The position numbers were made by a program, and so were the translations under genes. The notes under the pieces are model-generated. The model saw only the letters and a program-made list of their open reading frames with translations. It was not told the origin of the DNA and made no database searches. Positions 1-64,000 of a stretch of DNA of 64,000 bases are shown one piece after another. The number at the start of each line of letters is the position of its first letter. Positions within the stretch are counted from its first letter, which is position 1. Source of the stretch: a virus; the IMG/VR virus record IMGVR_UViG_3300005264_000008, positions 18,229 through 82,228 of that record, one strand, 5' to 3'.

Positions 1-128
1 AAATCGATAGGAAGGGTACATTTAGTAGTGATGATGAAAGTGGATTTATATTTACTCAAATGAAAAATATACAATTAATATTGCAATCACTATTTGATAA
101 CACTAATACTAACACTAACAATGATTAA
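1..128 (+). CDS. C-terminal end of an unidentified protein (cut by window edge)
   Basis: Frame 3 is open from the first base to the TAA at 126-128, giving about 41 residues ending in an Asn/Thr-rich tail (NTNTNTNND). The beginning lies outside the window. Its last 8 bases overlap the ATG of the next gene (ATGATTAA), a tight overlap typical of co-transcribed phage genes, which supports it being a real gene end. Nothing in the visible part identifies a function. Confidence 0.5.
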   Translation, partial: IDRKGTFSSDDESGFIFTQMKNIQLILQSLFDNTNTNTNND

Positions 129-546
129 ACCAATTTTAAATATTACGGTTGATAATAAGTTATTTGTGCGAAAAGATACATTTTATTGTAATAATAACAC
201 AGAATTTACAATTAATATAACTAATACATATAATTATATTATAATGTGTAGTATTATAAGTGATGATAATTTAGAACCATTTATAACAGCACCGTTAAAA
301 CCAATGCAAGATTATAGCATAACATCAGTATTCAAATCTGATGAATATAATAGTATTGATTATAAAGTTAGTGTACTATTATCATTATCAAATGAAAAAC
401 CGATTTTTTATAAGGATTTTTTCTTTTTTAATAAACATATGAAAAAGTATATTAATTTAATAAACAAAACATCAATATGTACATCATGTAATAGTCAATT
501 AGAATTTGGTTGGGACTACTGCCCAACTTGCGGATTAAAAAAATAA
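121..546 (+). CDS. Small protein with C-terminal zinc ribbon
   Basis: About 141 residues. An in-frame ATG exists at 94, but the ATG at 121 is preferred because it overlaps the preceding stop and removes an odd leader (MITLILTLT). The body is probably beta-rich and unrecognised. The C-terminus holds two CxxC pairs (CTSCN and CPTCG, about 14 residues apart), a classic zinc-ribbon knuckle. It lies directly upstream of the sigma-factor-like gene and is separated from it by 10 bases, so the two are probably co-transcribed. A nucleic-acid or protein-docking role is possible but not shown. Confidence 0.6.
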   Translation: MIKPILNITVDNKLFVRKDTFYCNNNTEFTINITNTYNYIIMCSIISDDNLEPFITAPLKPMQDYSITSVFKSDEYNSIDYKVSVLLSLSNEKPIFYKDFFFFNKHMKKYINLINKTSICTSCNSQLEFGWDYCPTCGLKK

Positions 547-556
547 ATAATAGAGT

Positions 557-1315
557 ATGTCACGAAAGAAAACAAAAAAAGTACCATATTTTAATGATGG
601 AACTGAAAAAGCAATTCAGATATATAATAATGAATCTGATGTAGATAAACGAAATTTATTATTTGAACAAGAAATATTATATCCGATATTGAAATTATCC
701 GAGTACCTGATAAATTCAATGCATATGTATAATATTATGGATGATGGTAATATAAAAAACTTACAATTTGAAATTGTAAACGATGTATTAACTAAGTTAG
801 ATAAAATCAATACTGATAAAGGGAAAGCATTTTCATATTTACATATTGTTATACGGAATTTTTTAATCGGTAAATCAAAAAAAGTACATAATAAAAAGAT
901 TAATAAAATTGAATTGGAATACTTTGATACGTTTTCTTTTTTCGATGAGAATCATTATTATATAGATGGCGATAGTAAAAATGATATTAGTAAATTTGTC
1001 ACACAATTTACTACAATTATTAAAGATAATATTAATTTAATATATGATAGTGAACAAGAGCGTAATATTATAATTGACATTTTAGATTTATTTTATGACA
1101 GTTCCCATCTCAATAAAATAAATAAACGTGAACTGTATGCATATATTAAAAATAAATATAATATTGAAAGTAAATTTTTGACGAGTGTTTTAAAAGATTT
1201 AAAGATTATATATATTAAAGCATATGCCGAATTTAATGATATTGGTATGATAAATGTCGATTCACTATTGCGAAAATATAAAGAATCGAATATAAATAAA
1301 CTTTTTAAATTTTAA
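557..1315 (+). CDS. Putative late-transcription sigma factor (T4 gp55-like)
   Basis: 252 residues. Residues about 35-110 resemble the gp55/sigma region 2 fold: a helix-rich stretch with EQEILYPILKLSEYLINSMH, then a second helix and the segment AFSYLHIVIRNFLIG followed by a basic KSKK, which parallels the HAYITQACFNAF...KKERKE part of T4 gp55. The protein ends in NINKLFKF. In T4, gp55 ends in a short hydrophobic peptide that binds the sliding clamp gp45 to activate late promoters, and this tail would fit that role. The same kind of ending (NNLFNF) occurs on three methyltransferases in this window. The assignment rests on pattern resemblance and the tail. An alternative is an unrelated helical regulator. 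Confidence 0.5.
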   Translation: MSRKKTKKVPYFNDGTEKAIQIYNNESDVDKRNLLFEQEILYPILKLSEYLINSMHMYNIMDDGNIKNLQFEIVNDVLTKLDKINTDKGKAFSYLHIVIRNFLIGKSKKVHNKKINKIELEYFDTFSFFDENHYYIDGDSKNDISKFVTQFTTIIKDNINLIYDSEQERNIIIDILDLFYDSSHLNKINKRELYAYIKNKYNIESKFLTSVLKDLKIIYIKAYAEFNDIGMINVDSLLRKYKESNINKLFKF

Positions 1316-1320
1316 CATAT

Positions 1321-1722
1321 ATGATAAACACAAACGAAATAAAAGTATTTGATGGTGTTAACTTATCAGACATATTCAAAAATGTTTTTGTAAACAATAG
1401 CTTTACAAAAACAAATATAGATAGTGTTATTACTAATTTAATGGAAAAAATTAAATCAGTTAATGACTCTATCATAATAGCACCAGTTGTAAAAGATTAT
1501 TTAAATACTGCAATTGCTAATGATAAAGTATTATTGGAAATGGCTAAAATAGTCGAAAGATTGAATAATTCGGGTGATGGGCAATTAGGTGTAAATGGTA
1601 TGAGTGATTTGATGATGACAGCGGAAGATTTGCAGAGTTTAGATGAACACGTTACTAAACATTTTGATGATATTACCGAAAAAACATCGAAAAAATTGGT
1701 GAAAATGAAAAAAAACACATGA
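1321..1722 (+). CDS. Hypothetical helical protein upstream of baseplate spike
   Basis: 133 residues, acidic and predicted mostly helical, with a Lys-rich C-terminus (KKLVKMKKNT). No known domain recognised. The stop overlaps the next ATG by 4 bases (ATGA), so it is translationally linked to the baseplate spike gene and may be a partner or chaperone for it; that role is inferred from position only. Confidence 0.6.
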   Translation: MINTNEIKVFDGVNLSDIFKNVFVNNSFTKTNIDSVITNLMEKIKSVNDSIIIAPVVKDYLNTAIANDKVLLEMAKIVERLNNSGDGQLGVNGMSDLMMTAEDLQSLDEHVTKHFDDITEKTSKKLVKMKKNT

Positions 1723-2903
1723 AATTAGAATATAACAATACAATATCATATGATAAAAAGGATATAAAAGTACAAACACAGCTGAAGGAATATGAACCTG
1801 CTGAAATTGTTGATGTTATATACGATGATTCACATCCTCGTTATAGTACTGATATGGATATTGGTTCTGTTATTATTAGACGTTTATTCACTGATTATAA
1901 TAAAAAATACACAGCACTACCAATAGCAAAACCAGCAAACGGAAATAATCAATTATATCCATTGCGATATGAAATTGTTATGGTATATAAATCGATTGGT
2001 CCACATACAGGAACAACTAATCAATCTACTACTTATTACTATGACAATCCAATTAGTGTATGGAATTTAGCAAATCATAATGCGTTACCATTTTCAACTA
2101 TTAGTACAAATCGAGAAAAACAGAATGATTATACTAATTTTACTGGTGTGAACAGTAAAAAGAATCAAAATATAATATTAGGGGAATATTTTACTGAACA
2201 ACCATCTGTTAATAAATTAAAGCCATTTGAAGGTGACTATATATTACAGGGTCGTTATAATAATAGTATTCGATTCACCAATACAACATTACCAAATAAA
2301 GATAATCAATGGTCTAAACAAGGTAAAGCAGGTGACCCACTAATTATAATAAATAATACACGTAATACTGAAAAATCATTTGGTTTTAGATTAGAGGATA
2401 TAAACCGTGATGATAGTAATATTTGGCTAACATCTACACAGACAATTCCAATCGAACTCGTTGCTAAGGAACAAAAAGGATTCGTAGCAAATTATAAACC
2501 TGAATTAGTAAATAAATATAATCAACCACAACTTATTTTTAATAGTGGAAGACTGATATTCAATGCTAAAACTGATAGTGTTGTTGTAAGTGCAAATAAA
2601 AGTATAAATTTAATATCTAATGACAATATAGTTATTAATAGCGATAAATATATAAATCTAAATAGTAATAAAATATATATAGGAGGAGTAAGTGCGAGTA
2701 AAGAAAAAGAACCAATTGTACTTGGTCAGCAAATATTAAATACGCTTGATGAAATTATTAATATCATAACAACATTAACAGTTGGTACTGCGGTCGGACC
2801 ATCAACACCACCATTACCAACTACATTGACAAAATTATTAAATCTACAAATTAAATTAAAAACATCTAAATATATTTTAAGTAAAAAAATATTCACAGAA
2901 TAA
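1719..2903 (+). CDS. Baseplate hub/spike protein (gp5-like OB fold plus beta-helix)
   Basis: 394 residues. The N-terminal half (residues about 20-260) has features of an OB-fold tail-spike/hub domain seen in T4-like phage baseplates, including a GDYILQGRYNNSIRF segment followed by GDPLIIINN. Residues about 275-335 are a short-period run rich in alternating hydrophobic and Asn/Ser residues (LIFNAKTDSVVVSANKSI, then NLISNDNIVINSDKYINL), the pattern of the triple-stranded beta-helix in gp5/VgrG spikes. No lysozyme domain is present, unlike T4 gp5. It probably sits at the centre of the baseplate and punctures the outer membrane. Function is inferred from fold-like pattern and neighbouring tail genes elsewhere in the window. 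Confidence 0.6.
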   Translation: MKLEYNNTISYDKKDIKVQTQLKEYEPAEIVDVIYDDSHPRYSTDMDIGSVIIRRLFTDYNKKYTALPIAKPANGNNQLYPLRYEIVMVYKSIGPHTGTTNQSTTYYYDNPISVWNLANHNALPFSTISTNREKQNDYTNFTGVNSKKNQNIILGEYFTEQPSVNKLKPFEGDYILQGRYNNSIRFTNTTLPNKDNQWSKQGKAGDPLIIINNTRNTEKSFGFRLEDINRDDSNIWLTSTQTIPIELVAKEQKGFVANYKPELVNKYNQPQLIFNSGRLIFNAKTDSVVVSANKSINLISNDNIVINSDKYINLNSNKIYIGGVSASKEKEPIVLGQQILNTLDEIINIITTLTVGTAVGPSTPPLPTTLTKLLNLQIKLKTSKYILSKKIFTE

Positions 2904-2914
2904 ACACAAAAATT

Positions 2915-3277
2915 ATGACAAAGAAAGAATTAAATCAAATTGTAACTCAAATTGTAAATGTAAAAGTTCAACAACTGGTTAGTCCATTAATAACTGAATT
3001 GAAAAAACAACGTGAGCAAATTAGAAAATTAACAGAACATGTTCAACGTGGTAACAATAACCAACAACCACAGCAATTAAACGCTTCATATCAACAACCA
3101 GCAGTGAATCAAGTTCCACAAAGTGGGATTATGGCACAAAGTAATGATATGATGGGCAATGGAGAATATGAAAATAGTCCACTATTACAAGAAATGTTAA
3201 ATAAAAATTACAAACCATTACTTGATAAAACTAAAAAAGCAGTAGATAGAATTAGAACTAATACACCTATTAAATAA
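2915..3277 (+). CDS. Small protein with tag-like N-terminus and Gln-rich linker
   Basis: 120 residues. It starts MTKKELNQIVTQIVN, which resembles the N-terminal tag found on a set of other proteins in this window (MTKKELENIIREV at 31128), though without the LNE ending. Residues about 20-45 are a probable coiled coil (LITELKKQREQIRKLTEHV), then a Gln/Asn-rich, probably disordered stretch, then a basic C-terminus. It follows the baseplate spike gene by 11 bases and is closed by a terminator. Could be a virion or scaffold-associated protein; unproven. Confidence 0.6.
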   Translation: MTKKELNQIVTQIVNVKVQQLVSPLITELKKQREQIRKLTEHVQRGNNNQQPQQLNASYQQPAVNQVPQSGIMAQSNDMMGNGEYENSPLLQEMLNKNYKPLLDKTKKAVDRIRTNTPIK

Positions 3278-3310
3278 AAAAAAAGCAAGTATAACTTGCT
3301 TTTTTTTATT
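3278..3310. terminator. Intrinsic terminator, probably bidirectional
   Basis: A run of A, the stem AAGCAAGT-ATA-ACTTGCTT, and a run of T immediately follow the stop of the preceding gene. The A and T tracts on both sides allow function in either direction, which suits the switch to reverse-strand remnants downstream. Confidence 0.8.
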
Positions 3311-3324
3311 TACCATTGTACAAT

Positions 3325-3432
3325 TTATGATTTTATTACCCATTCACCATTTGGTTCGAGATTTTCAATTGCATCAGCAATTTCTTCAGCACACGTTGCA
3401 ACTGTTCCTAAATCATCTAATAATTCACTCAT
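3325..3432 (-). CDS. Very small acidic protein (35 residues)
   Basis: A short reverse-strand frame starting MSELLDDLGTVATCAEEIAD and ending NGEWVIKS. It is acidic and predicted helical. The leader upstream of the ATG is A-rich with a TATAAATATAG element. No known family. It belongs to a gene-poor reverse-strand stretch (3.3-4.1 kb) whose other members are broken, so it may itself be a remnant. Confidence 0.35.
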   Translation of the reverse strand: MSELLDDLGTVATCAEEIADAIENLEPNGEWVIKS

Positions 3433-3559
3433 ATTTTTTTGTTTGTTTGTTTGTTTATAAATATAGTTTCTTTTTTGTATTTTTTAATTTTTTCTAAATT
3501 CATACTACAGATATACATTAATTATTGTTAATAAATGCTAATTCTTTAGTTTGTATATA

Positions 3560-3733
3560 TTAAGGATGATTTACAACTCTCATATTATGAAAGTTTGTAC
3601 CATCTTCATATTTTTCCATATTTTTGAAAATTTCGTCAGTTAACACAAAATCAATGGTTTTACCATTCTTAATATATTTATAATTGATATCGTATCAAAT
3701 AATACCACCAATTTTAAAATTATTATACCACAT
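3560..3733 (-). pseudogene. Broken reverse-strand gene with in-frame TGA
   Basis: Reading from the ATG at 3733 gives MWYNNFKIGGII, a TGA at 3695-3697, then 44 further codons in the same frame (YDINYKYIKNGKTIDFVLTD and onwards) to a TAA at 3560-3562. The stretch after the stop reads like ordinary protein. The frame also extends upstream through a run of eight G (8 C on the plus strand, 3751-3758), where another shift may lie. Function unknown; either decayed or affected by sequence error. Confidence 0.4.
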
Positions 3734-3789
3734 AAATAAGTTTTTTATAACCCCCCCCTTTCCAAGAGTGATTTTCAATTTATTTTTTA

Positions 3790-4076
3790 TTACAACAACA
3801 CATCCGATATTTTAGATTGTTCCAATTCGATAAATATATTGAAGTATTCTAATAATGCAGGTTCGTAACCATTTATTTTTAAAGGGTGTCCTTGTTTTTT
3901 TTTATAACTTCGGTAGGATTATTATTCGAAATCTCATTCAGTAGTTTTTGGTTATGACACAATTTTTTTTCAAGATACGACTTAAACACACAACCTATTT
4001 CAATTGCAACAGTGTCTTCAATTTTAGCGTTTGTATAATTTGTTCGTATGAAATGTGGAAAATACTGTATATCCAT
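3790..4076 (-). pseudogene. Reverse-strand gene with apparent -1 frameshift at an A-tract
   Basis: The zero frame gives 65 residues from the ATG at 4076, ending KKNKDTL at 3879. Just before this end is a run of nine A followed by C (plus-strand T run 3895-3903). Shifting to the -1 frame there opens another 34 codons (QGHPLKINGYEPALLEYFNI and onwards) to a TAA at 3790-3792. The heptamer A-AAA-AAC lies in the correct phase for classical -1 slippage, so programmed frameshifting is possible. A missing A in the assembly or decay is equally possible. No domain recognised. Confidence 0.45.
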
Positions 4077-4189
4077 AATTGCTATTTTGTTGATTAAAAA
4101 TTTACTATGTATTATGTTTTTATAAATAAAATAACTTTTTTATTAATATTGGTGTAATTTTCGATTTTTTAATTGATTTTATTTTAAAT

Positions 4190-5170
4190 ATGAGTCATAA
4201 CATAAAACTATTGCAATATATAAAACCATTTCTTGGAGATTACAAAAAGACAAGTGATTCAAATGTAGCATTTATATGTCCATTTTGTAACCATCCTAAG
4301 AAGAAATTAGAAGTGAATATTAGTAAAAACGATACTAAAATGGGATATTGGCATTGTTGGGTTTGTGGTGAAGGTGGGCATCATTTGGCAAATTTGTTTA
4401 AAAAACTAGATTACAATCAAAACATAATATCAGATTTATATAAACTAGTATCAAATAACAAATCAAATGCAATATATGTAAAGTCAGATATAGATAGTAT
4501 TTTTACTAATAATCATAAAACATTAGTATTTAATCGAGATTTTAAACCATTGTATAATAATATAAATGATAGTATAGAATATAAACGTGCAATTAAATAT
4601 TTGGAAAATAGAAATGTAACTAAATATGAGATAGAGCGATATAAAATTCATTACTTTGAACATACAATTATAAATGATAAACAATTGTATAATAGAATTG
4701 TGATACCAACATATAATGATGAATTTAAATTTATATCGTATATTACACGAGACTACACAGACAATCAATATATTCCATATATTAAACCAAAAATATCTCA
4801 TACTGATATTATATTTTTTGAACATTTAATTAATTGGAATTTACCCATATTTTTAGTTGAAGGAGTATTTGATGCGATAGCGTTACGATACAATGCTATT
4901 CCATTATTAGGCAAAAATATCAATACTAAGCTATTAAATAAGCTACAGCAACATCAACCACCTGTATATGTAGTTTTCGACCCTGATGCGAAATTTGACT
5001 CGATTTTGAAAGCTAAATATTTGTATGAAAAAGGTATTAGTAATGTTAATGTAGTATTACTAGATTCAGATGGAGATATTGCTGATATGGGATATGAAAT
5101 GAGTATGGAATATATTTTACGAAATAATGTGAATATAAATTTAGAAACTATAATGAAATTATTATTATGA
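4190..5170 (+). CDS. DNA primase (zinc finger plus TOPRIM)
   Basis: 326 residues. An N-terminal CHC2-type zinc-binding domain has C30, C33, C56 and C59 (CPFC, HCWVC), used by primases to read the template. A TOPRIM core follows, with FLVEGVFDA at about residues 220-230 (catalytic Glu) and VFDPDAK at about 265 (DxD). Overall size matches T4 gp61 and DnaG-like phage primases. It would make RNA primers for lagging-strand synthesis with the helicase encoded at 29.5 kb. Its stop overlaps the start of the next methyltransferase by 4 bases. Confidence 0.85.
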
Positions 5171-5943
5171 TACAACTAATAAAAGGTGATTGTCTTATTG
5201 AAATGCAAAACATACCAGATAAAAGCATTGATGCTATTATTTGTGATTTACCTTATGGGGTATTAAATAAAGGCAATAAATCAGCAAAATGGGATTCCGT
5301 AATTCCTTTTGATATGTTGTGGAACGAATATAATAGAATAATTAAACTTAATGGTGCGATTGTATTATTTGGACAAGGTATGTTTTCAGCACAATTAATG
5401 ATAAGCAATAAAAAATATTGGCGATATAATTTAATTTGGGACAAAGTTGCTAAAACTGGGTTCTTAAATTCAAAGCGAATGCAACTCAGACAGCATGAGG
5501 ATATATGTGTATTCTATAAAAAATTACCAACATACAACCCTCAAATGACAAAATGTGAACCACACAAAAGAAACCATAGCAAGGGAAATATGGAAACGCC
5601 ACAAAAGAATAGTTGTTATGGTAATTTTGTTGAAACACCAACTATAATATCTGATGAGAAATTTCCAACATCAATAATTACTATATCAAAAGAGCATAAG
5701 AAAGGGAAGTTTTACCACCCTACACAAAAACCAGTTGCATTATTAGAATATTTAGTAAAAACTTACACAAACGAAAATGATACAATTTTAGATAATACAA
5801 TGGGAAGTGGAACAACTGGTATAGCCTGTCAAAATCTAAATAGAAATTTTATAGGTATCGAATTAGATAAAAAATATTTTGATATTGCTGTTAAACGAGT
5901 AGAAGAAAACAAATCTAAAGTAAATAATTTATTTAATTTCTAA
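5167..5943 (+). CDS. DNA methyltransferase (N4/N6 type) with clamp-like C-terminal tail
   Basis: 258 residues. The order of motifs is that of beta-class amino-methyltransferases: catalytic motif IV first (DLPY at 27-30, a DPPY variant), then target recognition, then the SAM-binding motif ([11 protein letters not shown] at about 208). The region before the SAM motif contains [13 protein letters not shown], typical of this class. It modifies adenine N6 or cytosine N4 in DNA, presumably to protect phage DNA from host nucleases. The protein ends KVNNLFNF; the same last six residues occur on the methyltransferases at 5946 and 23254. No restriction nuclease is adjacent, so it is an orphan enzyme. 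Confidence 0.88.
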
Positions 5944-5945
5944 TA

Positions 5946-6953
5946 ATGAAAAAATACCCAACTGAAAATAAATATTTTGAAACTGAAAGTGGAATTTTAT
6001 ATGTTAATGATACATTGTCACAATTAAAAAATATTCCGAATGAAAGTATTGATAGTGTCATTACAAGTCCACCTTATTGGGCAATGCGTGATTACGGTGT
6101 AGATGGTCAATTAGGACAGGAAGAAACACCCGAATTGTACATTGCTAAATTGATTGATATATATGACGAAATATATAGAGTATTAAAATCAGATGGTACA
6201 TGTTTTATAAATTTAGGTGATACGTATGCAGGAAGTGGAGCAGGGACAACAACAAAAGTAGATACAGAAAAGTATATTAAAAATTCAAAGCAAGTTTATG
6301 TAATGCCAAATGGAAGTAATAAATCTGCACAATACCGAAAAACACGCATGAATAAAAGTCTTTTGATGATTCCATATAAATTTTCAATTGAAATGATTGA
6401 GCGTGGTTGGATTACGGTTGATTTTGAACCTATTTTCTTCTTTGTTAAAAACAAAAAATATCAATTTGAACAGCAATTTGAAATTGCAACTGGTTATGAT
6501 GGAAGAAAAGATATAAAATATAAAGGTGGTAATAAAGATGTAAGTATTGGTAAGCATAATAGATGGTCTTTTAAAAATTTACAAGATAAAGGGCAAAAAA
6601 CACATAGTATGCATGAAAATAGAGCAAAAGGAATACCAGACAAAATATATCCAATGCGAAATATGAGAACAACTTGGAATATCCCTACAAAACCATTCTC
6701 AGAAGCACATTTTGCAGTATATCCCGATACATTAGTTGAAAGAATGATTGAAGCAGGATGTCCAATTGACGGTGTTGTTTTGGACCCATTTATGGGTTCA
6801 GGTACAACTGGGATGGTTGCAGAACGTTTGAACCGCAAATGGATTGGAATTGATATAAATCCTGATTATTGTAAAATTGCAGAAAAACGTATAATGCAAA
6901 CTAATATTATAAAAAAACAAGAAAACAAAATGAATAATTTATTTAATTTTTAA
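5946..6953 (+). CDS. DNA methyltransferase (SPPYW type) with clamp-like C-terminal tail
   Basis: 335 residues. Motif IV is SPPYW at 41-45, followed by [16 protein letters not shown], a segment characteristic of N4-cytosine or N6-adenine beta-class enzymes. SAM motif I is [11 protein letters not shown] near residue 280, followed by [10 protein letters not shown]. It starts 2 bases after the preceding methyltransferase and is clearly in the same operon. It ends KMNNLFNF, the shared tail. The two neighbouring enzymes differ in motif IV and core sequence, so they are unlikely to be a recent duplication; only the tail is shared. Confidence 0.88.
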
Positions 6954-6957
6954 TATT

Positions 6958-7608
6958 ATGAGACTAGAAAACATAACAATTCCAATTGAAGATATTGATA
7001 ATATCTTCCATATTTCGGATATACATATACGAAATACCAAACGTCATGATGAATATTTATCTGTATTTGACAAGTTGTATTCGGAGATTAAACACACTAA
7101 TTCAATAAATTGTGTATGTGGTGATATAGTACATACGAAGACACAAATGTCACCCGAACTAATACAAATAACGAGTGATTTTTTTATAAATTTATCTAGG
7201 ATAAATCCTACATTTGTAATAACTGGTAATCACGATACTAATTTAAGTAATAGAAATAGATTGGATGCATTAGAGCCAATTATAAATAATATACAATTAG
7301 ATTCCGAAGTTAAATCTAATTTATATTATCTTAAAGAAAGTGGAATATACACTATTAATAATTCTATTGATTTAGTGGTTTTTTCTGTATTAGATGGGAT
7401 TGAAAAATATAATGAAATGATTGATTATTATAAAGAATATTATTCAGATAATAATAGAAAATCATATGCAATGTATCATGGGACAGTAAAAGGTGCTGTT
7501 ACTGATTTAGGTTATAAATTAGCTGAAGAAAAAATAACAACTAATATGTTTATGCATTTCGACCATACATTATTAGGAGACATTCATTTACAACAAACTT
7601 TAAAATAG
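6958..7608 (+). CDS. Mre11/SbcD-like nuclease, metallophosphoesterase part (gp47-like)
   Basis: 216 residues. The calcineurin-like phosphoesterase motifs are present in order: FHISDIHIR (D-x-H), CVCGDIVHT (GD), VITGNHDT (GNHD). The frame ends LLGDIHLQQTLK then TAG at 7606-7608. After two codons the same reading frame restarts at an ATG with MISYSGSLVQQNFGES, which is the natural continuation of the capping domain. The two ORFs therefore look like one Mre11-Rad50 fusion interrupted by an amber codon. The complex processes DNA ends for recombination-dependent replication. Confidence 0.8.
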   Translation: MRLENITIPIEDIDNIFHISDIHIRNTKRHDEYLSVFDKLYSEIKHTNSINCVCGDIVHTKTQMSPELIQITSDFFINLSRINPTFVITGNHDTNLSNRNRLDALEPIINNIQLDSEVKSNLYYLKESGIYTINNSIDLVVFSVLDGIEKYNEMIDYYKEYYSDNNRKSYAMYHGTVKGAVTDLGYKLAEEKITTNMFMHFDHTLLGDIHLQQTLK

Positions 7609-7614
7609 ATAATT

Positions 7615-10218
7615 ATGATTTCATATAGTGGAAGTTTAGTACAGCAAAATTTTGGTGAGAGTAATACACATGGTATTCTCAAATGGGATGTAAAAAACAA
7701 TACAAATAAATTCATACCAATTGAAAGTGATTATGGTTTTAGAACTGTTTATTATATTGATAATATACTAATAACAGTTTCAGATGATAAATTTATTGAA
7801 TTGTCATTTGATGATATGATTTCACAGTTTCCGAAAAACTTATCATTACGAATAAAAAATGATAATAGTGATAGATTAGTCATTGATGATTTTATTTCAA
7901 AGGTAGAATTACATTTTAATTTACAAAGTTTAATTATACTTGATATTGATAGTAAAGATAGTGAAATATCTAATTTAAAAGCTGAAAATGATATACTAGA
8001 TACACAATCTAATATAACACAAGTATCATATCAAAATGAGTTAATTAAAAATATGCATTCACAAATATTAGGATATGATTTAGAAGATGATATATTGCAA
8101 AAGATATTTAAGTTGAATGATAATTTAAATAAAACATTTCTACAACAACCAGATACAAATTACGGTAGTTTGATAAAACTAAAAGAAATGACATTCAATA
8201 ATATGTTTAGTTATGGAACAGGTAATTATATTAACTTCGATTCTATGAATGGTATAGTTGGATTGTTTGCTCCAAATAGACAGGGGAAAAGTAGTATTAT
8301 GCAGATACTATTATTTTTATTATATGATAAATCAAGTAAAACTAATAAAACACTAGATTATCTAAATATAAACACTCGGTTCTTTGATGCTAAATTAACA
8401 TTTGAAGTTGATAATGAGACATATATAATTGAAAAAAATGGTAAATTAGATTCTAAAGATAAGTTACATTTTACTGTTAATTTTTATAAATTAACTGATA
8501 AAAATGTACAAGTTAGTTTAAATGGTGAGCAAAGAAGAGAAACTGTTAAAAAAATTCGTGCAATAGTTGGTACATATGAGAATATTGTAATGACTAATAT
8601 AGTATTACAACAAGACGATTCGTTTAATTTTATACGCAAAACACAAACTGAAAGACGTGTATTATTAAATCATTTTATTGGTTTAGACATTTTCCAGCAA
8701 CTACATAAAAGTGTACAATCATTGGTAAAAGAAAGCAAAGTGAAATTTAATTTATTATTAAGTGAAAATATAATCACCACTATTAATAAATACGAACAAG
8801 AACTCAAAGAATATAAATCTCAATTAATTGCTCTTGATAAAGATGTGAAACAATATGATTTGGATATAAAATCATATGAAATATTAAAAACAGATATACA
8901 ATCTAAAATAAAAAATATTGATGTTAAAGATATAAATGTTACTGCTATTAAACAAAATATTCAACAATATGAAACATTTATATCCGACAAAACTTTAGAG
9001 TGTGAAGAAGTTAATATATTAATTAGCCAATTAAAAAGTGATATTGATGATAAAAATAAATCCATAATTGAATATGATGTCAATGAACTAACAAAGCAAT
9101 TTAATACATATAATGATAATGTAAATAATATAAGTAAATTACAAACTAAATTAAGAACACTATCATTGAGAAATGATACCATAACACAGTCACTCGGAAT
9201 CATTTCTAAATTTGAATATGATACTGATAATTGTGATGTATGTTTAGCTAACAACAAAATACAATCGGATGGATTATCACAATTTAATTCTGACTTTTCT
9301 GCCAATAAACAAACAATTATTCAATTGAACAATGATATTACTAAATTAGTAAATGAAAATGTTCAATTGGAAGAATCTGTGAAACGTCATAATAACTTAA
9401 CTATAATCAGTCAAGATATTAATGAATTGAATAGTAAAGTTGTGAAATTGGAGAACCATATTAAATTAACGACAAGTGAAATAAATACTAAAAATGAAAA
9501 ACTATTAACAGCTAATACACAAATAAATCAATATAATACATCTAAAAATATAATTGAACAAAACCAAATACATCAAACTAAACTGAATGATATTAATAGT
9601 GTATTATTTAACTTCAATAGTGAACGTAGAAATGTAGAACAACAGATAAATCAAATTGGTGTTAAAGCTGATGTCATAGAAGAAAAACTCAAAGATTTAT
9701 ATGTGAAGCGTGTTAATTTGGAAGTGTTAGAACAGGATTTGAAAATATTAGAATATTATAGTAAATTATACCATCATACAGGAATACCATTCCAATTATT
9801 GTCAAACGTAATATTGAAATTAAATACTGAAACTAATAAGATATTATCACAAATAACTAATTTTACATTGGATTTTGAGATGTCAGATACAAATATAAAT
9901 ATTTACATTTGTTATGGAAATAAACGATGGTTATTAGAATTAAATAGTGGTATGGAAAATTTTATTAGTAATATTGCTGTGAGAATGGCACTGAGTAAAA
10001 TTACAACCCTTCCTAAAACAGAGTTCATGTTTGTTGATGAAGGATGGGCATCACTTGATAAGGACAATATAACAAAAGTATCAAATTTATTTGATTATTT
10101 AAAACAAGTATATAAATATGTTATAATTGTTTCACATATTGATACAATGAAAGATGATATTGATATGCCAATTGACATAACAAAAGAAAATGAATTTAGT
10201 AAAATTATTGTCAAATAA
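7615..10218 (+). CDS. Mre11 capping domain fused to Rad50/SbcC ATPase (gp46-like)
   Basis: 867 residues. Residues 1 to about 190 complete the nuclease capping domain of the preceding ORF (SGSLVQQNFGES near the start). The Rad50-like part begins near residue 195: Walker A FAPNRQGKSS at 218-227, long coiled coils, zinc hook CDVC with C540 and C543, a second coiled coil, signature-like LNSGMENF, and Walker B MFVDEG at D808-E809. T4 gp46 is about 560 residues; the extra length is the nuclease cap plus longer coiled coil. Start taken at the first ATG after the in-frame TAG. It acts with the 6958 product at DNA ends. Confidence 0.85.
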   Translation: MISYSGSLVQQNFGESNTHGILKWDVKNNTNKFIPIESDYGFRTVYYIDNILITVSDDKFIELSFDDMISQFPKNLSLRIKNDNSDRLVIDDFISKVELHFNLQSLIILDIDSKDSEISNLKAENDILDTQSNITQVSYQNELIKNMHSQILGYDLEDDILQKIFKLNDNLNKTFLQQPDTNYGSLIKLKEMTFNNMFSYGTGNYINFDSMNGIVGLFAPNRQGKSSIMQILLFLLYDKSSKTNKTLDYLNINTRFFDAKLTFEVDNETYIIEKNGKLDSKDKLHFTVNFYKLTDKNVQVSLNGEQRRETVKKIRAIVGTYENIVMTNIVLQQDDSFNFIRKTQTERRVLLNHFIGLDIFQQLHKSVQSLVKESKVKFNLLLSENIITTINKYEQELKEYKSQLIALDKDVKQYDLDIKSYEILKTDIQSKIKNIDVKDINVTAIKQNIQQYETFISDKTLECEEVNILISQLKSDIDDKNKSIIEYDVNELTKQFNTYNDNVNNISKLQTKLRTLSLRNDTITQSLGIISKFEYDTDNCDVCLANNKIQSDGLSQFNSDFSANKQTIIQLNNDITKLVNENVQLEESVKRHNNLTIISQDINELNSKVVKLENHIKLTTSEINTKNEKLLTANTQINQYNTSKNIIEQNQIHQTKLNDINSVLFNFNSERRNVEQQINQIGVKADVIEEKLKDLYVKRVNLEVLEQDLKILEYYSKLYHHTGIPFQLLSNVILKLNTETNKILSQITNFTLDFEMSDTNINIYICYGNKRWLLELNSGMENFISNIAVRMALSKITTLPKTEFMFVDEGWASLDKDNITKVSNLFDYLKQVYKYVIIVSHIDTMKDDIDMPIDITKENEFSKIIVK

Positions 10219-10256
10219 AATTACTTAGTTTATAATAATAATAAAAAAAATAAAAA

Positions 10257-10481
10257 ATGAAACATTTTGAATACGTACATAATTTTTTACGAGAATTAAA
10301 CAAACTTGTTCCAAATGAAGGTGAAATTAGACATAATATTATATTATGTTAAGACACAGGTAAATTAATGATTTCTATATTTAATGATGGTAAGTGGAAT
10401 GGTGTTGATATGGATAAAATGTATGAAGATAAAGCAACATATCAAGAATTGGTAAATGGTATATGTGAATTATTGAAGTAA
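10257..10481 (+). pseudogene. Small gene interrupted by an in-frame TAA
   Basis: The frame runs from the ATG at 10257 (MKHFEYVHNFLRELNKLVPN) to TAA at 10350-10352 and continues in the same frame for 42 codons (DTGKLMISIFNDGKWNGVDM and onwards) to TAA at 10479-10481. The part after the stop has normal codon usage and reads as the C-terminal half of one small protein of about 74 residues. Function unknown. It opens the first block of small cassette-like genes. Confidence 0.45.
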
Positions 10482-10507
10482 TCATGTTTAAATAAAAATA
10501 TATTAAA

Positions 10508-10714
10508 ATGGGAAAAGTAAATAGTACAAAAAGGGAGAAAATATCAGAATTGAAAAGGTGGATAAATGACGAAGAAGTTTTTGAATGGTGGTCGGGCGGA
10601 AATGATACATTTGAATTATATGCTGAAAAATTGGTTAATAAAGGTATTGATATTGAATTTATAAAAATGATGTTCAGTGGACTTTATCGGGCTGTTTTAG
10701 GTGAATATGAATAA
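10508..10714 (+). CDS. Small hypothetical protein (68 residues)
   Basis: Starts MGKVNSTKREKISELKRWIN and contains several Trp residues (EEVFEWWSGGNDTF). Predicted helical and acidic toward the end. No known family. It sits between a broken gene and an 18-bp perfect hairpin, in the accessory block upstream of groEL. Confidence 0.5.
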   Translation: MGKVNSTKREKISELKRWINDEEVFEWWSGGNDTFELYAEKLVNKGIDIEFIKMMFSGLYRAVLGEYE

Positions 10715-10726
10715 ACATATTTTAAT

Positions 10727-10774
10727 TATAAGTAGCCAAATGTACATTAAATTGTATACATTTGGCTACTTATA
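10727..10774. terminator. Perfect 18-bp hairpin, possible terminator
   Basis: The arm TATAAGTAGCCAAATGTA at 10727-10744 is exactly complementary to 10757-10774, with a 12-base loop. There is no long T tract, so it is not a canonical intrinsic terminator. A second perfect 18-bp hairpin with the same TAGCCAAA...TTTGGCTA core lies at 62292-62339, also just after the end of a gene run. Confidence 0.55.
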
Positions 10775-10793
10775 AAAACTCAATTATTATCTA

Positions 10794-10801
10794 TACATTT
10801 G
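10794..10801 (+). promoter_or_regulatory. Bacteroidetes-type -7 promoter box
   Basis: TACATTTG followed by C matches the TAnnTTTG consensus of Bacteroidetes housekeeping promoters. It lies 33 bases upstream of the ATG at 10835. A good -33 element at the usual spacing is not obvious. Confidence 0.4.
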
Positions 10802-10834
10802 CAACAAATTATTAATCTTATTAAATTTAGAATT

Positions 10835-11169
10835 ATGGAAAGTATTGATGAAAAATCACAAAATTATGCTTATAAAAAGGTTAGAGAATCGTTTCCAACA
10901 TTGCGTGGAAATGCATTTCAATTAATTAAGTTAATCGTAAAATCAGCATATATACAAGGTGCTGAATTTACAAGTAGTGAGAATATTGGGAAATCTGCAA
11001 AAGAATATGCAAACAATAGAGTCTCAGAAAATTTACTAAATATCCAGAAGCTACGAAAAATTTATTATCTCTAATGATGCAACAGGCATTTATTCAAGCA
11101 TGTGATGATAATGGGAAAAATGTCAATGTCGAAAGAATTGACATAGCGTTTCAATTATGTAGTGTCTAA
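10835..11169 (+). pseudogene. Small cassette gene with frameshift
   Basis: The ATG at 10835 gives MESIDEKSQNYAYKKVRESF and the frame closes at 11074. From about 11033 another frame continues sensibly (KYPEATKNLLSLMMQQAFIQ and onwards) to TAA at 11167-11169, where the attC-like site begins. Adding one base near the A/T-run at about 11030 joins the two into one protein of about 110 residues. Function unknown. A TTG at 10799 could start the frame earlier but falls inside the promoter box, so the ATG is preferred. Confidence 0.45.
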
Positions 11170-11210
11170 ATTAACCATGACGAATACGTGTTTGACACTG
11201 TTATCTACTT
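11168..11210 (+). repeat. attC-like inverted repeat (short)
   Basis: TAAC ... CGAATACGTGTTTGACAC ... GTTA: outer TAAC/GTTA ends and an inner GTGT-TTG-ACAC hairpin directly after a cassette ORF. The phrase ACGAATACGTGTTTG recurs at 11520 and 49023, each time just after a cassette stop codon. Confidence 0.4.
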
Positions 11211-11253
11211 TATTTTTAACATTTAAATTATTAACAATATAAAAAGTAATAGT

Positions 11254-11511
11254 ATGGAATATAAAACCGTAGAAAATTGGACAAGTGGTAGTGGTAATAT
11301 ATTAGTCACAAAACAGGAAGTGAAATTAGAAGCTGGTGACCAATATATAGGAGAAGGGTTGTCTGGAAGAAATATATTTTCATGGTCTAAAAATCAAAAA
11401 AAAGAATATCCACAAAAAAAAGCTATTAAAGTAATTGCTCGTAGTTTTAATTTAGTTTGGTGTTTTTCTGGTAACAATAACATTTCAGATTTACCAGTAG
11501 TAGATATTTAG
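11254..11511 (+). CDS. Cassette protein, unknown (85 residues)
   Basis: Starts MEYKTVENWTSGSGNILVTK; predicted beta-rich, with a basic middle (SWSKNQKKEYPQKKAIKVIA). Ends in TAG directly at the left edge of an attC-like inverted repeat. A similar layout (short leader, one ORF, inverted repeat) is seen for its neighbours. No family recognised. Confidence 0.5.
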   Translation: MEYKTVENWTSGSGNILVTKQEVKLEAGDQYIGEGLSGRNIFSWSKNQKKEYPQKKAIKVIARSFNLVWCFSGNNNISDLPVVDI

Positions 11512-11590
11512 TTGCTGATAACGAATACGTGTTTGTGATGTTTTGGGAGTTTTTAGAACCAAATAACATCAAAAACGCTGTTATAGTTAC
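11511..11590 (+). repeat. attC-like imperfect inverted repeat
   Basis: Left arm TAACGAATACGTGTTTG followed by TGATGTT; right arm AACATCAAAAACGCTGTTA. The arms pair with a few unpaired bases on one side, leaving a loop of about 25 bases, which is the architecture of integron attC sites (paired core, extrahelical bases, variable loop). It separates two single-ORF units. Confidence 0.5.
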
Positions 11591-11647
11591 CTTATTGAAA
11601 CATTTCAGCATCGAATAAATGAAATATTAATCTTAAAATATTGAATT

Positions 11648-11845
11648 ATGAATGGAAGAAAGTTATATAGAGAATATACACAAAGTAAGGGCAAAGAAGC
11701 AAAAGAGTTTATCAAGATTGAAGAAGACTGGTATAATTTAGACATGTTAATAACAAAAGATAATAAGGGTCATGAAGAAAAAACAAGTATTAATTATAAG
11801 GATTTAGTTAATTGGATAATCCGAAATAGGCCTGATTACTCATAA
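11648..11845 (+). CDS. Cassette protein, unknown (65 residues)
   Basis: MNGRKLYREYTQSKGKEAKE... to RNRPDYS. Charged, probably alpha/beta, no recognised family. It is the last unit of the first cassette block; its stop runs into the boundary repeat at 11843 that also closes the other cassette blocks. Confidence 0.5.
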   Translation: MNGRKLYREYTQSKGKEAKEFIKIEEDWYNLDMLITKDNKGHEEKTSINYKDLVNWIIRNRPDYS

Positions 11846-11916
11846 CAAAACGCTTGATGTATCTTTCATATAATAATTAAATTATAAGATGTTAAAAATG
11901 TATGTAATATTTAATT
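11843..11916 (+). repeat. Cassette-block boundary repeat, copy A
   Basis: A 70-75 bp sequence starting TAACAAAACGCTTG and including ATTATAAGATGTTAAAAATG. A reverse-strand copy with two or three differences lies at 52984-53054, and a partial copy at 49826-49863. In each case it stands at the downstream edge of a cassette gene. Confidence 0.65.
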
Positions 11917-11935
11917 TTCATATTAGATTTATATA

Positions 11936-11968
11936 AAAATCCATGTTTAATAAACATGGATTTTTTAA
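11936..11968. terminator. Intrinsic terminator upstream of groEL
   Basis: AAAATCCATGTTTA / TAAACATGGATTTTTT: a 13-bp stem with a 2-base loop and a T run. It would insulate groEL from transcription of the cassette block. Confidence 0.8.
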
Positions 11969-12013
11969 TTTATTTAATTTATATAATAATAACAAAAAAA
12001 TAATAACAAAGAA
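11967..12013 (+). promoter_or_regulatory. Leader shared by groEL and groES
   Basis: AATTTATTTAATTTATATAA followed by TAATAACAAAAAA precedes the groEL start. An essentially identical 33-base string lies at 49858-49890 before groES. Contains the TTTATATAA element seen before several other phage genes; a shared promoter for both chaperonin genes is the simplest reading. Confidence 0.5.
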
Positions 12014-13714
12014 ATGAATACAAAAAAAATTGTATATGAAAGTGATGCATTATCACAAATGAAAAAAGGAATTGATAAGGTGTATGGAGCAGTTAGTTCA
12101 ACATTAGGACCGAATGGTCATAATGTACTAATTGAAACTGAAAATGGAAAAATAATTTCAACTAAAGATGGTGTAACAGTAGCAAAATCAATAAAGTTAG
12201 AAGATAGTGTTGAAAACATGGGTGCACAATTCATAATCAACAGTTCAATTCATACAAATAAAATTGCTGGTGATGGAACAACAACTGCAACTGTATTGAC
12301 ACATTCTATTATTACAGAAGGATTAAAACGACTTGACACTAATATCAATGTGTTTGATTTAAAACGTGGCTTAGAACAAACAAAAGACGTGATTATTGAT
12401 GAACTTGATAATATGAAGAAAGATATTGTTGATGAAAATGATTATGAAAATGTTGCAACTATATCTGCAAATGGTGATGATAAAATTGGAAGACTTATTT
12501 CAGAAGCATTTAAATCAGTTGGGACAGATGGTGTAATTACTGTTGAAAAAAGTAATACTGGATTAGATGAATTGGAAATTGTGGATGGATTGCAATTTAA
12601 TAGTGGGTATTTATCACCATTGTTTATTAATAATGAACAATCATTACAAGTTGAATTTGATAATCCTCGTTATATATTTTTCGATGGTAAATTACAAACA
12701 GTTACTCAAATATTAAAATTACTTGAATATTCAGCTACTCATAATATACCACTTGTCATTGTAGCAGATGATATTAGTAATGAAGCATTGTCAATATTGA
12801 TTGTTAATAAAGTTAGAGGTATTGCAAATGTATGTGCAGTTAAAGCACCTGGATATGGTGATTTACGAAAAGAAATGTTACAAGATATGGCAACATTGAC
12901 AAATGGTATTGTTGTAAGTGCTGACCGTGGCATGGAGATTGAAAATATTACTGATGATGTGTTTAATGATGATGGAGAACTAATTCAGACTATAAATAAT
13001 GTATTTGGGACTAGCCGTTCATTCACAAGTACTAACAAACAAAGTACTATAATTGATGGGAATGGTGAATTGGAGAAAATCGAGTTGAGAATAGACCAAT
13101 TACAATCACAAATAGAAAAATCAGTATCTGATTATGAAAAACAACGTTATAGAGAACGTTTAGGTAAAATGTCAGGTGGTGTAGCAATCATAAATGTAGG
13201 TGGTGAAAGTGATGTGGAAATTGAAGATAAAAAGTTTAGAATAGAAGATGCGTTAAATGCAACTAAATCAGCTATTGAAGACGGTGTGTTACCAGGTGGA
13301 GGAATTGCATTGATGAAAATCTGGGATAAACTTGAAAATGAAACAGAATATTCAAGTGATATTCTTGAAAATGTTATCTCACGAAATATTATGTTAAAAG
13401 CAATTAAACAACCATTTATGAAAATCATCGATAATGCTGGATTGAATGGTGATGTTATTTGGAGTGAACTACATACATCGAATGATTTATTAACAGCAAT
13501 TGAAAATAAAAATAATCCAATTGAATTAAACGATGGATTCAATGTTAAAACTAAAAAATATGTTAATATGATTACAGATGGTGTCATTGACCCAACCAAA
13601 GTTGTAAAAACAGCATTACAAAAAGCAACATCACTAGCATCAACATTTTTGATGACTAATGCAATAATTGTGGATATTCCTACTGAAACAAAACCCGAAG
13701 AAATGCAATATTAA
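12014..13714 (+). CDS. groEL: Chaperonin GroEL
   Basis: 566 residues, slightly longer than the usual 540-548. The N-terminal equatorial domain has LGPNGHNVLIE, DGVTVAKSI and the ATP site GDGTTTATVLT. The apical domain follows, and the C-terminal equatorial half has LPGGGIAL. The Gly-Gly-Met tail of bacterial GroEL is missing; the protein ends KPEEMQY. It would fold phage proteins, probably capsid or tail components, in the cytoplasm. Its partner GroES is encoded 36 kb away at 49900 with the same leader sequence. A cassette block lies directly upstream of each. Phage GroELs are known in a few large phages, so this is uncommon but not unprecedented. Confidence 0.95.
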   Translation: MNTKKIVYESDALSQMKKGIDKVYGAVSSTLGPNGHNVLIETENGKIISTKDGVTVAKSIKLEDSVENMGAQFIINSSIHTNKIAGDGTTTATVLTHSIITEGLKRLDTNINVFDLKRGLEQTKDVIIDELDNMKKDIVDENDYENVATISANGDDKIGRLISEAFKSVGTDGVITVEKSNTGLDELEIVDGLQFNSGYLSPLFINNEQSLQVEFDNPRYIFFDGKLQTVTQILKLLEYSATHNIPLVIVADDISNEALSILIVNKVRGIANVCAVKAPGYGDLRKEMLQDMATLTNGIVVSADRGMEIENITDDVFNDDGELIQTINNVFGTSRSFTSTNKQSTIIDGNGELEKIELRIDQLQSQIEKSVSDYEKQRYRERLGKMSGGVAIINVGGESDVEIEDKKFRIEDALNATKSAIEDGVLPGGGIALMKIWDKLENETEYSSDILENVISRNIMLKAIKQPFMKIIDNAGLNGDVIWSELHTSNDLLTAIENKNNPIELNDGFNVKTKKYVNMITDGVIDPTKVVKTALQKATSLASTFLMTNAIIVDIPTETKPEEMQY

Positions 13715-13731
13715 TAAAAATATAAAAAAAA

Positions 13732-13980
13732 ATGAATCAACAACAACAACAACAACAAATCGATTTAAGTCTTACTGGTGAAATTATATGTGAAAATTGC
13801 AGTAATACATTATTCAAACAAGTTTATTATCTAAGAACAGTACCCAAAACCATATCTAAAAGTGGTCGAGAAGAAGTATTTCCAATTGTAACATTTGCTT
13901 GTGAAGAATGTGGACACATCAATAAAAATTTTGAAGTTAATATTAAACCAAAAATTAAAGAAAACAAAATTATCAAATAA
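13732..13980 (+). CDS. Zinc-ribbon protein with poly-Gln N-terminus
   Basis: 82 residues. Starts with Met-Asn and seven Gln encoded by (CAA)n, a microsatellite. Two CxxC pairs, C20/C23 (CENC) and C57/C60 (CEEC), make a zinc ribbon. It lies between groEL and the RecB-type nuclease with small gaps (17 and 2 bases), suggesting one operon. Role unknown; a DNA- or RNA-polymerase-associated factor would be plausible. Confidence 0.65.
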   Translation: MNQQQQQQQIDLSLTGEIICENCSNTLFKQVYYLRTVPKTISKSGREEVFPIVTFACEECGHINKNFEVNIKPKIKENKIIK

Positions 13981-13982
13981 TA

Positions 13983-14744
13983 ATGCGTAAACAAGTATCA
14001 TATTCACAATACATGCAATATGTCAATTGTAAAAAACAATATGAACTAACATACATAGAAGGGCTGTCGATTAGGCAACCCTCTATTTATACTTTAATTG
14101 GAACATCTATTCATGAAACTATTCAACAGTATTATGACGAACAATTTCCAATTAAATACAATTACAGTGATATATTATTTTCATATATTGAAAAAAACAT
14201 TAAAATTCAATCTGATAAATTTCAAGAAACATTTGTCAATTCAACAGAGTTGAATGATTTTTTCGTACAAAGTCAAGTGGTATTACAAAAATTCGTTAGC
14301 AACCGAACTGAACTTATTAGCCCCGAACTGCAATATATTAAATCAGAATACGAATTAAAATGTGATTTATCATTTCTTGGTGCAGATGCTCGGTTTAGGT
14401 ATATTAATATAATTGGATTCATCGACATGTTATTCAAAACAATTGATGGTAAATACATAATATTTGATATAAAATCTAGTAATAAAGGATGGACTATTAT
14501 TGATAAGAAAAACAAATATAAATTATTCCAACTAATATTATATAAAAAATTACTATCACTAATATCAAATATTGATGAAAATGATATTGAAATTAAATAT
14601 TTGTTTTTAGAATATGGGACTGGTGAAGTTAATGTATTCACACCAAATTTGTCCAAAATAAATGAAAACGAATTATTCAATGAATTCAGAGATTTCATAT
14701 TTGATGTGTTTGATGAAAACGGTATGTATATACAAAGATTTTAA
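13983..14744 (+). CDS. RecB-type PD-(D/E)XK nuclease, C-terminus apparently frameshifted
   Basis: 253 residues in the open frame. PD-(D/E)XK features: an N-terminal SYSQYMQYVNCKKQYEL with an early Cys, GTSIHETIQQYY (conserved His), IGFIDMLF (Asp), and IIFDIKSSNKGW (D-x-K). After the TAA, another frame continues NNTDNSDNCFFCEYKGTPYC and ends at a TGA (14824-14826) that overlaps the next ATG by the usual 4 bases. CxxC...C plus the early Cys is the Fe-S cluster seen in Cas4/AddB-like nucleases. The shift sits at a TATATA run near 14727; loss of one TA unit would explain it. The true gene probably runs to 14826. Confidence 0.75.
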   Translation: MRKQVSYSQYMQYVNCKKQYELTYIEGLSIRQPSIYTLIGTSIHETIQQYYDEQFPIKYNYSDILFSYIEKNIKIQSDKFQETFVNSTELNDFFVQSQVVLQKFVSNRTELISPELQYIKSEYELKCDLSFLGADARFRYINIIGFIDMLFKTIDGKYIIFDIKSSNKGWTIIDKKNKYKLFQLILYKKLLSLISNIDENDIEIKYLFLEYGTGEVNVFTPNLSKINENELFNEFRDFIFDVFDENGMYIQRF

Positions 14745-14822
14745 TAATACTGATAATAGTGACAATTGTTTTTTCTGCGAATATAAAGGGACACCATACT
14801 GTAATAAATTTAAATTGACTAT

Positions 14823-15257
14823 ATGATTAAAGTGTTAATAACTGGATATCGAGAAACAAATAACCCAATATATATAAAGGATTTCATATTTAATATAAAA
14901 CAATCATATAAAGATGATAATATCACGATATTTGGTAGAGGTGAATATAATAATGATAATTATAAATCAAATATAGATTTTCTTATTCGTAAATATTGTA
15001 GGGAATTTGATGTTTCATTTTGCGAATATACACCTTATTATAAACAGAGAAACCCATTTACAATTAATATTTATGATATATATACACAAACAGTTAAAAA
15101 ACGATTTATACGGTTAATACATATGTTTGAACATGTTAATTATATTGTATATTTCATTGATAAAACACTATATCCGACTGTGGACGATATCAAGGATACA
15201 TCATTTTTTAATGAATTGAAAAAACATAAAACGCAATTTAAAATTAAAATAATATAA
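14823..15257 (+). CDS. SLOG/DUF2493-like Rossmann protein (tentative)
   Basis: 144 residues. The start MIKVLITGYRET and the later TIFGRGEYNNDN, LIRKYCREFDV and the RNPF segment follow the layout of DUF2493/SLOG proteins (hhITGxR, then a GxG-containing strand, then a helix and a nucleotide-facing loop). SLOG domains bind nucleotides or nucleotide signals. The match is by pattern only. It overlaps the frameshifted end of the nuclease by 4 bases. Confidence 0.4.
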   Translation: MIKVLITGYRETNNPIYIKDFIFNIKQSYKDDNITIFGRGEYNNDNYKSNIDFLIRKYCREFDVSFCEYTPYYKQRNPFTINIYDIYTQTVKKRFIRLIHMFEHVNYIVYFIDKTLYPTVDDIKDTSFFNELKKHKTQFKIKII

Positions 15258-15285
15258 TAGTTATAAAAAAAGTTGTAGTTTAAAT

Positions 15286-15448
15286 TAGCTATAACGGATA
15301 ACTTCTTGATTTTCATTTACAAATACTAACAATTTAATAAATTAAAAAACATCATCCAAATTCAATTAAATATTGGTAAATGAGTCTTGTCTTCTTATTA
15401 AATAGCAGAAAAAAATAAATGACTTCAAACGCAATGTTAGCAACTTTA
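15286..15448 (+). repeat. attC-like inverted repeat (long)
   Basis: Left end GCTATAACGG...TTGATTTTCATTTA, right end TAAATGACTTCAAACGCAAT then GTTAGCAACTTTATTT. The arms pair over about 14 bases with an outer TAAC/GTTA. The tail GTTAGCAACTTTATTT resembles those at 16591 (GTTAGGAGCTTTATTT) and 50289 (GTTATACACTTTATTT). The 163-bp size is at the upper end for attC sites. Confidence 0.45.
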
Positions 15449-15476
15449 TTTATTAATAACTTTAAAATTAAAAAAA

Positions 15477-15782
15477 ATGGATATTCAAATTTTTATCGAT
15501 GAACAAGTCGAAATGTTAAACAATGATTTTGGTACAGACCAAATTCAATGGAATATATACAGACTATTTTTCAAAGAATATATGCCAGACTTACCCCTTA
15601 ATACAATAATTTCGAGATGTATGGAAGTTTATGCACAAATTATTAAAATCCATTCGGCTCAACCTTTATTTAAAGCTCTTGAAAAAGTTCAATTGCAAGT
15701 TGGTCAAATCGAACATAACTGGGATTATCAACAGAAAGAATATATGCCGTTTGTTATAAAAGCACTTACAGCTAACTTTTAA
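15477..15782 (+). CDS. Cassette protein, unknown (101 residues)
   Basis: MDIQIFIDEQVEMLNNDFGT... to FVIKALTANF. Predicted helical, acidic; no domain recognised. It occupies a single-ORF unit bounded by attC-like sites on both sides. Confidence 0.55.
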   Translation: MDIQIFIDEQVEMLNNDFGTDQIQWNIYRLFFKEYMPDLPLNTIISRCMEVYAQIIKIHSAQPLFKALEKVQLQVGQIEHNWDYQQKEYMPFVIKALTANF

Positions 15783-15784
15783 TT

Positions 15785-15921
15785 GTTGCTAACGGCTAAC
15801 TTAATTGAACTGTTGCGACTTAACGCACAACGTAAATTAAAAGTAGTAAGTCCAAAAATAACACAGATGTAAATTAACAGCATAATGTAAGCCTGTGAAA
15901 TTCAAGCAAATGTTATGTGCT
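15785..15921 (+). repeat. attC-like region
   Basis: Starts GTTGCTAACGGCTAACTT right after a cassette stop and ends GCAAATGTTATGTGC just before the next gene. TAAC/GTTA ends and a TTGAA/TTCAA pairing near the ends are present; inner pairing is weaker than at the other sites. Confidence 0.35.
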
Positions 15922-15935
15922 TAAATTTAAAAATT

Positions 15936-16493
15936 ATGATTAAAGTATTAAATTTATACGCAGGTATTGGAGGTAATCGAAAGTTTTGGAATAACTGTAA
16001 TATCACTGCAGTAGAAAATGATAACCAAATTGCAGATAAATATAAACAGCAATTTCCAAATGATAAAATAATTATTGATGACGCTCATCAATTTTTATTG
16101 GAAAATTATAAAGAGTTTGATTTTATTTGGTCAAGCCCCCCATGCCCAACTCATTCTCGAACTAATTATTTTCTAAATCCAAAAGGAATAATTCGATACC
16201 CGGATATGAAATTATGGCAAGAAATAATCTTTTTATCTGCATTTTTTAAAGGTTATTTCGTTGTTGAAAATGTAATAAGCTATTATAAACCTATTCTTAA
16301 TCCGCAACAAATAGGAAGACATTATTTTTGGTCAAACTTCAATATCCCAAAAATAAAACAACCAACAAATGACATTGGTAGAATGAATGGGAAAAATCAA
16401 CCAGCATGTAAAAAACATAAAACTGAAAGAAATGCTGTCAATTCTGAATTAGGTTTACACATTTTTAATCAATTTTTGGAAGTTAAAAAATAA
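15936..16493 (+). CDS. Short DNA cytosine-5 methyltransferase-like protein (cassette-borne)
   Basis: 185 residues from the ATG at 15936. An in-frame ATG at 15915 overlaps the attC-like end, so the later start is preferred. Motif I VLNLYAGIGGNRKFW, a SAM-site acidic residue (AVENDN), the catalytic SSPPCPTHSR with Cys70 and the VVENV motif (E111) are those of C5-cytosine methyltransferases. The protein is half the normal size, and little room is left for a target-recognition domain. It sits in a cassette unit flanked by inverted repeats, so it may be acquired. It could serve against host restriction. Confidence 0.75.
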   Translation: MIKVLNLYAGIGGNRKFWNNCNITAVENDNQIADKYKQQFPNDKIIIDDAHQFLLENYKEFDFIWSSPPCPTHSRTNYFLNPKGIIRYPDMKLWQEIIFLSAFFKGYFVVENVISYYKPILNPQQIGRHYFWSNFNIPKIKQPTNDIGRMNGKNQPACKKHKTERNAVNSELGLHIFNQFLEVKK

Positions 16494-16521
16494 AACAATC
16501 CAGCTATGCTGTCGCTATTTT

Positions 16522-16600
16522 AGTTGCACATAACGAAAATGTATTTAAACTGAAAAATCTTTTTTGATTTTTTTGTTTTAAATACAATGTTAGGAGCTTT
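16522..16600 (+). repeat. attC-like imperfect inverted repeat
   Basis: Left arm CATAACGAAAATGTATTTAAAC, right arm GTTTTAAATACAAT-GTTAGGAGC, separated by about 28 bases. The arms are complementary with a small bulge, and the right end GTTAGGAGC resembles the attC R-prime core (GTTRRRY). One of the clearest sites in the window. Confidence 0.55.
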
Positions 16601-16645
16601 ATTTTTAGGCTTTTATCATTGTATCGGAAAATAAATAAAAGAAAC

Positions 16646-16689
16646 TTGAAAAAAAAATTTTTTTATTCAAAATAAGTTTTGTATCTTTG
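16646..16689 (+). promoter_or_regulatory. Bacteroidetes-type promoter
   Basis: TATCTTTG at 16682-16689 matches TAnnTTTG, preceded by A/T tracts and a TTG at 16646-16648. It is 42 bases upstream of the ATG at 16731. The -33 spacing is longer than the usual 19-21 bases. Confidence 0.45.
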
Positions 16690-16730
16690 TCATACTAAAA
16701 AGCAATAAAGCTGAGGTGAAAAAGGAAATT

Positions 16731-17312
16731 ATGAGAAAGGAAATAAAATATAAAAATTATACAATCCTTTTAATTAAAAATAAATACGGAAGCGGTCAAG
16801 TTCATTTTGATTATAATGGAACTAATTCAGCTACAAATTTTGGATTAAAAACTGCTTTTGAATTGTTTTCTTTTATTCACAATGAAGTTTTGAAATTTGC
16901 AAAGGAAAATCAAATTAATAGATTTTATACACAAGGAGCTACAGATGATGAAATAATAATAGCTCAAATTAAGGATATAAAAGATAATAATTTATTTGAA
17001 TATCCTGAATATTTTTATTCAAATTATATTGATTTTGAATATTTAGGAAATGGGAAATATGAAGGATATGATAAAGATGAAGATGAATTAATTACTTTAG
17101 ATTGTGAAAGTAATATGTTTGATTTTGAGAATATGATAATGAATACGTTTAATGCTTATGAAAAAGTAGGATTTGAATTATCAAACATCAAAACGAAAGC
17201 TGACCAAAGATTAAAATTATATGCTCGAATGATTTTAAAATATGATGGAGAAATAGAAGAGTTAAACATTCAAAATAATTATTTAAGTTTTTACATTAAT
17301 AAAAAAAAATAA
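16731..17312 (+). CDS. Hypothetical protein with own promoter
   Basis: 193 residues from the ATG at 16731; a GTG at 16716 would add five residues. Starts MRKEIKYKNYTILLIKNKYG. The middle is acidic (EGYDKDEDELITLDCESNMF). No family recognised. It lies between an attC-like site with a Bacteroidetes promoter and another small ORF, so it is probably expressed early by host RNA polymerase. Confidence 0.6.
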   Translation: MRKEIKYKNYTILLIKNKYGSGQVHFDYNGTNSATNFGLKTAFELFSFIHNEVLKFAKENQINRFYTQGATDDEIIIAQIKDIKDNNLFEYPEYFYSNYIDFEYLGNGKYEGYDKDEDELITLDCESNMFDFENMIMNTFNAYEKVGFELSNIKTKADQRLKLYARMILKYDGEIEELNIQNNYLSFYINKKK

Positions 17313-17316
17313 TATT

Positions 17317-17526
17317 ATGAAAAAATTAACAATAAAAGAATGTAATAATTTTATCACTTATATTCATAAAAATGAAGAAAGTGTAATCTTAAGCATTGAA
17401 GAAAAAGATAATGCAATCGTAATAGTAATTAGTTGTGTTGATTTTTCAAATTTAACAACACACGAAAAAGAATTAACTTTTACAGAAAAAGAGTTTAAAA
17501 ATATTATTAAACAAATAAAACAATGA
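17317..17526 (+). CDS. Small hypothetical protein (69 residues)
   Basis: MKKLTIKECNNFITYIHKNE... alpha/beta, ending KNIIKQIKQ. Starts 5 bases after the upstream stop, and its TGA overlaps the ATG of the next broken ORF by 4 bases, indicating one transcript. Confidence 0.55.
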   Translation: MKKLTIKECNNFITYIHKNEESVILSIEEKDNAIVIVISCVDFSNLTTHEKELTFTEKEFKNIIKQIKQ

Positions 17527-17706
17527 AAACATTAATCGTATTACCAGATACATTAGCAGTAGTAGCTAAAAAAACAAGGATTTACACCAAAAGGCTATTA
17601 TTCTCAATCAGAAAAAGGTGCAAACGAAAATAAATACATTCTTTTGTTTTATGAAGGCGATGAATATTTACAGGAAATCCCAGACTTTTGTTATCTTTTA
17701 TATTAG
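17523..17706 (+). pseudogene. Small gene frameshifted at an A7 tract
   Basis: Starts MKTLIVLPDTLAVVAKK. After the A7 run (17565-17571) the zero frame soon ends, while the frame reached by removing one A continues QGFTPKGYYSQSEKGANENK to TAG at 17704-17706, giving one protein of about 60 residues. This shift direction is not that of -1 slippage, so indel decay or a sequence error is more likely than programmed frameshifting. Confidence 0.45.
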
Positions 17707-17830
17707 TATTATATATTGTTATATTAGTATCACATAAAAATTTAATATTTTTTAACAATTATTATATTAACTTTAATTTTTAAATTATGTTATTTATAGA
17801 ATGGTAAAAAATAATACTACAATCGTTAAT

Positions 17831-17861
17831 GCGTGTCGTGAGTTCGAATCTCACGACACGC
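17831..17861 (+). other. tRNA minihelix-like element (acceptor plus T arm only)
   Basis: GCGTGTC GTGAG TTCGAAT CTCAC GACACGC: a perfect 12-bp stem with the canonical TTCGAAT T-loop. The lengths are exactly 7 (acceptor) + 5 (T stem) + 7 (loop) + 5 + 7, so it is a tRNA from which the D and anticodon arms are missing. It lies 25 bases before tRNA-His. Probably a deletion remnant or attachment-like scar; a functional minihelix cannot be excluded. Confidence 0.5.
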
Positions 17862-17886
17862 TCAGATTTTAAAATAAAACAAAAAC

Positions 17887-17957
17887 CCTACTGTAGTGTA
17901 ATGGTAGCATCCATGTTTGTGGAACATGTAGTCCCAGTTCGAACCTGGTCAGTAGGA
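17887..17957 (+). tRNA. tRNA-His (GTG)
   Basis: Acceptor CCTACTG/CAGTAGG, D arm GTGTAATGGTAGCAT, anticodon stem CATGT/ACATG with loop TTGTGGA (anticodon GTG), T arm CCAG-TTCGAAC-CTGG. CCA is not encoded, so the phage CCA-adding enzyme or the host one must add it. Confidence 0.9.
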
Positions 17958-17970
17958 CAAATATAATTAA

Positions 17971-18060
17971 GGAAGATTGACAGAGTTGGTAATGTGCCTG
18001 ATTGCTAATCAGAGTCTTCGGTTAATAGCTGATGCGTAGGTTCGAATCCTACATCTTCCG
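17971..18060 (+). tRNA. tRNA-Ser (GCT)
   Basis: Acceptor GGAAGAT/ATCTTCC, anticodon stem CTGA/TCAG with loop TTGCTAA (anticodon GCT), a long class II variable arm, and T arm GTAGG-TTCGAAT-CCTAC. The long variable arm confirms serine identity. No encoded CCA. Confidence 0.92.
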
Positions 18061-18061
18061 C

Positions 18062-18092
18062 AAAAAAATCCCAAATAATTGGGATTTTTTTT
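18062..18092. terminator. Intrinsic terminator after tRNAs
   Basis: AAAAAAATCCCAA-ATAA-TTGGGATTTTTTTT: stem with A and T tracts directly after tRNA-Ser. Confidence 0.85.
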
Positions 18093-18170
18093 ATTATCTT
18101 GATGTTTAAAATGTTTTTTTAATTACGTTTATTATTATAAAAATCTAATTTATTAAACACTTTATAACAT

Positions 18171-21100
18171 ATGAAAAAATATTCGCACTCCACTGTACAT
18201 GATGAAACAATGAAATATTTTGATAATGATGTATTAGCAACCGATGTATGGATGAAGAAATACGCATTGAAAGATTCCGATGATAATTATTACGAATTAA
18301 CACCTGATGACATGCATCATCGAATAGCAAGTGAACTTGCACGTGTTGAAAAAAAATATCCTAACCCTATGGGCGAAGATGAAATATTTGAATTATTAAA
18401 AGACTTTAAATATGTCATACCTGCTGGTTCTAATTTATTTGGTATTGGCAATGATAAATATTTAACAAGTCTTAGTAATTGCTTTTATATACATCATGAT
18501 AACAATGATAGTTATGGAGGGATAATGAAATTAGATGAAGAATTAGTTCACCTTTTCAAAAGAAGATGTGTCGAAGAAAATTCACATGTGATGACTTTAA
18601 ATAATGGATTATTAAGAATAAAAAATATTACTAAAGGTGATATGGTGTTATCTTATAATACTAAAACCCAAAAATCCGAATATAAAAAGGTAATTGATAA
18701 ATTTGATACTTTTGTTGATAAAGATGATAGAATAATAATAAAACTATCAAATGGAAGCCAATTAAAAACATCAAAAAAACATCCAGTTTTGACATTTTCT
18801 GAAATTGGAGAATATGTTTATAAAAATGCAGGAGATATACAAAAAGGTGATATTTGTATATCATCTTTGACTAAAAATAATTATAATGTTTATAATTTTG
18901 ATAAAAAATTATCTGATATTGCATGGTTCACAGGACATCATCTGGGAGATGGTACATGTGGTAAAAATAAGTTACGTTTTAGAATATTAGGGGATAATGA
19001 AAAATGTATTGCAGAGTATGCATCTATTTTGAATGACATAACAGGCTCAACTGCAAAATATGGGTTATCTAAAAAGAAAGGTTATTTAGTTGATGTATGG
19101 GACTATACTAATAATAAAAAATCTTTAAACGATGTATTAGTTAGATATTTGGATAACCAGCGTGGAAAAAAAACATATTCAATGTTTACTCCAAATTTTA
19201 TAAAAAATAATAATTTATGGATACCTTTCATAGCAGGTTTAATAGATGCAGATGGAACAGTAACAGCAGATGGTAGATTATCGTTAACACTAACATCAAA
19301 AACAATGATAGATGAAATAAATTCTTATCTGTTATATAATGGTATCAGTTGTCATGTGAGTGTTAAGATTGACAAACGCAATTCAAAATGGAAACCGCTT
19401 TATACATTACGATTTCATAAAGATGTTGAATTTTATTCTAATATATTAAAATATCTTATTCATGATAAAAAAAGACAACGTCTTATTGAAAATAAAATAA
19501 CGGTTCATTCGTATAAAAGATTTATAACTGAAGAAGAACATAATGAAATGTTGAATAATTATAGTTCTAAAGGATTTTATAAATATAATAGAAACAACAA
19601 AGCACCAAAAGAATTTAATATTAAACGGAAACAATTGCAAAGTGCTATTGATACTGTGAAAGGTAATAATGGATTAGGTATAAGTGCTTTAAATATACTG
19701 TTAAAACATGATATTATAAATAATGATAAGTATAATGAGATTAATCAACGTGTTTTTGTTACGAATGTAAGTATAGATAATGATAGTTCTAAATATATTG
19801 ATATTGAAGTCGATGGTAATCATAATTTTTATGCAGGTAATTTTGGCGGAATCGTAACTCATAATTGTGGAGTCGGAATTGATGTGTCATTTTTAAGACC
19901 CAAAAATTCTAAAGTTAATAATGCGGCCTTAACAACAACTGGTGCAGTGAGTTTTATGAATAGATTTAGTCATACAACTGAAGAAGTTTCTCTTTTAGGT
20001 CGTAGGGCCGCACTAATGATTACAATGGATGTTAGTCATCCTGAAATTGAAGATTTTATTTCAATAAAACAAGATTTAACAAAAGTAACAGGGGCAAATG
20101 TATCAATTAAAATAACAGATGATTTTATGTTAGCTGTTAAAGAAAATAATGAATTTGAATTGAAATTTCAAATGGCAGATAAGTCTTGGATAAGAAAAAA
20201 GGTAAACGCTAAACAGATATGGGACAAATTTATAAATGCAAGCTGGAATTCAGCCGAACCTGGATTGTTATATTGGGATAAAATAAAAAGAGAATCACCT
20301 TCCGATGGTTACGAAGGGTTTGATTTACAGGGGGTTAATCCATGTTCTGAATTAACGCTATCAGATTCAGAGAGTTGTAGATTAACATCTATTAATTTAA
20401 CTGCTTTTGTTAAAAATAGTTTCACTGAAAAAAGTATGTTTGATTTTGAACAATTCAAAAATGTAGCGATTAAAGCTCAGAGATTGATGGACGATATAAC
20501 TGATTTAGAAATAGAAAAAATAAATTCGATTTTACAAAAAATTGAACAAGACCCTGAGAATGCCGATGTGAAATTTAGAGAAATTTCCTTATGGAAAAAA
20601 ATATTAGATAAAGCAACTGATGGTAGACGTTCAGGATTAGGTATAACTGGATTGGCTGACATGTTAGCAATGCTCGGATATACATATGGAACACACGAAG
20701 CAACTTCATTTTCAGAAAAAATATTTATAGATTTAGCAAAATCGTCATATGAATCTTCAATAAACATGGCTAAAGAAAGAGGAGCTTTTAAAAATTGGTC
20801 AATTGATAAAGATAAAAAAAGTGATTTTATAAATAGATTATTATATGAAACCATAGACTCAGACGTTTTTGAATTATATAAAAAATATGGTCGTAGAAAT
20901 ATCGCAAATTTAACAATTGCACCAAATGGGTCATTGAGTTTATTGAGTAAAACATCATCAGGTGTTGAACCTGTTTTCATGGTTAAACATAAAAGACGAA
21001 GAAGAGCAACAGAAACAGATTCAGTTGATTTCATTGATGATGTTGGTAATAAATGGAAAGAATATCTTGTATTTCATCCTAAGTTCGAAGAATGGTTTAA

Positions 21101-21911
21101 TAAAAATAATACTAATAAAAAACTAAAAGATTTAACAGAAAGTGAAATAGATGATATTATAACAAAATCTCCATACTATAATGCAACAGCACAAACGATA
21201 GATTACATAGAAAAAATTAGGATGCAAGGAATCATTAATAAATGGATAGACCATAGCATTTCAATGACTGTTAATTTACCAAATAATATAACCAAAAAAC
21301 AAGTGTCAGATTTATATATGAAAGGTTGGGAATATGGTTTAAAAGGAATGACTATTTATAGAGATGGTTCACGTTCGGGTGTATTAGTTGCAACTGATTC
21401 TAAAAAAGAAGTAACACCAGATAGACCAAAAGAAATACCATGTGATATACATTATATTCAAGCAAATAAGATAAAATATTATGTTATAGTTGGTTTAGTT
21501 AATGACAAACCATATGAAATATTTGCATTTGAAAAGAAACATATTTCAATACCGCAAATTAGAAAAGATGGTAAATTAATAAAAGTTAAATCAGGTATGT
21601 ATAATTTAAAATATAATGGTACTGAAATTGAAAATATTGCTCAACATTTTCAATCACCACAAGAAGATGGTTTTACTCGAATGGTATCATTATTATTAAG
21701 ACGTGGAAATTCAGTAGCAGATATAACAGAACAAATTGATAAATCATATAGTGCTATATCAGGATTTTATAAAGCAATTTCACGAGTATTACGTAAAAAT
21801 TATACTTCAGATGGTAAAATAGACGAAAAATGTCCGCAATGTAATGCTAATTTAGTAATGAAAGAAGGATGTAAATCATGTCCTGCATGTGGATTTGAAT
21901 TTTGTGGTTAA
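18171..21911 (+). CDS. nrdJ: Ribonucleotide reductase, class II (B12-dependent), with intein
   Basis: 1246 residues, of which about 433 are an intein (133-565), leaving an 813-residue enzyme. N-extein: ATP-cone-free start, then AGSNLFGIGNDKYLTSLSNC. C-extein: CGVGIDVSFLRP, then NPCSELTLSDSESC and APNGSLSLLSKTSSG, typical of NrdJ. The C-terminal region ends with a Cys-rich tail (CPQCNANL, then CKSCPACGFEFCG) used for thioredoxin-type re-reduction. It converts ribonucleotides to deoxyribonucleotides for phage DNA synthesis, using adenosylcobalamin and so needing neither a radical-generating subunit nor oxygen. It has no nearby nrdA/nrdB genes. Start chosen at the ATG after an A/T-rich leader following the terminator. 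Confidence 0.92.
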   Translation: MKKYSHSTVHDETMKYFDNDVLATDVWMKKYALKDSDDNYYELTPDDMHHRIASELARVEKKYPNPMGEDEIFELLKDFKYVIPAGSNLFGIGNDKYLTSLSNCFYIHHDNNDSYGGIMKLDEELVHLFKRRCVEENSHVMTLNNGLLRIKNITKGDMVLSYNTKTQKSEYKKVIDKFDTFVDKDDRIIIKLSNGSQLKTSKKHPVLTFSEIGEYVYKNAGDIQKGDICISSLTKNNYNVYNFDKKLSDIAWFTGHHLGDGTCGKNKLRFRILGDNEKCIAEYASILNDITGSTAKYGLSKKKGYLVDVWDYTNNKKSLNDVLVRYLDNQRGKKTYSMFTPNFIKNNNLWIPFIAGLIDADGTVTADGRLSLTLTSKTMIDEINSYLLYNGISCHVSVKIDKRNSKWKPLYTLRFHKDVEFYSNILKYLIHDKKRQRLIENKITVHSYKRFITEEEHNEMLNNYSSKGFYKYNRNNKAPKEFNIKRKQLQSAIDTVKGNNGLGISALNILLKHDIINNDKYNEINQRVFVTNVSIDNDSSKYIDIEVDGNHNFYAGNFGGIVTHNCGVGIDVSFLRPKNSKVNNAALTTTGAVSFMNRFSHTTEEVSLLGRRAALMITMDVSHPEIEDFISIKQDLTKVTGANVSIKITDDFMLAVKENNEFELKFQMADKSWIRKKVNAKQIWDKFINASWNSAEPGLLYWDKIKRESPSDGYEGFDLQGVNPCSELTLSDSESCRLTSINLTAFVKNSFTEKSMFDFEQFKNVAIKAQRLMDDITDLEIEKINSILQKIEQDPENADVKFREISLWKKILDKATDGRRSGLGITGLADMLAMLGYTYGTHEATSFSEKIFIDLAKSSYESSINMAKERGAFKNWSIDKDKKSDFINRLLYETIDSDVFELYKKYGRRNIANLTIAPNGSLSLLSKTSSGVEPVFMVKHKRRRRATETDSVDFIDDVGNKWKEYLVFHPKFEEWFNKNNTNKKLKDLTESEIDDIITKSPYYNATAQTIDYIEKIRMQGIINKWIDHSISMTVNLPNNITKKQVSDLYMKGWEYGLKGMTIYRDGSRSGVLVATDSKKEVTPDRPKEIPCDIHYIQANKIKYYVIVGLVNDKPYEIFAFEKKHISIPQIRKDGKLIKVKSGMYNLKYNGTEIENIAQHFQSPQEDGFTRMVSLLLRRGNSVADITEQIDKSYSAISGFYKAISRVLRKNYTSDGKIDEKCPQCNANLVMKEGCKSCPACGFEFCG
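18567..19865 (+). other. Intein with LAGLIDADG homing endonuclease, inside nrdJ
   Basis: In frame, 433 residues. The N-terminal splice residue is Cys (CVEENSHVMTLNNG), block B is LKTSKKHPVLTF, the endonuclease has two LAGLIDADG-type helices (WFTGHHLGDGTCG and FIAGLIDADGTV), and the C-terminal blocks are VDGNHNFYAGN and GIVTHN followed by Cys. It splices itself out, joining LFKRR to CGVGIDVSF. The insertion is directly before a conserved cysteine of the enzyme. Its base and codon use look like the surrounding gene, so it is not a very recent arrival. Confidence 0.92.
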
Positions 21912-22053
21912 TACACACACAACACAGACAAATCTCAATTGTAAGAGTTTTTAATTTAATGTGGACTGAAACATTTACTTTCATAAACAAACACATTACA
22001 ATTGGAATTTGGGTGTTATAACACTAATATTTTTAATTTATATAATTATAATA

Positions 22054-22989
22054 ATGGAAAAGATAATAAATAACATTTGGGTTGAAAAATATCGCCCACA
22101 CGATTTAACTGAATTAGTTGGTAATGAACATTTAAAAAATAAGTTATCATCGTTTATTACTAAACAAGAAATACCTAATATCTTATTATATGGTGTATTT
22201 GGAACAGGTAAAACATCGATTGGTAATATTCTTATAAATAATATTGCATGTGACCCATTATACATAAATGCAGTTGATGAAAATGATGTTGATGTAGTTA
22301 GAACCAAAATTAAAAGTTTCGTACAAACAGTTTCTATGCACAAATGGAAAATTGTTTTCTTGGACGAATTCCATAGATTTTCAATGCCAGCTCAACAAAT
22401 ATTACGAAATATAGTTGAAACATATAGTTTAAAAACTAGATTTGTAATTACTACTAATTATATTGAAAAAATCGATGGTGCTATGAGAAGTAGATTTCAA
22501 GAATTTGAAGTTGTTCCTCCATCTAAATTAGAAGTTTTGAAACGGCTGTTACATATATTAGCAGTAGAAAAAGTTAAATATGTAGATGAAGATGTTGCCA
22601 ACATATTAAATCAATATTATCCAGATATTCGGAAAATAACAAATACACTGCAAATGTGTGTAATTGATAATGAACTTATACTTGATAATTCAGCATTAGC
22701 AGTTACAGATTTTATGGATGATATTATGAAAATATTAGTAGATGGTACAAATCAAACTACTATGTTTCGACAAATAAGACAAATAATTGCCGATAATAAG
22801 GTAAGAGATTTTCAACCAATGTATAAATACATCTATGATAAGATGGATAAAATAACAACTGATATAAATAAACAATCATTACTTATATTAGCATTAGCAG
22901 ACGCACAATATCAAGAAACATTTGTGGTGAATAAAGAAATAACATTTATGAGCAGTATAGTTCAACTAATTAATACAAAACTAAATTAA
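22054..22989 (+). CDS. Sliding-clamp loader ATPase subunit (gp44-like)
   Basis: 311 residues from the ATG at 22054, chosen because MEKIINNIWVEKYRP is the usual start of RFC/gp44 proteins. The open frame reaches 22009 but adds only an implausible hydrophobic leader. AAA+ features: Walker A GVFGTGKTS (47-55), Walker B VFLDEF (101-106), and an arginine finger in MRSRF near 148. It loads the ring-shaped clamp on DNA with the small subunit proposed at 28464. An upstream TTTATATAATTATAA stretch may be its promoter. Confidence 0.9.
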   Translation: MEKIINNIWVEKYRPHDLTELVGNEHLKNKLSSFITKQEIPNILLYGVFGTGKTSIGNILINNIACDPLYINAVDENDVDVVRTKIKSFVQTVSMHKWKIVFLDEFHRFSMPAQQILRNIVETYSLKTRFVITTNYIEKIDGAMRSRFQEFEVVPPSKLEVLKRLLHILAVEKVKYVDEDVANILNQYYPDIRKITNTLQMCVIDNELILDNSALAVTDFMDDIMKILVDGTNQTTMFRQIRQIIADNKVRDFQPMYKYIYDKMDKITTDINKQSLLILALADAQYQETFVVNKEITFMSSIVQLINTKLN

Positions 22990-22999
22990 AATAAATAAT

Positions 23000-23263
23000 A
23001 TGGACAATGTAATATCAATTAATTTTAACATATCTAAATTTAATATAACAAATATTGAATGTGATGATATAACACCAATATCTACCACAATTGGCATACC
23101 AATTGGACATGCAATTATTAGTAATACAAATGATGAGTATAATATTGTTATTGTGTTGACTGAAAGATATTTTTTCAATGATTTTAGATTCATTGGTGAA
23201 TTATTTTCAAAAAATGATAAACATATATTCAAAATAAATGAAATACGACTTATATGCAAATAA
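23000..23263 (+). CDS. Small hypothetical protein (87 residues)
   Basis: MDNVISINFNISKFNITNIE... alpha/beta, with hydrophobic strands. An opposite-strand frame covers the same DNA, but this one is co-directional with its neighbours, starts 11 bases after gp44-like and overlaps the next ATG by 10 bases, so it is preferred. No family recognised. Confidence 0.55.
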   Translation: MDNVISINFNISKFNITNIECDDITPISTTIGIPIGHAIISNTNDEYNIVIVLTERYFFNDFRFIGELFSKNDKHIFKINEIRLICK

Positions 23264-24477
23264 ATACATTATATAATGAAAATTGTTTAGTTACAATGAA
23301 GAGAATGGATGATAACTCAATTGATTCTATTGTGACTGACCCACCATATGGGATACGATTTATGAATAAAAAATGGGATTATGACATACCATCTGTTGAT
23401 ATATGGAAAGAATGTTTACGAGTATTAAAACCATGTGGACATTTATTATCATTCGCAGGAACTCGTACACAGCATCGAATGGTAACTAATATTGAAGATG
23501 CTGGATTTGAAATTAGAGATATGATTGCATATGTCTACGCAAGTGGATTTCCAAAGTCACTTAATATTAGTAAGGCAATTGATAAACAACTCGGTGCGAA
23601 ACGAAAGGTAGTTGGGGTAGCAGGCAAATCAGGGTCAAAACGAAATTGTATGATGTCAGACTTTAAAGGTGGTACATATATGACTACATTACCATCTACA
23701 GATGAAGCAATTCAGTTTGAGAAGTTTGGTACAGCTCTTAAACCGTCATTAGAACCAATTACACTTGCACGAAAACCGTTATCGGAACAAACAATAGCAA
23801 GTAATGTTTTAAAATGGGGTACAGGTGGAATTAATATTGATGGGTGTCGTGTTCCATATACAAAAGACAATCCACCAATTCCACAGTTAGCACAAAATAA
23901 GATAAATGTAGATAGTAAAAAAACAATGTATGATGGTCAATCATTTAATAAATCAGTAACAAAGGCAATTATAGGTGGTTCTTTGGATGGTAGATTTCCA
24001 GCTAATTTAATTCATGATGGTAGTGATGAAGTAAAAAATATGTTTCCTGACACTAAAAGTGGTAAAGTAATAAATGATAAAACAGCATATAATAATAGTA
24101 AATCTAATACTAGTTTTATAAAGGGAGAAACAAATCAATTTAATCAATATGGTGATAACGGCAATGCTTCACGCTTTTTTTATTGTGCAAAACCATCTAA
24201 AAAAGAACGTGGTAAAAATAATACGCATCCAACTGTAAAACCAATTGCATTAATGAAATATTTGGTCACATTAGTAACACCTCCAAATGGTATTGTTTAT
24301 GACCCATTTATGGGAAGTGGTTCTACTTTAATTGCATGTAAATTATTAGATTTTGATTATATCGGGAGTGAATTGGATAAAAGTTCATGTGACATTGCAA
24401 ATGAACGGCTAATATCAAATGAAGATATAATAAAAAAAGAAAAAGAAGATAAAATAAATAATCTATTTAATTTTTAA
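23254..24477 (+). CDS. DNA methyltransferase (DPPYG type) with clamp-like C-terminal tail
   Basis: 407 residues. Motif IV DPPYG at 29-33 with FMNKKWDYD after it; AYVYASGFPKSLNISKAID is typical of phage and bacterial N6-adenine methyltransferases of this subfamily. The middle has HPTVKPIALMKYLV, and SAM motif I is DPFMGSGSTLIA near residue 350. It ends KINNLFNF, identical in its last six residues to the methyltransferases at 5167 and 5946. Unrelated in detail to those two outside the motifs. The overlap with the upstream gene suggests co-expression with the clamp loader, in keeping with a clamp-binding tail. Confidence 0.9.
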   Translation: MQINTLYNENCLVTMKRMDDNSIDSIVTDPPYGIRFMNKKWDYDIPSVDIWKECLRVLKPCGHLLSFAGTRTQHRMVTNIEDAGFEIRDMIAYVYASGFPKSLNISKAIDKQLGAKRKVVGVAGKSGSKRNCMMSDFKGGTYMTTLPSTDEAIQFEKFGTALKPSLEPITLARKPLSEQTIASNVLKWGTGGINIDGCRVPYTKDNPPIPQLAQNKINVDSKKTMYDGQSFNKSVTKAIIGGSLDGRFPANLIHDGSDEVKNMFPDTKSGKVINDKTAYNNSKSNTSFIKGETNQFNQYGDNGNASRFFYCAKPSKKERGKNNTHPTVKPIALMKYLVTLVTPPNGIVYDPFMGSGSTLIACKLLDFDYIGSELDKSSCDIANERLISNEDIIKKEKEDKINNLFNF

Positions 24478-24488
24478 AATGAAAACAT

Positions 24489-24998
24489 ATGGATAAAATA
24501 TATTTAAATGATGATAAAGGGAATGTAATTATAGAAACAGATATTACTAATTTTCACATATACTGTCAGGATTTACAACCGAAAATGCTAGAATTTAAAA
24601 CTACATTTGATATGCCGAACTTAAATGTATATTCAGTTACAATTGTATCGACAAATTTATTAGAGACTATTATTTTAGGTAAAATCATTACACATGAAAA
24701 TGATAAGTTTGTTTACTGTATAAAGAATACAAACATAGAATTTAAAGTACTGAATATTAAAGCTGTGTATAATGATGAAATATCAATATTACCTAATCTA
24801 ATAAAACATATCAATATAACTAATATGAAAAGTAAATTTAGTATACTGTTCGAAAGATTTGATAACTTGAATGAACATCAGATAAAATCATTAACAATCG
24901 AAATGAAAAATGATGTGGTGTATAAAATAATATTACGAACTGCTGATATATCTGATAGTAGTATAGTATCAACCAATTTTAAAATAACTAAACAATGA
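24489..24998 (+). CDS. Hypothetical protein, probably beta-rich
   Basis: 169 residues, MDKIYLNDDKGNVIIETDIT... with alternating strand-like segments. No domain recognised. Overlaps the next gene by 4 bases (ATGA), so the pair is likely translated together; the next protein looks structural. Confidence 0.55.
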   Translation: MDKIYLNDDKGNVIIETDITNFHIYCQDLQPKMLEFKTTFDMPNLNVYSVTIVSTNLLETIILGKIITHENDKFVYCIKNTNIEFKVLNIKAVYNDEISILPNLIKHINITNMKSKFSILFERFDNLNEHQIKSLTIEMKNDVVYKIILRTADISDSSIVSTNFKITKQ

Positions 24999-25585
24999 TT
25001 AATTGGTCACACGTTCAAACATCTTTATACGGTGCGTTTATAACAAATATGCCATCTTCAATTGAAGAAAGTGCAAATATACACGCAGGAATATTTGTAA
25101 ACGATGTATTATTAAAAGCAACACTATCAACAGGTAATAAATGTTCGTTTCGAAATACGAAAACAGTAATAGAAGATATATCAATAATGTTTCAAACATT
25201 ATTTAATACTAATATAAAATCAATAGTAGATTTACACAGTGTTCCATATATAGTATTAGCGACATCTTTAAGTGGTTATATTTATACGAATATGAATATC
25301 ACAACATTACCACCAATACCACCTACAACCACTCCACAGCCAATTGCAAAACCAATTATAATGACAACAGCAGGAAATCCACTTGTATTTGGTAAATTAT
25401 TGTATGAAGCATTTACATCAGGTAAAAAAGCTAATACAACTGAAGAAGGTGGGAATATAGTATCAAAAAGTTTAAGTCTCGCATATAAAACATATTTATC
25501 AACTATAACAGGACAATATTTTGGTTTAGTACCAAATCCAAATGGAGCAATACCAACTACTATTACGTGGGTTGGATTGGTGTAG
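24995..25585 (+). CDS. Hypothetical protein, possible virion component
   Basis: 196 residues. A Pro/Thr-rich hinge near residues 105-120 (LPPIPPTTTPQPIAKPI) separates two globular parts, an arrangement common in tail or decoration proteins. The C-terminus is TWVGLV followed by TAG. No family recognised; structural role is inference from composition. Confidence 0.5.
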   Translation: MINWSHVQTSLYGAFITNMPSSIEESANIHAGIFVNDVLLKATLSTGNKCSFRNTKTVIEDISIMFQTLFNTNIKSIVDLHSVPYIVLATSLSGYIYTNMNITTLPPIPPTTTPQPIAKPIIMTTAGNPLVFGKLLYEAFTSGKKANTTEEGGNIVSKSLSLAYKTYLSTITGQYFGLVPNPNGAIPTTITWVGLV

Positions 25586-25666
25586 GGATAAATAGAATTA
25601 TTAAAATAGAATATTATTAAATGGCAAAAAACTTTATGCAATGATAATAATCAAAAACAAACAATT

Positions 25667-25763
25667 ATGAATATAGAATTTAAAGAAATTACTGTTCGAA
25701 TTAACCAACGGATATGAAGATAACGAAGAAGGTGGTGTTTTATTATCTTGTATGATATGTTAA
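25667..25763 (+). pseudogene. Remnant of a DUF262/GmrSD-like gene
   Basis: MNIEFKEITVR followed, after a one-base shift, by ELTNGYEDNEEGGV. This matches the start of phage DUF262 (GmrSD/ParB-like) proteins that usually continue with an RPxYQREFV motif. Here the sequence stops after a few more residues, so only about 30 codons remain. GmrSD enzymes are nucleases of modified DNA; a phage copy would be unusual. Identification is from memory of the family and is tentative. Confidence 0.35.
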
Positions 25764-26020
25764 AATTCATAATCACTTACACCTGATGCTAAGTGTCTCA
25801 AATCAATATATGCTGATTTTATAGAACAAGCTGAAAATCCAATTAAAGATAATGTTTCGTTGACAAACACATATTTACCAGCATCATTACCGCATGCAAT
25901 ACCGTCTCGGTTATCATATAATACGATAATATGTCCTTTGTATTTACCTTTTAATACTTTGCGACTAGTTATATATCCGTGATTACTATTATATTTTTCT
26001 CTATATGTTTTTCTTGGCAT
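25760..26020 (-). CDS. Small hypothetical protein (86 residues)
   Basis: MPRKTYREKYNSNHGYITSR... basic N-terminus, then KGKYKGHIIVLYDNRDGIAC. Probably a small beta barrel. Last gene of a reverse-strand run; starts 2 bases after the nucleotidyltransferase-like gene. Confidence 0.55.
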   Translation of the reverse strand: MPRKTYREKYNSNHGYITSRKVLKGKYKGHIIVLYDNRDGIACGNDAGKYVFVNETLSLIGFSACSIKSAYIDLRHLASGVSDYEF

Positions 26021-26022
26021 TT

Positions 26023-27063
26023 TTATTTTTTATTTATTAACGTTAATACATCATTAAATAAGACATCACTATCAGTTTCTAATAAATATTTAATTGTTTT
26101 GGTTTTTCTATATTCATTGATAATTTCACTGATAATTTTTCCATGTTTAACTGGATTTAACTCTAATTTTGATAGAAACAATCTGACATTTAATTTTTTC
26201 TTAATTGCTAAATTATTACTAATAGTATTACAACTGTCATTAATTCTAGTTGATAATGTATGTGGCGGAAAGAAATCATTTACATATGATTCTTTTTCTC
26301 TATATGAGTAAGAAGGAAACTCATTTTTTAAGTTATGTTTATTATCTGAAATCCATTTCTCAAATTCTTTAAAGGAACTTCGTTTGTCATTACGTTTCCT
26401 GTCTATATGTCGTCTATTTTCAGGAGAAAATAATTCAGTGAAAAATAATGAACTTTTGGAAATATACTCATATAATTCAACATAAGTATCGAATCCTTTA
26501 TTGAAAATATTTTTATCTAATCCAATATATTTAAATAGCATATTAGAATCATCTGTTATATGTAAATTTTCAATTTTACCATTTTCATGCTTATGAATAT
26601 AATATAACCCATTATATCCAAATTTAATATTGAATAGTCTAGTCATCTTACCAAGAAGATTTCCAAATGGGTCATTACTATAAAAAGTAGTAGCAATATC
26701 CCATTTACTTTTCTTAATAAAAATTAAATCAATTTCAATGATTTTATCATTATATTCGTATGCGAACGCCTTTACAGTACCGTTGTGAACGATTATAGGT
26801 TCATCGTTCTTATCACGTACTGCAATGTCATTATATAGGACATGTAAATCAATATCAAACATATAACTATCATCAACGTTTAATAATAAATCAATATCAC
26901 CAAAATCCCTTTTTTCACCAATAACAGACGGTTCAATTACCGTATTTACATTGATGTGTTTTTTTATTATTGGTGTGATTTCTGATAGGATGTCTGCCTT
27001 TTCAGATATGGAAATCCTATCAGCTTTGAAATTGTATTTTTTGTTAAAGATGTTACCACCCAT
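26023..27063 (-). CDS. Nucleotidyltransferase-like protein (polymerase beta fold)
   Basis: 346 residues. SVIGEKRDFGDIDLLLNVDD at about 47-66 carries the hG-x..D-h-D-h signature of the polymerase-beta nucleotidyltransferase superfamily, with a third acidic residue in KIIEIDLIFIK. The later part is helical and charged. Distinct from the CCA-adding enzyme at 55021. The substrate is unknown: it could modify a nucleotide, tRNA or protein. It has a Bacteroidetes-type promoter 28 bases upstream, so early expression by host polymerase is likely. Confidence 0.6.
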   Translation of the reverse strand: MGGNIFNKKYNFKADRISISEKADILSEITPIIKKHINVNTVIEPSVIGEKRDFGDIDLLLNVDDSYMFDIDLHVLYNDIAVRDKNDEPIIVHNGTVKAFAYEYNDKIIEIDLIFIKKSKWDIATTFYSNDPFGNLLGKMTRLFNIKFGYNGLYYIHKHENGKIENLHITDDSNMLFKYIGLDKNIFNKGFDTYVELYEYISKSSLFFTELFSPENRRHIDRKRNDKRSSFKEFEKWISDNKHNLKNEFPSYSYREKESYVNDFFPPHTLSTRINDSCNTISNNLAIKKKLNVRLFLSKLELNPVKHGKIISEIINEYRKTKTIKYLLETDSDVLFNDVLTLINKK

Positions 27064-27090
27064 TTTTGTTTATTTTTAATAGTTATAGTG

Positions 27091-27098
27091 CAAATATA
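27091..27098 (-). promoter_or_regulatory. Bacteroidetes-type -7 box before the nucleotidyltransferase
   Basis: On the reverse strand TATATTTGCACTATAAC. The same TATATTTGCACTATAA string occurs before the gene at 50649 (plus) and before the CCA-adding enzyme (minus, 56460). Confidence 0.65.
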
Positions 27099-27198
27099 AT
27101 CTATATAATTTAATATAAAAATAATAATTGTTAAAAAATGTTAAAATGTCACACAAAAACATCAAAGACACACACTATGTGTTTTATTATGGTTAATT

Positions 27199-27513
27199 TT
27201 AACGATGGCGAATATAGTTATCAAAAGCCCTTTTATCATTTTCGGAATTATCTTCTTTGCATTTTGAACATACATGAACACCTTGCGAATATGACATTCC
27301 GTAAATGTCGAAATTTAAACATTGCTTACATAAAATATTACTATTTTCTTTTATTTTCTCAAATAGATAACTTGCAACTTCGTAACCTAATTCAAATTTT
27401 ATTTGAATTTGACTAACTGATAATTTCCATTTCATACTTGTAAATTTCTTTTCTATTTTTGGAATAAGGTGATTATGCTTTTCGTTCCTTTCTTTAATTA
27501 GTTGTGTTATCAT
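27199..27513 (-). CDS. Small protein with FtsK-gamma-like winged helix and zinc knuckle
   Basis: 104 residues. KLSVSQIQIKFELGYEVASY at about 30-49 resembles the FtsK gamma winged helix (S-x-IQ-x-x-F-x-IGY-x-x-A). The second half has CKQC and HVCSKC, a probable zinc site. A reverse-strand cassette-like unit: an inverted repeat lies just upstream. Likely DNA-binding; function unknown. A plus-strand frame over the same bases is treated as a shadow. Confidence 0.5.
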   Translation of the reverse strand: MITQLIKERNEKHNHLIPKIEKKFTSMKWKLSVSQIQIKFELGYEVASYLFEKIKENSNILCKQCLNFDIYGMSYSQGVHVCSKCKEDNSENDKRAFDNYIRHR

Positions 27514-27539
27514 AATTTAATATTTATTTGAGATTAGTA

Positions 27540-27640
27540 TTTTGATAATCGGTTGGTAATGTTAAGAGTTTGGGAGTTTAAATTTAAACTTTTTGGATAA
27601 CTCTTTTAATTTTAAAATGCTATAACACACTTTACATCAA
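27540..27640 (-). repeat. attC-like inverted repeat between two reverse-strand genes
   Basis: On the reverse strand GTTATAGC, then AAAGAGTT-ATCC-AAAAAGTTTAAA paired with TTTAAACT-CCC-AAACTCTT, then AACATTACC. The core is a palindrome of about 25 bp per arm with small mismatches. Orientation suits the reverse-strand genes on both sides. Confidence 0.4.
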
Positions 27641-27657
27641 ATTCATGTTTATTATGA

Positions 27658-28434
27658 CTAATGAGAATCAGTAACCCGACATTCAGACAACTTACAATAT
27701 TCTTCTGAAATGTCCATTCCGATAAATCTTCTTTTATTTAATTTTGCCGATTTTAAAACTGTTCCACTTCCACACATTGGGTCTAAAATTATATCATTTT
27801 CATTTGACCAACTTAATATGTGGTCGGTTGCTAAATCGAATGGAAAAGGAGCAGGATGTTTTTTCGACTCATGGTCAATTTTTTTCTTACCAACAACATA
27901 AGACCATATATTCCCTTTTATCTTTTGTTTCTTTACTTGAGTTGCTTTCTTTTTTCTTGTTTGCTTTCCTTTTGAAAAGTTTTTATATGTAGTTCCTTTT
28001 AGTTCTAACCCGGCATGAATACAATCTATTTTAATAGGATTATGAGTTTTAATTTTACCTTTTGAAAAAACAAACATATATTCAAATACATTATTGTATC
28101 TTTGTCTGTAAATTTGTGGAATTGGATTAGTTTTCTGAAATATCATTGTATCATGTAGATTAAATCCTATTTCTTTGAAATATAACGCTTGTTTAAAACT
28201 TGTACCTGTTTCACTTCTGTTTATCGTAGCATCAGCAACAACCCAAACCACAACACCACCAGTTTTTGTAACTCTATACAATTCACGTGCAATCAATTCA
28301 AACGGAAAGGAAAATCCATTATAATTTCGTAAATTATCATAAGGCGGTGAAGTAACTGTTAAATCAATACTATTGTCAGATAATAATTTTAAACCGTCCT
28401 GAGCAGGTTTATTGTAAATTATATTAGTTTTCAT
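27658..28434 (-). CDS. DNA methyltransferase (SPPYD type)
   Basis: 258 residues. Motif IV SPPY at 29-32 (TSPPYDNLRNYNGF), a basic middle (KGKQTRKKKATQVKKQKIKG), HPAPFPFDLATDHIL, then SAM motif I DPMCGSGTVLKSAK with RRFIGMDIS. Beta-class N4/N6 amino-methyltransferase. Unlike the three others of this type it ends CRVTDSH and lacks the NNLFNF tail. Reverse-oriented and next to an attC-like inverted repeat, so it may be a cassette acquisition. Confidence 0.88.
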   Translation of the reverse strand: MKTNIIYNKPAQDGLKLLSDNSIDLTVTSPPYDNLRNYNGFSFPFELIARELYRVTKTGGVVVWVVADATINRSETGTSFKQALYFKEIGFNLHDTMIFQKTNPIPQIYRQRYNNVFEYMFVFSKGKIKTHNPIKIDCIHAGLELKGTTYKNFSKGKQTRKKKATQVKKQKIKGNIWSYVVGKKKIDHESKKHPAPFPFDLATDHILSWSNENDIILDPMCGSGTVLKSAKLNKRRFIGMDISEEYCKLSECRVTDSH

Positions 28435-28463
28435 ATATTTTGTTTAAAAATTTGATATGATAA

Positions 28464-28910
28464 TCAAATAAGATTCATATATTGTTTAATAATTGATTTC
28501 ATCTTGTTATTATCAACCCCGATTTTTGTTAATGTATATATAATATCATTTTTTGAGAAAAATAATTGTATATATTCGGACATTTCAATTATAGAAACAG
28601 ATAAATCAGTCTTCAAATTTATCAATGTTGCTATTTCATCATATACATTATTATTTGATTTACATTTAACATATTTCAAAAACAGCTTTTTTTGTGGTAA
28701 AATTCCTAAATATAATTTATAAGCATCACGTTTATTTAATAACCCAACTGTATATTTTTGAAACATGTCAATATATTCAATTAAACTTTTGTCCATGCTT
28801 AACCATATATTAATCATATATGGATTGAAACTTTTCATGTCTTCATCTGAATAAGTGTTCACTGGTTTTTTATCAACAGTTAGATTTCTAATGTGGTCAA
28901 ATATTGTCAT
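28464..28910 (-). CDS. Clamp-loader small subunit (gp62-like)
   Basis: 148 residues, helical. FDHIRNLTVDKKPVNTYSDE, then NPYMINIWLSMDKSLIEYID and LYLGILPQKKLFLKYVK follow the layout of gp62-type clamp-loader subunits of T4-like phages (a short N-terminal helix, an NxYMINRxLSM-like helix, then the LPKxKxFLxYIK segment). In T4 the subunit acts as the collar of the gp44/62 complex. The gp44-like subunit is 6 kb away on the other strand. Assigned by pattern, without alignment. Confidence 0.6.
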   Translation of the reverse strand: MTIFDHIRNLTVDKKPVNTYSDEDMKSFNPYMINIWLSMDKSLIEYIDMFQKYTVGLLNKRDAYKLYLGILPQKKLFLKYVKCKSNNNVYDEIATLINLKTDLSVSIIEMSEYIQLFFSKNDIIYTLTKIGVDNNKMKSIIKQYMNLI

Positions 28911-29131
28911 TTTGATATTATTTTTATGATTAAATACATAAATATTATGATTATTGTATTTATTATTGGTGTGAATATTAATATATATAATAATACTTTA
29001 GTATGTATTTTGTAATTATAATATGGTGTTTTTATAATACCATTATACAAGAATTGTACAGTTGGAATGTATGATGTGATAGTTATTAATAATATAAATA
29101 GTACCATTATAAAAAATATCATTTTTATCAT
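28907..29131 (-). CDS. Small membrane protein, two transmembrane segments
   Basis: 74 residues. Hydrophobic segments at about 3-21 and 46-70 flank a polar loop, and the ends are basic. Overlaps the gp62-like start by 4 bases. Could be a small inner-membrane protein or holin-like; no supporting evidence beyond topology. Confidence 0.5.
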   Translation of the reverse strand: MIKMIFFIMVLFILLITITSYIPTVQFLYNGIIKTPYYNYKIHTKVLLYILIFTPIINTIIIIFMYLIIKIISK

Positions 29132-29190
29132 AAGATTAATATATTTTAATTGAATTAATTTATTATATTATAAATAAAGTAATAATAATT

Positions 29191-29442
29191 TTAATCAAAT
29201 GGAATCCTAATACTAGAACCAGGTTCAATGAAAAATGTAATTGGTGTTATATTATTTGCCAATGCTATAATATACCACATAGTAGCATCATTATAATATT
29301 TATTGGCAAGTAAATCTAATCTATCGTTTTTTTTAGTAATAATATATTCATCATTTGGTGATTCGGGTATATTAGCTAATGTATTAGATGTGTAATGTTT
29401 CTTATTTCCTGTTAAAATTATATTTGATGTGATTCTTTCCAT
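29191..29442 (-). CDS. LysM-domain baseplate protein (gp53-like)
   Basis: 83 residues. The C-terminal part EYIITKKNDRLDLLANKYYN then WYIIALANNI is a LysM repeat, as in gp53-type baseplate wedge proteins of T4-like phages, and the end EPGSSIRIPFD matches the usual end of the repeat. Divergently placed from the helicase gene, with a shared promoter-like element between them. Confidence 0.65.
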   Translation of the reverse strand: MERITSNIILTGNKKHYTSNTLANIPESPNDEYIITKKNDRLDLLANKYYNDATMWYIIALANNITPITFFIEPGSSIRIPFD

Positions 29443-29487
29443 TTTTAATTTATTTTATTTTATATAAATATAAAAAAATAATTTAAT
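29443..29487. promoter_or_regulatory. Divergent promoter region with TTTATATAAAT element
   Basis: The 45 bases between the gp53-like start and the helicase start contain TTTTATATAAATATAAAAAA, symmetric enough to serve either strand. The same TATTTATATAAAA-type element precedes genes at 31128, 45658 (minus), 56972 (minus), 57471 and 58381, so it is a candidate phage promoter. Confidence 0.45.
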
Positions 29488-30828
29488 ATGGTTGATAAAT
29501 TCAGGTATGGAACAACATTTCAGACTAAAATAATATCATCAATGATGTCGGATAGTATATTTATGAAACGAATAATCGATATTATTGATGTTAAGTATTT
29601 CGAGAATGATATTATACAAAATATAATACATGAAATTATAGAGTATTTTCATAAATATAAAATGAAACCCACATTTGATAGTTTGAAAACAATTTTTATT
29701 CAGCCAAAATATTCACAAATAAGTAATTCAAGTATTCAAATTATAATTGATGCACAAAGTTATTTAGATAGTTCGGACTTAGATTATGTAAAGGATAGTG
29801 TCATACAATTCTGTAGACACCAAGAAATAAAACGAGCAATTTTACAAAGTGTCGATTTATTAAACAATGATAAATTTGACATTATCGAAAAAATGATGAA
29901 TGACAGTTTTAAAATTGGATTAGATATAAACACAGGTATCAATATTAAAAGAGATGTCGATTTAGTATTCACTGATGACAAACGCAATCCAGTTGCAACA
30001 CCGTGGGAACAAATAAATAATATAACTGAAGGTGGTCTTGGATTAGGTGAGTTAGGTGTGATTGCGGCCCCACCTGGAATTGGTAAAAGTTGGGCGTTAG
30101 TTTCGTTGGCTTCACATGCAATTAAACAAGGAAAAAAAGTTGTATTTTTTACTCTTGAATTATATGAAAATTATGTTGCAAAACGATTCTATTCTAATCT
30201 CACACATACAAAATTAAATAATCTAAAATATGAAGTTGATGCAATTAAAACATATCTAAACCATTTGAAGGGAGAATTGATAATACAATACTACCCAACT
30301 AAATCAGTTTCAGTTAATTCATTGAAAGGATTTGTTGAACGAAGTATAACAGAAGAATTCAAACCTGATTTAATTATAGTTGATTATGCTGATTTATTGA
30401 AAGCACCATATGTAAATAGTACAAAAAGGGATGACCAAATACTAGGTGATATTTATGCTGAATTACGTGGTATGGCTGGTGAATTTGAAATACCTGTGTG
30501 GACAGCTTCTCAAATTAATAGAAGTGGAGCAAAATCACAAGTTATTGAAAGTGATAGTATTGCAGGGAGTTTTGAAAAAATTATGATTGCTGATATTGTT
30601 GTGTCTATTAGTCGTCAACTTGAAGATAAAATTGCCAATACAAGTAGGTGGCATATATTAAAAAATAGATTTGGTAGGGACGGTGTTACATTCCCAGCCC
30701 AAAATGATTTATCAATGGGTAAAATACAACTATTTGAACCGACTACTGAAAAGGGTAAGGAAGTATCGAATAGTACTGAAATGGCTTCTAAAAAATTTAT
30801 GAGAAACAAATATAAACAATTTTTATAA
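29488..30828 (+). CDS. Replicative DNA helicase (DnaB/gp41-like)
   Basis: 446 residues. An N-terminal helical domain (1-150) is followed by a RecA-like motor: GLGLGELGVIAAPPGIGKSW with Walker A at about 194-201, FFTLELYE (H1a-like), Walker B LIIVDYADLL, and SQINRSG (sensor). It unwinds DNA at the fork, with the primase encoded at 4190. The size is close to T4 gp41 (475). The next small gene overlaps its stop. Confidence 0.88.
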   Translation: MVDKFRYGTTFQTKIISSMMSDSIFMKRIIDIIDVKYFENDIIQNIIHEIIEYFHKYKMKPTFDSLKTIFIQPKYSQISNSSIQIIIDAQSYLDSSDLDYVKDSVIQFCRHQEIKRAILQSVDLLNNDKFDIIEKMMNDSFKIGLDINTGINIKRDVDLVFTDDKRNPVATPWEQINNITEGGLGLGELGVIAAPPGIGKSWALVSLASHAIKQGKKVVFFTLELYENYVAKRFYSNLTHTKLNNLKYEVDAIKTYLNHLKGELIIQYYPTKSVSVNSLKGFVERSITEEFKPDLIIVDYADLLKAPYVNSTKRDDQILGDIYAELRGMAGEFEIPVWTASQINRSGAKSQVIESDSIAGSFEKIMIADIVVSISRQLEDKIANTSRWHILKNRFGRDGVTFPAQNDLSMGKIQLFEPTTEKGKEVSNSTEMASKKFMRNKYKQFL

Positions 30829-31052
30829 TGGTAATACTAACTATACTACTGAGTTTATTTATTTTAGTAACAATATACCAACAGTATATATTATATAAAA
30901 TAGGCAAAATAATTAAAACACATGGTCTGTTAATTGACAATCTTAAAGAACTTATAATACAAAATATTAAGATAACAAAAAATAATACATCACTAATTAA
31001 TAATATGCAAAATATAATAAAATCACTGTTGAAAAAACATAAAAATAAATAA
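30828..31052 (+). CDS. Small membrane-anchored protein
   Basis: 74 residues. One N-terminal transmembrane helix (about 2-24), then a basic amphipathic coiled-coil tail ending LLKKHKNK. Overlaps the helicase stop by one base. Unknown function. Confidence 0.5.
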   Translation: MVILTILLSLFILVTIYQQYILYKIGKIIKTHGLLIDNLKELIIQNIKITKNNTSLINNMQNIIKSLLKKHKNK

Positions 31053-31062
31053 TGTATTCAAA

Positions 31063-31094
31063 TAAAAATCCAAATATATAATTTGGATTTTTTT
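31063..31094. terminator. Intrinsic terminator
   Basis: AAAAATCCAAAT-ATATA-ATTTGGATTTTTTT after the helicase operon; A and T tracts allow either direction. Confidence 0.85.
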
Positions 31095-31104
31095 GTTATT
31101 ATAA

Positions 31105-31120
31105 CACTATTTATATAAAA
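31105..31120 (+). promoter_or_regulatory. Candidate phage promoter (ACTATTTATATAAAA)
   Basis: ACTATTTATATAAAA lies 8 bases upstream of the ATG at 31128. Near-identical copies lie before 57471 (plus) and 45658 (minus, upstream of 46308). Confidence 0.5.
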
Positions 31121-31127
31121 ATTGATT

Positions 31128-31448
31128 ATGACAAAAAAAGAATTGGAAAATATCATTAGAGAAGTGATATATGAAAATATTAATAATATCATATTATCAC
31201 CTAAAGACAAATTTACATTTAAAGAAACGTTTAATGCATTTGATGAACCTGATTATTTATTTATTTATAAAGATGGAAAAAAACTCACTGAATTTTATTA
31301 TAATATGAGAGGATTCATTCCAAATTTCACATTAACAAATGGTAATGGTGTGCAAGCATCATTTGGCGAACTATCAAAATCAAAAAGTCTTAGGTTATTT
31401 AAAAATAATATAAAGCAAGGTTTTGTAAACTTACATAAATTTAATTAA
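31128..31448 (+). CDS. Tagged protein 1 (N-terminal tag plus small domain)
   Basis: 106 residues from the ATG at 31128; a TTG two codons earlier is less likely. The first 20 residues, MTKKELENIIREVIYENINN, follow the recurrent tag seen on many proteins here. The rest (KDKFTFKETFNAFDEPDYLF, then LYKDG-like strands) is a small unknown beta-rich domain. First gene of a run of tagged proteins that follows a terminator and a candidate late promoter. The tag may direct the protein into the capsid; see findings. Confidence 0.6.
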   Translation: MTKKELENIIREVIYENINNIILSPKDKFTFKETFNAFDEPDYLFIYKDGKKLTEFYYNMRGFIPNFTLTNGNGVQASFGELSKSKSLRLFKNNIKQGFVNLHKFN

Positions 31449-31476
31449 AAGGATAATTAAAATAAAAATAATACAT

Positions 31477-32583
31477 ATGTCAAAAGAATACACAAATATT
31501 AAAAAGATTATTACAAGTGGATTGGAAGTTGAAAAACAGTTTGCTGATAAAACTCCTACATTGAATTTATTATCTGAAATTATGTTTAATAACACAGGAT
31601 TAAATACAAATGAAATGGACACAATTAAACAAATCCAATTTATCAATACAGTAATAACGGAATTATATAATGGAGATATAATAAAACCATATCAATCACT
31701 CACATTAAAATCAACTATAAATTCAATATTACCCGAAAATATTCCTGTTGATTCTTTAAATGAATTACAAATTGAAAATTTATATAATAATTTAGTTGGT
31801 AAGGTTAAAACAATGGGGCTATTTGAGCTGTTTAAGGTATGGAATGATAAATATAAATATGTTACTACTGAAAGCAAAAACAATTCAAAATTATATAATA
31901 TTATAAGTGAAACAATTGATAAATATATAAACGAAGAAATAGAATCCGATGAATCAAAATTAAAAAAAACATATTACTTACAATATGGAATTGGTAGGTC
32001 GAAATATGTTGTGAATTATTATTCTGGTAAAAAAACACATCCAGATGGTAGTAAATTTTATGATATTTCTATTTTTAAAAATAAATCTAAATTAAAAGCA
32101 TTTATAGATAGTTTAAAAAAAGATGGATATATAACAGAATCGCATAATATAAACGAAGAATCGAAATTAAAAAAGGCATATAATGCATTTTTTGAAAAGG
32201 CAATGAAAATAGCTAAAATTAAATCACCTGATGATTTAGACGAAAAAGAACAAAAGAAATTCTTTAATGCTATATCGAAAAATTGGAAAAATGGAGTTGG
32301 TGCTGTTGACGGTTGGGAAGATACCTTTGAAAAGGCGTTGAATGAAAATTCACAATCAACGTCATCTAATATTGATAGTTTGTTAAAATATTATTATTTC
32401 AGACCAACTAATATTCCAAATGAATATGAAAATATAAATAGAAGCACTAAAATTATTCATATAAAAAATAAACTATTAATTACAGATTACACACCTAAAT
32501 ATAACAGATTTTTAAATAGCACTACAATAAAAGTAACAGATTTAGATAAATATGCGAAACGTAATAATTGGCAACATGAATAA
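31477..32583 (+). CDS. Multi-module protein with internal [IL]NE sites
   Basis: 368 residues. Module A (1-135) is helical. Residues 139-153 (LYNIISETIDKYINE) are a tag-like helix ending in INE. Module B (161-220) has YYLQYGIGRSKYVVNYYSGK and a hydrophobic core. INE at 225-227 starts module C, LKKAYNAFFEKAMKIAKIKS then an acid-basic helix pair with SKNWKNGVGAVDGW. LNE at 288-290 leads to module D. The [IL]NE sites between modules match the cleavage consensus of T4-type prohead proteases, so the product may be a polyprotein. The same frame stays open for 43 codons after the stop. Confidence 0.6.
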   Translation: MSKEYTNIKKIITSGLEVEKQFADKTPTLNLLSEIMFNNTGLNTNEMDTIKQIQFINTVITELYNGDIIKPYQSLTLKSTINSILPENIPVDSLNELQIENLYNNLVGKVKTMGLFELFKVWNDKYKYVTTESKNNSKLYNIISETIDKYINEEIESDESKLKKTYYLQYGIGRSKYVVNYYSGKKTHPDGSKFYDISIFKNKSKLKAFIDSLKKDGYITESHNINEESKLKKAYNAFFEKAMKIAKIKSPDDLDEKEQKKFFNAISKNWKNGVGAVDGWEDTFEKALNENSQSTSSNIDSLLKYYYFRPTNIPNEYENINRSTKIIHIKNKLLITDYTPKYNRFLNSTTIKVTDLDKYAKRNNWQHE

Positions 32584-32712
32584 AACAAAAATTCAGACGA
32601 TACTTTTTATGCTTTTCACTATGAAAAGAAAGACACAGTTTCAGTAGGTGATATTCAGCAAAAAGACGATGGTTCAGTTAGACGAATTGAACATATTATT
32701 AATAACGATTAA
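32584..32712 (+). other. In-frame coding remnant after a stop codon
   Basis: Directly after the TAA of the 31477 gene the same frame is open for 43 codons (FYAFHYEKKDTVSVGDIQQK, then VRRIEHIINND) to TAA at 32710-32712. It has no ATG of its own. It reads like the C-terminal end of a small domain and may be a lost extension of the upstream gene or the tail of a deleted neighbour. Confidence 0.4.
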
Positions 32713-32776
32713 TATCTTTTTGATGTTGAGTTATAACAGGTTAAAAAATAAAATAAAATAAAAAAAAATAAACAAA

Positions 32777-33649
32777 ATGGATAATAATTACTTAGTAGAA
32801 AGAAATGGTCACATCATACATTTGAATGATGAAGTGATTATCGAAAATAAAAATAAACGTTTTCTAGCAACATTCATACAAATGGATGATTCTGATAATG
32901 CAATATTAAAAATGAATGAAAGCGGAAAGCATATTAAAATAAACAGAGTACAAGCACAACAATATTTAAAACTAAATGAATCAAATCAAACTAAAAATGA
33001 TTTGACATTAGTTGATAGTAAAATGTTCTTCGGTGAAATAGCTAATGATATTATTAGTGAAGAAACATCATCATTAAAACCGATTGTTGATATAGATGAC
33101 ATATCAAAATATGGTATTAATATAACAGAAAATTTTAATAATTCTGGAAGACGTATTGCGGATATTAAAAAATTAGAATCTATATTGTATAATGCTAAAA
33201 TAATAGCAGAGAAATATAATTTGGACTTACATAGATTAATTACAGAAGGTAAAGATGTATTAGGTGTAGTCGGGTATGGTATCGAAACATCTTCGGAGTA
33301 TGAAATTGAAGAATATGCGAATGAAGATGGAATTGAAACCGATAGTGAATTTTGGTCAAAAATTAATAATGATATAAGTATAATTGAAAGAAATGTTCTT
33401 AAATATCTAAATAAAACTGATTCTGCACGTGATGAAGGTCACAATTCAAATGATGAATTAGTTGGAACATTATATATATCAAATAATAAGACATTAGAAA
33501 TGGTTGAAGATTCTATTGATGATGAACCACGAATGACATCAAAAGGTGATTTTCCACTGGATGATAGTGAGCTATACAAAGGTGTATCAGATGTTGGTGG
33601 CTTGATTGAAGTTTCACTTAACTTTTATAATTTAGAATTAGAAAAATAA
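32777..33649 (+). CDS. Hypothetical protein in the tagged-gene run
   Basis: 290 residues. An N-terminal SH3-like stretch (LVERNGHIIHLNDEVIIENK, LATFIQMDD) is followed by YLKLNESNQ at about residue 71, another LNE site. The remainder is acidic. No N-terminal tag, but its LNE and its position between tagged genes suggest it belongs with them. No family recognised. Confidence 0.55.
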   Translation: MDNNYLVERNGHIIHLNDEVIIENKNKRFLATFIQMDDSDNAILKMNESGKHIKINRVQAQQYLKLNESNQTKNDLTLVDSKMFFGEIANDIISEETSSLKPIVDIDDISKYGINITENFNNSGRRIADIKKLESILYNAKIIAEKYNLDLHRLITEGKDVLGVVGYGIETSSEYEIEEYANEDGIETDSEFWSKINNDISIIERNVLKYLNKTDSARDEGHNSNDELVGTLYISNNKTLEMVEDSIDDEPRMTSKGDFPLDDSELYKGVSDVGGLIEVSLNFYNLELEK

Positions 33650-33662
33650 TAAAATAAAATAA

Positions 33663-33734
33663 AATAAAATGAAAATAACAAAGAAACAATTAACAGAAAT
33701 CATAACTGAGTCAGTACAAAAATATTTGAATGAA
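33663..33734 (+). repeat. Direct repeat of tag-coding DNA, copy 1
   Basis: About 72 bases from the AATAAA leader through the tag codons recur at 33983-34054 with one difference (A to G in the TATTTGAATGAA region). Confidence 0.9.
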
Positions 33735-33980
33735 AATAAATATAAATCAAACAGTAAAGAATCAAATATTGTAGATATGTTTTATGATACATGGGCAAAA
33801 AATAAACAATTTCCACAACTAAAACAAAAATCAATTGACCCAATTGAAGTGGATTCTACAAATGGAATTATTAAATTGAAATTTACTATTGATGAGATTT
33901 TTAATAACAAAGGTAAAATAGAAAAAATAAAGCCAGAAAAGTACAATATTGATTTGAAATTTGAAATTACGAAAATATAA
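33669..33980 (+). CDS. Tagged protein 2
   Basis: 103 residues. Tag residues 1-23 read MKITKKQLTEIITESV, then QKYLNE, then the unrelated domain NKYKSNSKESNIVDMFYDTW and onwards. The DNA encoding the tag is nearly identical (one mismatch over about 72 bases including the leader) to the next gene, while the rest of the two proteins is unrelated. Function of the domain unknown. Confidence 0.65.
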   Translation: MKITKKQLTEIITESVQKYLNENKYKSNSKESNIVDMFYDTWAKNKQFPQLKQKSIDPIEVDSTNGIIKLKFTIDEIFNNKGKIEKIKPEKYNIDLKFEITKI

Positions 33981-33982
33981 AT

Positions 33983-34054
33983 AATAAAATGAAAATAACA
34001 AAGAAACAATTAACAGAAATCATAACTGAGTCAGTACAAAAGTATTTGAATGAA
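33983..34054 (+). repeat. Direct repeat of tag-coding DNA, copy 2
   Basis: Second copy of the 72-base element at 33663-33734. The shared tract ends at the LNE codons and the two genes diverge immediately afterwards. Confidence 0.9.
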
Positions 34055-34324
34055 GTTATGGGTTATAATATGAAAGCAAGTGATAAAAAATTCATATCAA
34101 GTTGGATTAATGGTAATCTAAAAGAAGGAGATAATAACCAGCGTTTATCAATAGAAAAAGGTAATATACTATCTGGTGTAATGTCTAATTTGGCAAGGAT
34201 TAAAGATATGGTACTATATTATGGTTATGCATATGGTAATGTATCACAAACATATATTAATTATATTAAAAAAACAGCAAAACAAAACGGACTTACGTTA
34301 AAATACTCTGAAAAAATTTATTAA
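33989..34324 (+). CDS. Tagged protein 3
   Basis: 111 residues. Tag MKITKKQLTEIITESV then QKYLNE, followed by VMGYNMKASDKKFISSW. The domain (about 85 residues) is probably helical, with KGNILSGVMSNLARIKDMVL. Unrelated to the domain of the preceding tagged protein despite the near-identical tag. Function unknown. Confidence 0.65.
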   Translation: MKITKKQLTEIITESVQKYLNEVMGYNMKASDKKFISSWINGNLKEGDNNQRLSIEKGNILSGVMSNLARIKDMVLYYGYAYGNVSQTYINYIKKTAKQNGLTLKYSEKIY

Positions 34325-34325
34325 A

Positions 34326-34712
34326 ATGAATATAGTACCATTTCCACATAATAAAACCAATGTATTAAATATACTTGAAGATATAGATGGTAATAAGTTA
34401 AATTTGGCAGATAAATTATCTAAGATAAAAACATTACCAACTTATGCAAAAGATTTAAATGATATTGAAATAAATAAATCATTAGATGAAATAGTTAATA
34501 TAATCAATCTTGCTGAAAAAGTAATTACTGATAATCGTAAAGAAGATTGGGATAATATGATTGTAAATAAAGATGTTAAGCAAATTGAAGAGACAAAGAA
34601 AGCATTCCAAAAAAATGTAATCGAATTTAAATTATTACAACAACGTTTATTTGGATTGTACGATGACTTGATGTTTAAACTTAATAGATATTTTAACTTT
34701 AATGATGAATAA
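34326..34712 (+). CDS. Untagged helical protein
   Basis: 128 residues, coiled-coil-like (MNIVPFPHNKTNVLNILEDI...). Follows the previous stop by one base. It lacks the tag, so may be a chaperone or partner for its neighbours; this is only positional inference. Confidence 0.55.
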   Translation: MNIVPFPHNKTNVLNILEDIDGNKLNLADKLSKIKTLPTYAKDLNDIEINKSLDEIVNIINLAEKVITDNRKEDWDNMIVNKDVKQIEETKKAFQKNVIEFKLLQQRLFGLYDDLMFKLNRYFNFNDE

Positions 34713-34732
34713 AACGAAAATAATAAAATAAC

Positions 34733-35581
34733 ATGAAACTATCTAAGAAAAAACTAACAACTTTAATTTTAAACGAAATTAAAAAGCAAACTGGAAAAAG
34801 TTCGGTTAATGAAAATATTGAACAATTGCAAATGCGTAAAGAAATTTCTGAAAATTATGATAAACTAAATAACGAAGCATTAGAAGTGAAACCGACTAAA
34901 AGAATAGGACGTGGTACATTTAATGTTGTAAGTTTAAGTGGCGGTGAAAGTGGTGAATACACAAAAGTAGCACAAAGATTTATTGATATGAATAACCATC
35001 TATCTAAAACAGAAACACAATTAAAAGATGTTAATAAAATTTTAGATAAAAAAATAATCGAATTTAAAAACGAACTAAAAAAATCGAGTGGATTGGATAT
35101 TGATAGTATTGAAGATAAAGTCAAAACTCTAAAATCACAAGTGAAAATAAAACAAAAAGAACTATTCGACTATTCAATAAATAATATATTTGGAAAACTT
35201 CGTGATGAAATAGACAGTACAATTGGAATAATAGTTGAAACAAAAAGCTTAACATCACAATTTAATGCACCTGCTAAAAAAATTGATTATATTAAAATAT
35301 TAAATGAATTAGTTAAAATAAACGCAGTTAGTCAAGATGTAATAGACAATATTACACAGCAATTTACAACTTTTGATGATACGAAGCGAAAATTGAAAGA
35401 AATCGTCCCTAATATCAATGAAAATAATTTACGAGAAGGGTTATTTAATAAAGTTAAAATGTTATTCGTAAACATATGGATTAAAATGAAAAATTCATTT
35501 ACTTCATTACTTGCATCTACACATTTAAAAAATAAGCAATTGAATAAATCTTTAAAACATATTAACAGACAAATAAACTAA
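34733..35581 (+). CDS. Tagged protein 4 (coiled-coil)
   Basis: 282 residues. N-terminal MKLSKKKLTTLILNEIKKQT is a variant of the tag, ending NENI. The middle is a long coiled coil (residues about 80-150: TQLKDVNKILDKKIIEFKNE and onwards) and the C-terminus is basic (THLKNKQLNKSLKHINRQIN). The first 20 residues and their codons closely match the next gene. Function unknown. Confidence 0.6.
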   Translation: MKLSKKKLTTLILNEIKKQTGKSSVNENIEQLQMRKEISENYDKLNNEALEVKPTKRIGRGTFNVVSLSGGESGEYTKVAQRFIDMNNHLSKTETQLKDVNKILDKKIIEFKNELKKSSGLDIDSIEDKVKTLKSQVKIKQKELFDYSINNIFGKLRDEIDSTIGIIVETKSLTSQFNAPAKKIDYIKILNELVKINAVSQDVIDNITQQFTTFDDTKRKLKEIVPNINENNLREGLFNKVKMLFVNIWIKMKNSFTSLLASTHLKNKQLNKSLKHINRQIN

Positions 35582-35586
35582 ATAAC

Positions 35587-36483
35587 ATGAAATTAACAAA
35601 GAAAACTTTAACAACTTTAATTTTAAAAGAAATTAAAAAGCAAACTAAAAAAAGTTTAGTAGTAACTGAATCAATTCGTGATAAAGTATTAATTGAAAAT
35701 ACAATTAGTAAAATTAAAAATAGTAAATTAACATATTTAAAAAAGAAAAAATATATTAATGCTATTACTGAGAACATTGGCAATGCAAAGAAAGTAAGTA
35801 AATATTTAACAGAAGGCATTGATAAAAAGTTGTTAACATTACAAAAATATCTTACAAAAGAATATGGTAAACAATATGAAGATGTGATTGAACATGAATA
35901 TGATAATACTTATTCATATAATGATGAAGAATATATTGTATTAACCGATAAAGAAGCTGATGAACTTGCAGTTGAGTACATGAAAGATTTATTAGATGAT
36001 ATTGGAATTGAAGGTACAAATCTAAATCAAGAAGACTATATCAATAATACAGACTGGTTTGATACTGCTATGCAAGAATCATATGAAAGTTATGTAAAAG
36101 AAATTGAAAATGAAAGTGATAATACATACGATAATAGATTAATTGCAGAATTAGTTGAAACTGGTTTGTTAGATGATGATGATTTTGAAACTGATGAAGA
36201 TGGTGATATTGATTATTATAATTTAAACGATGATGTTAATTTAGATGATAAAAGGGAAAAATATATTGAAGTGTTAATGGATAATTATTCAGATAGTGTC
36301 GAATGGTTTAAAAGTAATTTTGGTGATGACGAATTTAATGATATATTAAAAGATAAAGATTTAATAGATATTGATAGAGTTGTTGACGATATAATCCGCA
36401 TTGACGGTAGAGGTAGTGTAATATCATCATATGATGGAGCAGAAAACAAATTAAATAACTTTTATATATATCGAACGAGTTAA
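35587..36483 (+). CDS. Tagged protein 5 (acidic)
   Basis: 298 residues. Tag MKLTKKTLTTLILKEIKKQT, then a basic helix to about 75 (VSKYLTEGI, an LTE site), then a strongly acidic body with many Asp/Asn (LLDDDDFETDEDGDIDYYNL). The acidic part is of unknown function; DNA-mimic-like composition is noteworthy. The leader AAATAAACTAAATAACATG is repeated before the next tagged gene (36505). Confidence 0.6.
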   Translation: MKLTKKTLTTLILKEIKKQTKKSLVVTESIRDKVLIENTISKIKNSKLTYLKKKKYINAITENIGNAKKVSKYLTEGIDKKLLTLQKYLTKEYGKQYEDVIEHEYDNTYSYNDEEYIVLTDKEADELAVEYMKDLLDDIGIEGTNLNQEDYINNTDWFDTAMQESYESYVKEIENESDNTYDNRLIAELVETGLLDDDDFETDEDGDIDYYNLNDDVNLDDKREKYIEVLMDNYSDSVEWFKSNFGDDEFNDILKDKDLIDIDRVVDDIIRIDGRGSVISSYDGAENKLNNFYIYRTS

Positions 36484-36504
36484 CAAACAAATAAACTAAA
36501 TAAC

Positions 36505-36750
36505 ATGAAATTAACAAAAAAAGAATTAACAAAAATCATTTCAGAAGTAATAGACAATCATATCAATGAAGATTATGGATGGGATATTAAACGTGGTAAA
36601 GAACAGGATGCACTTGAAGATGCAATTGAAATGTTTGGTGAAAAATCAATATTACAACAATTAGTACAAGCAATGGGTACAAGTGCATTATCTGATAATC
36701 TTTCTTATATTTTTAGAATGAATGATTATGAATCACCATATTTAAAATAA
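36505..36750 (+). CDS. Tagged protein 6 (short)
   Basis: 81 residues. Tag MKLTKKELTKIISEVI then DNHINE, followed by DYGWDIKRGKEQDALEDAIE. Only about 58 residues of cargo. Unknown function. Confidence 0.6.
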   Translation: MKLTKKELTKIISEVIDNHINEDYGWDIKRGKEQDALEDAIEMFGEKSILQQLVQAMGTSALSDNLSYIFRMNDYESPYLK

Positions 36751-36755
36751 CATAA

Positions 36756-37490
36756 TTGAAATCTTCATTGACTAAAATACAAAAACATGTCAATATAATA
36801 TTTGATATTATATTGACACATCATGCACAGGGTCAACAATTACGACACGTTGATAAAGATAATATAATAATTACTAAACAAATTATATTGGATACATTGA
36901 AATGTTGTTTGGATGATATTATTTCTGATTTATTATTAGATAGAATTGATATTTCTGATTTTATTCGTGTCTTTAATAAAACGAATGATTTAAATATCAT
37001 AATAAAGATTGAAAATAATAATGATGATATAATGTTACGTATAATAACGGTAATAATCAAGCGAAATTTCAAAGATAAGGACATTAAACATGTTTATAAT
37101 GTCATGTGTAAGACTAATGATTACTCTCGTCTAAGAGAAGATTTAATGCTATTACAGCCGACCTTTAAACGTATAGATGAAACTTTTAAAAGAATACGAA
37201 ACCAAAAATTGCAAAGAATAAAAGGTAAACCGTGTGAAAAAGGCAAGCGTAAAGATTCTGAGACTGGTAAATGTATTAAGATGAGTTCGCAGGATAAAAG
37301 ACGTTATTCAATACAGAATAAGAAAAGTGCTTTGAAATCACGTGGTAAACGAGCATTAACATCAAAGAAAAGAAAGAAGAGTATGAGTTTACATAAAAAA
37401 CACATTGGAAACCCATATGAAACTGATGTAGATAAAAGTGAATTAGAATCAGATTATAAGTTTAAAAATTTTAAACCTTATTCTGATTAA
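36756..37490 (+). CDS. Basic protein, probable TTG start
   Basis: 244 residues if the TTG at 36756 is used; no early in-frame ATG exists. The N-terminal half is alpha-helical. The C-terminal 90 residues are very basic with two cysteines (CEKGKRKDSETGKC) and runs such as SRGKRALTSKKRKKSM, suggesting nucleic-acid binding. Ends with a terminator at 37492. Confidence 0.55.
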   Translation: MKSSLTKIQKHVNIIFDIILTHHAQGQQLRHVDKDNIIITKQIILDTLKCCLDDIISDLLLDRIDISDFIRVFNKTNDLNIIIKIENNNDDIMLRIITVIIKRNFKDKDIKHVYNVMCKTNDYSRLREDLMLLQPTFKRIDETFKRIRNQKLQRIKGKPCEKGKRKDSETGKCIKMSSQDKRRYSIQNKKSALKSRGKRALTSKKRKKSMSLHKKHIGNPYETDVDKSELESDYKFKNFKPYSD

Positions 37491-37491
37491 A

Positions 37492-37523
37492 TAAAAAAAT
37501 CCCACATAATGTGGGATTTTTTG
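37492..37523. terminator. Intrinsic terminator (bidirectional)
   Basis: AAAAAAATCCCACAT-AATG-TGGGATTTTTT, A and T tracts on both sides. It separates the tagged-gene run from reverse-strand genes. Confidence 0.85.
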
Positions 37524-37587
37524 TTTCGAATAATTATTTTTATATGTAAATTATTAGTAATTTATATATATATATATATTCATTTTT

Positions 37588-37755
37588 TTATTCTTTATGT
37601 ACATATACAATAGTTTCATTTCGAATTGAGTCAGTTATTTCGAATTGTTCATCTTCTGATAAATCTTCCCAACAAGTTGATTCATCATACCCCAAATCAA
37701 CTAAATCTATTGTAGCTTCATTTGTTGAGAGTGTTATACTAAATTGTATTTCCAT
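37588..37755 (-). CDS. Small acidic protein (55 residues)
   Basis: MEIQFSITLSTNEATIDLVD then CWEDLSEDEQFEITDSIRNE, ending YVHKE and TAA. Short but complete with an A/T-rich leader. It follows an (AT)n run (37561-37580). Similar in style to the tiny acidic ORF at 3325. Unknown function. Confidence 0.45.
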   Translation of the reverse strand: MEIQFSITLSTNEATIDLVDLGYDESTCWEDLSEDEQFEITDSIRNETIVYVHKE

Positions 37756-37870
37756 GTTATTTTATTTATGTGTTTATTTTTATTTTTACTTTTTAATATT
37801 GGTGTTCCATTCTTTTTTACAAATAACTGAATATTTTCCACATATTACAGATAATATATCTTAAAAAAAG

Positions 37871-39835
37871 TTAAATTCCAAACATTTTTTCAAAGAATGA
37901 GTCTTTCATGTTTATTTTAGTTACTTTCATTTTCGATATTTCTCCTTGATTAACTGCACTTGTAATCATTTGTTTATAATTAATAGTTTTATAAATATAA
38001 TAATCAATTGTATCACGAGCTAACATATTATATATATTAACACTATCATTTGTTTGACCAATTCTATGTATTCTATCAGATGCTTGGTCACGTTTACCAG
38101 GTGTCCACGGTTGTTCAATCATTAATAAATCACTTGAACTTGTTAGTGTTAATCCAGTTCCACCAGCTTCTATATTAAGAAATATTAAATTTACACTATC
38201 ATCATTTTGAAATGATTCTACATATTTATGTCGCTGTTCAATATCAATATCACCTACAACAATAGGAACATCATAATTAAATTTAGTTGAATAATATTTT
38301 TGTAACTTAACTAACGAATCCTTACGAATACCGAATACAACTAATTTTTTAGTTGGATTGTTTATGAAAAAATCATTTATCCAATTTCTAATACTATTAT
38401 ACTTTTGTTCTATTGTTATTGTTTGGTATTTTGTCATAAGCATTATACCAATTGCATTTGCAAGATTACTGTCAATAATATGATTTTCAATTAAAGTATG
38501 TATAATATTTTGTAATTTAGAAACACTGTTTTCTTTTGTTTTTTCTTCAGTGGCGGTTTCAATTATTTGTTGTAATAATATTTTTTCTGCATTATTATAT
38601 TCTTTATAATTATCTAATTCAGTTTCTATAATTATATGATTTTTAAGTGGTAATTCAGGTAATACATCTTTTTTTAATCGTCTCATATAACATATTTTCC
38701 GTAATTCAGTATTCAATTTTAATAATTTATTAGGATTTTCTTCAATTACATAATTATTCCAAAAATACCAAAACCCACCAAATTCATCTAATCGACCAAG
38801 CACTGTAAGTTGAGAAATTATTTCAGATGGTGTGCTAAGAATTGGTGTCCCACTTAATAGTAATCTCACATCAATATTTTTAACTAATTTTTTAATAATT
38901 TTAGTTCGTTTTGCTTTGTAATTTTTAATATAATGACTCTCATCAATTATTACTGATTGTATATTAAGTGCTTTTAGTTTATCAAACATTTTCTCAACTA
39001 TATCATAATTAATTATATACACATCGGCATCATAATTATTTTCATCTACTTTATACTTGACTTTATTTTTGGTACGTATTTTTATATTATTGCTATCTAA
39101 AATAGAAATTATTTTTTCTTCTTTACTCCATATGTCCCACTCTGTTTTCCAATTATATTTCAATCCATTTGGGCATATTACTAACACAGGATATGAATCC
39201 ATTTGAATGATACTTGCAATAGATTCGACTGTTTTACCAAGTCCCTGTTCATCACCGATTAAAATTCGTTTTTTATTACATATGTATTCAACACCAGCAA
39301 TTTGAAATGGTCGTAGTGTTCCGTTTAAACCATTTATTTTATATTCTGATTCTTGAGAACTTGATTTTTTGAATGACTCATCATATTCAAGAAGTAACAT
39401 ATCAATATATGTTGTGACGGATTCATCAACATCAAATATATCAAATAATTTAGATTTTATAATTGGAATTGTGATGTTATTAATATTGATTGTCCAATGT
39501 TTGTGAGTTGGATTAAATTTTCTAGTTGGAACTTCTTTTATCAGATTGACTAATGCTTGGTCATATGGAAATGATGCTACTAATTCATTTTTAGCATTCA
39601 TATATAATTTATTATTTGTAATATTTTTTTCTTTCGTAGAAACTAAATTCAATGATTTGAATTTAATGTTGATTAAATCTTGTTTATGTCGTCTTAATAT
39701 ATGATATAATTGAATTCTATGTGTTAATAATAACAGATTATATTTATTATAATATGATAATATATCATTAATAATAGGCTGTTCATATTTAGAATTGAAG
39801 TCTATATATTTTATTTCATTGATTATAGTTTGCAT
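37871..39835 (-). CDS. SNF2-family helicase/translocase (SMARCAL1/HARP-like)
   Basis: 654 residues. Motif I IGDEQGLGKT (193-202), motif II VIIDESHYIKN (about 297), motif III LLSGTPI, and C-terminal motifs V-VI (GGTGLTLTSSSDLLMIEQPW, SDRIHRIGQTNDSV). A HARP-like region precedes the core (about 78-117, SFPYDQALVNLIKEVPTRKF then KHWTI). Such enzymes remodel forks or anneal strands; this could take the role of T4 UvsW. It ends FFEKMFGI, a possible clamp-binding tail. Confidence 0.85.
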   Translation of the reverse strand: MQTIINEIKYIDFNSKYEQPIINDILSYYNKYNLLLLTHRIQLYHILRRHKQDLINIKFKSLNLVSTKEKNITNNKLYMNAKNELVASFPYDQALVNLIKEVPTRKFNPTHKHWTININNITIPIIKSKLFDIFDVDESVTTYIDMLLLEYDESFKKSSSQESEYKINGLNGTLRPFQIAGVEYICNKKRILIGDEQGLGKTVESIASIIQMDSYPVLVICPNGLKYNWKTEWDIWSKEEKIISILDSNNIKIRTKNKVKYKVDENNYDADVYIINYDIVEKMFDKLKALNIQSVIIDESHYIKNYKAKRTKIIKKLVKNIDVRLLLSGTPILSTPSEIISQLTVLGRLDEFGGFWYFWNNYVIEENPNKLLKLNTELRKICYMRRLKKDVLPELPLKNHIIIETELDNYKEYNNAEKILLQQIIETATEEKTKENSVSKLQNIIHTLIENHIIDSNLANAIGIMLMTKYQTITIEQKYNSIRNWINDFFINNPTKKLVVFGIRKDSLVKLQKYYSTKFNYDVPIVVGDIDIEQRHKYVESFQNDDSVNLIFLNIEAGGTGLTLTSSSDLLMIEQPWTPGKRDQASDRIHRIGQTNDSVNIYNMLARDTIDYYIYKTINYKQMITSAVNQGEISKMKVTKINMKDSFFEKMFGI

Positions 39836-39881
39836 TTTTTTTTAAATTATGTTATTTACAATATTAAATTAAATAAATTAA

Positions 39882-41732
39882 ATGCATATGAAATATAAAT
39901 GGATTGATAATGATGTCGATTATATACTATTACGACCAGATAATTATATTGGGTCTTTAGTTCGTAAGGATATAGAAGATGTTATATTCGATAAAGAAAC
40001 TCATAAATTTAAACCATACACATACAACATATCAGATGGATTAATACATTTGTTTAACGAAATAGTATCAAATTCGATTGATGAATTCAATAATAATAAA
40101 AAGGTAAAAAATATAAAGATAAATATAAATACAGATGTTGGTAGTATTACTATATCAGATGATGGGAGTGGTATAGATGTAAAGAAGTATGAAAATACTG
40201 ATATTTATATTCCTGAAATATTAACTACTAAATTACATTCTGGTAGTAATTTTGATGATACACAGAAACGCTCTACAATTGGTAGGAATGGCGTTGGATT
40301 GACAATTGTTAATATATTTTCCAAATTATTTGAAATAGAAACTTCAGATGGGAAAAATAAATTCCATATGAGATTTGAACAAAATAGTCGATTAAAAGGT
40401 GCGTGTAAAATTACTAAAAATAAAAAGCATTATACATCTATAACATATATACCCGACTATAAACGGTTTAACTACAAATCAATAACTGATGATATAATTA
40501 ATTATATGAGAAAAAAAATAATTGATTTGGCTGGGTTATTTTCAGGTATACGATTCACATTTAAAGTAGATGACATTGTAAATATTTACCAATTTAATAA
40601 TATAAAAGATTACTTTAAAATGTTTATAAGTGATACAAGTGATTTTATTTATTATTCCGATGAAAATTGGAATATTGGTGTTAGTTACAGCAAAAACACA
40701 TTTAAACAAATCAGTTTTGCAAATGGAATACGAACTGCAATGGGTGGTTCGCATGTTGAAAAAGTTTTAGATAATATATTACCAGTTATTAAACAAAATA
40801 TAGAAAAGAAACACAAAATACAATTAAGTAATTACTTATTAAAACAAAATCTAAAATTACATGTCAATGTTAATGTTATAAATCCAACATATGATACTCA
40901 AACTAAAATTAGATTAGATATAAAAGAACTACCCGAACTAAACATTCCAACTACGACATTTAACCAAATTATTAATAGCGATTTATTTGAAAATCTTTCT
41001 AAATACGCAATTCAAAAACAAAATGAAAAGGAACAACAAGAGTTAAAACGAATTAATAAAAAGTTAAATAAAGTTAGAATAGATAATTTTATTGATGCAA
41101 CTAATCGTAAGCGTTTAAATAATACATTATACTTATTTGAAGGTAACTCTGCACAATCAGGATTTTACAAATATCGAAATAATAAACAGGGAGCATTATC
41201 ATTAAAAGGTAAACCAAATAATATATACAAAATGACTGATTTGGCAATTGCTAAAAAAGAAAAAATTCAAAATATATTATCTGCAATTGGATTACAACTT
41301 GGTGTTCCTTATAATAATAAAAAATTAAGGTATGGTAAAATTATAATTGGCACTGATGCTGATGTTGATGGGTATCATATCACAGGGTTATTATTGTCGA
41401 TGTTTTATCGGAATTGGAAGGAGCTGTTCAATGATGGGCGTATATATAGACTACTAACACCAATTATGGTTGTTACACATAAAAAAACAAAAAAAATATT
41501 TTATACTGAACAGGATTATAAAAAATGGACAAATACAATTAACGATATATCTAAATATAAAGTATCATATAAAAAGGGATTAGCAAGTCTATCAGATGCA
41601 GAATATCAAGATATTATACAGAATCCCAAACTCATACAATACAAAATAGACGATAAATCAGATAATATTATTGAAACTTGGTTTGGGTTAGATGCTGAAT
41701 TACGAAAAAAACAAATTATATTACATCATTAA
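39882..41732 (+). CDS. Type II DNA topoisomerase ATPase subunit (gp39/GyrB-like)
   Basis: 616 residues. GHKL ATPase motifs: FNEIVSNSIDE (N-box), SDDGSGIDV (G1), GRNGVGLTIVN (G2). The transducer domain follows, then the TOPRIM domain with LYLFEGNSAQSG (catalytic Glu) and IIIGTDADVDGYH (DxD). No DNA-cleaving subunit (gp52-like) is in the window. It supports unlinking of phage DNA. Starts at the ATG at 39882; a second ATG at 39888 is equally possible. Confidence 0.9.
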   Translation: MHMKYKWIDNDVDYILLRPDNYIGSLVRKDIEDVIFDKETHKFKPYTYNISDGLIHLFNEIVSNSIDEFNNNKKVKNIKININTDVGSITISDDGSGIDVKKYENTDIYIPEILTTKLHSGSNFDDTQKRSTIGRNGVGLTIVNIFSKLFEIETSDGKNKFHMRFEQNSRLKGACKITKNKKHYTSITYIPDYKRFNYKSITDDIINYMRKKIIDLAGLFSGIRFTFKVDDIVNIYQFNNIKDYFKMFISDTSDFIYYSDENWNIGVSYSKNTFKQISFANGIRTAMGGSHVEKVLDNILPVIKQNIEKKHKIQLSNYLLKQNLKLHVNVNVINPTYDTQTKIRLDIKELPELNIPTTTFNQIINSDLFENLSKYAIQKQNEKEQQELKRINKKLNKVRIDNFIDATNRKRLNNTLYLFEGNSAQSGFYKYRNNKQGALSLKGKPNNIYKMTDLAIAKKEKIQNILSAIGLQLGVPYNNKKLRYGKIIIGTDADVDGYHITGLLLSMFYRNWKELFNDGRIYRLLTPIMVVTHKKTKKIFYTEQDYKKWTNTINDISKYKVSYKKGLASLSDAEYQDIIQNPKLIQYKIDDKSDNIIETWFGLDAELRKKQIILHH

Positions 41733-41740
41733 AATAAAAA

Positions 41741-42163
41741 TTGAATATGGAATCTCTAGTACAGACAAAAAATGACTTTTTTGAACAAGTTAAATTAAAT
41801 GTAATAACAGAAATATCATCACAAGTCTATAACAATACAGTAATTTTATCATCACCATCTAAAATTAAAAAAGTAATTGAACAATATTTGTTAGACAAAA
41901 ATTTAGTAACATTACAAAATAAATTCATTGGTGCACGTGTTGTATTAGATGCAATTCTCGATGATGTTAATTTAGTAATTGACAGTGAAATTCGTGTTAT
42001 TCGTGTACGTAAAATATTTGCATCAGCATTGATGGAATTGAAAGGTTATGTCAATGAATACACTAATACAATGAAAAGATTTTCAAGTGGGAATCCAATT
42101 ATAATATCAGATATAACATTGTTAACTTTTTTATTAAAAGACTTAATTCAACTATATTTATAA
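41741..42163 (+). CDS. Hypothetical helical protein
   Basis: 140 residues (138 from the second ATG at 41747). Predicted all-helical, with basic-hydrophobic periodicity (EIRVIRVRKIFASALMELKG). Not recognised. Between the topoisomerase and a membrane protein, all in one direction. Confidence 0.55.
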   Translation: MNMESLVQTKNDFFEQVKLNVITEISSQVYNNTVILSSPSKIKKVIEQYLLDKNLVTLQNKFIGARVVLDAILDDVNLVIDSEIRVIRVRKIFASALMELKGYVNEYTNTMKRFSSGNPIIISDITLLTFLLKDLIQLYL

Positions 42164-42176
42164 ATAAAAACAACAA

Positions 42177-50648: not shown

Positions 50649-51248
50649 ATGAAAAAAATAAGCTATAATGATGGACAAGGAAGTAGAGACCGTAAAGTAA
50701 TGCTAGTATTATTTATACCAAGTATAAATAAATTAGTAAAATTTAATTCAGAAGATATAGATGGTTTATGTATAATCACGAATGAAGATTATACTAAAAA
50801 TGGGAAATGGTCTAATTCAACATACGAATTGGCAATTCCCAATGAGGTTCTTCATTGTGAAATCCGACAAGACTGGGAAAATGGGTATTATATCCCCGAA
50901 GGCAATTGGGAAGATGCTTTTAATAATTTTGTCTTAAAGACAGAATTTAAAACACTGTCATTTGAAGAATTTGTTTCATTTGTCACAGTACAATATCCAA
51001 TTACATCTGAACGTTTGAATGAAACGCAAAAAAAGCTATCAAGATTAGATAATTCGGATTATTCGTTTTTAACAATTCAAAACGAATATGATAATGTAGT
51101 AAATGAACTGAAAAATGCTATTCAAGATGCAGAAATTAAACTTGAAATGGAGCGTCTTCAAGTAAAAACAGAAAAATTGAAAACTAAACTAAAAGAAAAA
51201 GGAAAAATGAGCTTAGAAGAACTAAGTGAATTATATAAAAAATTATAA
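50649..51248 (+). CDS. Hypothetical early protein
   Basis: 199 residues from the ATG at 50649; the longer open frame from 50601 would start inside the promoter. MKKISYNDGQGSRDRKVMLV..., then an acidic alpha/beta part and a long C-terminal coiled coil (NELKNAIQDAEIKLEMERLQ and onwards). No family recognised. It is a monocistronic unit between a host-type promoter and a terminator, so probably early. Confidence 0.65.
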   Translation: MKKISYNDGQGSRDRKVMLVLFIPSINKLVKFNSEDIDGLCIITNEDYTKNGKWSNSTYELAIPNEVLHCEIRQDWENGYYIPEGNWEDAFNNFVLKTEFKTLSFEEFVSFVTVQYPITSERLNETQKKLSRLDNSDYSFLTIQNEYDNVVNELKNAIQDAEIKLEMERLQVKTEKLKTKLKEKGKMSLEELSELYKKL

Positions 51249-51259
51249 ATAATAATATT

Positions 51260-51290
51260 AAAAAAGACATCAAATTGGTGTCTTTTTTTT
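51260..51290. terminator. Bidirectional intrinsic terminator
   Basis: AAAAAAGACA-CC-style stem: AAAAAAGACATC-AAAT-TGGTGTCTTTTTTTT between convergent genes. Confidence 0.82.
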
Positions 51291-52920
51291 ATTCACTAGT
51301 ACCCCTGAAATGTTTTTTTGTACTAGATGGGCTATAATTATCAATTACATCAAACCCTAAACTTATATTAACAACCATTGGAATTTCCTTTATAATATCC
51401 CACGGATACTCATCATCAATTGTATATGATAGTGATGTCATTATAACTGGTAGACCTTCACTTACATTATTTGCAAACCACATACCAATTTTTAATGATA
51501 TAATCTGACCTGACATTTGACCTGAATCACTTATCTTTGGACTTTGAAGTTGTACTAGTTTATCTAATTTAGTATACACTGTTTCTATTTCATGGACACT
51601 AAATAATGGCACTAATAAATTAAATGATAATGCTCGTTTTGTTCCTTCATACGTATAAACATCATCAGGCCGACCAATGTACTTAGTAGGTGACCAAGAT
51701 GGGCTAAATGTATCAGAAAGTCCACTTATAAATGCTCTAAACTGAATACCTGCTATTTTGAGATGTATTAAATCATTACTATTATTACTTCCCATGTTTA
51801 TTTCATCTGTTCCACTTACATGTGTCCCTTCATTTGGGTATGAATTATCTGCAGTTCCTAAACGTTTTGACATATTCCAATTCTGATAATAACTATTATT
51901 ATCATTGAAATTAAATTTGTCTTTATATCCAGTAATATCTTTAAAATAATCTTTTGTTTTACTGTTTAATTCAGTATCAAAATTATTATATTTTTTTGAA
52001 TATGGGCTGTTATCAGTTTGAAATTCTTTGTATGATTGATATGTATTGTAATTATCTAATAAGTCAATTGACATTCCATTATAACCAGTTGCAAATCCTG
52101 GTTGTAATCTTTTTCCATATAGTTCATTTTGTAATTTTGTCAATCCACTTGAATTATTTGTTTTATCAATTGTATTATTATATGGATTATTTGGATTGTA
52201 ACTACTATTTAATGTAATTGGTATTCCACTTACAGATTTTCGTATAACAGTACTACCGATTCCATAAAATGAATTAGGACCACCCACACCTGTTAATTCG
52301 GTGTTAATAGTTTCTTCGAATCGTTCATTTATATTTTTCAATGTTTTTATTAACTTACTATTTTGCATATCATCTGTTAATAAACTAAGAATCCTTTCAA
52401 ATGATGATGATTGTAGTGTGTTTTCGTCATTTGTTAAACCAAAATTATTTAACATTTTAATAAGTCGGTTTCCTGTCTTATATGTCTCAGTTGTATTTAG
52501 TTTGTTATAGAATTTTTCATATTCTACTTCATGGTGCATTGACCCATAATTATCGATATGAAATCCTCCTTGTGGTATATTCATTGAAAATTTAATTGGG
52601 TTGAATATGTTAATTGGGTCTATTCCATCATAACCTCGTTTTGGGTTCATTAAATGTAACCCTTCTTGTTTTAATATCCATAGATTACCTTTTGGGCTGG
52701 ATAAAAAATCAGTAATTCGTTTCGTGTCATCTAATGCATGCTTCATATAATCTCTACCACCATATATAAAATCAATATTATTATAATGTGAATAATTACT
52801 AGAATCAATCTCAGTTGGAATGTTTTGTTTTAATATATTATTAGTAATTATATTAGGGCTTTGTGTATTTTTATCTGATACTGTGAAAAATGCTTCTAAA
52901 TTTGTATTGATATTTAACAT
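51289..52920 (-). CDS. Large virion structural protein (baseplate/tail-associated)
   Basis: 543 residues. The first 380 are Asn/Ser/Tyr-rich (SYNPNNPYNNTIDKTNNSSG). The C-terminal 160 carry FRAFISGLSDTFSPSWSPTK then YIGRPDDVYTYEGTKRALSF and QSPKISDSGQMSGQIISLKI, a pattern found in baseplate or tail structural proteins of T4-like phages of marine and Bacteroidetes hosts. Its exact position in the tail is not known. Leader AACTATTTATTTAAAACAA is a candidate late promoter. Confidence 0.6.
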   Translation of the reverse strand: MLNINTNLEAFFTVSDKNTQSPNIITNNILKQNIPTEIDSSNYSHYNNIDFIYGGRDYMKHALDDTKRITDFLSSPKGNLWILKQEGLHLMNPKRGYDGIDPINIFNPIKFSMNIPQGGFHIDNYGSMHHEVEYEKFYNKLNTTETYKTGNRLIKMLNNFGLTNDENTLQSSSFERILSLLTDDMQNSKLIKTLKNINERFEETINTELTGVGGPNSFYGIGSTVIRKSVSGIPITLNSSYNPNNPYNNTIDKTNNSSGLTKLQNELYGKRLQPGFATGYNGMSIDLLDNYNTYQSYKEFQTDNSPYSKKYNNFDTELNSKTKDYFKDITGYKDKFNFNDNNSYYQNWNMSKRLGTADNSYPNEGTHVSGTDEINMGSNNSNDLIHLKIAGIQFRAFISGLSDTFSPSWSPTKYIGRPDDVYTYEGTKRALSFNLLVPLFSVHEIETVYTKLDKLVQLQSPKISDSGQMSGQIISLKIGMWFANNVSEGLPVIMTSLSYTIDDEYPWDIIKEIPMVVNISLGFDVIDNYSPSSTKKHFRGTSE

Positions 52921-52983
52921 ATACTATTGTTTTAAATAAATAGTTTATAATAACAATAAGACAACAAATTAATACTTCCATTA

Positions 52984-53054
52984 TAAATATTACATACATT
53001 TTTAACATCTTATAATTTAATTATTATATAAAAGATACACCAAGCGTTTTGTTA
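52984..53054 (-). repeat. Cassette-block boundary repeat, copy B
   Basis: On the reverse strand TAACAAAACGCTTGGTG..., through ATTATAAGATGTTAAAAATG to TATGTAATATTTA; two or three differences from copy A. Lies directly downstream of the reverse-strand cassette gene at 53075. Confidence 0.65.
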
Positions 53055-53074
53055 AGGTTAATAAAAACCAGCGA

Positions 53075-53653
53075 CTAACTTTCGGATATAAATTCTAATA
53101 CTAATCCATTTATAGTTGGTATTATTTCTTTTGAGATTTGCTTTAAAAACATCTCTCTTTTTTTATGCGAAATATCTGTAATTTGGATATAATCATCAAT
53201 AATAACACAACTAAAATTCTGACTTAAAACTTTAATAGCATCTTTTAATATTTTAGTTTTACCAAAATCACCAATTTTATTAGGATTGTAACCTTTAATT
53301 AGACGTGCTATTCTTGCAGTTGTTATTTGAATTTCGTCATCAGGATAGTCATCTTTATAATCATCATCAATGTTAATCCCAATTGTTCTACCTTGTGTTT
53401 TTCGCAAAACTAAACGACTTTCACAATGTAATGATTGTCCATTTTCTTTGCCCCAATTAATAAAATAGAAAATTTCCGTTAATTCTTTTTCAGAATACGG
53501 TTTCTCTATTATTTTCAAATAATCTTTACTCTTCTTATACATGCCAATATCAGTAGAGCAATATTCTTCGTGGTCTTTGAAAATTGCAGTTACCTTTCCT
53601 TTTATTTTTGGAAAATTAATATCGGATACTAAATCATTTATTTTAAATTTCAT
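53075..53653 (-). CDS. Cassette protein, unknown (192 residues)
   Basis: MKFKINDLVSDINFPKIKGK: an N-terminal SH3/KOW-like beta barrel (VTAIFKDHEEYCSTDIGMYK), then a helical part with EIQITTARIARLIKGYNPN, then a C-terminal alpha/beta domain. No firm family. Between a boundary repeat (downstream) and an attC-like site (upstream), reading leftward. Confidence 0.55.
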   Translation of the reverse strand: MKFKINDLVSDINFPKIKGKVTAIFKDHEEYCSTDIGMYKKSKDYLKIIEKPYSEKELTEIFYFINWGKENGQSLHCESRLVLRKTQGRTIGINIDDDYKDDYPDDEIQITTARIARLIKGYNPNKIGDFGKTKILKDAIKVLSQNFSCVIIDDYIQITDISHKKREMFLKQISKEIIPTINGLVLEFISES

Positions 53654-53769
53654 AATTAATATATTTATTAGATTATTTACTTGTAAATGAAAATATTAAA
53701 AAACTTTAACATTTTATTGGTTTTCATTTACTTTTTTTCGTTGTGTAAATAGCAACTTTTATCTTGACT

Positions 53770-53838
53770 TTTAACGGTTTACCATTGATTTACATTGTGC
53801 TGAAAAAAGCAAATGAAAACCAATAAGTTAGACGTTAT
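53770..53838 (-). repeat. attC-like inverted repeat, strong
   Basis: TAACGGTTTACCATTGATTT at 53772 pairs with AAATGAAAACCAATAAGTTA and CGTTA to 53837. About 20 of 29 positions pair, with a loop of about 7 bases after TGTGC/GCAAA. GTTAGACGTTATG on the right resembles an attC end. Confidence 0.5.
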
Positions 53839-53965
53839 GTTTCACCATTTGAACTATACAATTTTCTTAATCGTAAAGTTTTAAAATAATAATAACAAGA
53901 AATTTTAAATAGACGAGAACTATACCTACCAGATAAATGACTTGATATAGTCCCCTATTCAATTT

Positions 53966-54015
53966 CAAACGCACTTGCAAGCATTGTTATATTAATATTA
54001 TACAAGTGCATTGAT
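53966..54015 (-). repeat. Hairpin/attC-like element downstream of a reverse-strand gene
   Basis: GCACTTG ... CAAGTGC with ATATTAATATTATA in between (itself a palindrome). Between two reverse-strand cassette genes. Could also act as a terminator. The interval 53654-54019 otherwise holds no clear gene. Confidence 0.35.
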
Positions 54016-54019
54016 TCTT

Positions 54020-54319
54020 TTATTTATTGTTATCATAAATTTTTTTTAAGCGTAAAACATCAGACTCATTCAACAGAAATAAATCACATAATTCTGTTGA
54101 TGGAAAATGGTTTTTATATGATTGGAAAACCACTATATCCTTAATAGCTTGCATTTTATTTACATCCAAAAGATTAAACCATTTTCTTTTTTCTAATTCT
54201 GAAAATGTTTTTTTAACTAAATCGTCAGGCATTGCATCTTCGCCTAAGCGAACGCAATATTTAGAAACTGAGCTTATTATTGTTCGTAAGCTTTTAATTT
54301 CAATATCTGATAAAGTCAT
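54020..54319 (-). CDS. Cassette-like protein, unknown (99 residues)
   Basis: MTLSDIEIKSLRTIISSVSK..., helical and charged, ending LRLKKIYDNNK. No family recognised. Followed by the hairpin at 53966. Confidence 0.5.
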   Translation of the reverse strand: MTLSDIEIKSLRTIISSVSKYCVRLGEDAMPDDLVKKTFSELEKRKWFNLLDVNKMQAIKDIVVFQSYKNHFPSTELCDLFLLNESDVLRLKKIYDNNK

Positions 54320-54494
54320 AATTTTTAGATTAAATGATTGTTAATTACTTGCAATATACGAACTTTATTTTAAATATGCAAACTTTATGCTATTTATTTT
54401 GAAATTTTTAGTGTAAGTAGAAAATTCAAAACTCACATTTCCGTTTCCAAATAAATATATTTTATTCATGTCTCTAATTGTATTTTGATATATT

Positions 54495-55006
54495 TTAGGA
54501 ACTAGTTTGCGAAATAACTTTATTATCATCACCGATAAAATCATCAATCTCAGATGGAATATCTTCTTTGAATATTTCCATCAATAATTTCATTTCAGGA
54601 AACACATCATCAGGTAATACTTCCAAATCCATCATTTCCCATTTATTTTTGTCTATATGTTTCATATGCTTGATTATTTTACCGCTATTGAAAAGCGTTG
54701 TAATTGGATACCATTACTTCCGCCATTTTTCAACTCAAATTTACATTTCAGAGAACACCATATCTTATCAGCGGTAATTCTAAACTCAATTTCAAGCCAA
54801 AAAGCAGAATACATCATCTGCTGGAGTTTTGTAAGGTTGTGCTCCAAATCCACATTATTAATGAAATCATCGGTTCTCAATATTTGATATGTGTCGTTTG
54901 CAAAATCCGTTCGCTCCAATATCCAAAACTTTATATTATTTATAGCAGTTAAAACTGAAACTTCCATATTAATATTTTCTAGTTGGTTTGTTTTTAGGTT
55001 TCCCAT
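54495..55006 (-). pseudogene. Gene with one apparent frameshift
   Basis: The open frame from the ATG at 55006 (MGNLKTNQLENINMEVSVLT) ends at 54674 with QRFSIAVK. Removing one T near 54691-54694 gives NSGKIIKHMKHIDKNKWEMM and onwards to TAA at 54495-54497, for a total of about 170 residues. The second part has DDVFPEMKLLMEIFKEDIPS, sensible protein. Function unknown. A small ORF (MNKIYLFGNGNVSFEF...) follows toward 54365 and may be a remnant. Confidence 0.5.
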
Positions 55007-55020
55007 AATTTATTTATTAA

Positions 55021-56433
55021 TTATTTTTCAAAAATTGAAAGTTGTTTTGATGACATATTTTTTAAATAATCTACACTTTCATCATAAGTCAGATTTGGAT
55101 TTTCAAAATAAGCATCTTCCAATGCTCGCAAATATGTTCCGATTTTCGCACCTTTTACATTAAATAATGACATTACATCATTACCATTTAAAGGTAATTT
55201 AATATGTTGTTCGTTTGATGTAACATCGCTTAAATTCTCCAAACGAAGTTTAACTGCTTTAACTTGATTTGGCATACATGAATCATCACTATGTGACATG
55301 TTGTCTGCATGAATTAAATTTAACATTTTATCCATATCAATAATCTTGTTACGGAACTTTCTAAGTGATTTATCCGTAATACCATTTCCATCATCACCAG
55401 CAATTTTTAAGCCCATGTGATTTTTGATTAAATTAGTTATATTATTGATTTCCACAGTTGAATATTTCAATCGTTTTAAAATAGTTGTTGCAATATTCAC
55501 TCCTACGTTCTCATGATTGATAAAATGAATAACACCATTATCATTAGTAGCAGTATCATATTTACCAATATCATGTAATAAACTAGATAATCTAGTAATT
55601 AAGTCATTTGATGTTAATGATACTACTGACAGTGTGTGTCGATACGCATCATCTTTATGATGTTTATTTTGTTCTAATCCAACTAAGTTTAACAGTTCAG
55701 GAATGAAATGTTTCAATAATCCTGTTACACGTAATAATTCAATTGCTTTAACTGGATTAGGACTTATCATCATCTTATTGAATTCCGATTGGATTCGTTC
55801 CATCGAAATAATTGATAGTCTGTAACTATTTTCAGTAATAGCATCTACCATATAATCAGGAAGTTCCCAATTGTACTTAACAGTGAAACGAATTGCACGT
55901 AGCATTCGTAAAGGGTCATCATTGAAAATAGTATCTGGTTCTAGTGATGTACGAATAATCCCCTTTTTTATGTCATCTACACCATGCCCTGTTAAATCTA
56001 ATACGTTACCATTAGATACGTTTTTTAACAGCGAATTTACCGTAAAATCACGTCTAAGAACGTCATCTTTAAGTGACCCATATGATGTGATTGGGTTTCT
56101 GCTGTTTGATTCATATTCTTCCTTGCGTGTCATGACACATTCAATGTCAATTTCACTTAAATCGAATCCATCTACAATGACCCCTTTTAATTTGAACATT
56201 GCTGTGCCGAATGTTTCAAAAACAACAGGTGTAAAATCTACATGATTTTTACACATGAAGTTAGTAAATTCTATGCCTCCATTTGGCATATTAATTACCA
56301 AATCGATGTCTTTGGGTGTTAAACCCATGATTTCATCACGGACAAACCCACCTGCAATAAACACTTTGTTTTCAAACTTGGTGTTTTCAATACACCTTTT
56401 TAAAAAATTTATTGCTCTCTTTTCGTTTGTCAT
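55021..56433 (-). CDS. cca: CCA-adding tRNA nucleotidyltransferase with HD domain
   Basis: 470 residues. Head: FIAGGFVRDEIMGLTPKDID (G28-G29, D42, D44), then DVLRRDFTVNSLL (motif B-like) and DDPLRMLRAIRFTVKYN (motif C). SMERIQSEFNKMM follows, and an HD phosphohydrolase part begins LLHDIGKYDT with INHENVG. It adds CCA to tRNAs. The tRNA genes in this window do not encode CCA, so it probably matures them. It has its own host-type promoter, suggesting early expression. Confidence 0.93.
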   Translation of the reverse strand: MTNEKRAINFLKRCIENTKFENKVFIAGGFVRDEIMGLTPKDIDLVINMPNGGIEFTNFMCKNHVDFTPVVFETFGTAMFKLKGVIVDGFDLSEIDIECVMTRKEEYESNSRNPITSYGSLKDDVLRRDFTVNSLLKNVSNGNVLDLTGHGVDDIKKGIIRTSLEPDTIFNDDPLRMLRAIRFTVKYNWELPDYMVDAITENSYRLSIISMERIQSEFNKMMISPNPVKAIELLRVTGLLKHFIPELLNLVGLEQNKHHKDDAYRHTLSVVSLTSNDLITRLSSLLHDIGKYDTATNDNGVIHFINHENVGVNIATTILKRLKYSTVEINNITNLIKNHMGLKIAGDDGNGITDKSLRKFRNKIIDMDKMLNLIHADNMSHSDDSCMPNQVKAVKLRLENLSDVTSNEQHIKLPLNGNDVMSLFNVKGAKIGTYLRALEDAYFENPNLTYDESVDYLKNMSSKQLSIFEK

Positions 56434-56459
56434 GGTAATTATTTTAAAGATTTATAGTG

Positions 56460-56467
56460 CAAATATA
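56460..56467 (-). promoter_or_regulatory. Bacteroidetes-type -7 box before cca
   Basis: On the reverse strand TATATTTGCACTATAAATC, about 27 bases upstream of the ATG at 56433. Same core as at 27091 and 50616. Confidence 0.65.
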
Positions 56468-56541
56468 ATTTATATAACTTTAATATAAAAATAAAAAATG
56501 TTAAAAAATGTTAAATAACTTTAAAATTAATATTTTGACAA

Positions 56542-56972
56542 CTACTCCGCAATCGATTTTAATAATTCGTGAATGATTTCGATATTGGAATTTCTCCACG
56601 TACACGAGCCATAAGACACTGATTTTTCTGTATAATGATGTGAATTAGCTTTTAAATGTCGCTCACATTCTTTTGCAGTCAAAAACGTGTTTTTATAAAC
56701 TTTTTTTTCTTTATAAGGTAGTCTCACAAAATCGAATTCGGTTTCTAAATAATCACAAAAATCAATATGACTAAAATCATTAAAGTCAATTGTATTGATG
56801 CTATCTTGTTTGTTTTCATAACAAAAACATCTTCAGTTAAAAATCGCCCATCACCACATGACGGTTCTAATATCTTCTTTTGTAGGATGTTGTCATTATT
56901 AAACACAACATCATCAAGTATTTTAATAACAATGTAGTTTGGAGTGAAAATTTGACCCAATTTATTTTTCAT
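56542..56972 (-). pseudogene. Truncated, frameshifted DNA methyltransferase (HsdM/IIG-like)
   Basis: MKNKLGQIFTPNYIVIKILD then KKILEPSCGDGRFL is the N-terminal SAM-binding part of type I or IIG N6-adenine methyltransferases. Near 56819-56823 (A5; T5 on the coding strand) adding one T carries the frame into CYENKQDSINTIDFNDFSHI and onwards to SIAE at 56542. The NPPF/Y catalytic motif and the specificity domain are absent, so even with the shift repaired it is a fragment of about 143 residues. Probably non-functional. Confidence 0.55.
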
Positions 56973-57409
56973 TACGATAATAAAGTGTTACATAATTTAC
57001 CAACTATTTTTTTATCATACTGTCCATTATATTTTTGTGTTAGATATACCATTATATCTTTTATATTTCGTTTATTATTATAACCATTTTTTTGAATTAT
57101 TGTTTTCACAATATCTTCCAACTCAACATCTGACATTTTAGTTGGTAAAAATTGTTTAATTATTTTAATTTCATACATCTCACTATTATATAACTCTGGT
57201 CGGTTTTGTTGTTTATATAACAACGATTGGTCAATTCTCTTTTGACAGTATCTATCCAATATATCAATTATTTCATTGTCACTTAACACATTTAATTTTT
57301 CTTTTTGTGTTGTTTCTACTAAGTTGATTAAATTTTTCAAAACCAATCGTTTTGCAACATTTTTTGATTTCAATGCCTTGACAGATTCAGACTTCAATTT
57401 TGTTAACAT
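56972..57409 (-). CDS. YqeY/GatB-like protein
   Basis: 145 residues. MLTKLKSESVKALKSKNVAK with LKNLINLVETTQKEKLNVLS and the later YEIKIIKQFLPTKMSDVELE match the YqeY family (GatB C-terminal domain-like), which binds tRNA-related substrates. Its ATG overlaps the next gene by one base. With cca and the tRNAs it forms a translation-related group. Leader TTTATTTATATAAAATA is a candidate phage promoter. Confidence 0.8.
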   Translation of the reverse strand: MLTKLKSESVKALKSKNVAKRLVLKNLINLVETTQKEKLNVLSDNEIIDILDRYCQKRIDQSLLYKQQNRPELYNSEMYEIKIIKQFLPTKMSDVELEDIVKTIIQKNGYNNKRNIKDIMVYLTQKYNGQYDKKIVGKLCNTLLS

Positions 57410-57446
57410 AATTTTATATTTTATATAAATAAAGTAATTTTATTTC

Positions 57447-57462
57447 ACTATTTATATAAAAT
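57447..57462 (+). promoter_or_regulatory. Candidate phage promoter (CACTATTTATATAAAA)
   Basis: Same element as before 31128; 9 bases before the ATG at 57471. A reverse-direction copy lies at about 57416-57432 for yqeY. Confidence 0.5.
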
Positions 57463-57470
57463 ACAATAAT

Positions 57471-58337
57471 ATGATAGTAAATAAATATAAATCACGTATA
57501 TTAAACATGATTATAATTACCATGATTATAATCATTAATAACATAATATACATCAAATATTTTTATGATTTCAATATAGTTTTATGTAAAACAGATGTAT
57601 TTGTAGTTATTTTTTTAATATTATCATTTATAACAATTATATTATTATTTCATAACATAATACACCGTTCAAAAGTAGAATATAAAGATAAAATGAATAA
57701 AATGATATTATACAATATAAAAAGTATAGTACACGATTTCAAATCACCGATTAAAACACTAAATGGATTGATATTTTTACTCTCGAATAAATTAAAAAAT
57801 AATAATGACAACTCCATACAAGAATATTCAAAAAAAATAACAACGTTACTAGAATATTTCAACGAAATTATTAATAGTAATTTACGAGTATTTTTAAATC
57901 ATTCACGAATGGAAAATACTAAAATAGAATTATATGATGTCATTAATATGACAACAAATTTAATTCATTACAATTTAAAAGATATTGATATAATATTGGA
58001 TGATTCCTTAAAAGATAAATTCATATATACCGATACATATATATTAATACGTATTATACAAAATATATTAACTAATATACAACATCATAACAAAACACTT
58101 GAATATATCAAAATATATTATAAAAATAGCAATGGACATAATATTATATTTGAAAATAATTGTCCTGAAGCACGAAATATCAAAAGACACATTAGACGTA
58201 ATTACAAAAAATCAATATATGGACTTGGATTAACAATTATACGTGAATTATTATATAAAATAAATGGAAAAATAACATTTTCCACAATAAAAAACATTAA
58301 AAATCAAACAATAATAAATTTTAAAAATTTGAAATAA
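57471..58337 (+). CDS. Membrane histidine-kinase-like protein
   Basis: 288 residues. Two transmembrane segments (about 11-31 and 42-62) with a short loop. Residues 86-95 IVHDFKSPIK match the phospho-acceptor H-box, with His88. An N-box-like IRIIQNILTNIQHH is at about 196-209. The ATP-lid end YGLGLTIIRELLYKINGKI is the G2 box near 251-269. The G1 DxGxG is replaced by FENNCPE, so catalytic competence is uncertain. No response regulator is nearby. Located between phage-promoter elements and the tail sheath gene, so it is probably late. Phage-encoded sensor kinases are rare. Confidence 0.7.
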   Translation: MIVNKYKSRILNMIIITMIIIINNIIYIKYFYDFNIVLCKTDVFVVIFLILSFITIILLFHNIIHRSKVEYKDKMNKMILYNIKSIVHDFKSPIKTLNGLIFLLSNKLKNNNDNSIQEYSKKITTLLEYFNEIINSNLRVFLNHSRMENTKIELYDVINMTTNLIHYNLKDIDIILDDSLKDKFIYTDTYILIRIIQNILTNIQHHNKTLEYIKIYYKNSNGHNIIFENNCPEARNIKRHIRRNYKKSIYGLGLTIIRELLYKINGKITFSTIKNIKNQTIINFKNLK

Positions 58338-58380
58338 TTTTTTTATATTTATATAAAAGAAACAATAAAAAATATAAACA

Positions 58381-60753
58381 ATGATAACAGAAATGATAAG
58401 TCCAAATGTATACCAAACAGAACAAGATATTTCATATCTACCACAAACATCACAAGCAGGTGAATTAGTTATTATCGGAACAACTGAAATGGGTGAGGCA
58501 TTCATTCCAACTGATATTACTAGTGTAACAGAATTTAATACAAAATACGGATATAGTAATAAATATAATTATGTACCACAAACGGTATATAATTTCCTAA
58601 AATATGGAAATATTACAACTGTAGTTCGTTTAATGAGTGAAAATGGTTATACACATGATAGTACTATTGCAATAGCATTTGAAGTTGTAGAAGATGCTAC
58701 ACAAAGTATAATTGCATTATTACACAGAGCAGAAGGTTCAACTAAAATAATTGGAGACGATGCTCAGATAAATATTACAATAACACATATATCAGGACAC
58801 GAATATACTGCAAATATTGAAGTTACTGATGGTGCATATGCAAGTTTAACTGAATCATATACTTTCTCATTAGTTTCAACTGCATCAAATTACATATCAA
58901 AAGTATTTTCAACATCACCACAAACAAGTAAATTGGTATATTTATATAATATATTTGATGAGAAAATTAGTGAATTAATAACGTATATTACATCTGAAGG
59001 ATATACATATACATTAGAAGATACATCATTTGATTTAGATTTTGATAGTGTTCCTTACACACGTGCTTCTACACCGTGGATTATATCACAATTTACCGAT
59101 TCAAATGATTCATATAATAAGTTATTCAAATTTAATACATTTTCACAAGGAAATAACATGAATAAAAAAGTGAAAATTTCACTTGAAAATATTAAATACG
59201 CATCAGAAGTACCAAATAGTGATTATGGAACATTTACAGTATTAGTACGAGAATTTGATGATACTGATGTACGTCCTGTTGTACTTGAACGCTTTAATAA
59301 TGTAACATTAAATCCAACTGATACTAATTATATTGCACGTGTTATTGGTGATAGTTATAAAACTATAGTTGGAAATAAAATCATCAAACATGGTAATTAT
59401 GCTAATTTAAGTAATTATATTTATGTTGAAATCAATGCCGATGTTAATAATGGAACAACATCACCCGAATTAGTTCCATTTGGATTTGAGAAATTACAAG
59501 TGCCAGTAATTGACAGTACAATCGAGAATTCATTTCCAATTACTAAATTAATAACATTACAAGATATTTCAGGAGTATATAATACTAAAGTATATCATGG
59601 TTATAATTTCGATTCAGCGGATAATATCCAATATTTAATGCAAATAGCCACATCAAATGGAACAAGTTTAGTTAATAATATCAATACATTATTTAATTTA
59701 GATAATTGTATTATACATAATGATGCATCACAAGATGCAGGTGCAAATGTTGGTGATAGTTCTTTATTGTCAGCACGTAAATTTTCAATACCATTCCAAA
59801 ATGGATTTGATGGTGATGACCCTGCTAAATATAAAGCAATTGATGGTGAAATTACAAGTTCAAATGTATTTGGATTCGATTGTGGTGACGCAAATGCAAC
59901 TGGAACAGCATTATACAAAAAAGCATTTTTAATACTATCAAATGTCGATGTATATGATTTTAATATTTTAACAACACCAGGTATAAATTATAGATTACAT
60001 CCAGCTGTAATTACAAGTGGTATTAACTTATGTGAACTTAGAGGAGACGTTATATATTTAACTGACATTTCTGCGAAAGACGATTCAGTTGCAACAGCAA
60101 CAAATGCAACTTCAACATTAGATACCAATTTTGCTTCTACTTATTTTCCGTGGGGAAAACTATTTGACAGTGATACTAATTCATATCGATGGATGCCAAC
60201 TTCAGTATTTGTTCCACAAGCAATTGCATTTAATGATAAAATAGGTTATCAATGGAATGCACCAGCAGGACTAAATCGTGGTGTACTTGATAATGTTTTA
60301 GATGTAGCAATCGAATTAGATATTAATGAACGTGATGAATTATACGAAGCAAACATTAATCCAATTGCAACATTTAAAGAAGGAATCACAGTGTGGGGAC
60401 AAAAAACATTACAACAAAAATCAAGTGCACTTGATAGAGTTAATGTTAGAAGATTATTAATTAACTTAAAGAAATACACTAATTCAAAAGTTAAATATAG
60501 TGTATTTGAAGGAAATACACAAGTTACCCGAAATAAAATAATCAATATATTAAGTCCTTATTTGGATAGAGTTCAACAAAAAGGTGGATTATATGCGTAT
60601 AAAATTATAATGGATGAAACAAATAATACGGCAGATGTAATTGATAGGAATATGCTTAAAGGAAAAATTGCAATTAAACCTACTAAAACCGCTGAAATAA
60701 TTGACATTACATGGTCAATAGTTGGGTCTGATTTTGATTTAGAAACTATATAA
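58381..60753 (+). CDS. Tail sheath protein (gp18-like)
   Basis: 790 residues. N-terminal SPNVYQTEQDISYLPQTSQA with VVRLM, mid-protein YNFLKYGNITTVVRLM, and the C-terminal core AIAFNDKIGYQWNAPAGLNR, LYEANINPIATFKEGITVWG and VNVRRLLINLKKY are those of contractile sheath proteins. Size is close to T4 gp18 (659) with extra insertions. It drives injection by contracting around the tube. Confidence 0.93.
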   Translation: MITEMISPNVYQTEQDISYLPQTSQAGELVIIGTTEMGEAFIPTDITSVTEFNTKYGYSNKYNYVPQTVYNFLKYGNITTVVRLMSENGYTHDSTIAIAFEVVEDATQSIIALLHRAEGSTKIIGDDAQINITITHISGHEYTANIEVTDGAYASLTESYTFSLVSTASNYISKVFSTSPQTSKLVYLYNIFDEKISELITYITSEGYTYTLEDTSFDLDFDSVPYTRASTPWIISQFTDSNDSYNKLFKFNTFSQGNNMNKKVKISLENIKYASEVPNSDYGTFTVLVREFDDTDVRPVVLERFNNVTLNPTDTNYIARVIGDSYKTIVGNKIIKHGNYANLSNYIYVEINADVNNGTTSPELVPFGFEKLQVPVIDSTIENSFPITKLITLQDISGVYNTKVYHGYNFDSADNIQYLMQIATSNGTSLVNNINTLFNLDNCIIHNDASQDAGANVGDSSLLSARKFSIPFQNGFDGDDPAKYKAIDGEITSSNVFGFDCGDANATGTALYKKAFLILSNVDVYDFNILTTPGINYRLHPAVITSGINLCELRGDVIYLTDISAKDDSVATATNATSTLDTNFASTYFPWGKLFDSDTNSYRWMPTSVFVPQAIAFNDKIGYQWNAPAGLNRGVLDNVLDVAIELDINERDELYEANINPIATFKEGITVWGQKTLQQKSSALDRVNVRRLLINLKKYTNSKVKYSVFEGNTQVTRNKIINILSPYLDRVQQKGGLYAYKIIMDETNNTADVIDRNMLKGKIAIKPTKTAEIIDITWSIVGSDFDLETI

Positions 60754-60759
60754 TATAAT

Positions 60760-60792
60760 AAAAAGACTATGATATTTATATTGTGGTCTTTT
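60760..60792 (+). terminator. Probable terminator after tail sheath
   Basis: AAAAAGACTATGA-TATTTATA-TTGTGGTCTTTTC: stem including G-U pairs with a short T run. Confidence 0.55.
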
Positions 60793-60821
60793 CTTTCAAA
60801 TTGAAAAGCAAACAAAATAAC

Positions 60822-61121
60822 ATGACACTCATTGAACAAATCTCATCTAATATAATACACGAAATTAAACAATTATCATTTCTAAATAAAAAAACATATG
60901 AACTTGTTAAATCGAAATTAACAACAAGCGAATGGAATACAAATATATTAGATGGTAAACATATAACAGATAGTACTGCTAAATATTTAAAAAATCGAGT
61001 TGATGAAATATTATCTGAAATTGGTATGTCAGTTGTGTTAGGTAAAAATTATAATACTAAATTGACAGAATTATTTGAAACAATTTCAATTTATTATGGA
61101 TATATAACAAAATACAAATAA
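60822..61121 (+). CDS. Small hypothetical helical protein
   Basis: 99 residues from the ATG at 60822; the frame reaches upstream into the terminator and is not used. MTLIEQISSNIIHEIKQLSF... loosely resembles the tag (short helix with I-x-x-I-I-x-E) but lacks the Lys-rich start. Ends where a 93-base repeat begins. Unknown function. Confidence 0.5.
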   Translation: MTLIEQISSNIIHEIKQLSFLNKKTYELVKSKLTTSEWNTNILDGKHITDSTAKYLKNRVDEILSEIGMSVVLGKNYNTKLTELFETISIYYGYITKYK

Positions 61122-61202
61122 AATAATTAAATGTGATTATTTTATTAAAATAATCAATAATCAATAATCAATAATTATGAAACTAACAAAAAAACAATTA
61201 AC
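61110..61202 (+). repeat. 93-base direct repeat with tag start, copy 1
   Basis: Contains the end of one gene, the ATAATCAATAATCAATAATC leader and the first codons of the tag (to MKLTKKQLT). An exact copy lies 764 bases later. Confidence 0.92.
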
Positions 61203-61731
61203 AGAAATAATCAATGAATCAATTCAAAAATATTTGAATGAATCTAGTGCAGGTATCACAATCAAAGAATATATCAATAAATTAGAAAAAGAAATACAAA
61301 AAATATTTCCTAAATCGCTTGCATCTGTTCGTTTACACAAGGGATTAATGCCATCTATAGTTATTGTATTTGGGATTGGTAAGGATAAATCCGAATGGCA
61401 AAATGGTATTCTTCGTAATGACCCTGTTGTACATAAATTAAGTATATTTTTTGAAGATATATCTGAAAATGGTTCTTTGACAGAAACTGATTTACTTCCA
61501 CAAGTATTATCATTTGACGTATCAATTGGTGGACGTATTACAATTAAAGCGACAGATGGATTTTCAGCATATTCATCAATGAAAACAGGTATTAGAAAGA
61601 AAAAAGGAAATCCAGACCAAATATTTAAACATATAGTTAATTATTTTAAAAAATTAAAGACTATTTGGGTAAACAATCTTGATAAATTAGATGATGAGCA
61701 TTATAAATTATATGGTAAAAAATATAAATAA
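61177..61731 (+). CDS. Tagged protein 8
   Basis: 184 residues. Tag MKLTKKQLTEIINESI then QKYLNE, followed by SSAGITIKEYINKLEKEIQK. The body (about 160 residues) has alternating strands and helices (HKLSIFFEDI, SFDVSIGGRITIKATDG) and a basic C-terminus. Function unknown. Confidence 0.65.
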   Translation: MKLTKKQLTEIINESIQKYLNESSAGITIKEYINKLEKEIQKIFPKSLASVRLHKGLMPSIVIVFGIGKDKSEWQNGILRNDPVVHKLSIFFEDISENGSLTETDLLPQVLSFDVSIGGRITIKATDGFSAYSSMKTGIRKKKGNPDQIFKHIVNYFKKLKTIWVNNLDKLDDEHYKLYGKKYK

Positions 61732-61739
61732 TCAATAAC

Positions 61740-61931
61740 ATGAAGACAGAAAAAATATGTATTAATCATGATTGCCCATTAAGGAAAATATGTAAAACAT
61801 ACAACAAAGAAAAATATACAAATATATTAAATATTCCGAGAGAAAAATTTCAATATAGTATCGAAAAATCACCAAATACAAATAAAATAATTAAATGTGA
61901 TTATTTTATTAAAATAATCAATAATCAATAA
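61740..61931 (+). CDS. Small cysteine-containing protein (63 residues)
   Basis: MKTEKICINHDCPLRKICKT..., with Cys spacing CxxxxC and C at 7, 12, 18, and a later Cys (IKCDYF): perhaps a small zinc- or Fe-S-binding protein. Its last 16 codons lie inside the 93-base repeat, copy 2. Confidence 0.5.
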   Translation: MKTEKICINHDCPLRKICKTYNKEKYTNILNIPREKFQYSIEKSPNTNKIIKCDYFIKIINNQ

Positions 61932-61966
61932 TCAATAATTATGAAACTAACAAAAAAACAATTAAC
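61874..61966 (+). repeat. 93-base direct repeat with tag start, copy 2
   Basis: Identical to 61110-61202. Here it spans the end of the 61740 gene and the start of the next tagged gene. Confidence 0.92.
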
Positions 61967-62207
61967 TGGGATAATTAGTGAAACAATTACTAAATATCTA
62001 AATGAATCACAAATAACAAACTATGGATTTGTATTTAGTCGCAAGAATGGATTTAAAGTAATAGCAATATGGGATAAAAAACACAATGAATCAATTTCTT
62101 TATTTGCACAAAATATACAAAATACAACTAAATTCACAGATGCTGATTATATGACATTTACATCATTAACCAAAATGAATGAATACTTATTGAAATATGC
62201 ATATTAA
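61941..62207 (+). CDS. Tagged protein 9
   Basis: 88 residues. Tag MKLTKKQLTGIISETI then TKYLNE, followed by SQITNYGFVFSRKNGFKVIA. The cargo is a small beta-rich domain of about 60 residues with FSRKNGFKVIAIW. Function unknown. After it come a perfect hairpin and the tRNA cluster. Confidence 0.65.
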   Translation: MKLTKKQLTGIISETITKYLNESQITNYGFVFSRKNGFKVIAIWDKKHNESISLFAQNIQNTTKFTDADYMTFTSLTKMNEYLLKYAY

Positions 62208-62291
62208 TTATTCAATAAGAGTACTAAATATCAATTCTAAACAACTATAATTTTAAATGGTAGTTTGTAATCAGTTCATTATGTACGAAGC

Positions 62292-62339
62292 TATAACTAG
62301 CCAAAACAACATCTAAATATATTGTTTTGGCTAGTTATA
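62292..62339. terminator. Perfect 18-bp hairpin, possible terminator
   Basis: TATAACTAGCCAAAACAA at 62292-62309 is exactly complementary to 62322-62339. Same TAGCCAAA...TTTGGCTA core as 10727-10774. Confidence 0.5.
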
Positions 62340-62351
62340 ATATAACAAAAC

Positions 62352-62389
62352 AAAAAAAATCTTATTATTTATTTAATAAGATTTTTTTT
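62352..62389. terminator. Intrinsic terminator
   Basis: AAAAAAAATCTTATT-ATTTATTT-AATAAGATTTTTTTT between plus-strand genes and the reverse-strand tRNA run. Confidence 0.85.
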
Positions 62390-62395
62390 GTTTAA

Positions 62396-62467
62396 AGACT
62401 CTGACGAGATTCGAACCCATATCTGAACGTTCGTAGCGTACTGTTCTGACCATTGAACTACAGTGTC
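62396..62467 (-). tRNA. tRNA-Arg (ACG)
   Basis: Reverse strand: acceptor GACACTG/CAGAGTC (one A-A mismatch), D arm TAGTTCAATGGTCAGAAC, anticodon loop CTACGAA (anticodon ACG), T loop GGGTTCGAATC. The anticodon A would normally be deaminated to inosine. Two mismatched pairs (acceptor and anticodon stem). Confidence 0.7.
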
Positions 62468-62498
62468 AATTATCAATTAAAATAAGATACCGCCTATA

Positions 62499-62870
62499 TT
62501 AAAACATACCATTGAATCGTTTCCATATCTCAGTACGTGTTTGTTTATCCAATGAACTAGATTTCATTGCTTTTGTCAATGCAAGCGTCATTCCGACTCT
62601 ATCGCTGTGTTTATCAATCGGATTTAATATTGCAATTCCAATTGAACTTTCTTTTTGTGTAGACTGTTCAAGTGGCATACTATAATTATCAAAGCTAATC
62701 AATATATAATTATTATCACATTGTGTGTCAGCATCTGTATTCTTAGTCACATTAAGATAACATTTTATAATATCTCTTTGTTTAAATTCACCTTCTACAA
62801 ATATATTAGTAGATTTTTTTTCAAATATTATTTCTGTAACTGTTTTTTTGTTTTTGTTTATTAATACCAT
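62499..62870 (-). CDS. Hypothetical protein inside the tRNA cluster
   Basis: 123 residues, MVLINKNKKTVTEIIFEKKS..., beta-rich in the first half with DIIKCYLNVTKNTDAD-like strands, then SMPLEQSTQKESSIGIAILN and a helical end (TRTEIWKRFNGMF). No family recognised. It sits between tRNA genes on the same strand. Confidence 0.55.
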   Translation of the reverse strand: MVLINKNKKTVTEIIFEKKSTNIFVEGEFKQRDIIKCYLNVTKNTDADTQCDNNYILISFDNYSMPLEQSTQKESSIGIAILNPIDKHSDRVGMTLALTKAMKSSSLDKQTRTEIWKRFNGMF

Positions 62871-62898
62871 ATTATTATGTTTTTAGAACGTTTTAATG

Positions 62899-62971
62899 TG
62901 GGAAATAATGGAATCGAACCATTGTCATATGGATGTAAACCATATATTCTGAACCGCTGAACTAATTTCCC
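62899..62971 (-). tRNA. tRNA-Val (TAC)
   Basis: Reverse strand: acceptor GGGAAAT/ATTTCCC, anticodon stem TATGG/CCATA with loop TTTACAT (anticodon TAC), T loop GGTTCGATTCC. Well formed. Confidence 0.9.
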
Positions 62972-62987
62972 ATAATTTTTTTATTGT

Positions 62988-63066
62988 AGCGGATACAGGA
63001 CTCGAACTCGTGAGACTTTCGCAATAGCTTATGATGCAATCTAGTTACCAACTACTGACAATCCGC
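62988..63066 (-). tRNA. tRNA with anticodon CAT (Met or Ile type)
   Basis: Reverse strand: acceptor GCGGATT/TATCCGC, anticodon stem ATTGC/GCTAT with loop ATCATAA (anticodon CAT), T arm ACGAG-TTCGAGT-CCTGT. One mismatch each in acceptor, anticodon and T stems. Initiator, elongator or lysidine-type Ile cannot be told apart here. Confidence 0.7.
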
Positions 63067-63081
63067 AATATTATTGATTTA

Positions 63082-63161
63082 AGATAGTCGTGGGAATCGA
63101 ACCCACATTTTCAGTTCCAATTACACGTACCAATTTAGAAGATTGGTGTGACTACACTACC
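63082..63161 (-). tRNA. Atypical tRNA-like gene, anticodon TCT (Arg)
   Basis: Reverse strand: perfect anticodon stem CCAAT/ATTGG with loop CTTCTAA (anticodon TCT) and perfect T arm GTGGG-TTCGATT-CCCAC. The acceptor can pair as GGTAGTG/GACTATC (6 of 7), but then only 8 bases remain where the D arm should be, and the variable region is 23 bases. Either a degenerate gene or an unusual D-arm-poor tRNA. Confidence 0.5.
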
Positions 63162-63173
63162 AAATTATAAATG

Positions 63174-63247
63174 TGAACCAAGTGGGATTCGAACCCACGA
63201 CCTCCGCATTAAAAGTGCGATGCTCTAACCAGCTGAGCTACTGGTTC
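63174..63247 (-). tRNA. tRNA-Lys (TTT)
   Basis: Reverse strand: acceptor GAACCAG/TTGGTTC, D arm TAGCTCAGCTGGTTAGAGCA, anticodon loop CTTTTAA (TTT), T arm GTGGG-TTCGAAT-CCCAC. Well formed. Confidence 0.93.
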
Positions 63248-63277
63248 AATATGTTTTAATTCATAAAACAAATTTTG

Positions 63278-63349
63278 CTCACTCAGATGGGTTCGAACCA
63301 TCGACCTACTGGTTAACAGCCAGTTGCTCTACCACTGAGCTACGAGTGA
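63278..63349 (-). tRNA. tRNA-Asn (GTT)
   Basis: Reverse strand: acceptor TCACTCG/TGAGTGA, anticodon stem ACTGG/CCAGT with loop CTGTTAA (GTT), T arm GATGG-TTCGAAC-CCATC. Well formed. Confidence 0.92.
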
Positions 63350-63492
63350 ATTTTTTATGGATACTTTATCAATGCATTGCAAAAATCACTAAGCATGTAT
63401 ACGTCAATTTCTCCATTTGGTTATTTACTACTATCAAGTTGATTAAACAATAAGATTCCATAACCAATATTTTTATATGAACGGATTTATTG

Positions 63493-63566
63493 TACTCCCA
63501 ATGAGGCTCGAACTCATAATCTCCACCGTGAAAGGGTGACGACTTAGCCAATTTGTCCATAGGAGC
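63493..63566 (-). tRNA. tRNA-Glu (TTC)
   Basis: Reverse strand: acceptor GCTCCTA/TGGGAGT, anticodon stem TCACC/GGTGG with loop CTTTCAC (TTC), T arm ATGAG-TTCGAGC-CTCAT. Well formed. Confidence 0.9.
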
Positions 63567-63632
63567 ATATAACAGATGACAAGCGTTTTCAATTTACAAA
63601 TTTGATGCTTTTAATTGCTGTACGTCATCTTA

Positions 63633-63744
63633 TTCAGTTCTTTTTTTTTGTTGTTGGAATAACATCCTTCCTTGCGTTTGTGTGTTTTTTACAAATAAAT
63701 TACTTTATTTTCATCTATTTTTTATCCACACATCATTTTGTATT
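63633..63744 (+). repeat. Direct repeat at right end, copy 1
   Basis: TTCAGTTC, a T run, GTTGTTGGAATAACATCC and TTCCTTGCGTTTGTGTG through to TATCCACACATCATTTTGTA. Recurs 255 bases later up to the window edge, differing by one T in the run. The interval 63567-64000 has no gene and is very T-rich. Confidence 0.9.
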
Positions 63745-63846
63745 TTCTCCCTTTTATTATAACAGATGATTATTTTTTTGCTACCATTGCGTTTTTTTGA
63801 GTTGCTGTTAATCATCTTATTCATGTTACTATTTATTGTTTTTTTT

Positions 63847-63873
63847 TTGAAAAAAATTTTGTTTTATATTTGC
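63847..63873 (+). promoter_or_regulatory. Bacteroidetes-type promoter in repeat region
   Basis: TTG at 63847-63849 and TATATTTG at 63865-63872 followed by C. The spacing of 15 bases is a little short. It would transcribe rightward into the second repeat copy. Confidence 0.5.
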
Positions 63874-63887
63874 TGTTAGTAACATTA

Positions 63888-64000
63888 TTTCAGTTCTTTT
63901 TTTTGTTGTTGGAATAACATCCTTCCTTGCGTTTGTGTGTTTTTTACAAATAAATTACTTTATTTTCATCTATTTTTTATCCACACATCATTTTGTATTT
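63888..64000 (+). repeat. Direct repeat at right end, copy 2 (cut by window edge)
   Basis: Second copy of the 112-base repeat at 63633-63744. Shorter shared pieces (TCATCTTATTCA, AACAGATGA, TTGCTGTTA) also recur in the interval, suggesting a tandem array with more copies beyond the window. Confidence 0.9.

What the first reader, a model, noticed from the sequence alone, without database searches (positions are those of the whole stretch)
31128..62207. A shared N-terminal tag on about ten unrelated proteins, resembling a capsid-targeting signal
Seen: proteins at 31128, 33669, 33989, 34733, 35587, 36505, 43352 (minus), 61177 and 61941 all begin with a helix of the type MK[IL]TKK-x-LT-x-II-x-E; weaker versions open the proteins at 2915, 43953 (minus) and 44770 (minus), and one sits inside the 31477 protein. 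In five cases the tag ends LNE or INE at residues 20-24, after which sequences are unrelated. Known: T4 internal proteins and Alt carry short N-terminal capsid-targeting sequences removed by prohead protease gp21, which cuts after [LI]xE. Inferred: this phage uses one interchangeable tag to load many different cargo proteins into its capsid for injection, including a metallopeptidase and a P-loop kinase.
Basis: partly seen in the sequence, partly recalled or inferred. Interest (0 to 1): 0.88.

Follow-up and report, generated by a model that had tools for sequence, protein, structure and literature searches.

The report
Shared phage protein-packing address tag
Many otherwise unrelated proteins of this virus of bacteria, and of a broad set of uncultured relatives, begin with the same 22-residue 'address label' that most likely loads them into the virus head and is then cut off, so a phage's probable injected cargo could be read straight from its genome.

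Summary
The shared N-terminal tag is real. Eight proteins of this 82-kb T4-like phage record carry it clearly: six in the window and two just outside it. Three more copies are weaker but above chance. The other weak cases, including the P-loop kinase and the metallopeptidase, are not established as tagged.

The tag is a widespread, apparently undescribed phage module with consensus MKITKxQLxxIIKEELxxVLxE. I collected 169 non-redundant tagged proteins from relatives; their bodies fall into 150 unrelated clusters, with up to about 30 tags per genome. Conservation stops at residue 22. There an [LI]xE motif, the known cut site of the T4 prohead protease gp21, is strongly enriched (87 of 134 proteins against 17 expected).

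In relatives the same motif sits where T4 gp23 is cut, tagged genes flank the gp21 gene, and the core-region gene after gp21 opens with a tag-like helix. One body carries either this tag or a second tag resembling T4's capsid-targeting sequence. Some proteins repeat the tag internally.

Packaging, cleavage and injection are inferred. This record lacks capsid and protease genes.

The parts
33669..33734 (+). Tag MKITKKQLTEIITESVQKYLNE (residues 1-22) opening a 103-aa protein
   Evidence: (E 5e-9)
33989..34054 (+). Tag, same 22 residues as 33669 (one synonymous codon different), opening a 111-aa protein with an unrelated body
   Evidence: (E 4e-9)
36505..36570 (+). Tag MKLTKKELTKIISEVIDNHINE opening an 81-aa protein
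   Evidence: (E 1e-6)
61177..61242 (+). Tag MKLTKKQLTEIINESIQKYLNE opening a 184-aa protein; the body matches phrog_21515 (residues 30-163 to profile 4-130), i.e. the match begins just after the tag
   Evidence: (E 1.5e-8)
61941..62006 (+). Tag MKLTKKQLTGIISETITKYLNE opening an 88-aa protein
   Evidence: E 2.4e-7
61110..61202 (+). 67-bp leader plus the first 26 bp of the 61177 gene, identical to 61874-61966: duplicated leader+tag cassette
61874..61966 (+). Second copy of the leader+tag cassette, before and into 61941
43859..43924 (-). Tag MKITKQELTNIIETVVRKKINV (possible later cut site HLDE) opening the 190-aa protein 43352-43924
   Evidence: E 4e-3
31128..31187 (+). Shortened tag MTKKELENIIREVIYENINN opening a protein; no LxE at the end
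   Evidence: E 4e-5, window-built profile
31897..31935 (+). Internal tag copy NIISETIDKYINE at residue 141 of the 31477-32583 protein, which also has INE and LNE motifs further on (possible polyprotein)
   Evidence: (E 1.7e-4)
2915..2974 (+). Weak tag-like start MTKKELNQIVTQIVNVKVQQ
   Evidence: E 6e-4
34733..34798 (+). Divergent tag-like start MKLSKKKLTTLILNEIKKQTGK, shared with 35587
   Evidence: E 0.13
35587..35652 (+). Divergent tag-like start MKLTKKTLTTLILKEIKKQTKK
   Evidence: E 0.21
44706..44768 (-). Possible tag remnant MKGNLYQIISETIDKYTSNNI on the HELGH metallopeptidase-like protein 43953-44768; borderline
   Evidence: E 0.03
31108..31118 (+). TATTTATATAA box just before a tagged gene; the same box precedes the tail-sheath gene (58346-58356)
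   Evidence: 7 found, 1.4 expected

Best explanation
The tag is a capsid-targeting sequence, equivalent in job to the short propeptides of T4 internal proteins but with its own sequence. It most likely forms an amphipathic helix from about residue 4 to residue 22 that docks its protein onto the prohead core while the head assembles. The T4-type prohead protease (gp21) then cuts after [LI]xE at residues 20-22, frees the body inside the head, and the body is ejected with the DNA at the next infection. New cargo is acquired by copying the leader plus tag in front of a new reading frame; in-frame fusions of neighbouring tagged genes give multi-tag polyproteins that the same protease could separate. 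Shown here: the tag, its boundary, the cut-site-like motif, body diversity, phage restriction, gene neighbourhood, duplication and fusion. Inferred: docking, cutting, packaging and injection.
For: Of 169 non-redundant tagged proteins, conservation falls to background after residue 22-23. [LIVMF]xE ends at residue 22 in 58 of 134 proteins not selected for it (3.6 expected), and at 20-24 in 87 against 17 (maximum 30 in 2000 shuffles), with P3 mostly L and P2 free. gp21 cuts after L/I-x-E (PMC9026906). Capsid proteins of tagged relatives align LL[KR]E^A with the T4 cut FLTE^A.

gp21 is present in 15 of 25 tagged relatives and Gp23 in 11; all seven records of 150 kb or more have both. Tagged genes abut gp21 in three of the head modules examined (L093, L094, L096). 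The gene after gp21 opens with a helix the tag profile recognises (E 1.7e-4, 5e-4 and 1.8e-3 among 1329 N-termini).

169 bodies form 150 clusters. One body is found with tag A or with a T4-CTS-like tag B. Tag-B genes beside tag-A genes include ADP-ribosyltransferase-like proteins, as T4 Alt is (below Pfam's cut-off). In a 2-Mb bacterial bin all 27 tags lie on the one contig carrying gp21, terminase and sheath. Tagged genes share a box with the sheath gene.
Against: No virion proteome or N-terminal sequencing exists for any tagged phage I could find; the nearest isolates (immuto, Mel-JY01) have at most weak tags. The record holding the window lacks gp21 and Gp23, so the link is through relatives. 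About a third of tags have no LxE at 20-24. Bodies are acidic on average, unlike the basic T4 internal proteins. T4 itself has no match to the tag. A conserved helix with L20 and E22 could in principle be kept for helix reasons alone. The swap between tags rests on one body.
Confidence: 0.75

Rival explanations
1. The tag is an uncut docking helix: it brings proteins to the prohead core or another head part but stays attached in the virion, and the LxE is part of the helix's binding face.
For: Strong conservation of helix residues 1-16 and amphipathic spacing; a third of tags lack LxE; some copies sit at the C-terminus or inside proteins.
Against: The L-x-E triplet at residues 20-22 with a free middle position and an abrupt end of conservation is the pattern of a cut site, and it matches the capsid protein's pro-region end. 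The protease is present in every large tagged record.
Confidence: 0.12
2. The tag works in the infected cell, not in the virion: it anchors many small host-takeover proteins to one partner (RNA polymerase, membrane or DNA).
For: Many tagged proteins are small and fast-evolving and lie in arrays away from the head genes, as early accessory genes do. T4 itself lacks the tag.
Against: It does not explain LxE, the position next to gp21, the tag-like start of the gene after gp21, or exchange with a T4-CTS-like tag. Two tagged genes and the sheath gene share one promoter-like box.
Confidence: 0.1
3. The similarity is a by-product of DNA: a leader plus gene-start cassette that copies itself by recombination, with no protein-level job.
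For: 61177 and 61941 share 67 bp of leader plus 26 bp of coding sequence; 33669 and 33989 differ by one synonymous codon.
Against: Other copies differ by synonymous and conservative changes while keeping the peptide pattern. The same pattern holds across 169 proteins from many phages.
Confidence: 0.03

Closest known systems
T4 capsid-targeting sequence (propeptides of IPI, IPII, IPIII and Alt, cut by gp21)
   Same: Short N-terminal peptide, one peptide on unrelated proteins, ends in an [LI]xE gp21 site, used beside a gp21-type protease and a Gp23 capsid; T4-related phages carry other internal proteins with CTS-like starts (PMC9026906).
   Different: Sequence unrelated to MKTYQEFIAE, the start of T4 IPII and IPIII, and no tag match anywhere in T4; 22 residues instead of about 10; roughly 5-30 tagged proteins per genome instead of four; long arrays and multi-tag fusions; a related start is also seen on the core-region gene.
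Propeptides of phiKZ-like giant phages (Salmonella SPN3US gp45, gp47, gp50, gp53, gp54)
   Same: N-terminal propeptides of head and ejection proteins removed by a prohead protease at x-x-E; gp53 and gp54 share 15 identical N-terminal residues (PMC5694885).
   Different: Those propeptides are mostly over 100 residues and the protease motif is AxE/SxE; no interchangeable tag on many unrelated bodies is described.
P1 DarB N-terminal packaging signal
   Same: The first 30 residues suffice to send a reporter into the P1 capsid (PMC9024508).
   Different: No consensus is found among Dar protein N-termini there, so it is not a repeated tag.
Flavobacterium phage immuto and Microcystis phage Mel-JY01
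   Same: Closest isolates by terminase (48-49% identity); same head-gene order with gp21 and Gp23; immuto gp084 is a homologue of a two-tag protein.
   Different: They have almost no copies of this tag; immuto instead repeats another start, NF[DN]L[KR][KS]FL[VT]ENKLT...LKE.

Membership tests
T4-type capsid-targeting sequence (CTS) | Short peptide at the extreme N-terminus | tested here: met
   Residues 1-22, conservation ends at 22-23
T4-type capsid-targeting sequence (CTS) | Same peptide on otherwise unrelated proteins | tested here: met
   169 bodies in 150 clusters, 136 singletons
T4-type capsid-targeting sequence (CTS) | Ends in the prohead-protease motif [LI]xE | tested here: met
   87 of 134 against 17 expected; motif defined in PMC9026906
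T4-type capsid-targeting sequence (CTS) | Genome encodes a gp21-type protease and Gp23 capsid | tested here: inconclusive
   Not in the 82-kb record, which is probably incomplete; present in all seven tagged relatives of 150 kb or more
T4-type capsid-targeting sequence (CTS) | Sequence related to MKTYQEFIAE | tested here: not met
   No match of the tag profile in T4. So it is filed as a CTS-like system, not as a homologue of the T4 CTS
T4-type capsid-targeting sequence (CTS) | Directs the protein into the head and is removed there | not testable with these tools
   Needs virion proteomics or a reporter fusion
Uncut host-takeover docking motif | Tag kept in the mature protein, genes expressed early | not testable with these tools
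   Only indirect evidence: a promoter-like box shared with the sheath gene

The most novel reading that the evidence does not exclude
A large set of uncultured T4-like phages uses one address-and-release code to load roughly 5-30 different proteins per virion, partly as multi-tag polyproteins cut apart inside the head. The tag would let anyone list a phage's injected proteins from sequence alone.
Probability: 0.55. Interest if true: 0.87.

Novelty: new variant of a known kind. Interest (0 to 1): 0.76.

Why it matters
Proteins that phages inject with their DNA disarm host defences or take over the cell, but they are small, fast-evolving and unrecognisable by homology: of 148 tagged proteins one matched Pfam, and only 15 PHROG families were matched, each by a single protein. 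A readable address tag would turn these unknowns into a defined list of candidate injected effectors in many uncultured phages, and could serve as a portable loading signal for engineered heads.

Tried and rejected
AlphaFold models of 61177 and 43953 had mean pLDDT of 43 and 41 without an alignment and were not used, although the 61177 model does put a helix at 5-22. tblastn of the 22-residue tag and of the conserved gene-after-gp21 protein against isolated phages found nothing. Bodies of 61177, 43953 and 44770 have no relative among isolated phages, and those of 61177 and 43953 none in IMG/VR. No solved structure matches the tag. A strict scan for tag B gave one contig only, so its breadth is unknown. 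A search of open papers for tag sequences found none. LxE upstream of internal tags is only mildly enriched (8 of 21 against 3.5, p 0.013), so excision on both sides is not claimed. A purely DNA-level repeat was rejected.

Full report
What was checked. The window is part of an 82,228-base virus record (G000; window = 18229-82228), AT-rich (26% GC) and T4-like: terminase, contractile sheath and DnaB-type helicase were recognised. Its terminase is closest to Flavobacterium phage immuto and Microcystis phage Mel-JY01 (48-49% identity).

The observation. Five window proteins (33669, 33989, 36505, 61177, 61941) have unmistakable tags ending LNE or INE at residues 20-22. 43352(-) is a sixth. Two more lie in the 18 kb before the window: L001 3342-3749(-) and an internal start in L001 12460-13554(-), the latter on DUF285 repeats. 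A profile built from these eight also finds 31128 (4e-5), an internal copy in the 31477 protein (1.7e-4) and 2915 (6e-4). 34733, 35587 and 43953 are borderline and 44770 is not found. The kinase-like protein (Zeta_toxin/AAA_33, 4.8e-7) is therefore not shown to be tagged.

A widespread module. A degenerate DNA pattern for the tag found 58 contigs in IMG/VR but only 2 in 85,000 bacterial and archaeal genomes. In the 2-Mb bin of one of the latter, all 27 tags lie on a single contig that also carries gp21, terminase and sheath. In the other bin 19 of 20 tags lie on the 101-kb contig, whose length and tag positions match virus record G007. Tagged relatives carry from 1 to 31 copies per record, often in long same-strand arrays.

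Anatomy. From the fetched loci I collected 169 non-redundant tagged proteins. Consensus is MKITKxQLxxIIKEELxxVLxE. Residues 1-14 are partly imposed by the search expression, but residues 15-22 and the drop after 22-23 are not. In 134 proteins that do not satisfy the LxE-containing scan pattern, [LIVMF]xE ends at residue 22 in 58 (3.6 expected), at 21 in 23, and at 20-24 in 87 (17 expected, maximum 30 in 2000 shuffles). P3 is mostly L and P2 is free. The scan pattern only favoured E at 23-25, so the peak at 21-22 is not a direct selection effect. The bodies after the tag fall into 150 clusters, 136 of them singletons.

Link to the head. gp21 of T4 cuts after L/I-x-E (PMC9026906). Aligned with T4 gp23, whose cut FLTE^A is known, the capsid proteins of tagged relatives show LL[KR]E^A at the same place (the cut in relatives is a prediction). 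The gp21 family occurs in 15 of 25 tagged relatives and Gp23 in 11; all seven records of at least 150 kb have both. Records without them may be fragments: G007 for instance breaks off close to a partial terminase match. In L093, L094 and L096 a tagged gene directly flanks gp21. In most head modules examined the gene after gp21 begins with a helix like MKKSELKNIIKECVKEVIFEEG, which the tag profile recognises in L086, L087 and L088 (1.7e-4, 5e-4, 1.8e-3 among 1329 N-termini). In the phages nearest this one by terminase, the genes just before and after gp21 start MQLDKLREFIRELIKKELAE and MKLKDIIKEELGG.

Exchange and fusion. One body (VGDVxLxGRFKNKR...) has this tag in L049 and a tag-like start in L099, but a different start, MKKLLTEWRKYLNE, in L012. 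That second tag resembles T4's MKTYQEFIAE, and other genes with it encode proteins resembling ADP-ribosyltransferases (2.8e-4 and 6.4e-4, below Pfam's cut-off), the activity of T4 Alt. L035 8000-8581 is tag, domain, tag, domain; L056 and L103 carry the second domain alone with its own tag; immuto gp084 has the same plan with weak tags. In 3840 reading frames 21 internal tags were found and 17 are followed by LxE; upstream LxE is only mildly enriched.

Spread within the genome. 61177 and 61941 share 67 identical bases of leader and 26 of coding sequence; other copies have diverged with synonymous and conservative changes. TATTTATATAA occurs 7 times in the window (1.4 expected) and lies 3-24 bases before a tagged gene, the sheath gene and others.

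Judgement. The tag most likely loads proteins into the prohead and is cut off by the gp21-type protease (0.75). Injection of the freed bodies follows by analogy with T4 and is less certain (about 0.6). It works like a T4 CTS but is not a sequence homologue of it, so it is a new variant of a known kind. No paper in the open library contains the tag sequences I searched for; subscription literature was not searchable.

Noticed in passing
5167-5943, 5946-6953, 23254-24477 (+): Three different DNA methyltransferase-like proteins all end in the same C-terminal peptide NNLFNF, which looks like a sliding-clamp-binding tail.
   Followed up: no
18171-21911 (+): Ribonucleotide reductase-like protein that appears to be interrupted by an intein (CVEENSHVMTLNNG ... 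GIVTHNC).
   Followed up: no
31108, 46329, 57431, 57449, 58346, 29470; also L001 near 3766: TATTTATATAA box, 7 in the window against 1.4 expected, 6 of 7 within 40 bases before a gene start; a candidate late promoter.
   Followed up: partly
36756-37490 (+) and L001 7189-7488 (+): Two very basic proteins share a CxKGxK...KCIKMS motif followed by Lys/Arg-rich tails; possible DNA-binding head proteins.
   Followed up: no
L005 17631, 18632, 25241 (Flavobacterium phage immuto): immuto repeats a different N-terminal peptide, NF[DN]L[KR][KS]FL[VT]ENKLT...LKE, on neighbouring proteins, with a looser version just after gp21: possibly its own form of such a tag.
   Followed up: partly
L105 record LR756508.1 (484-kb uncultured phage): Fourteen weak tag-like matches, so a divergent form may exist in megaphages.
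   Followed up: no
12014-13714 (+) and 49900-50223 (+): GroEL-like and GroES-like genes in the phage, far apart from each other.
   Followed up: no
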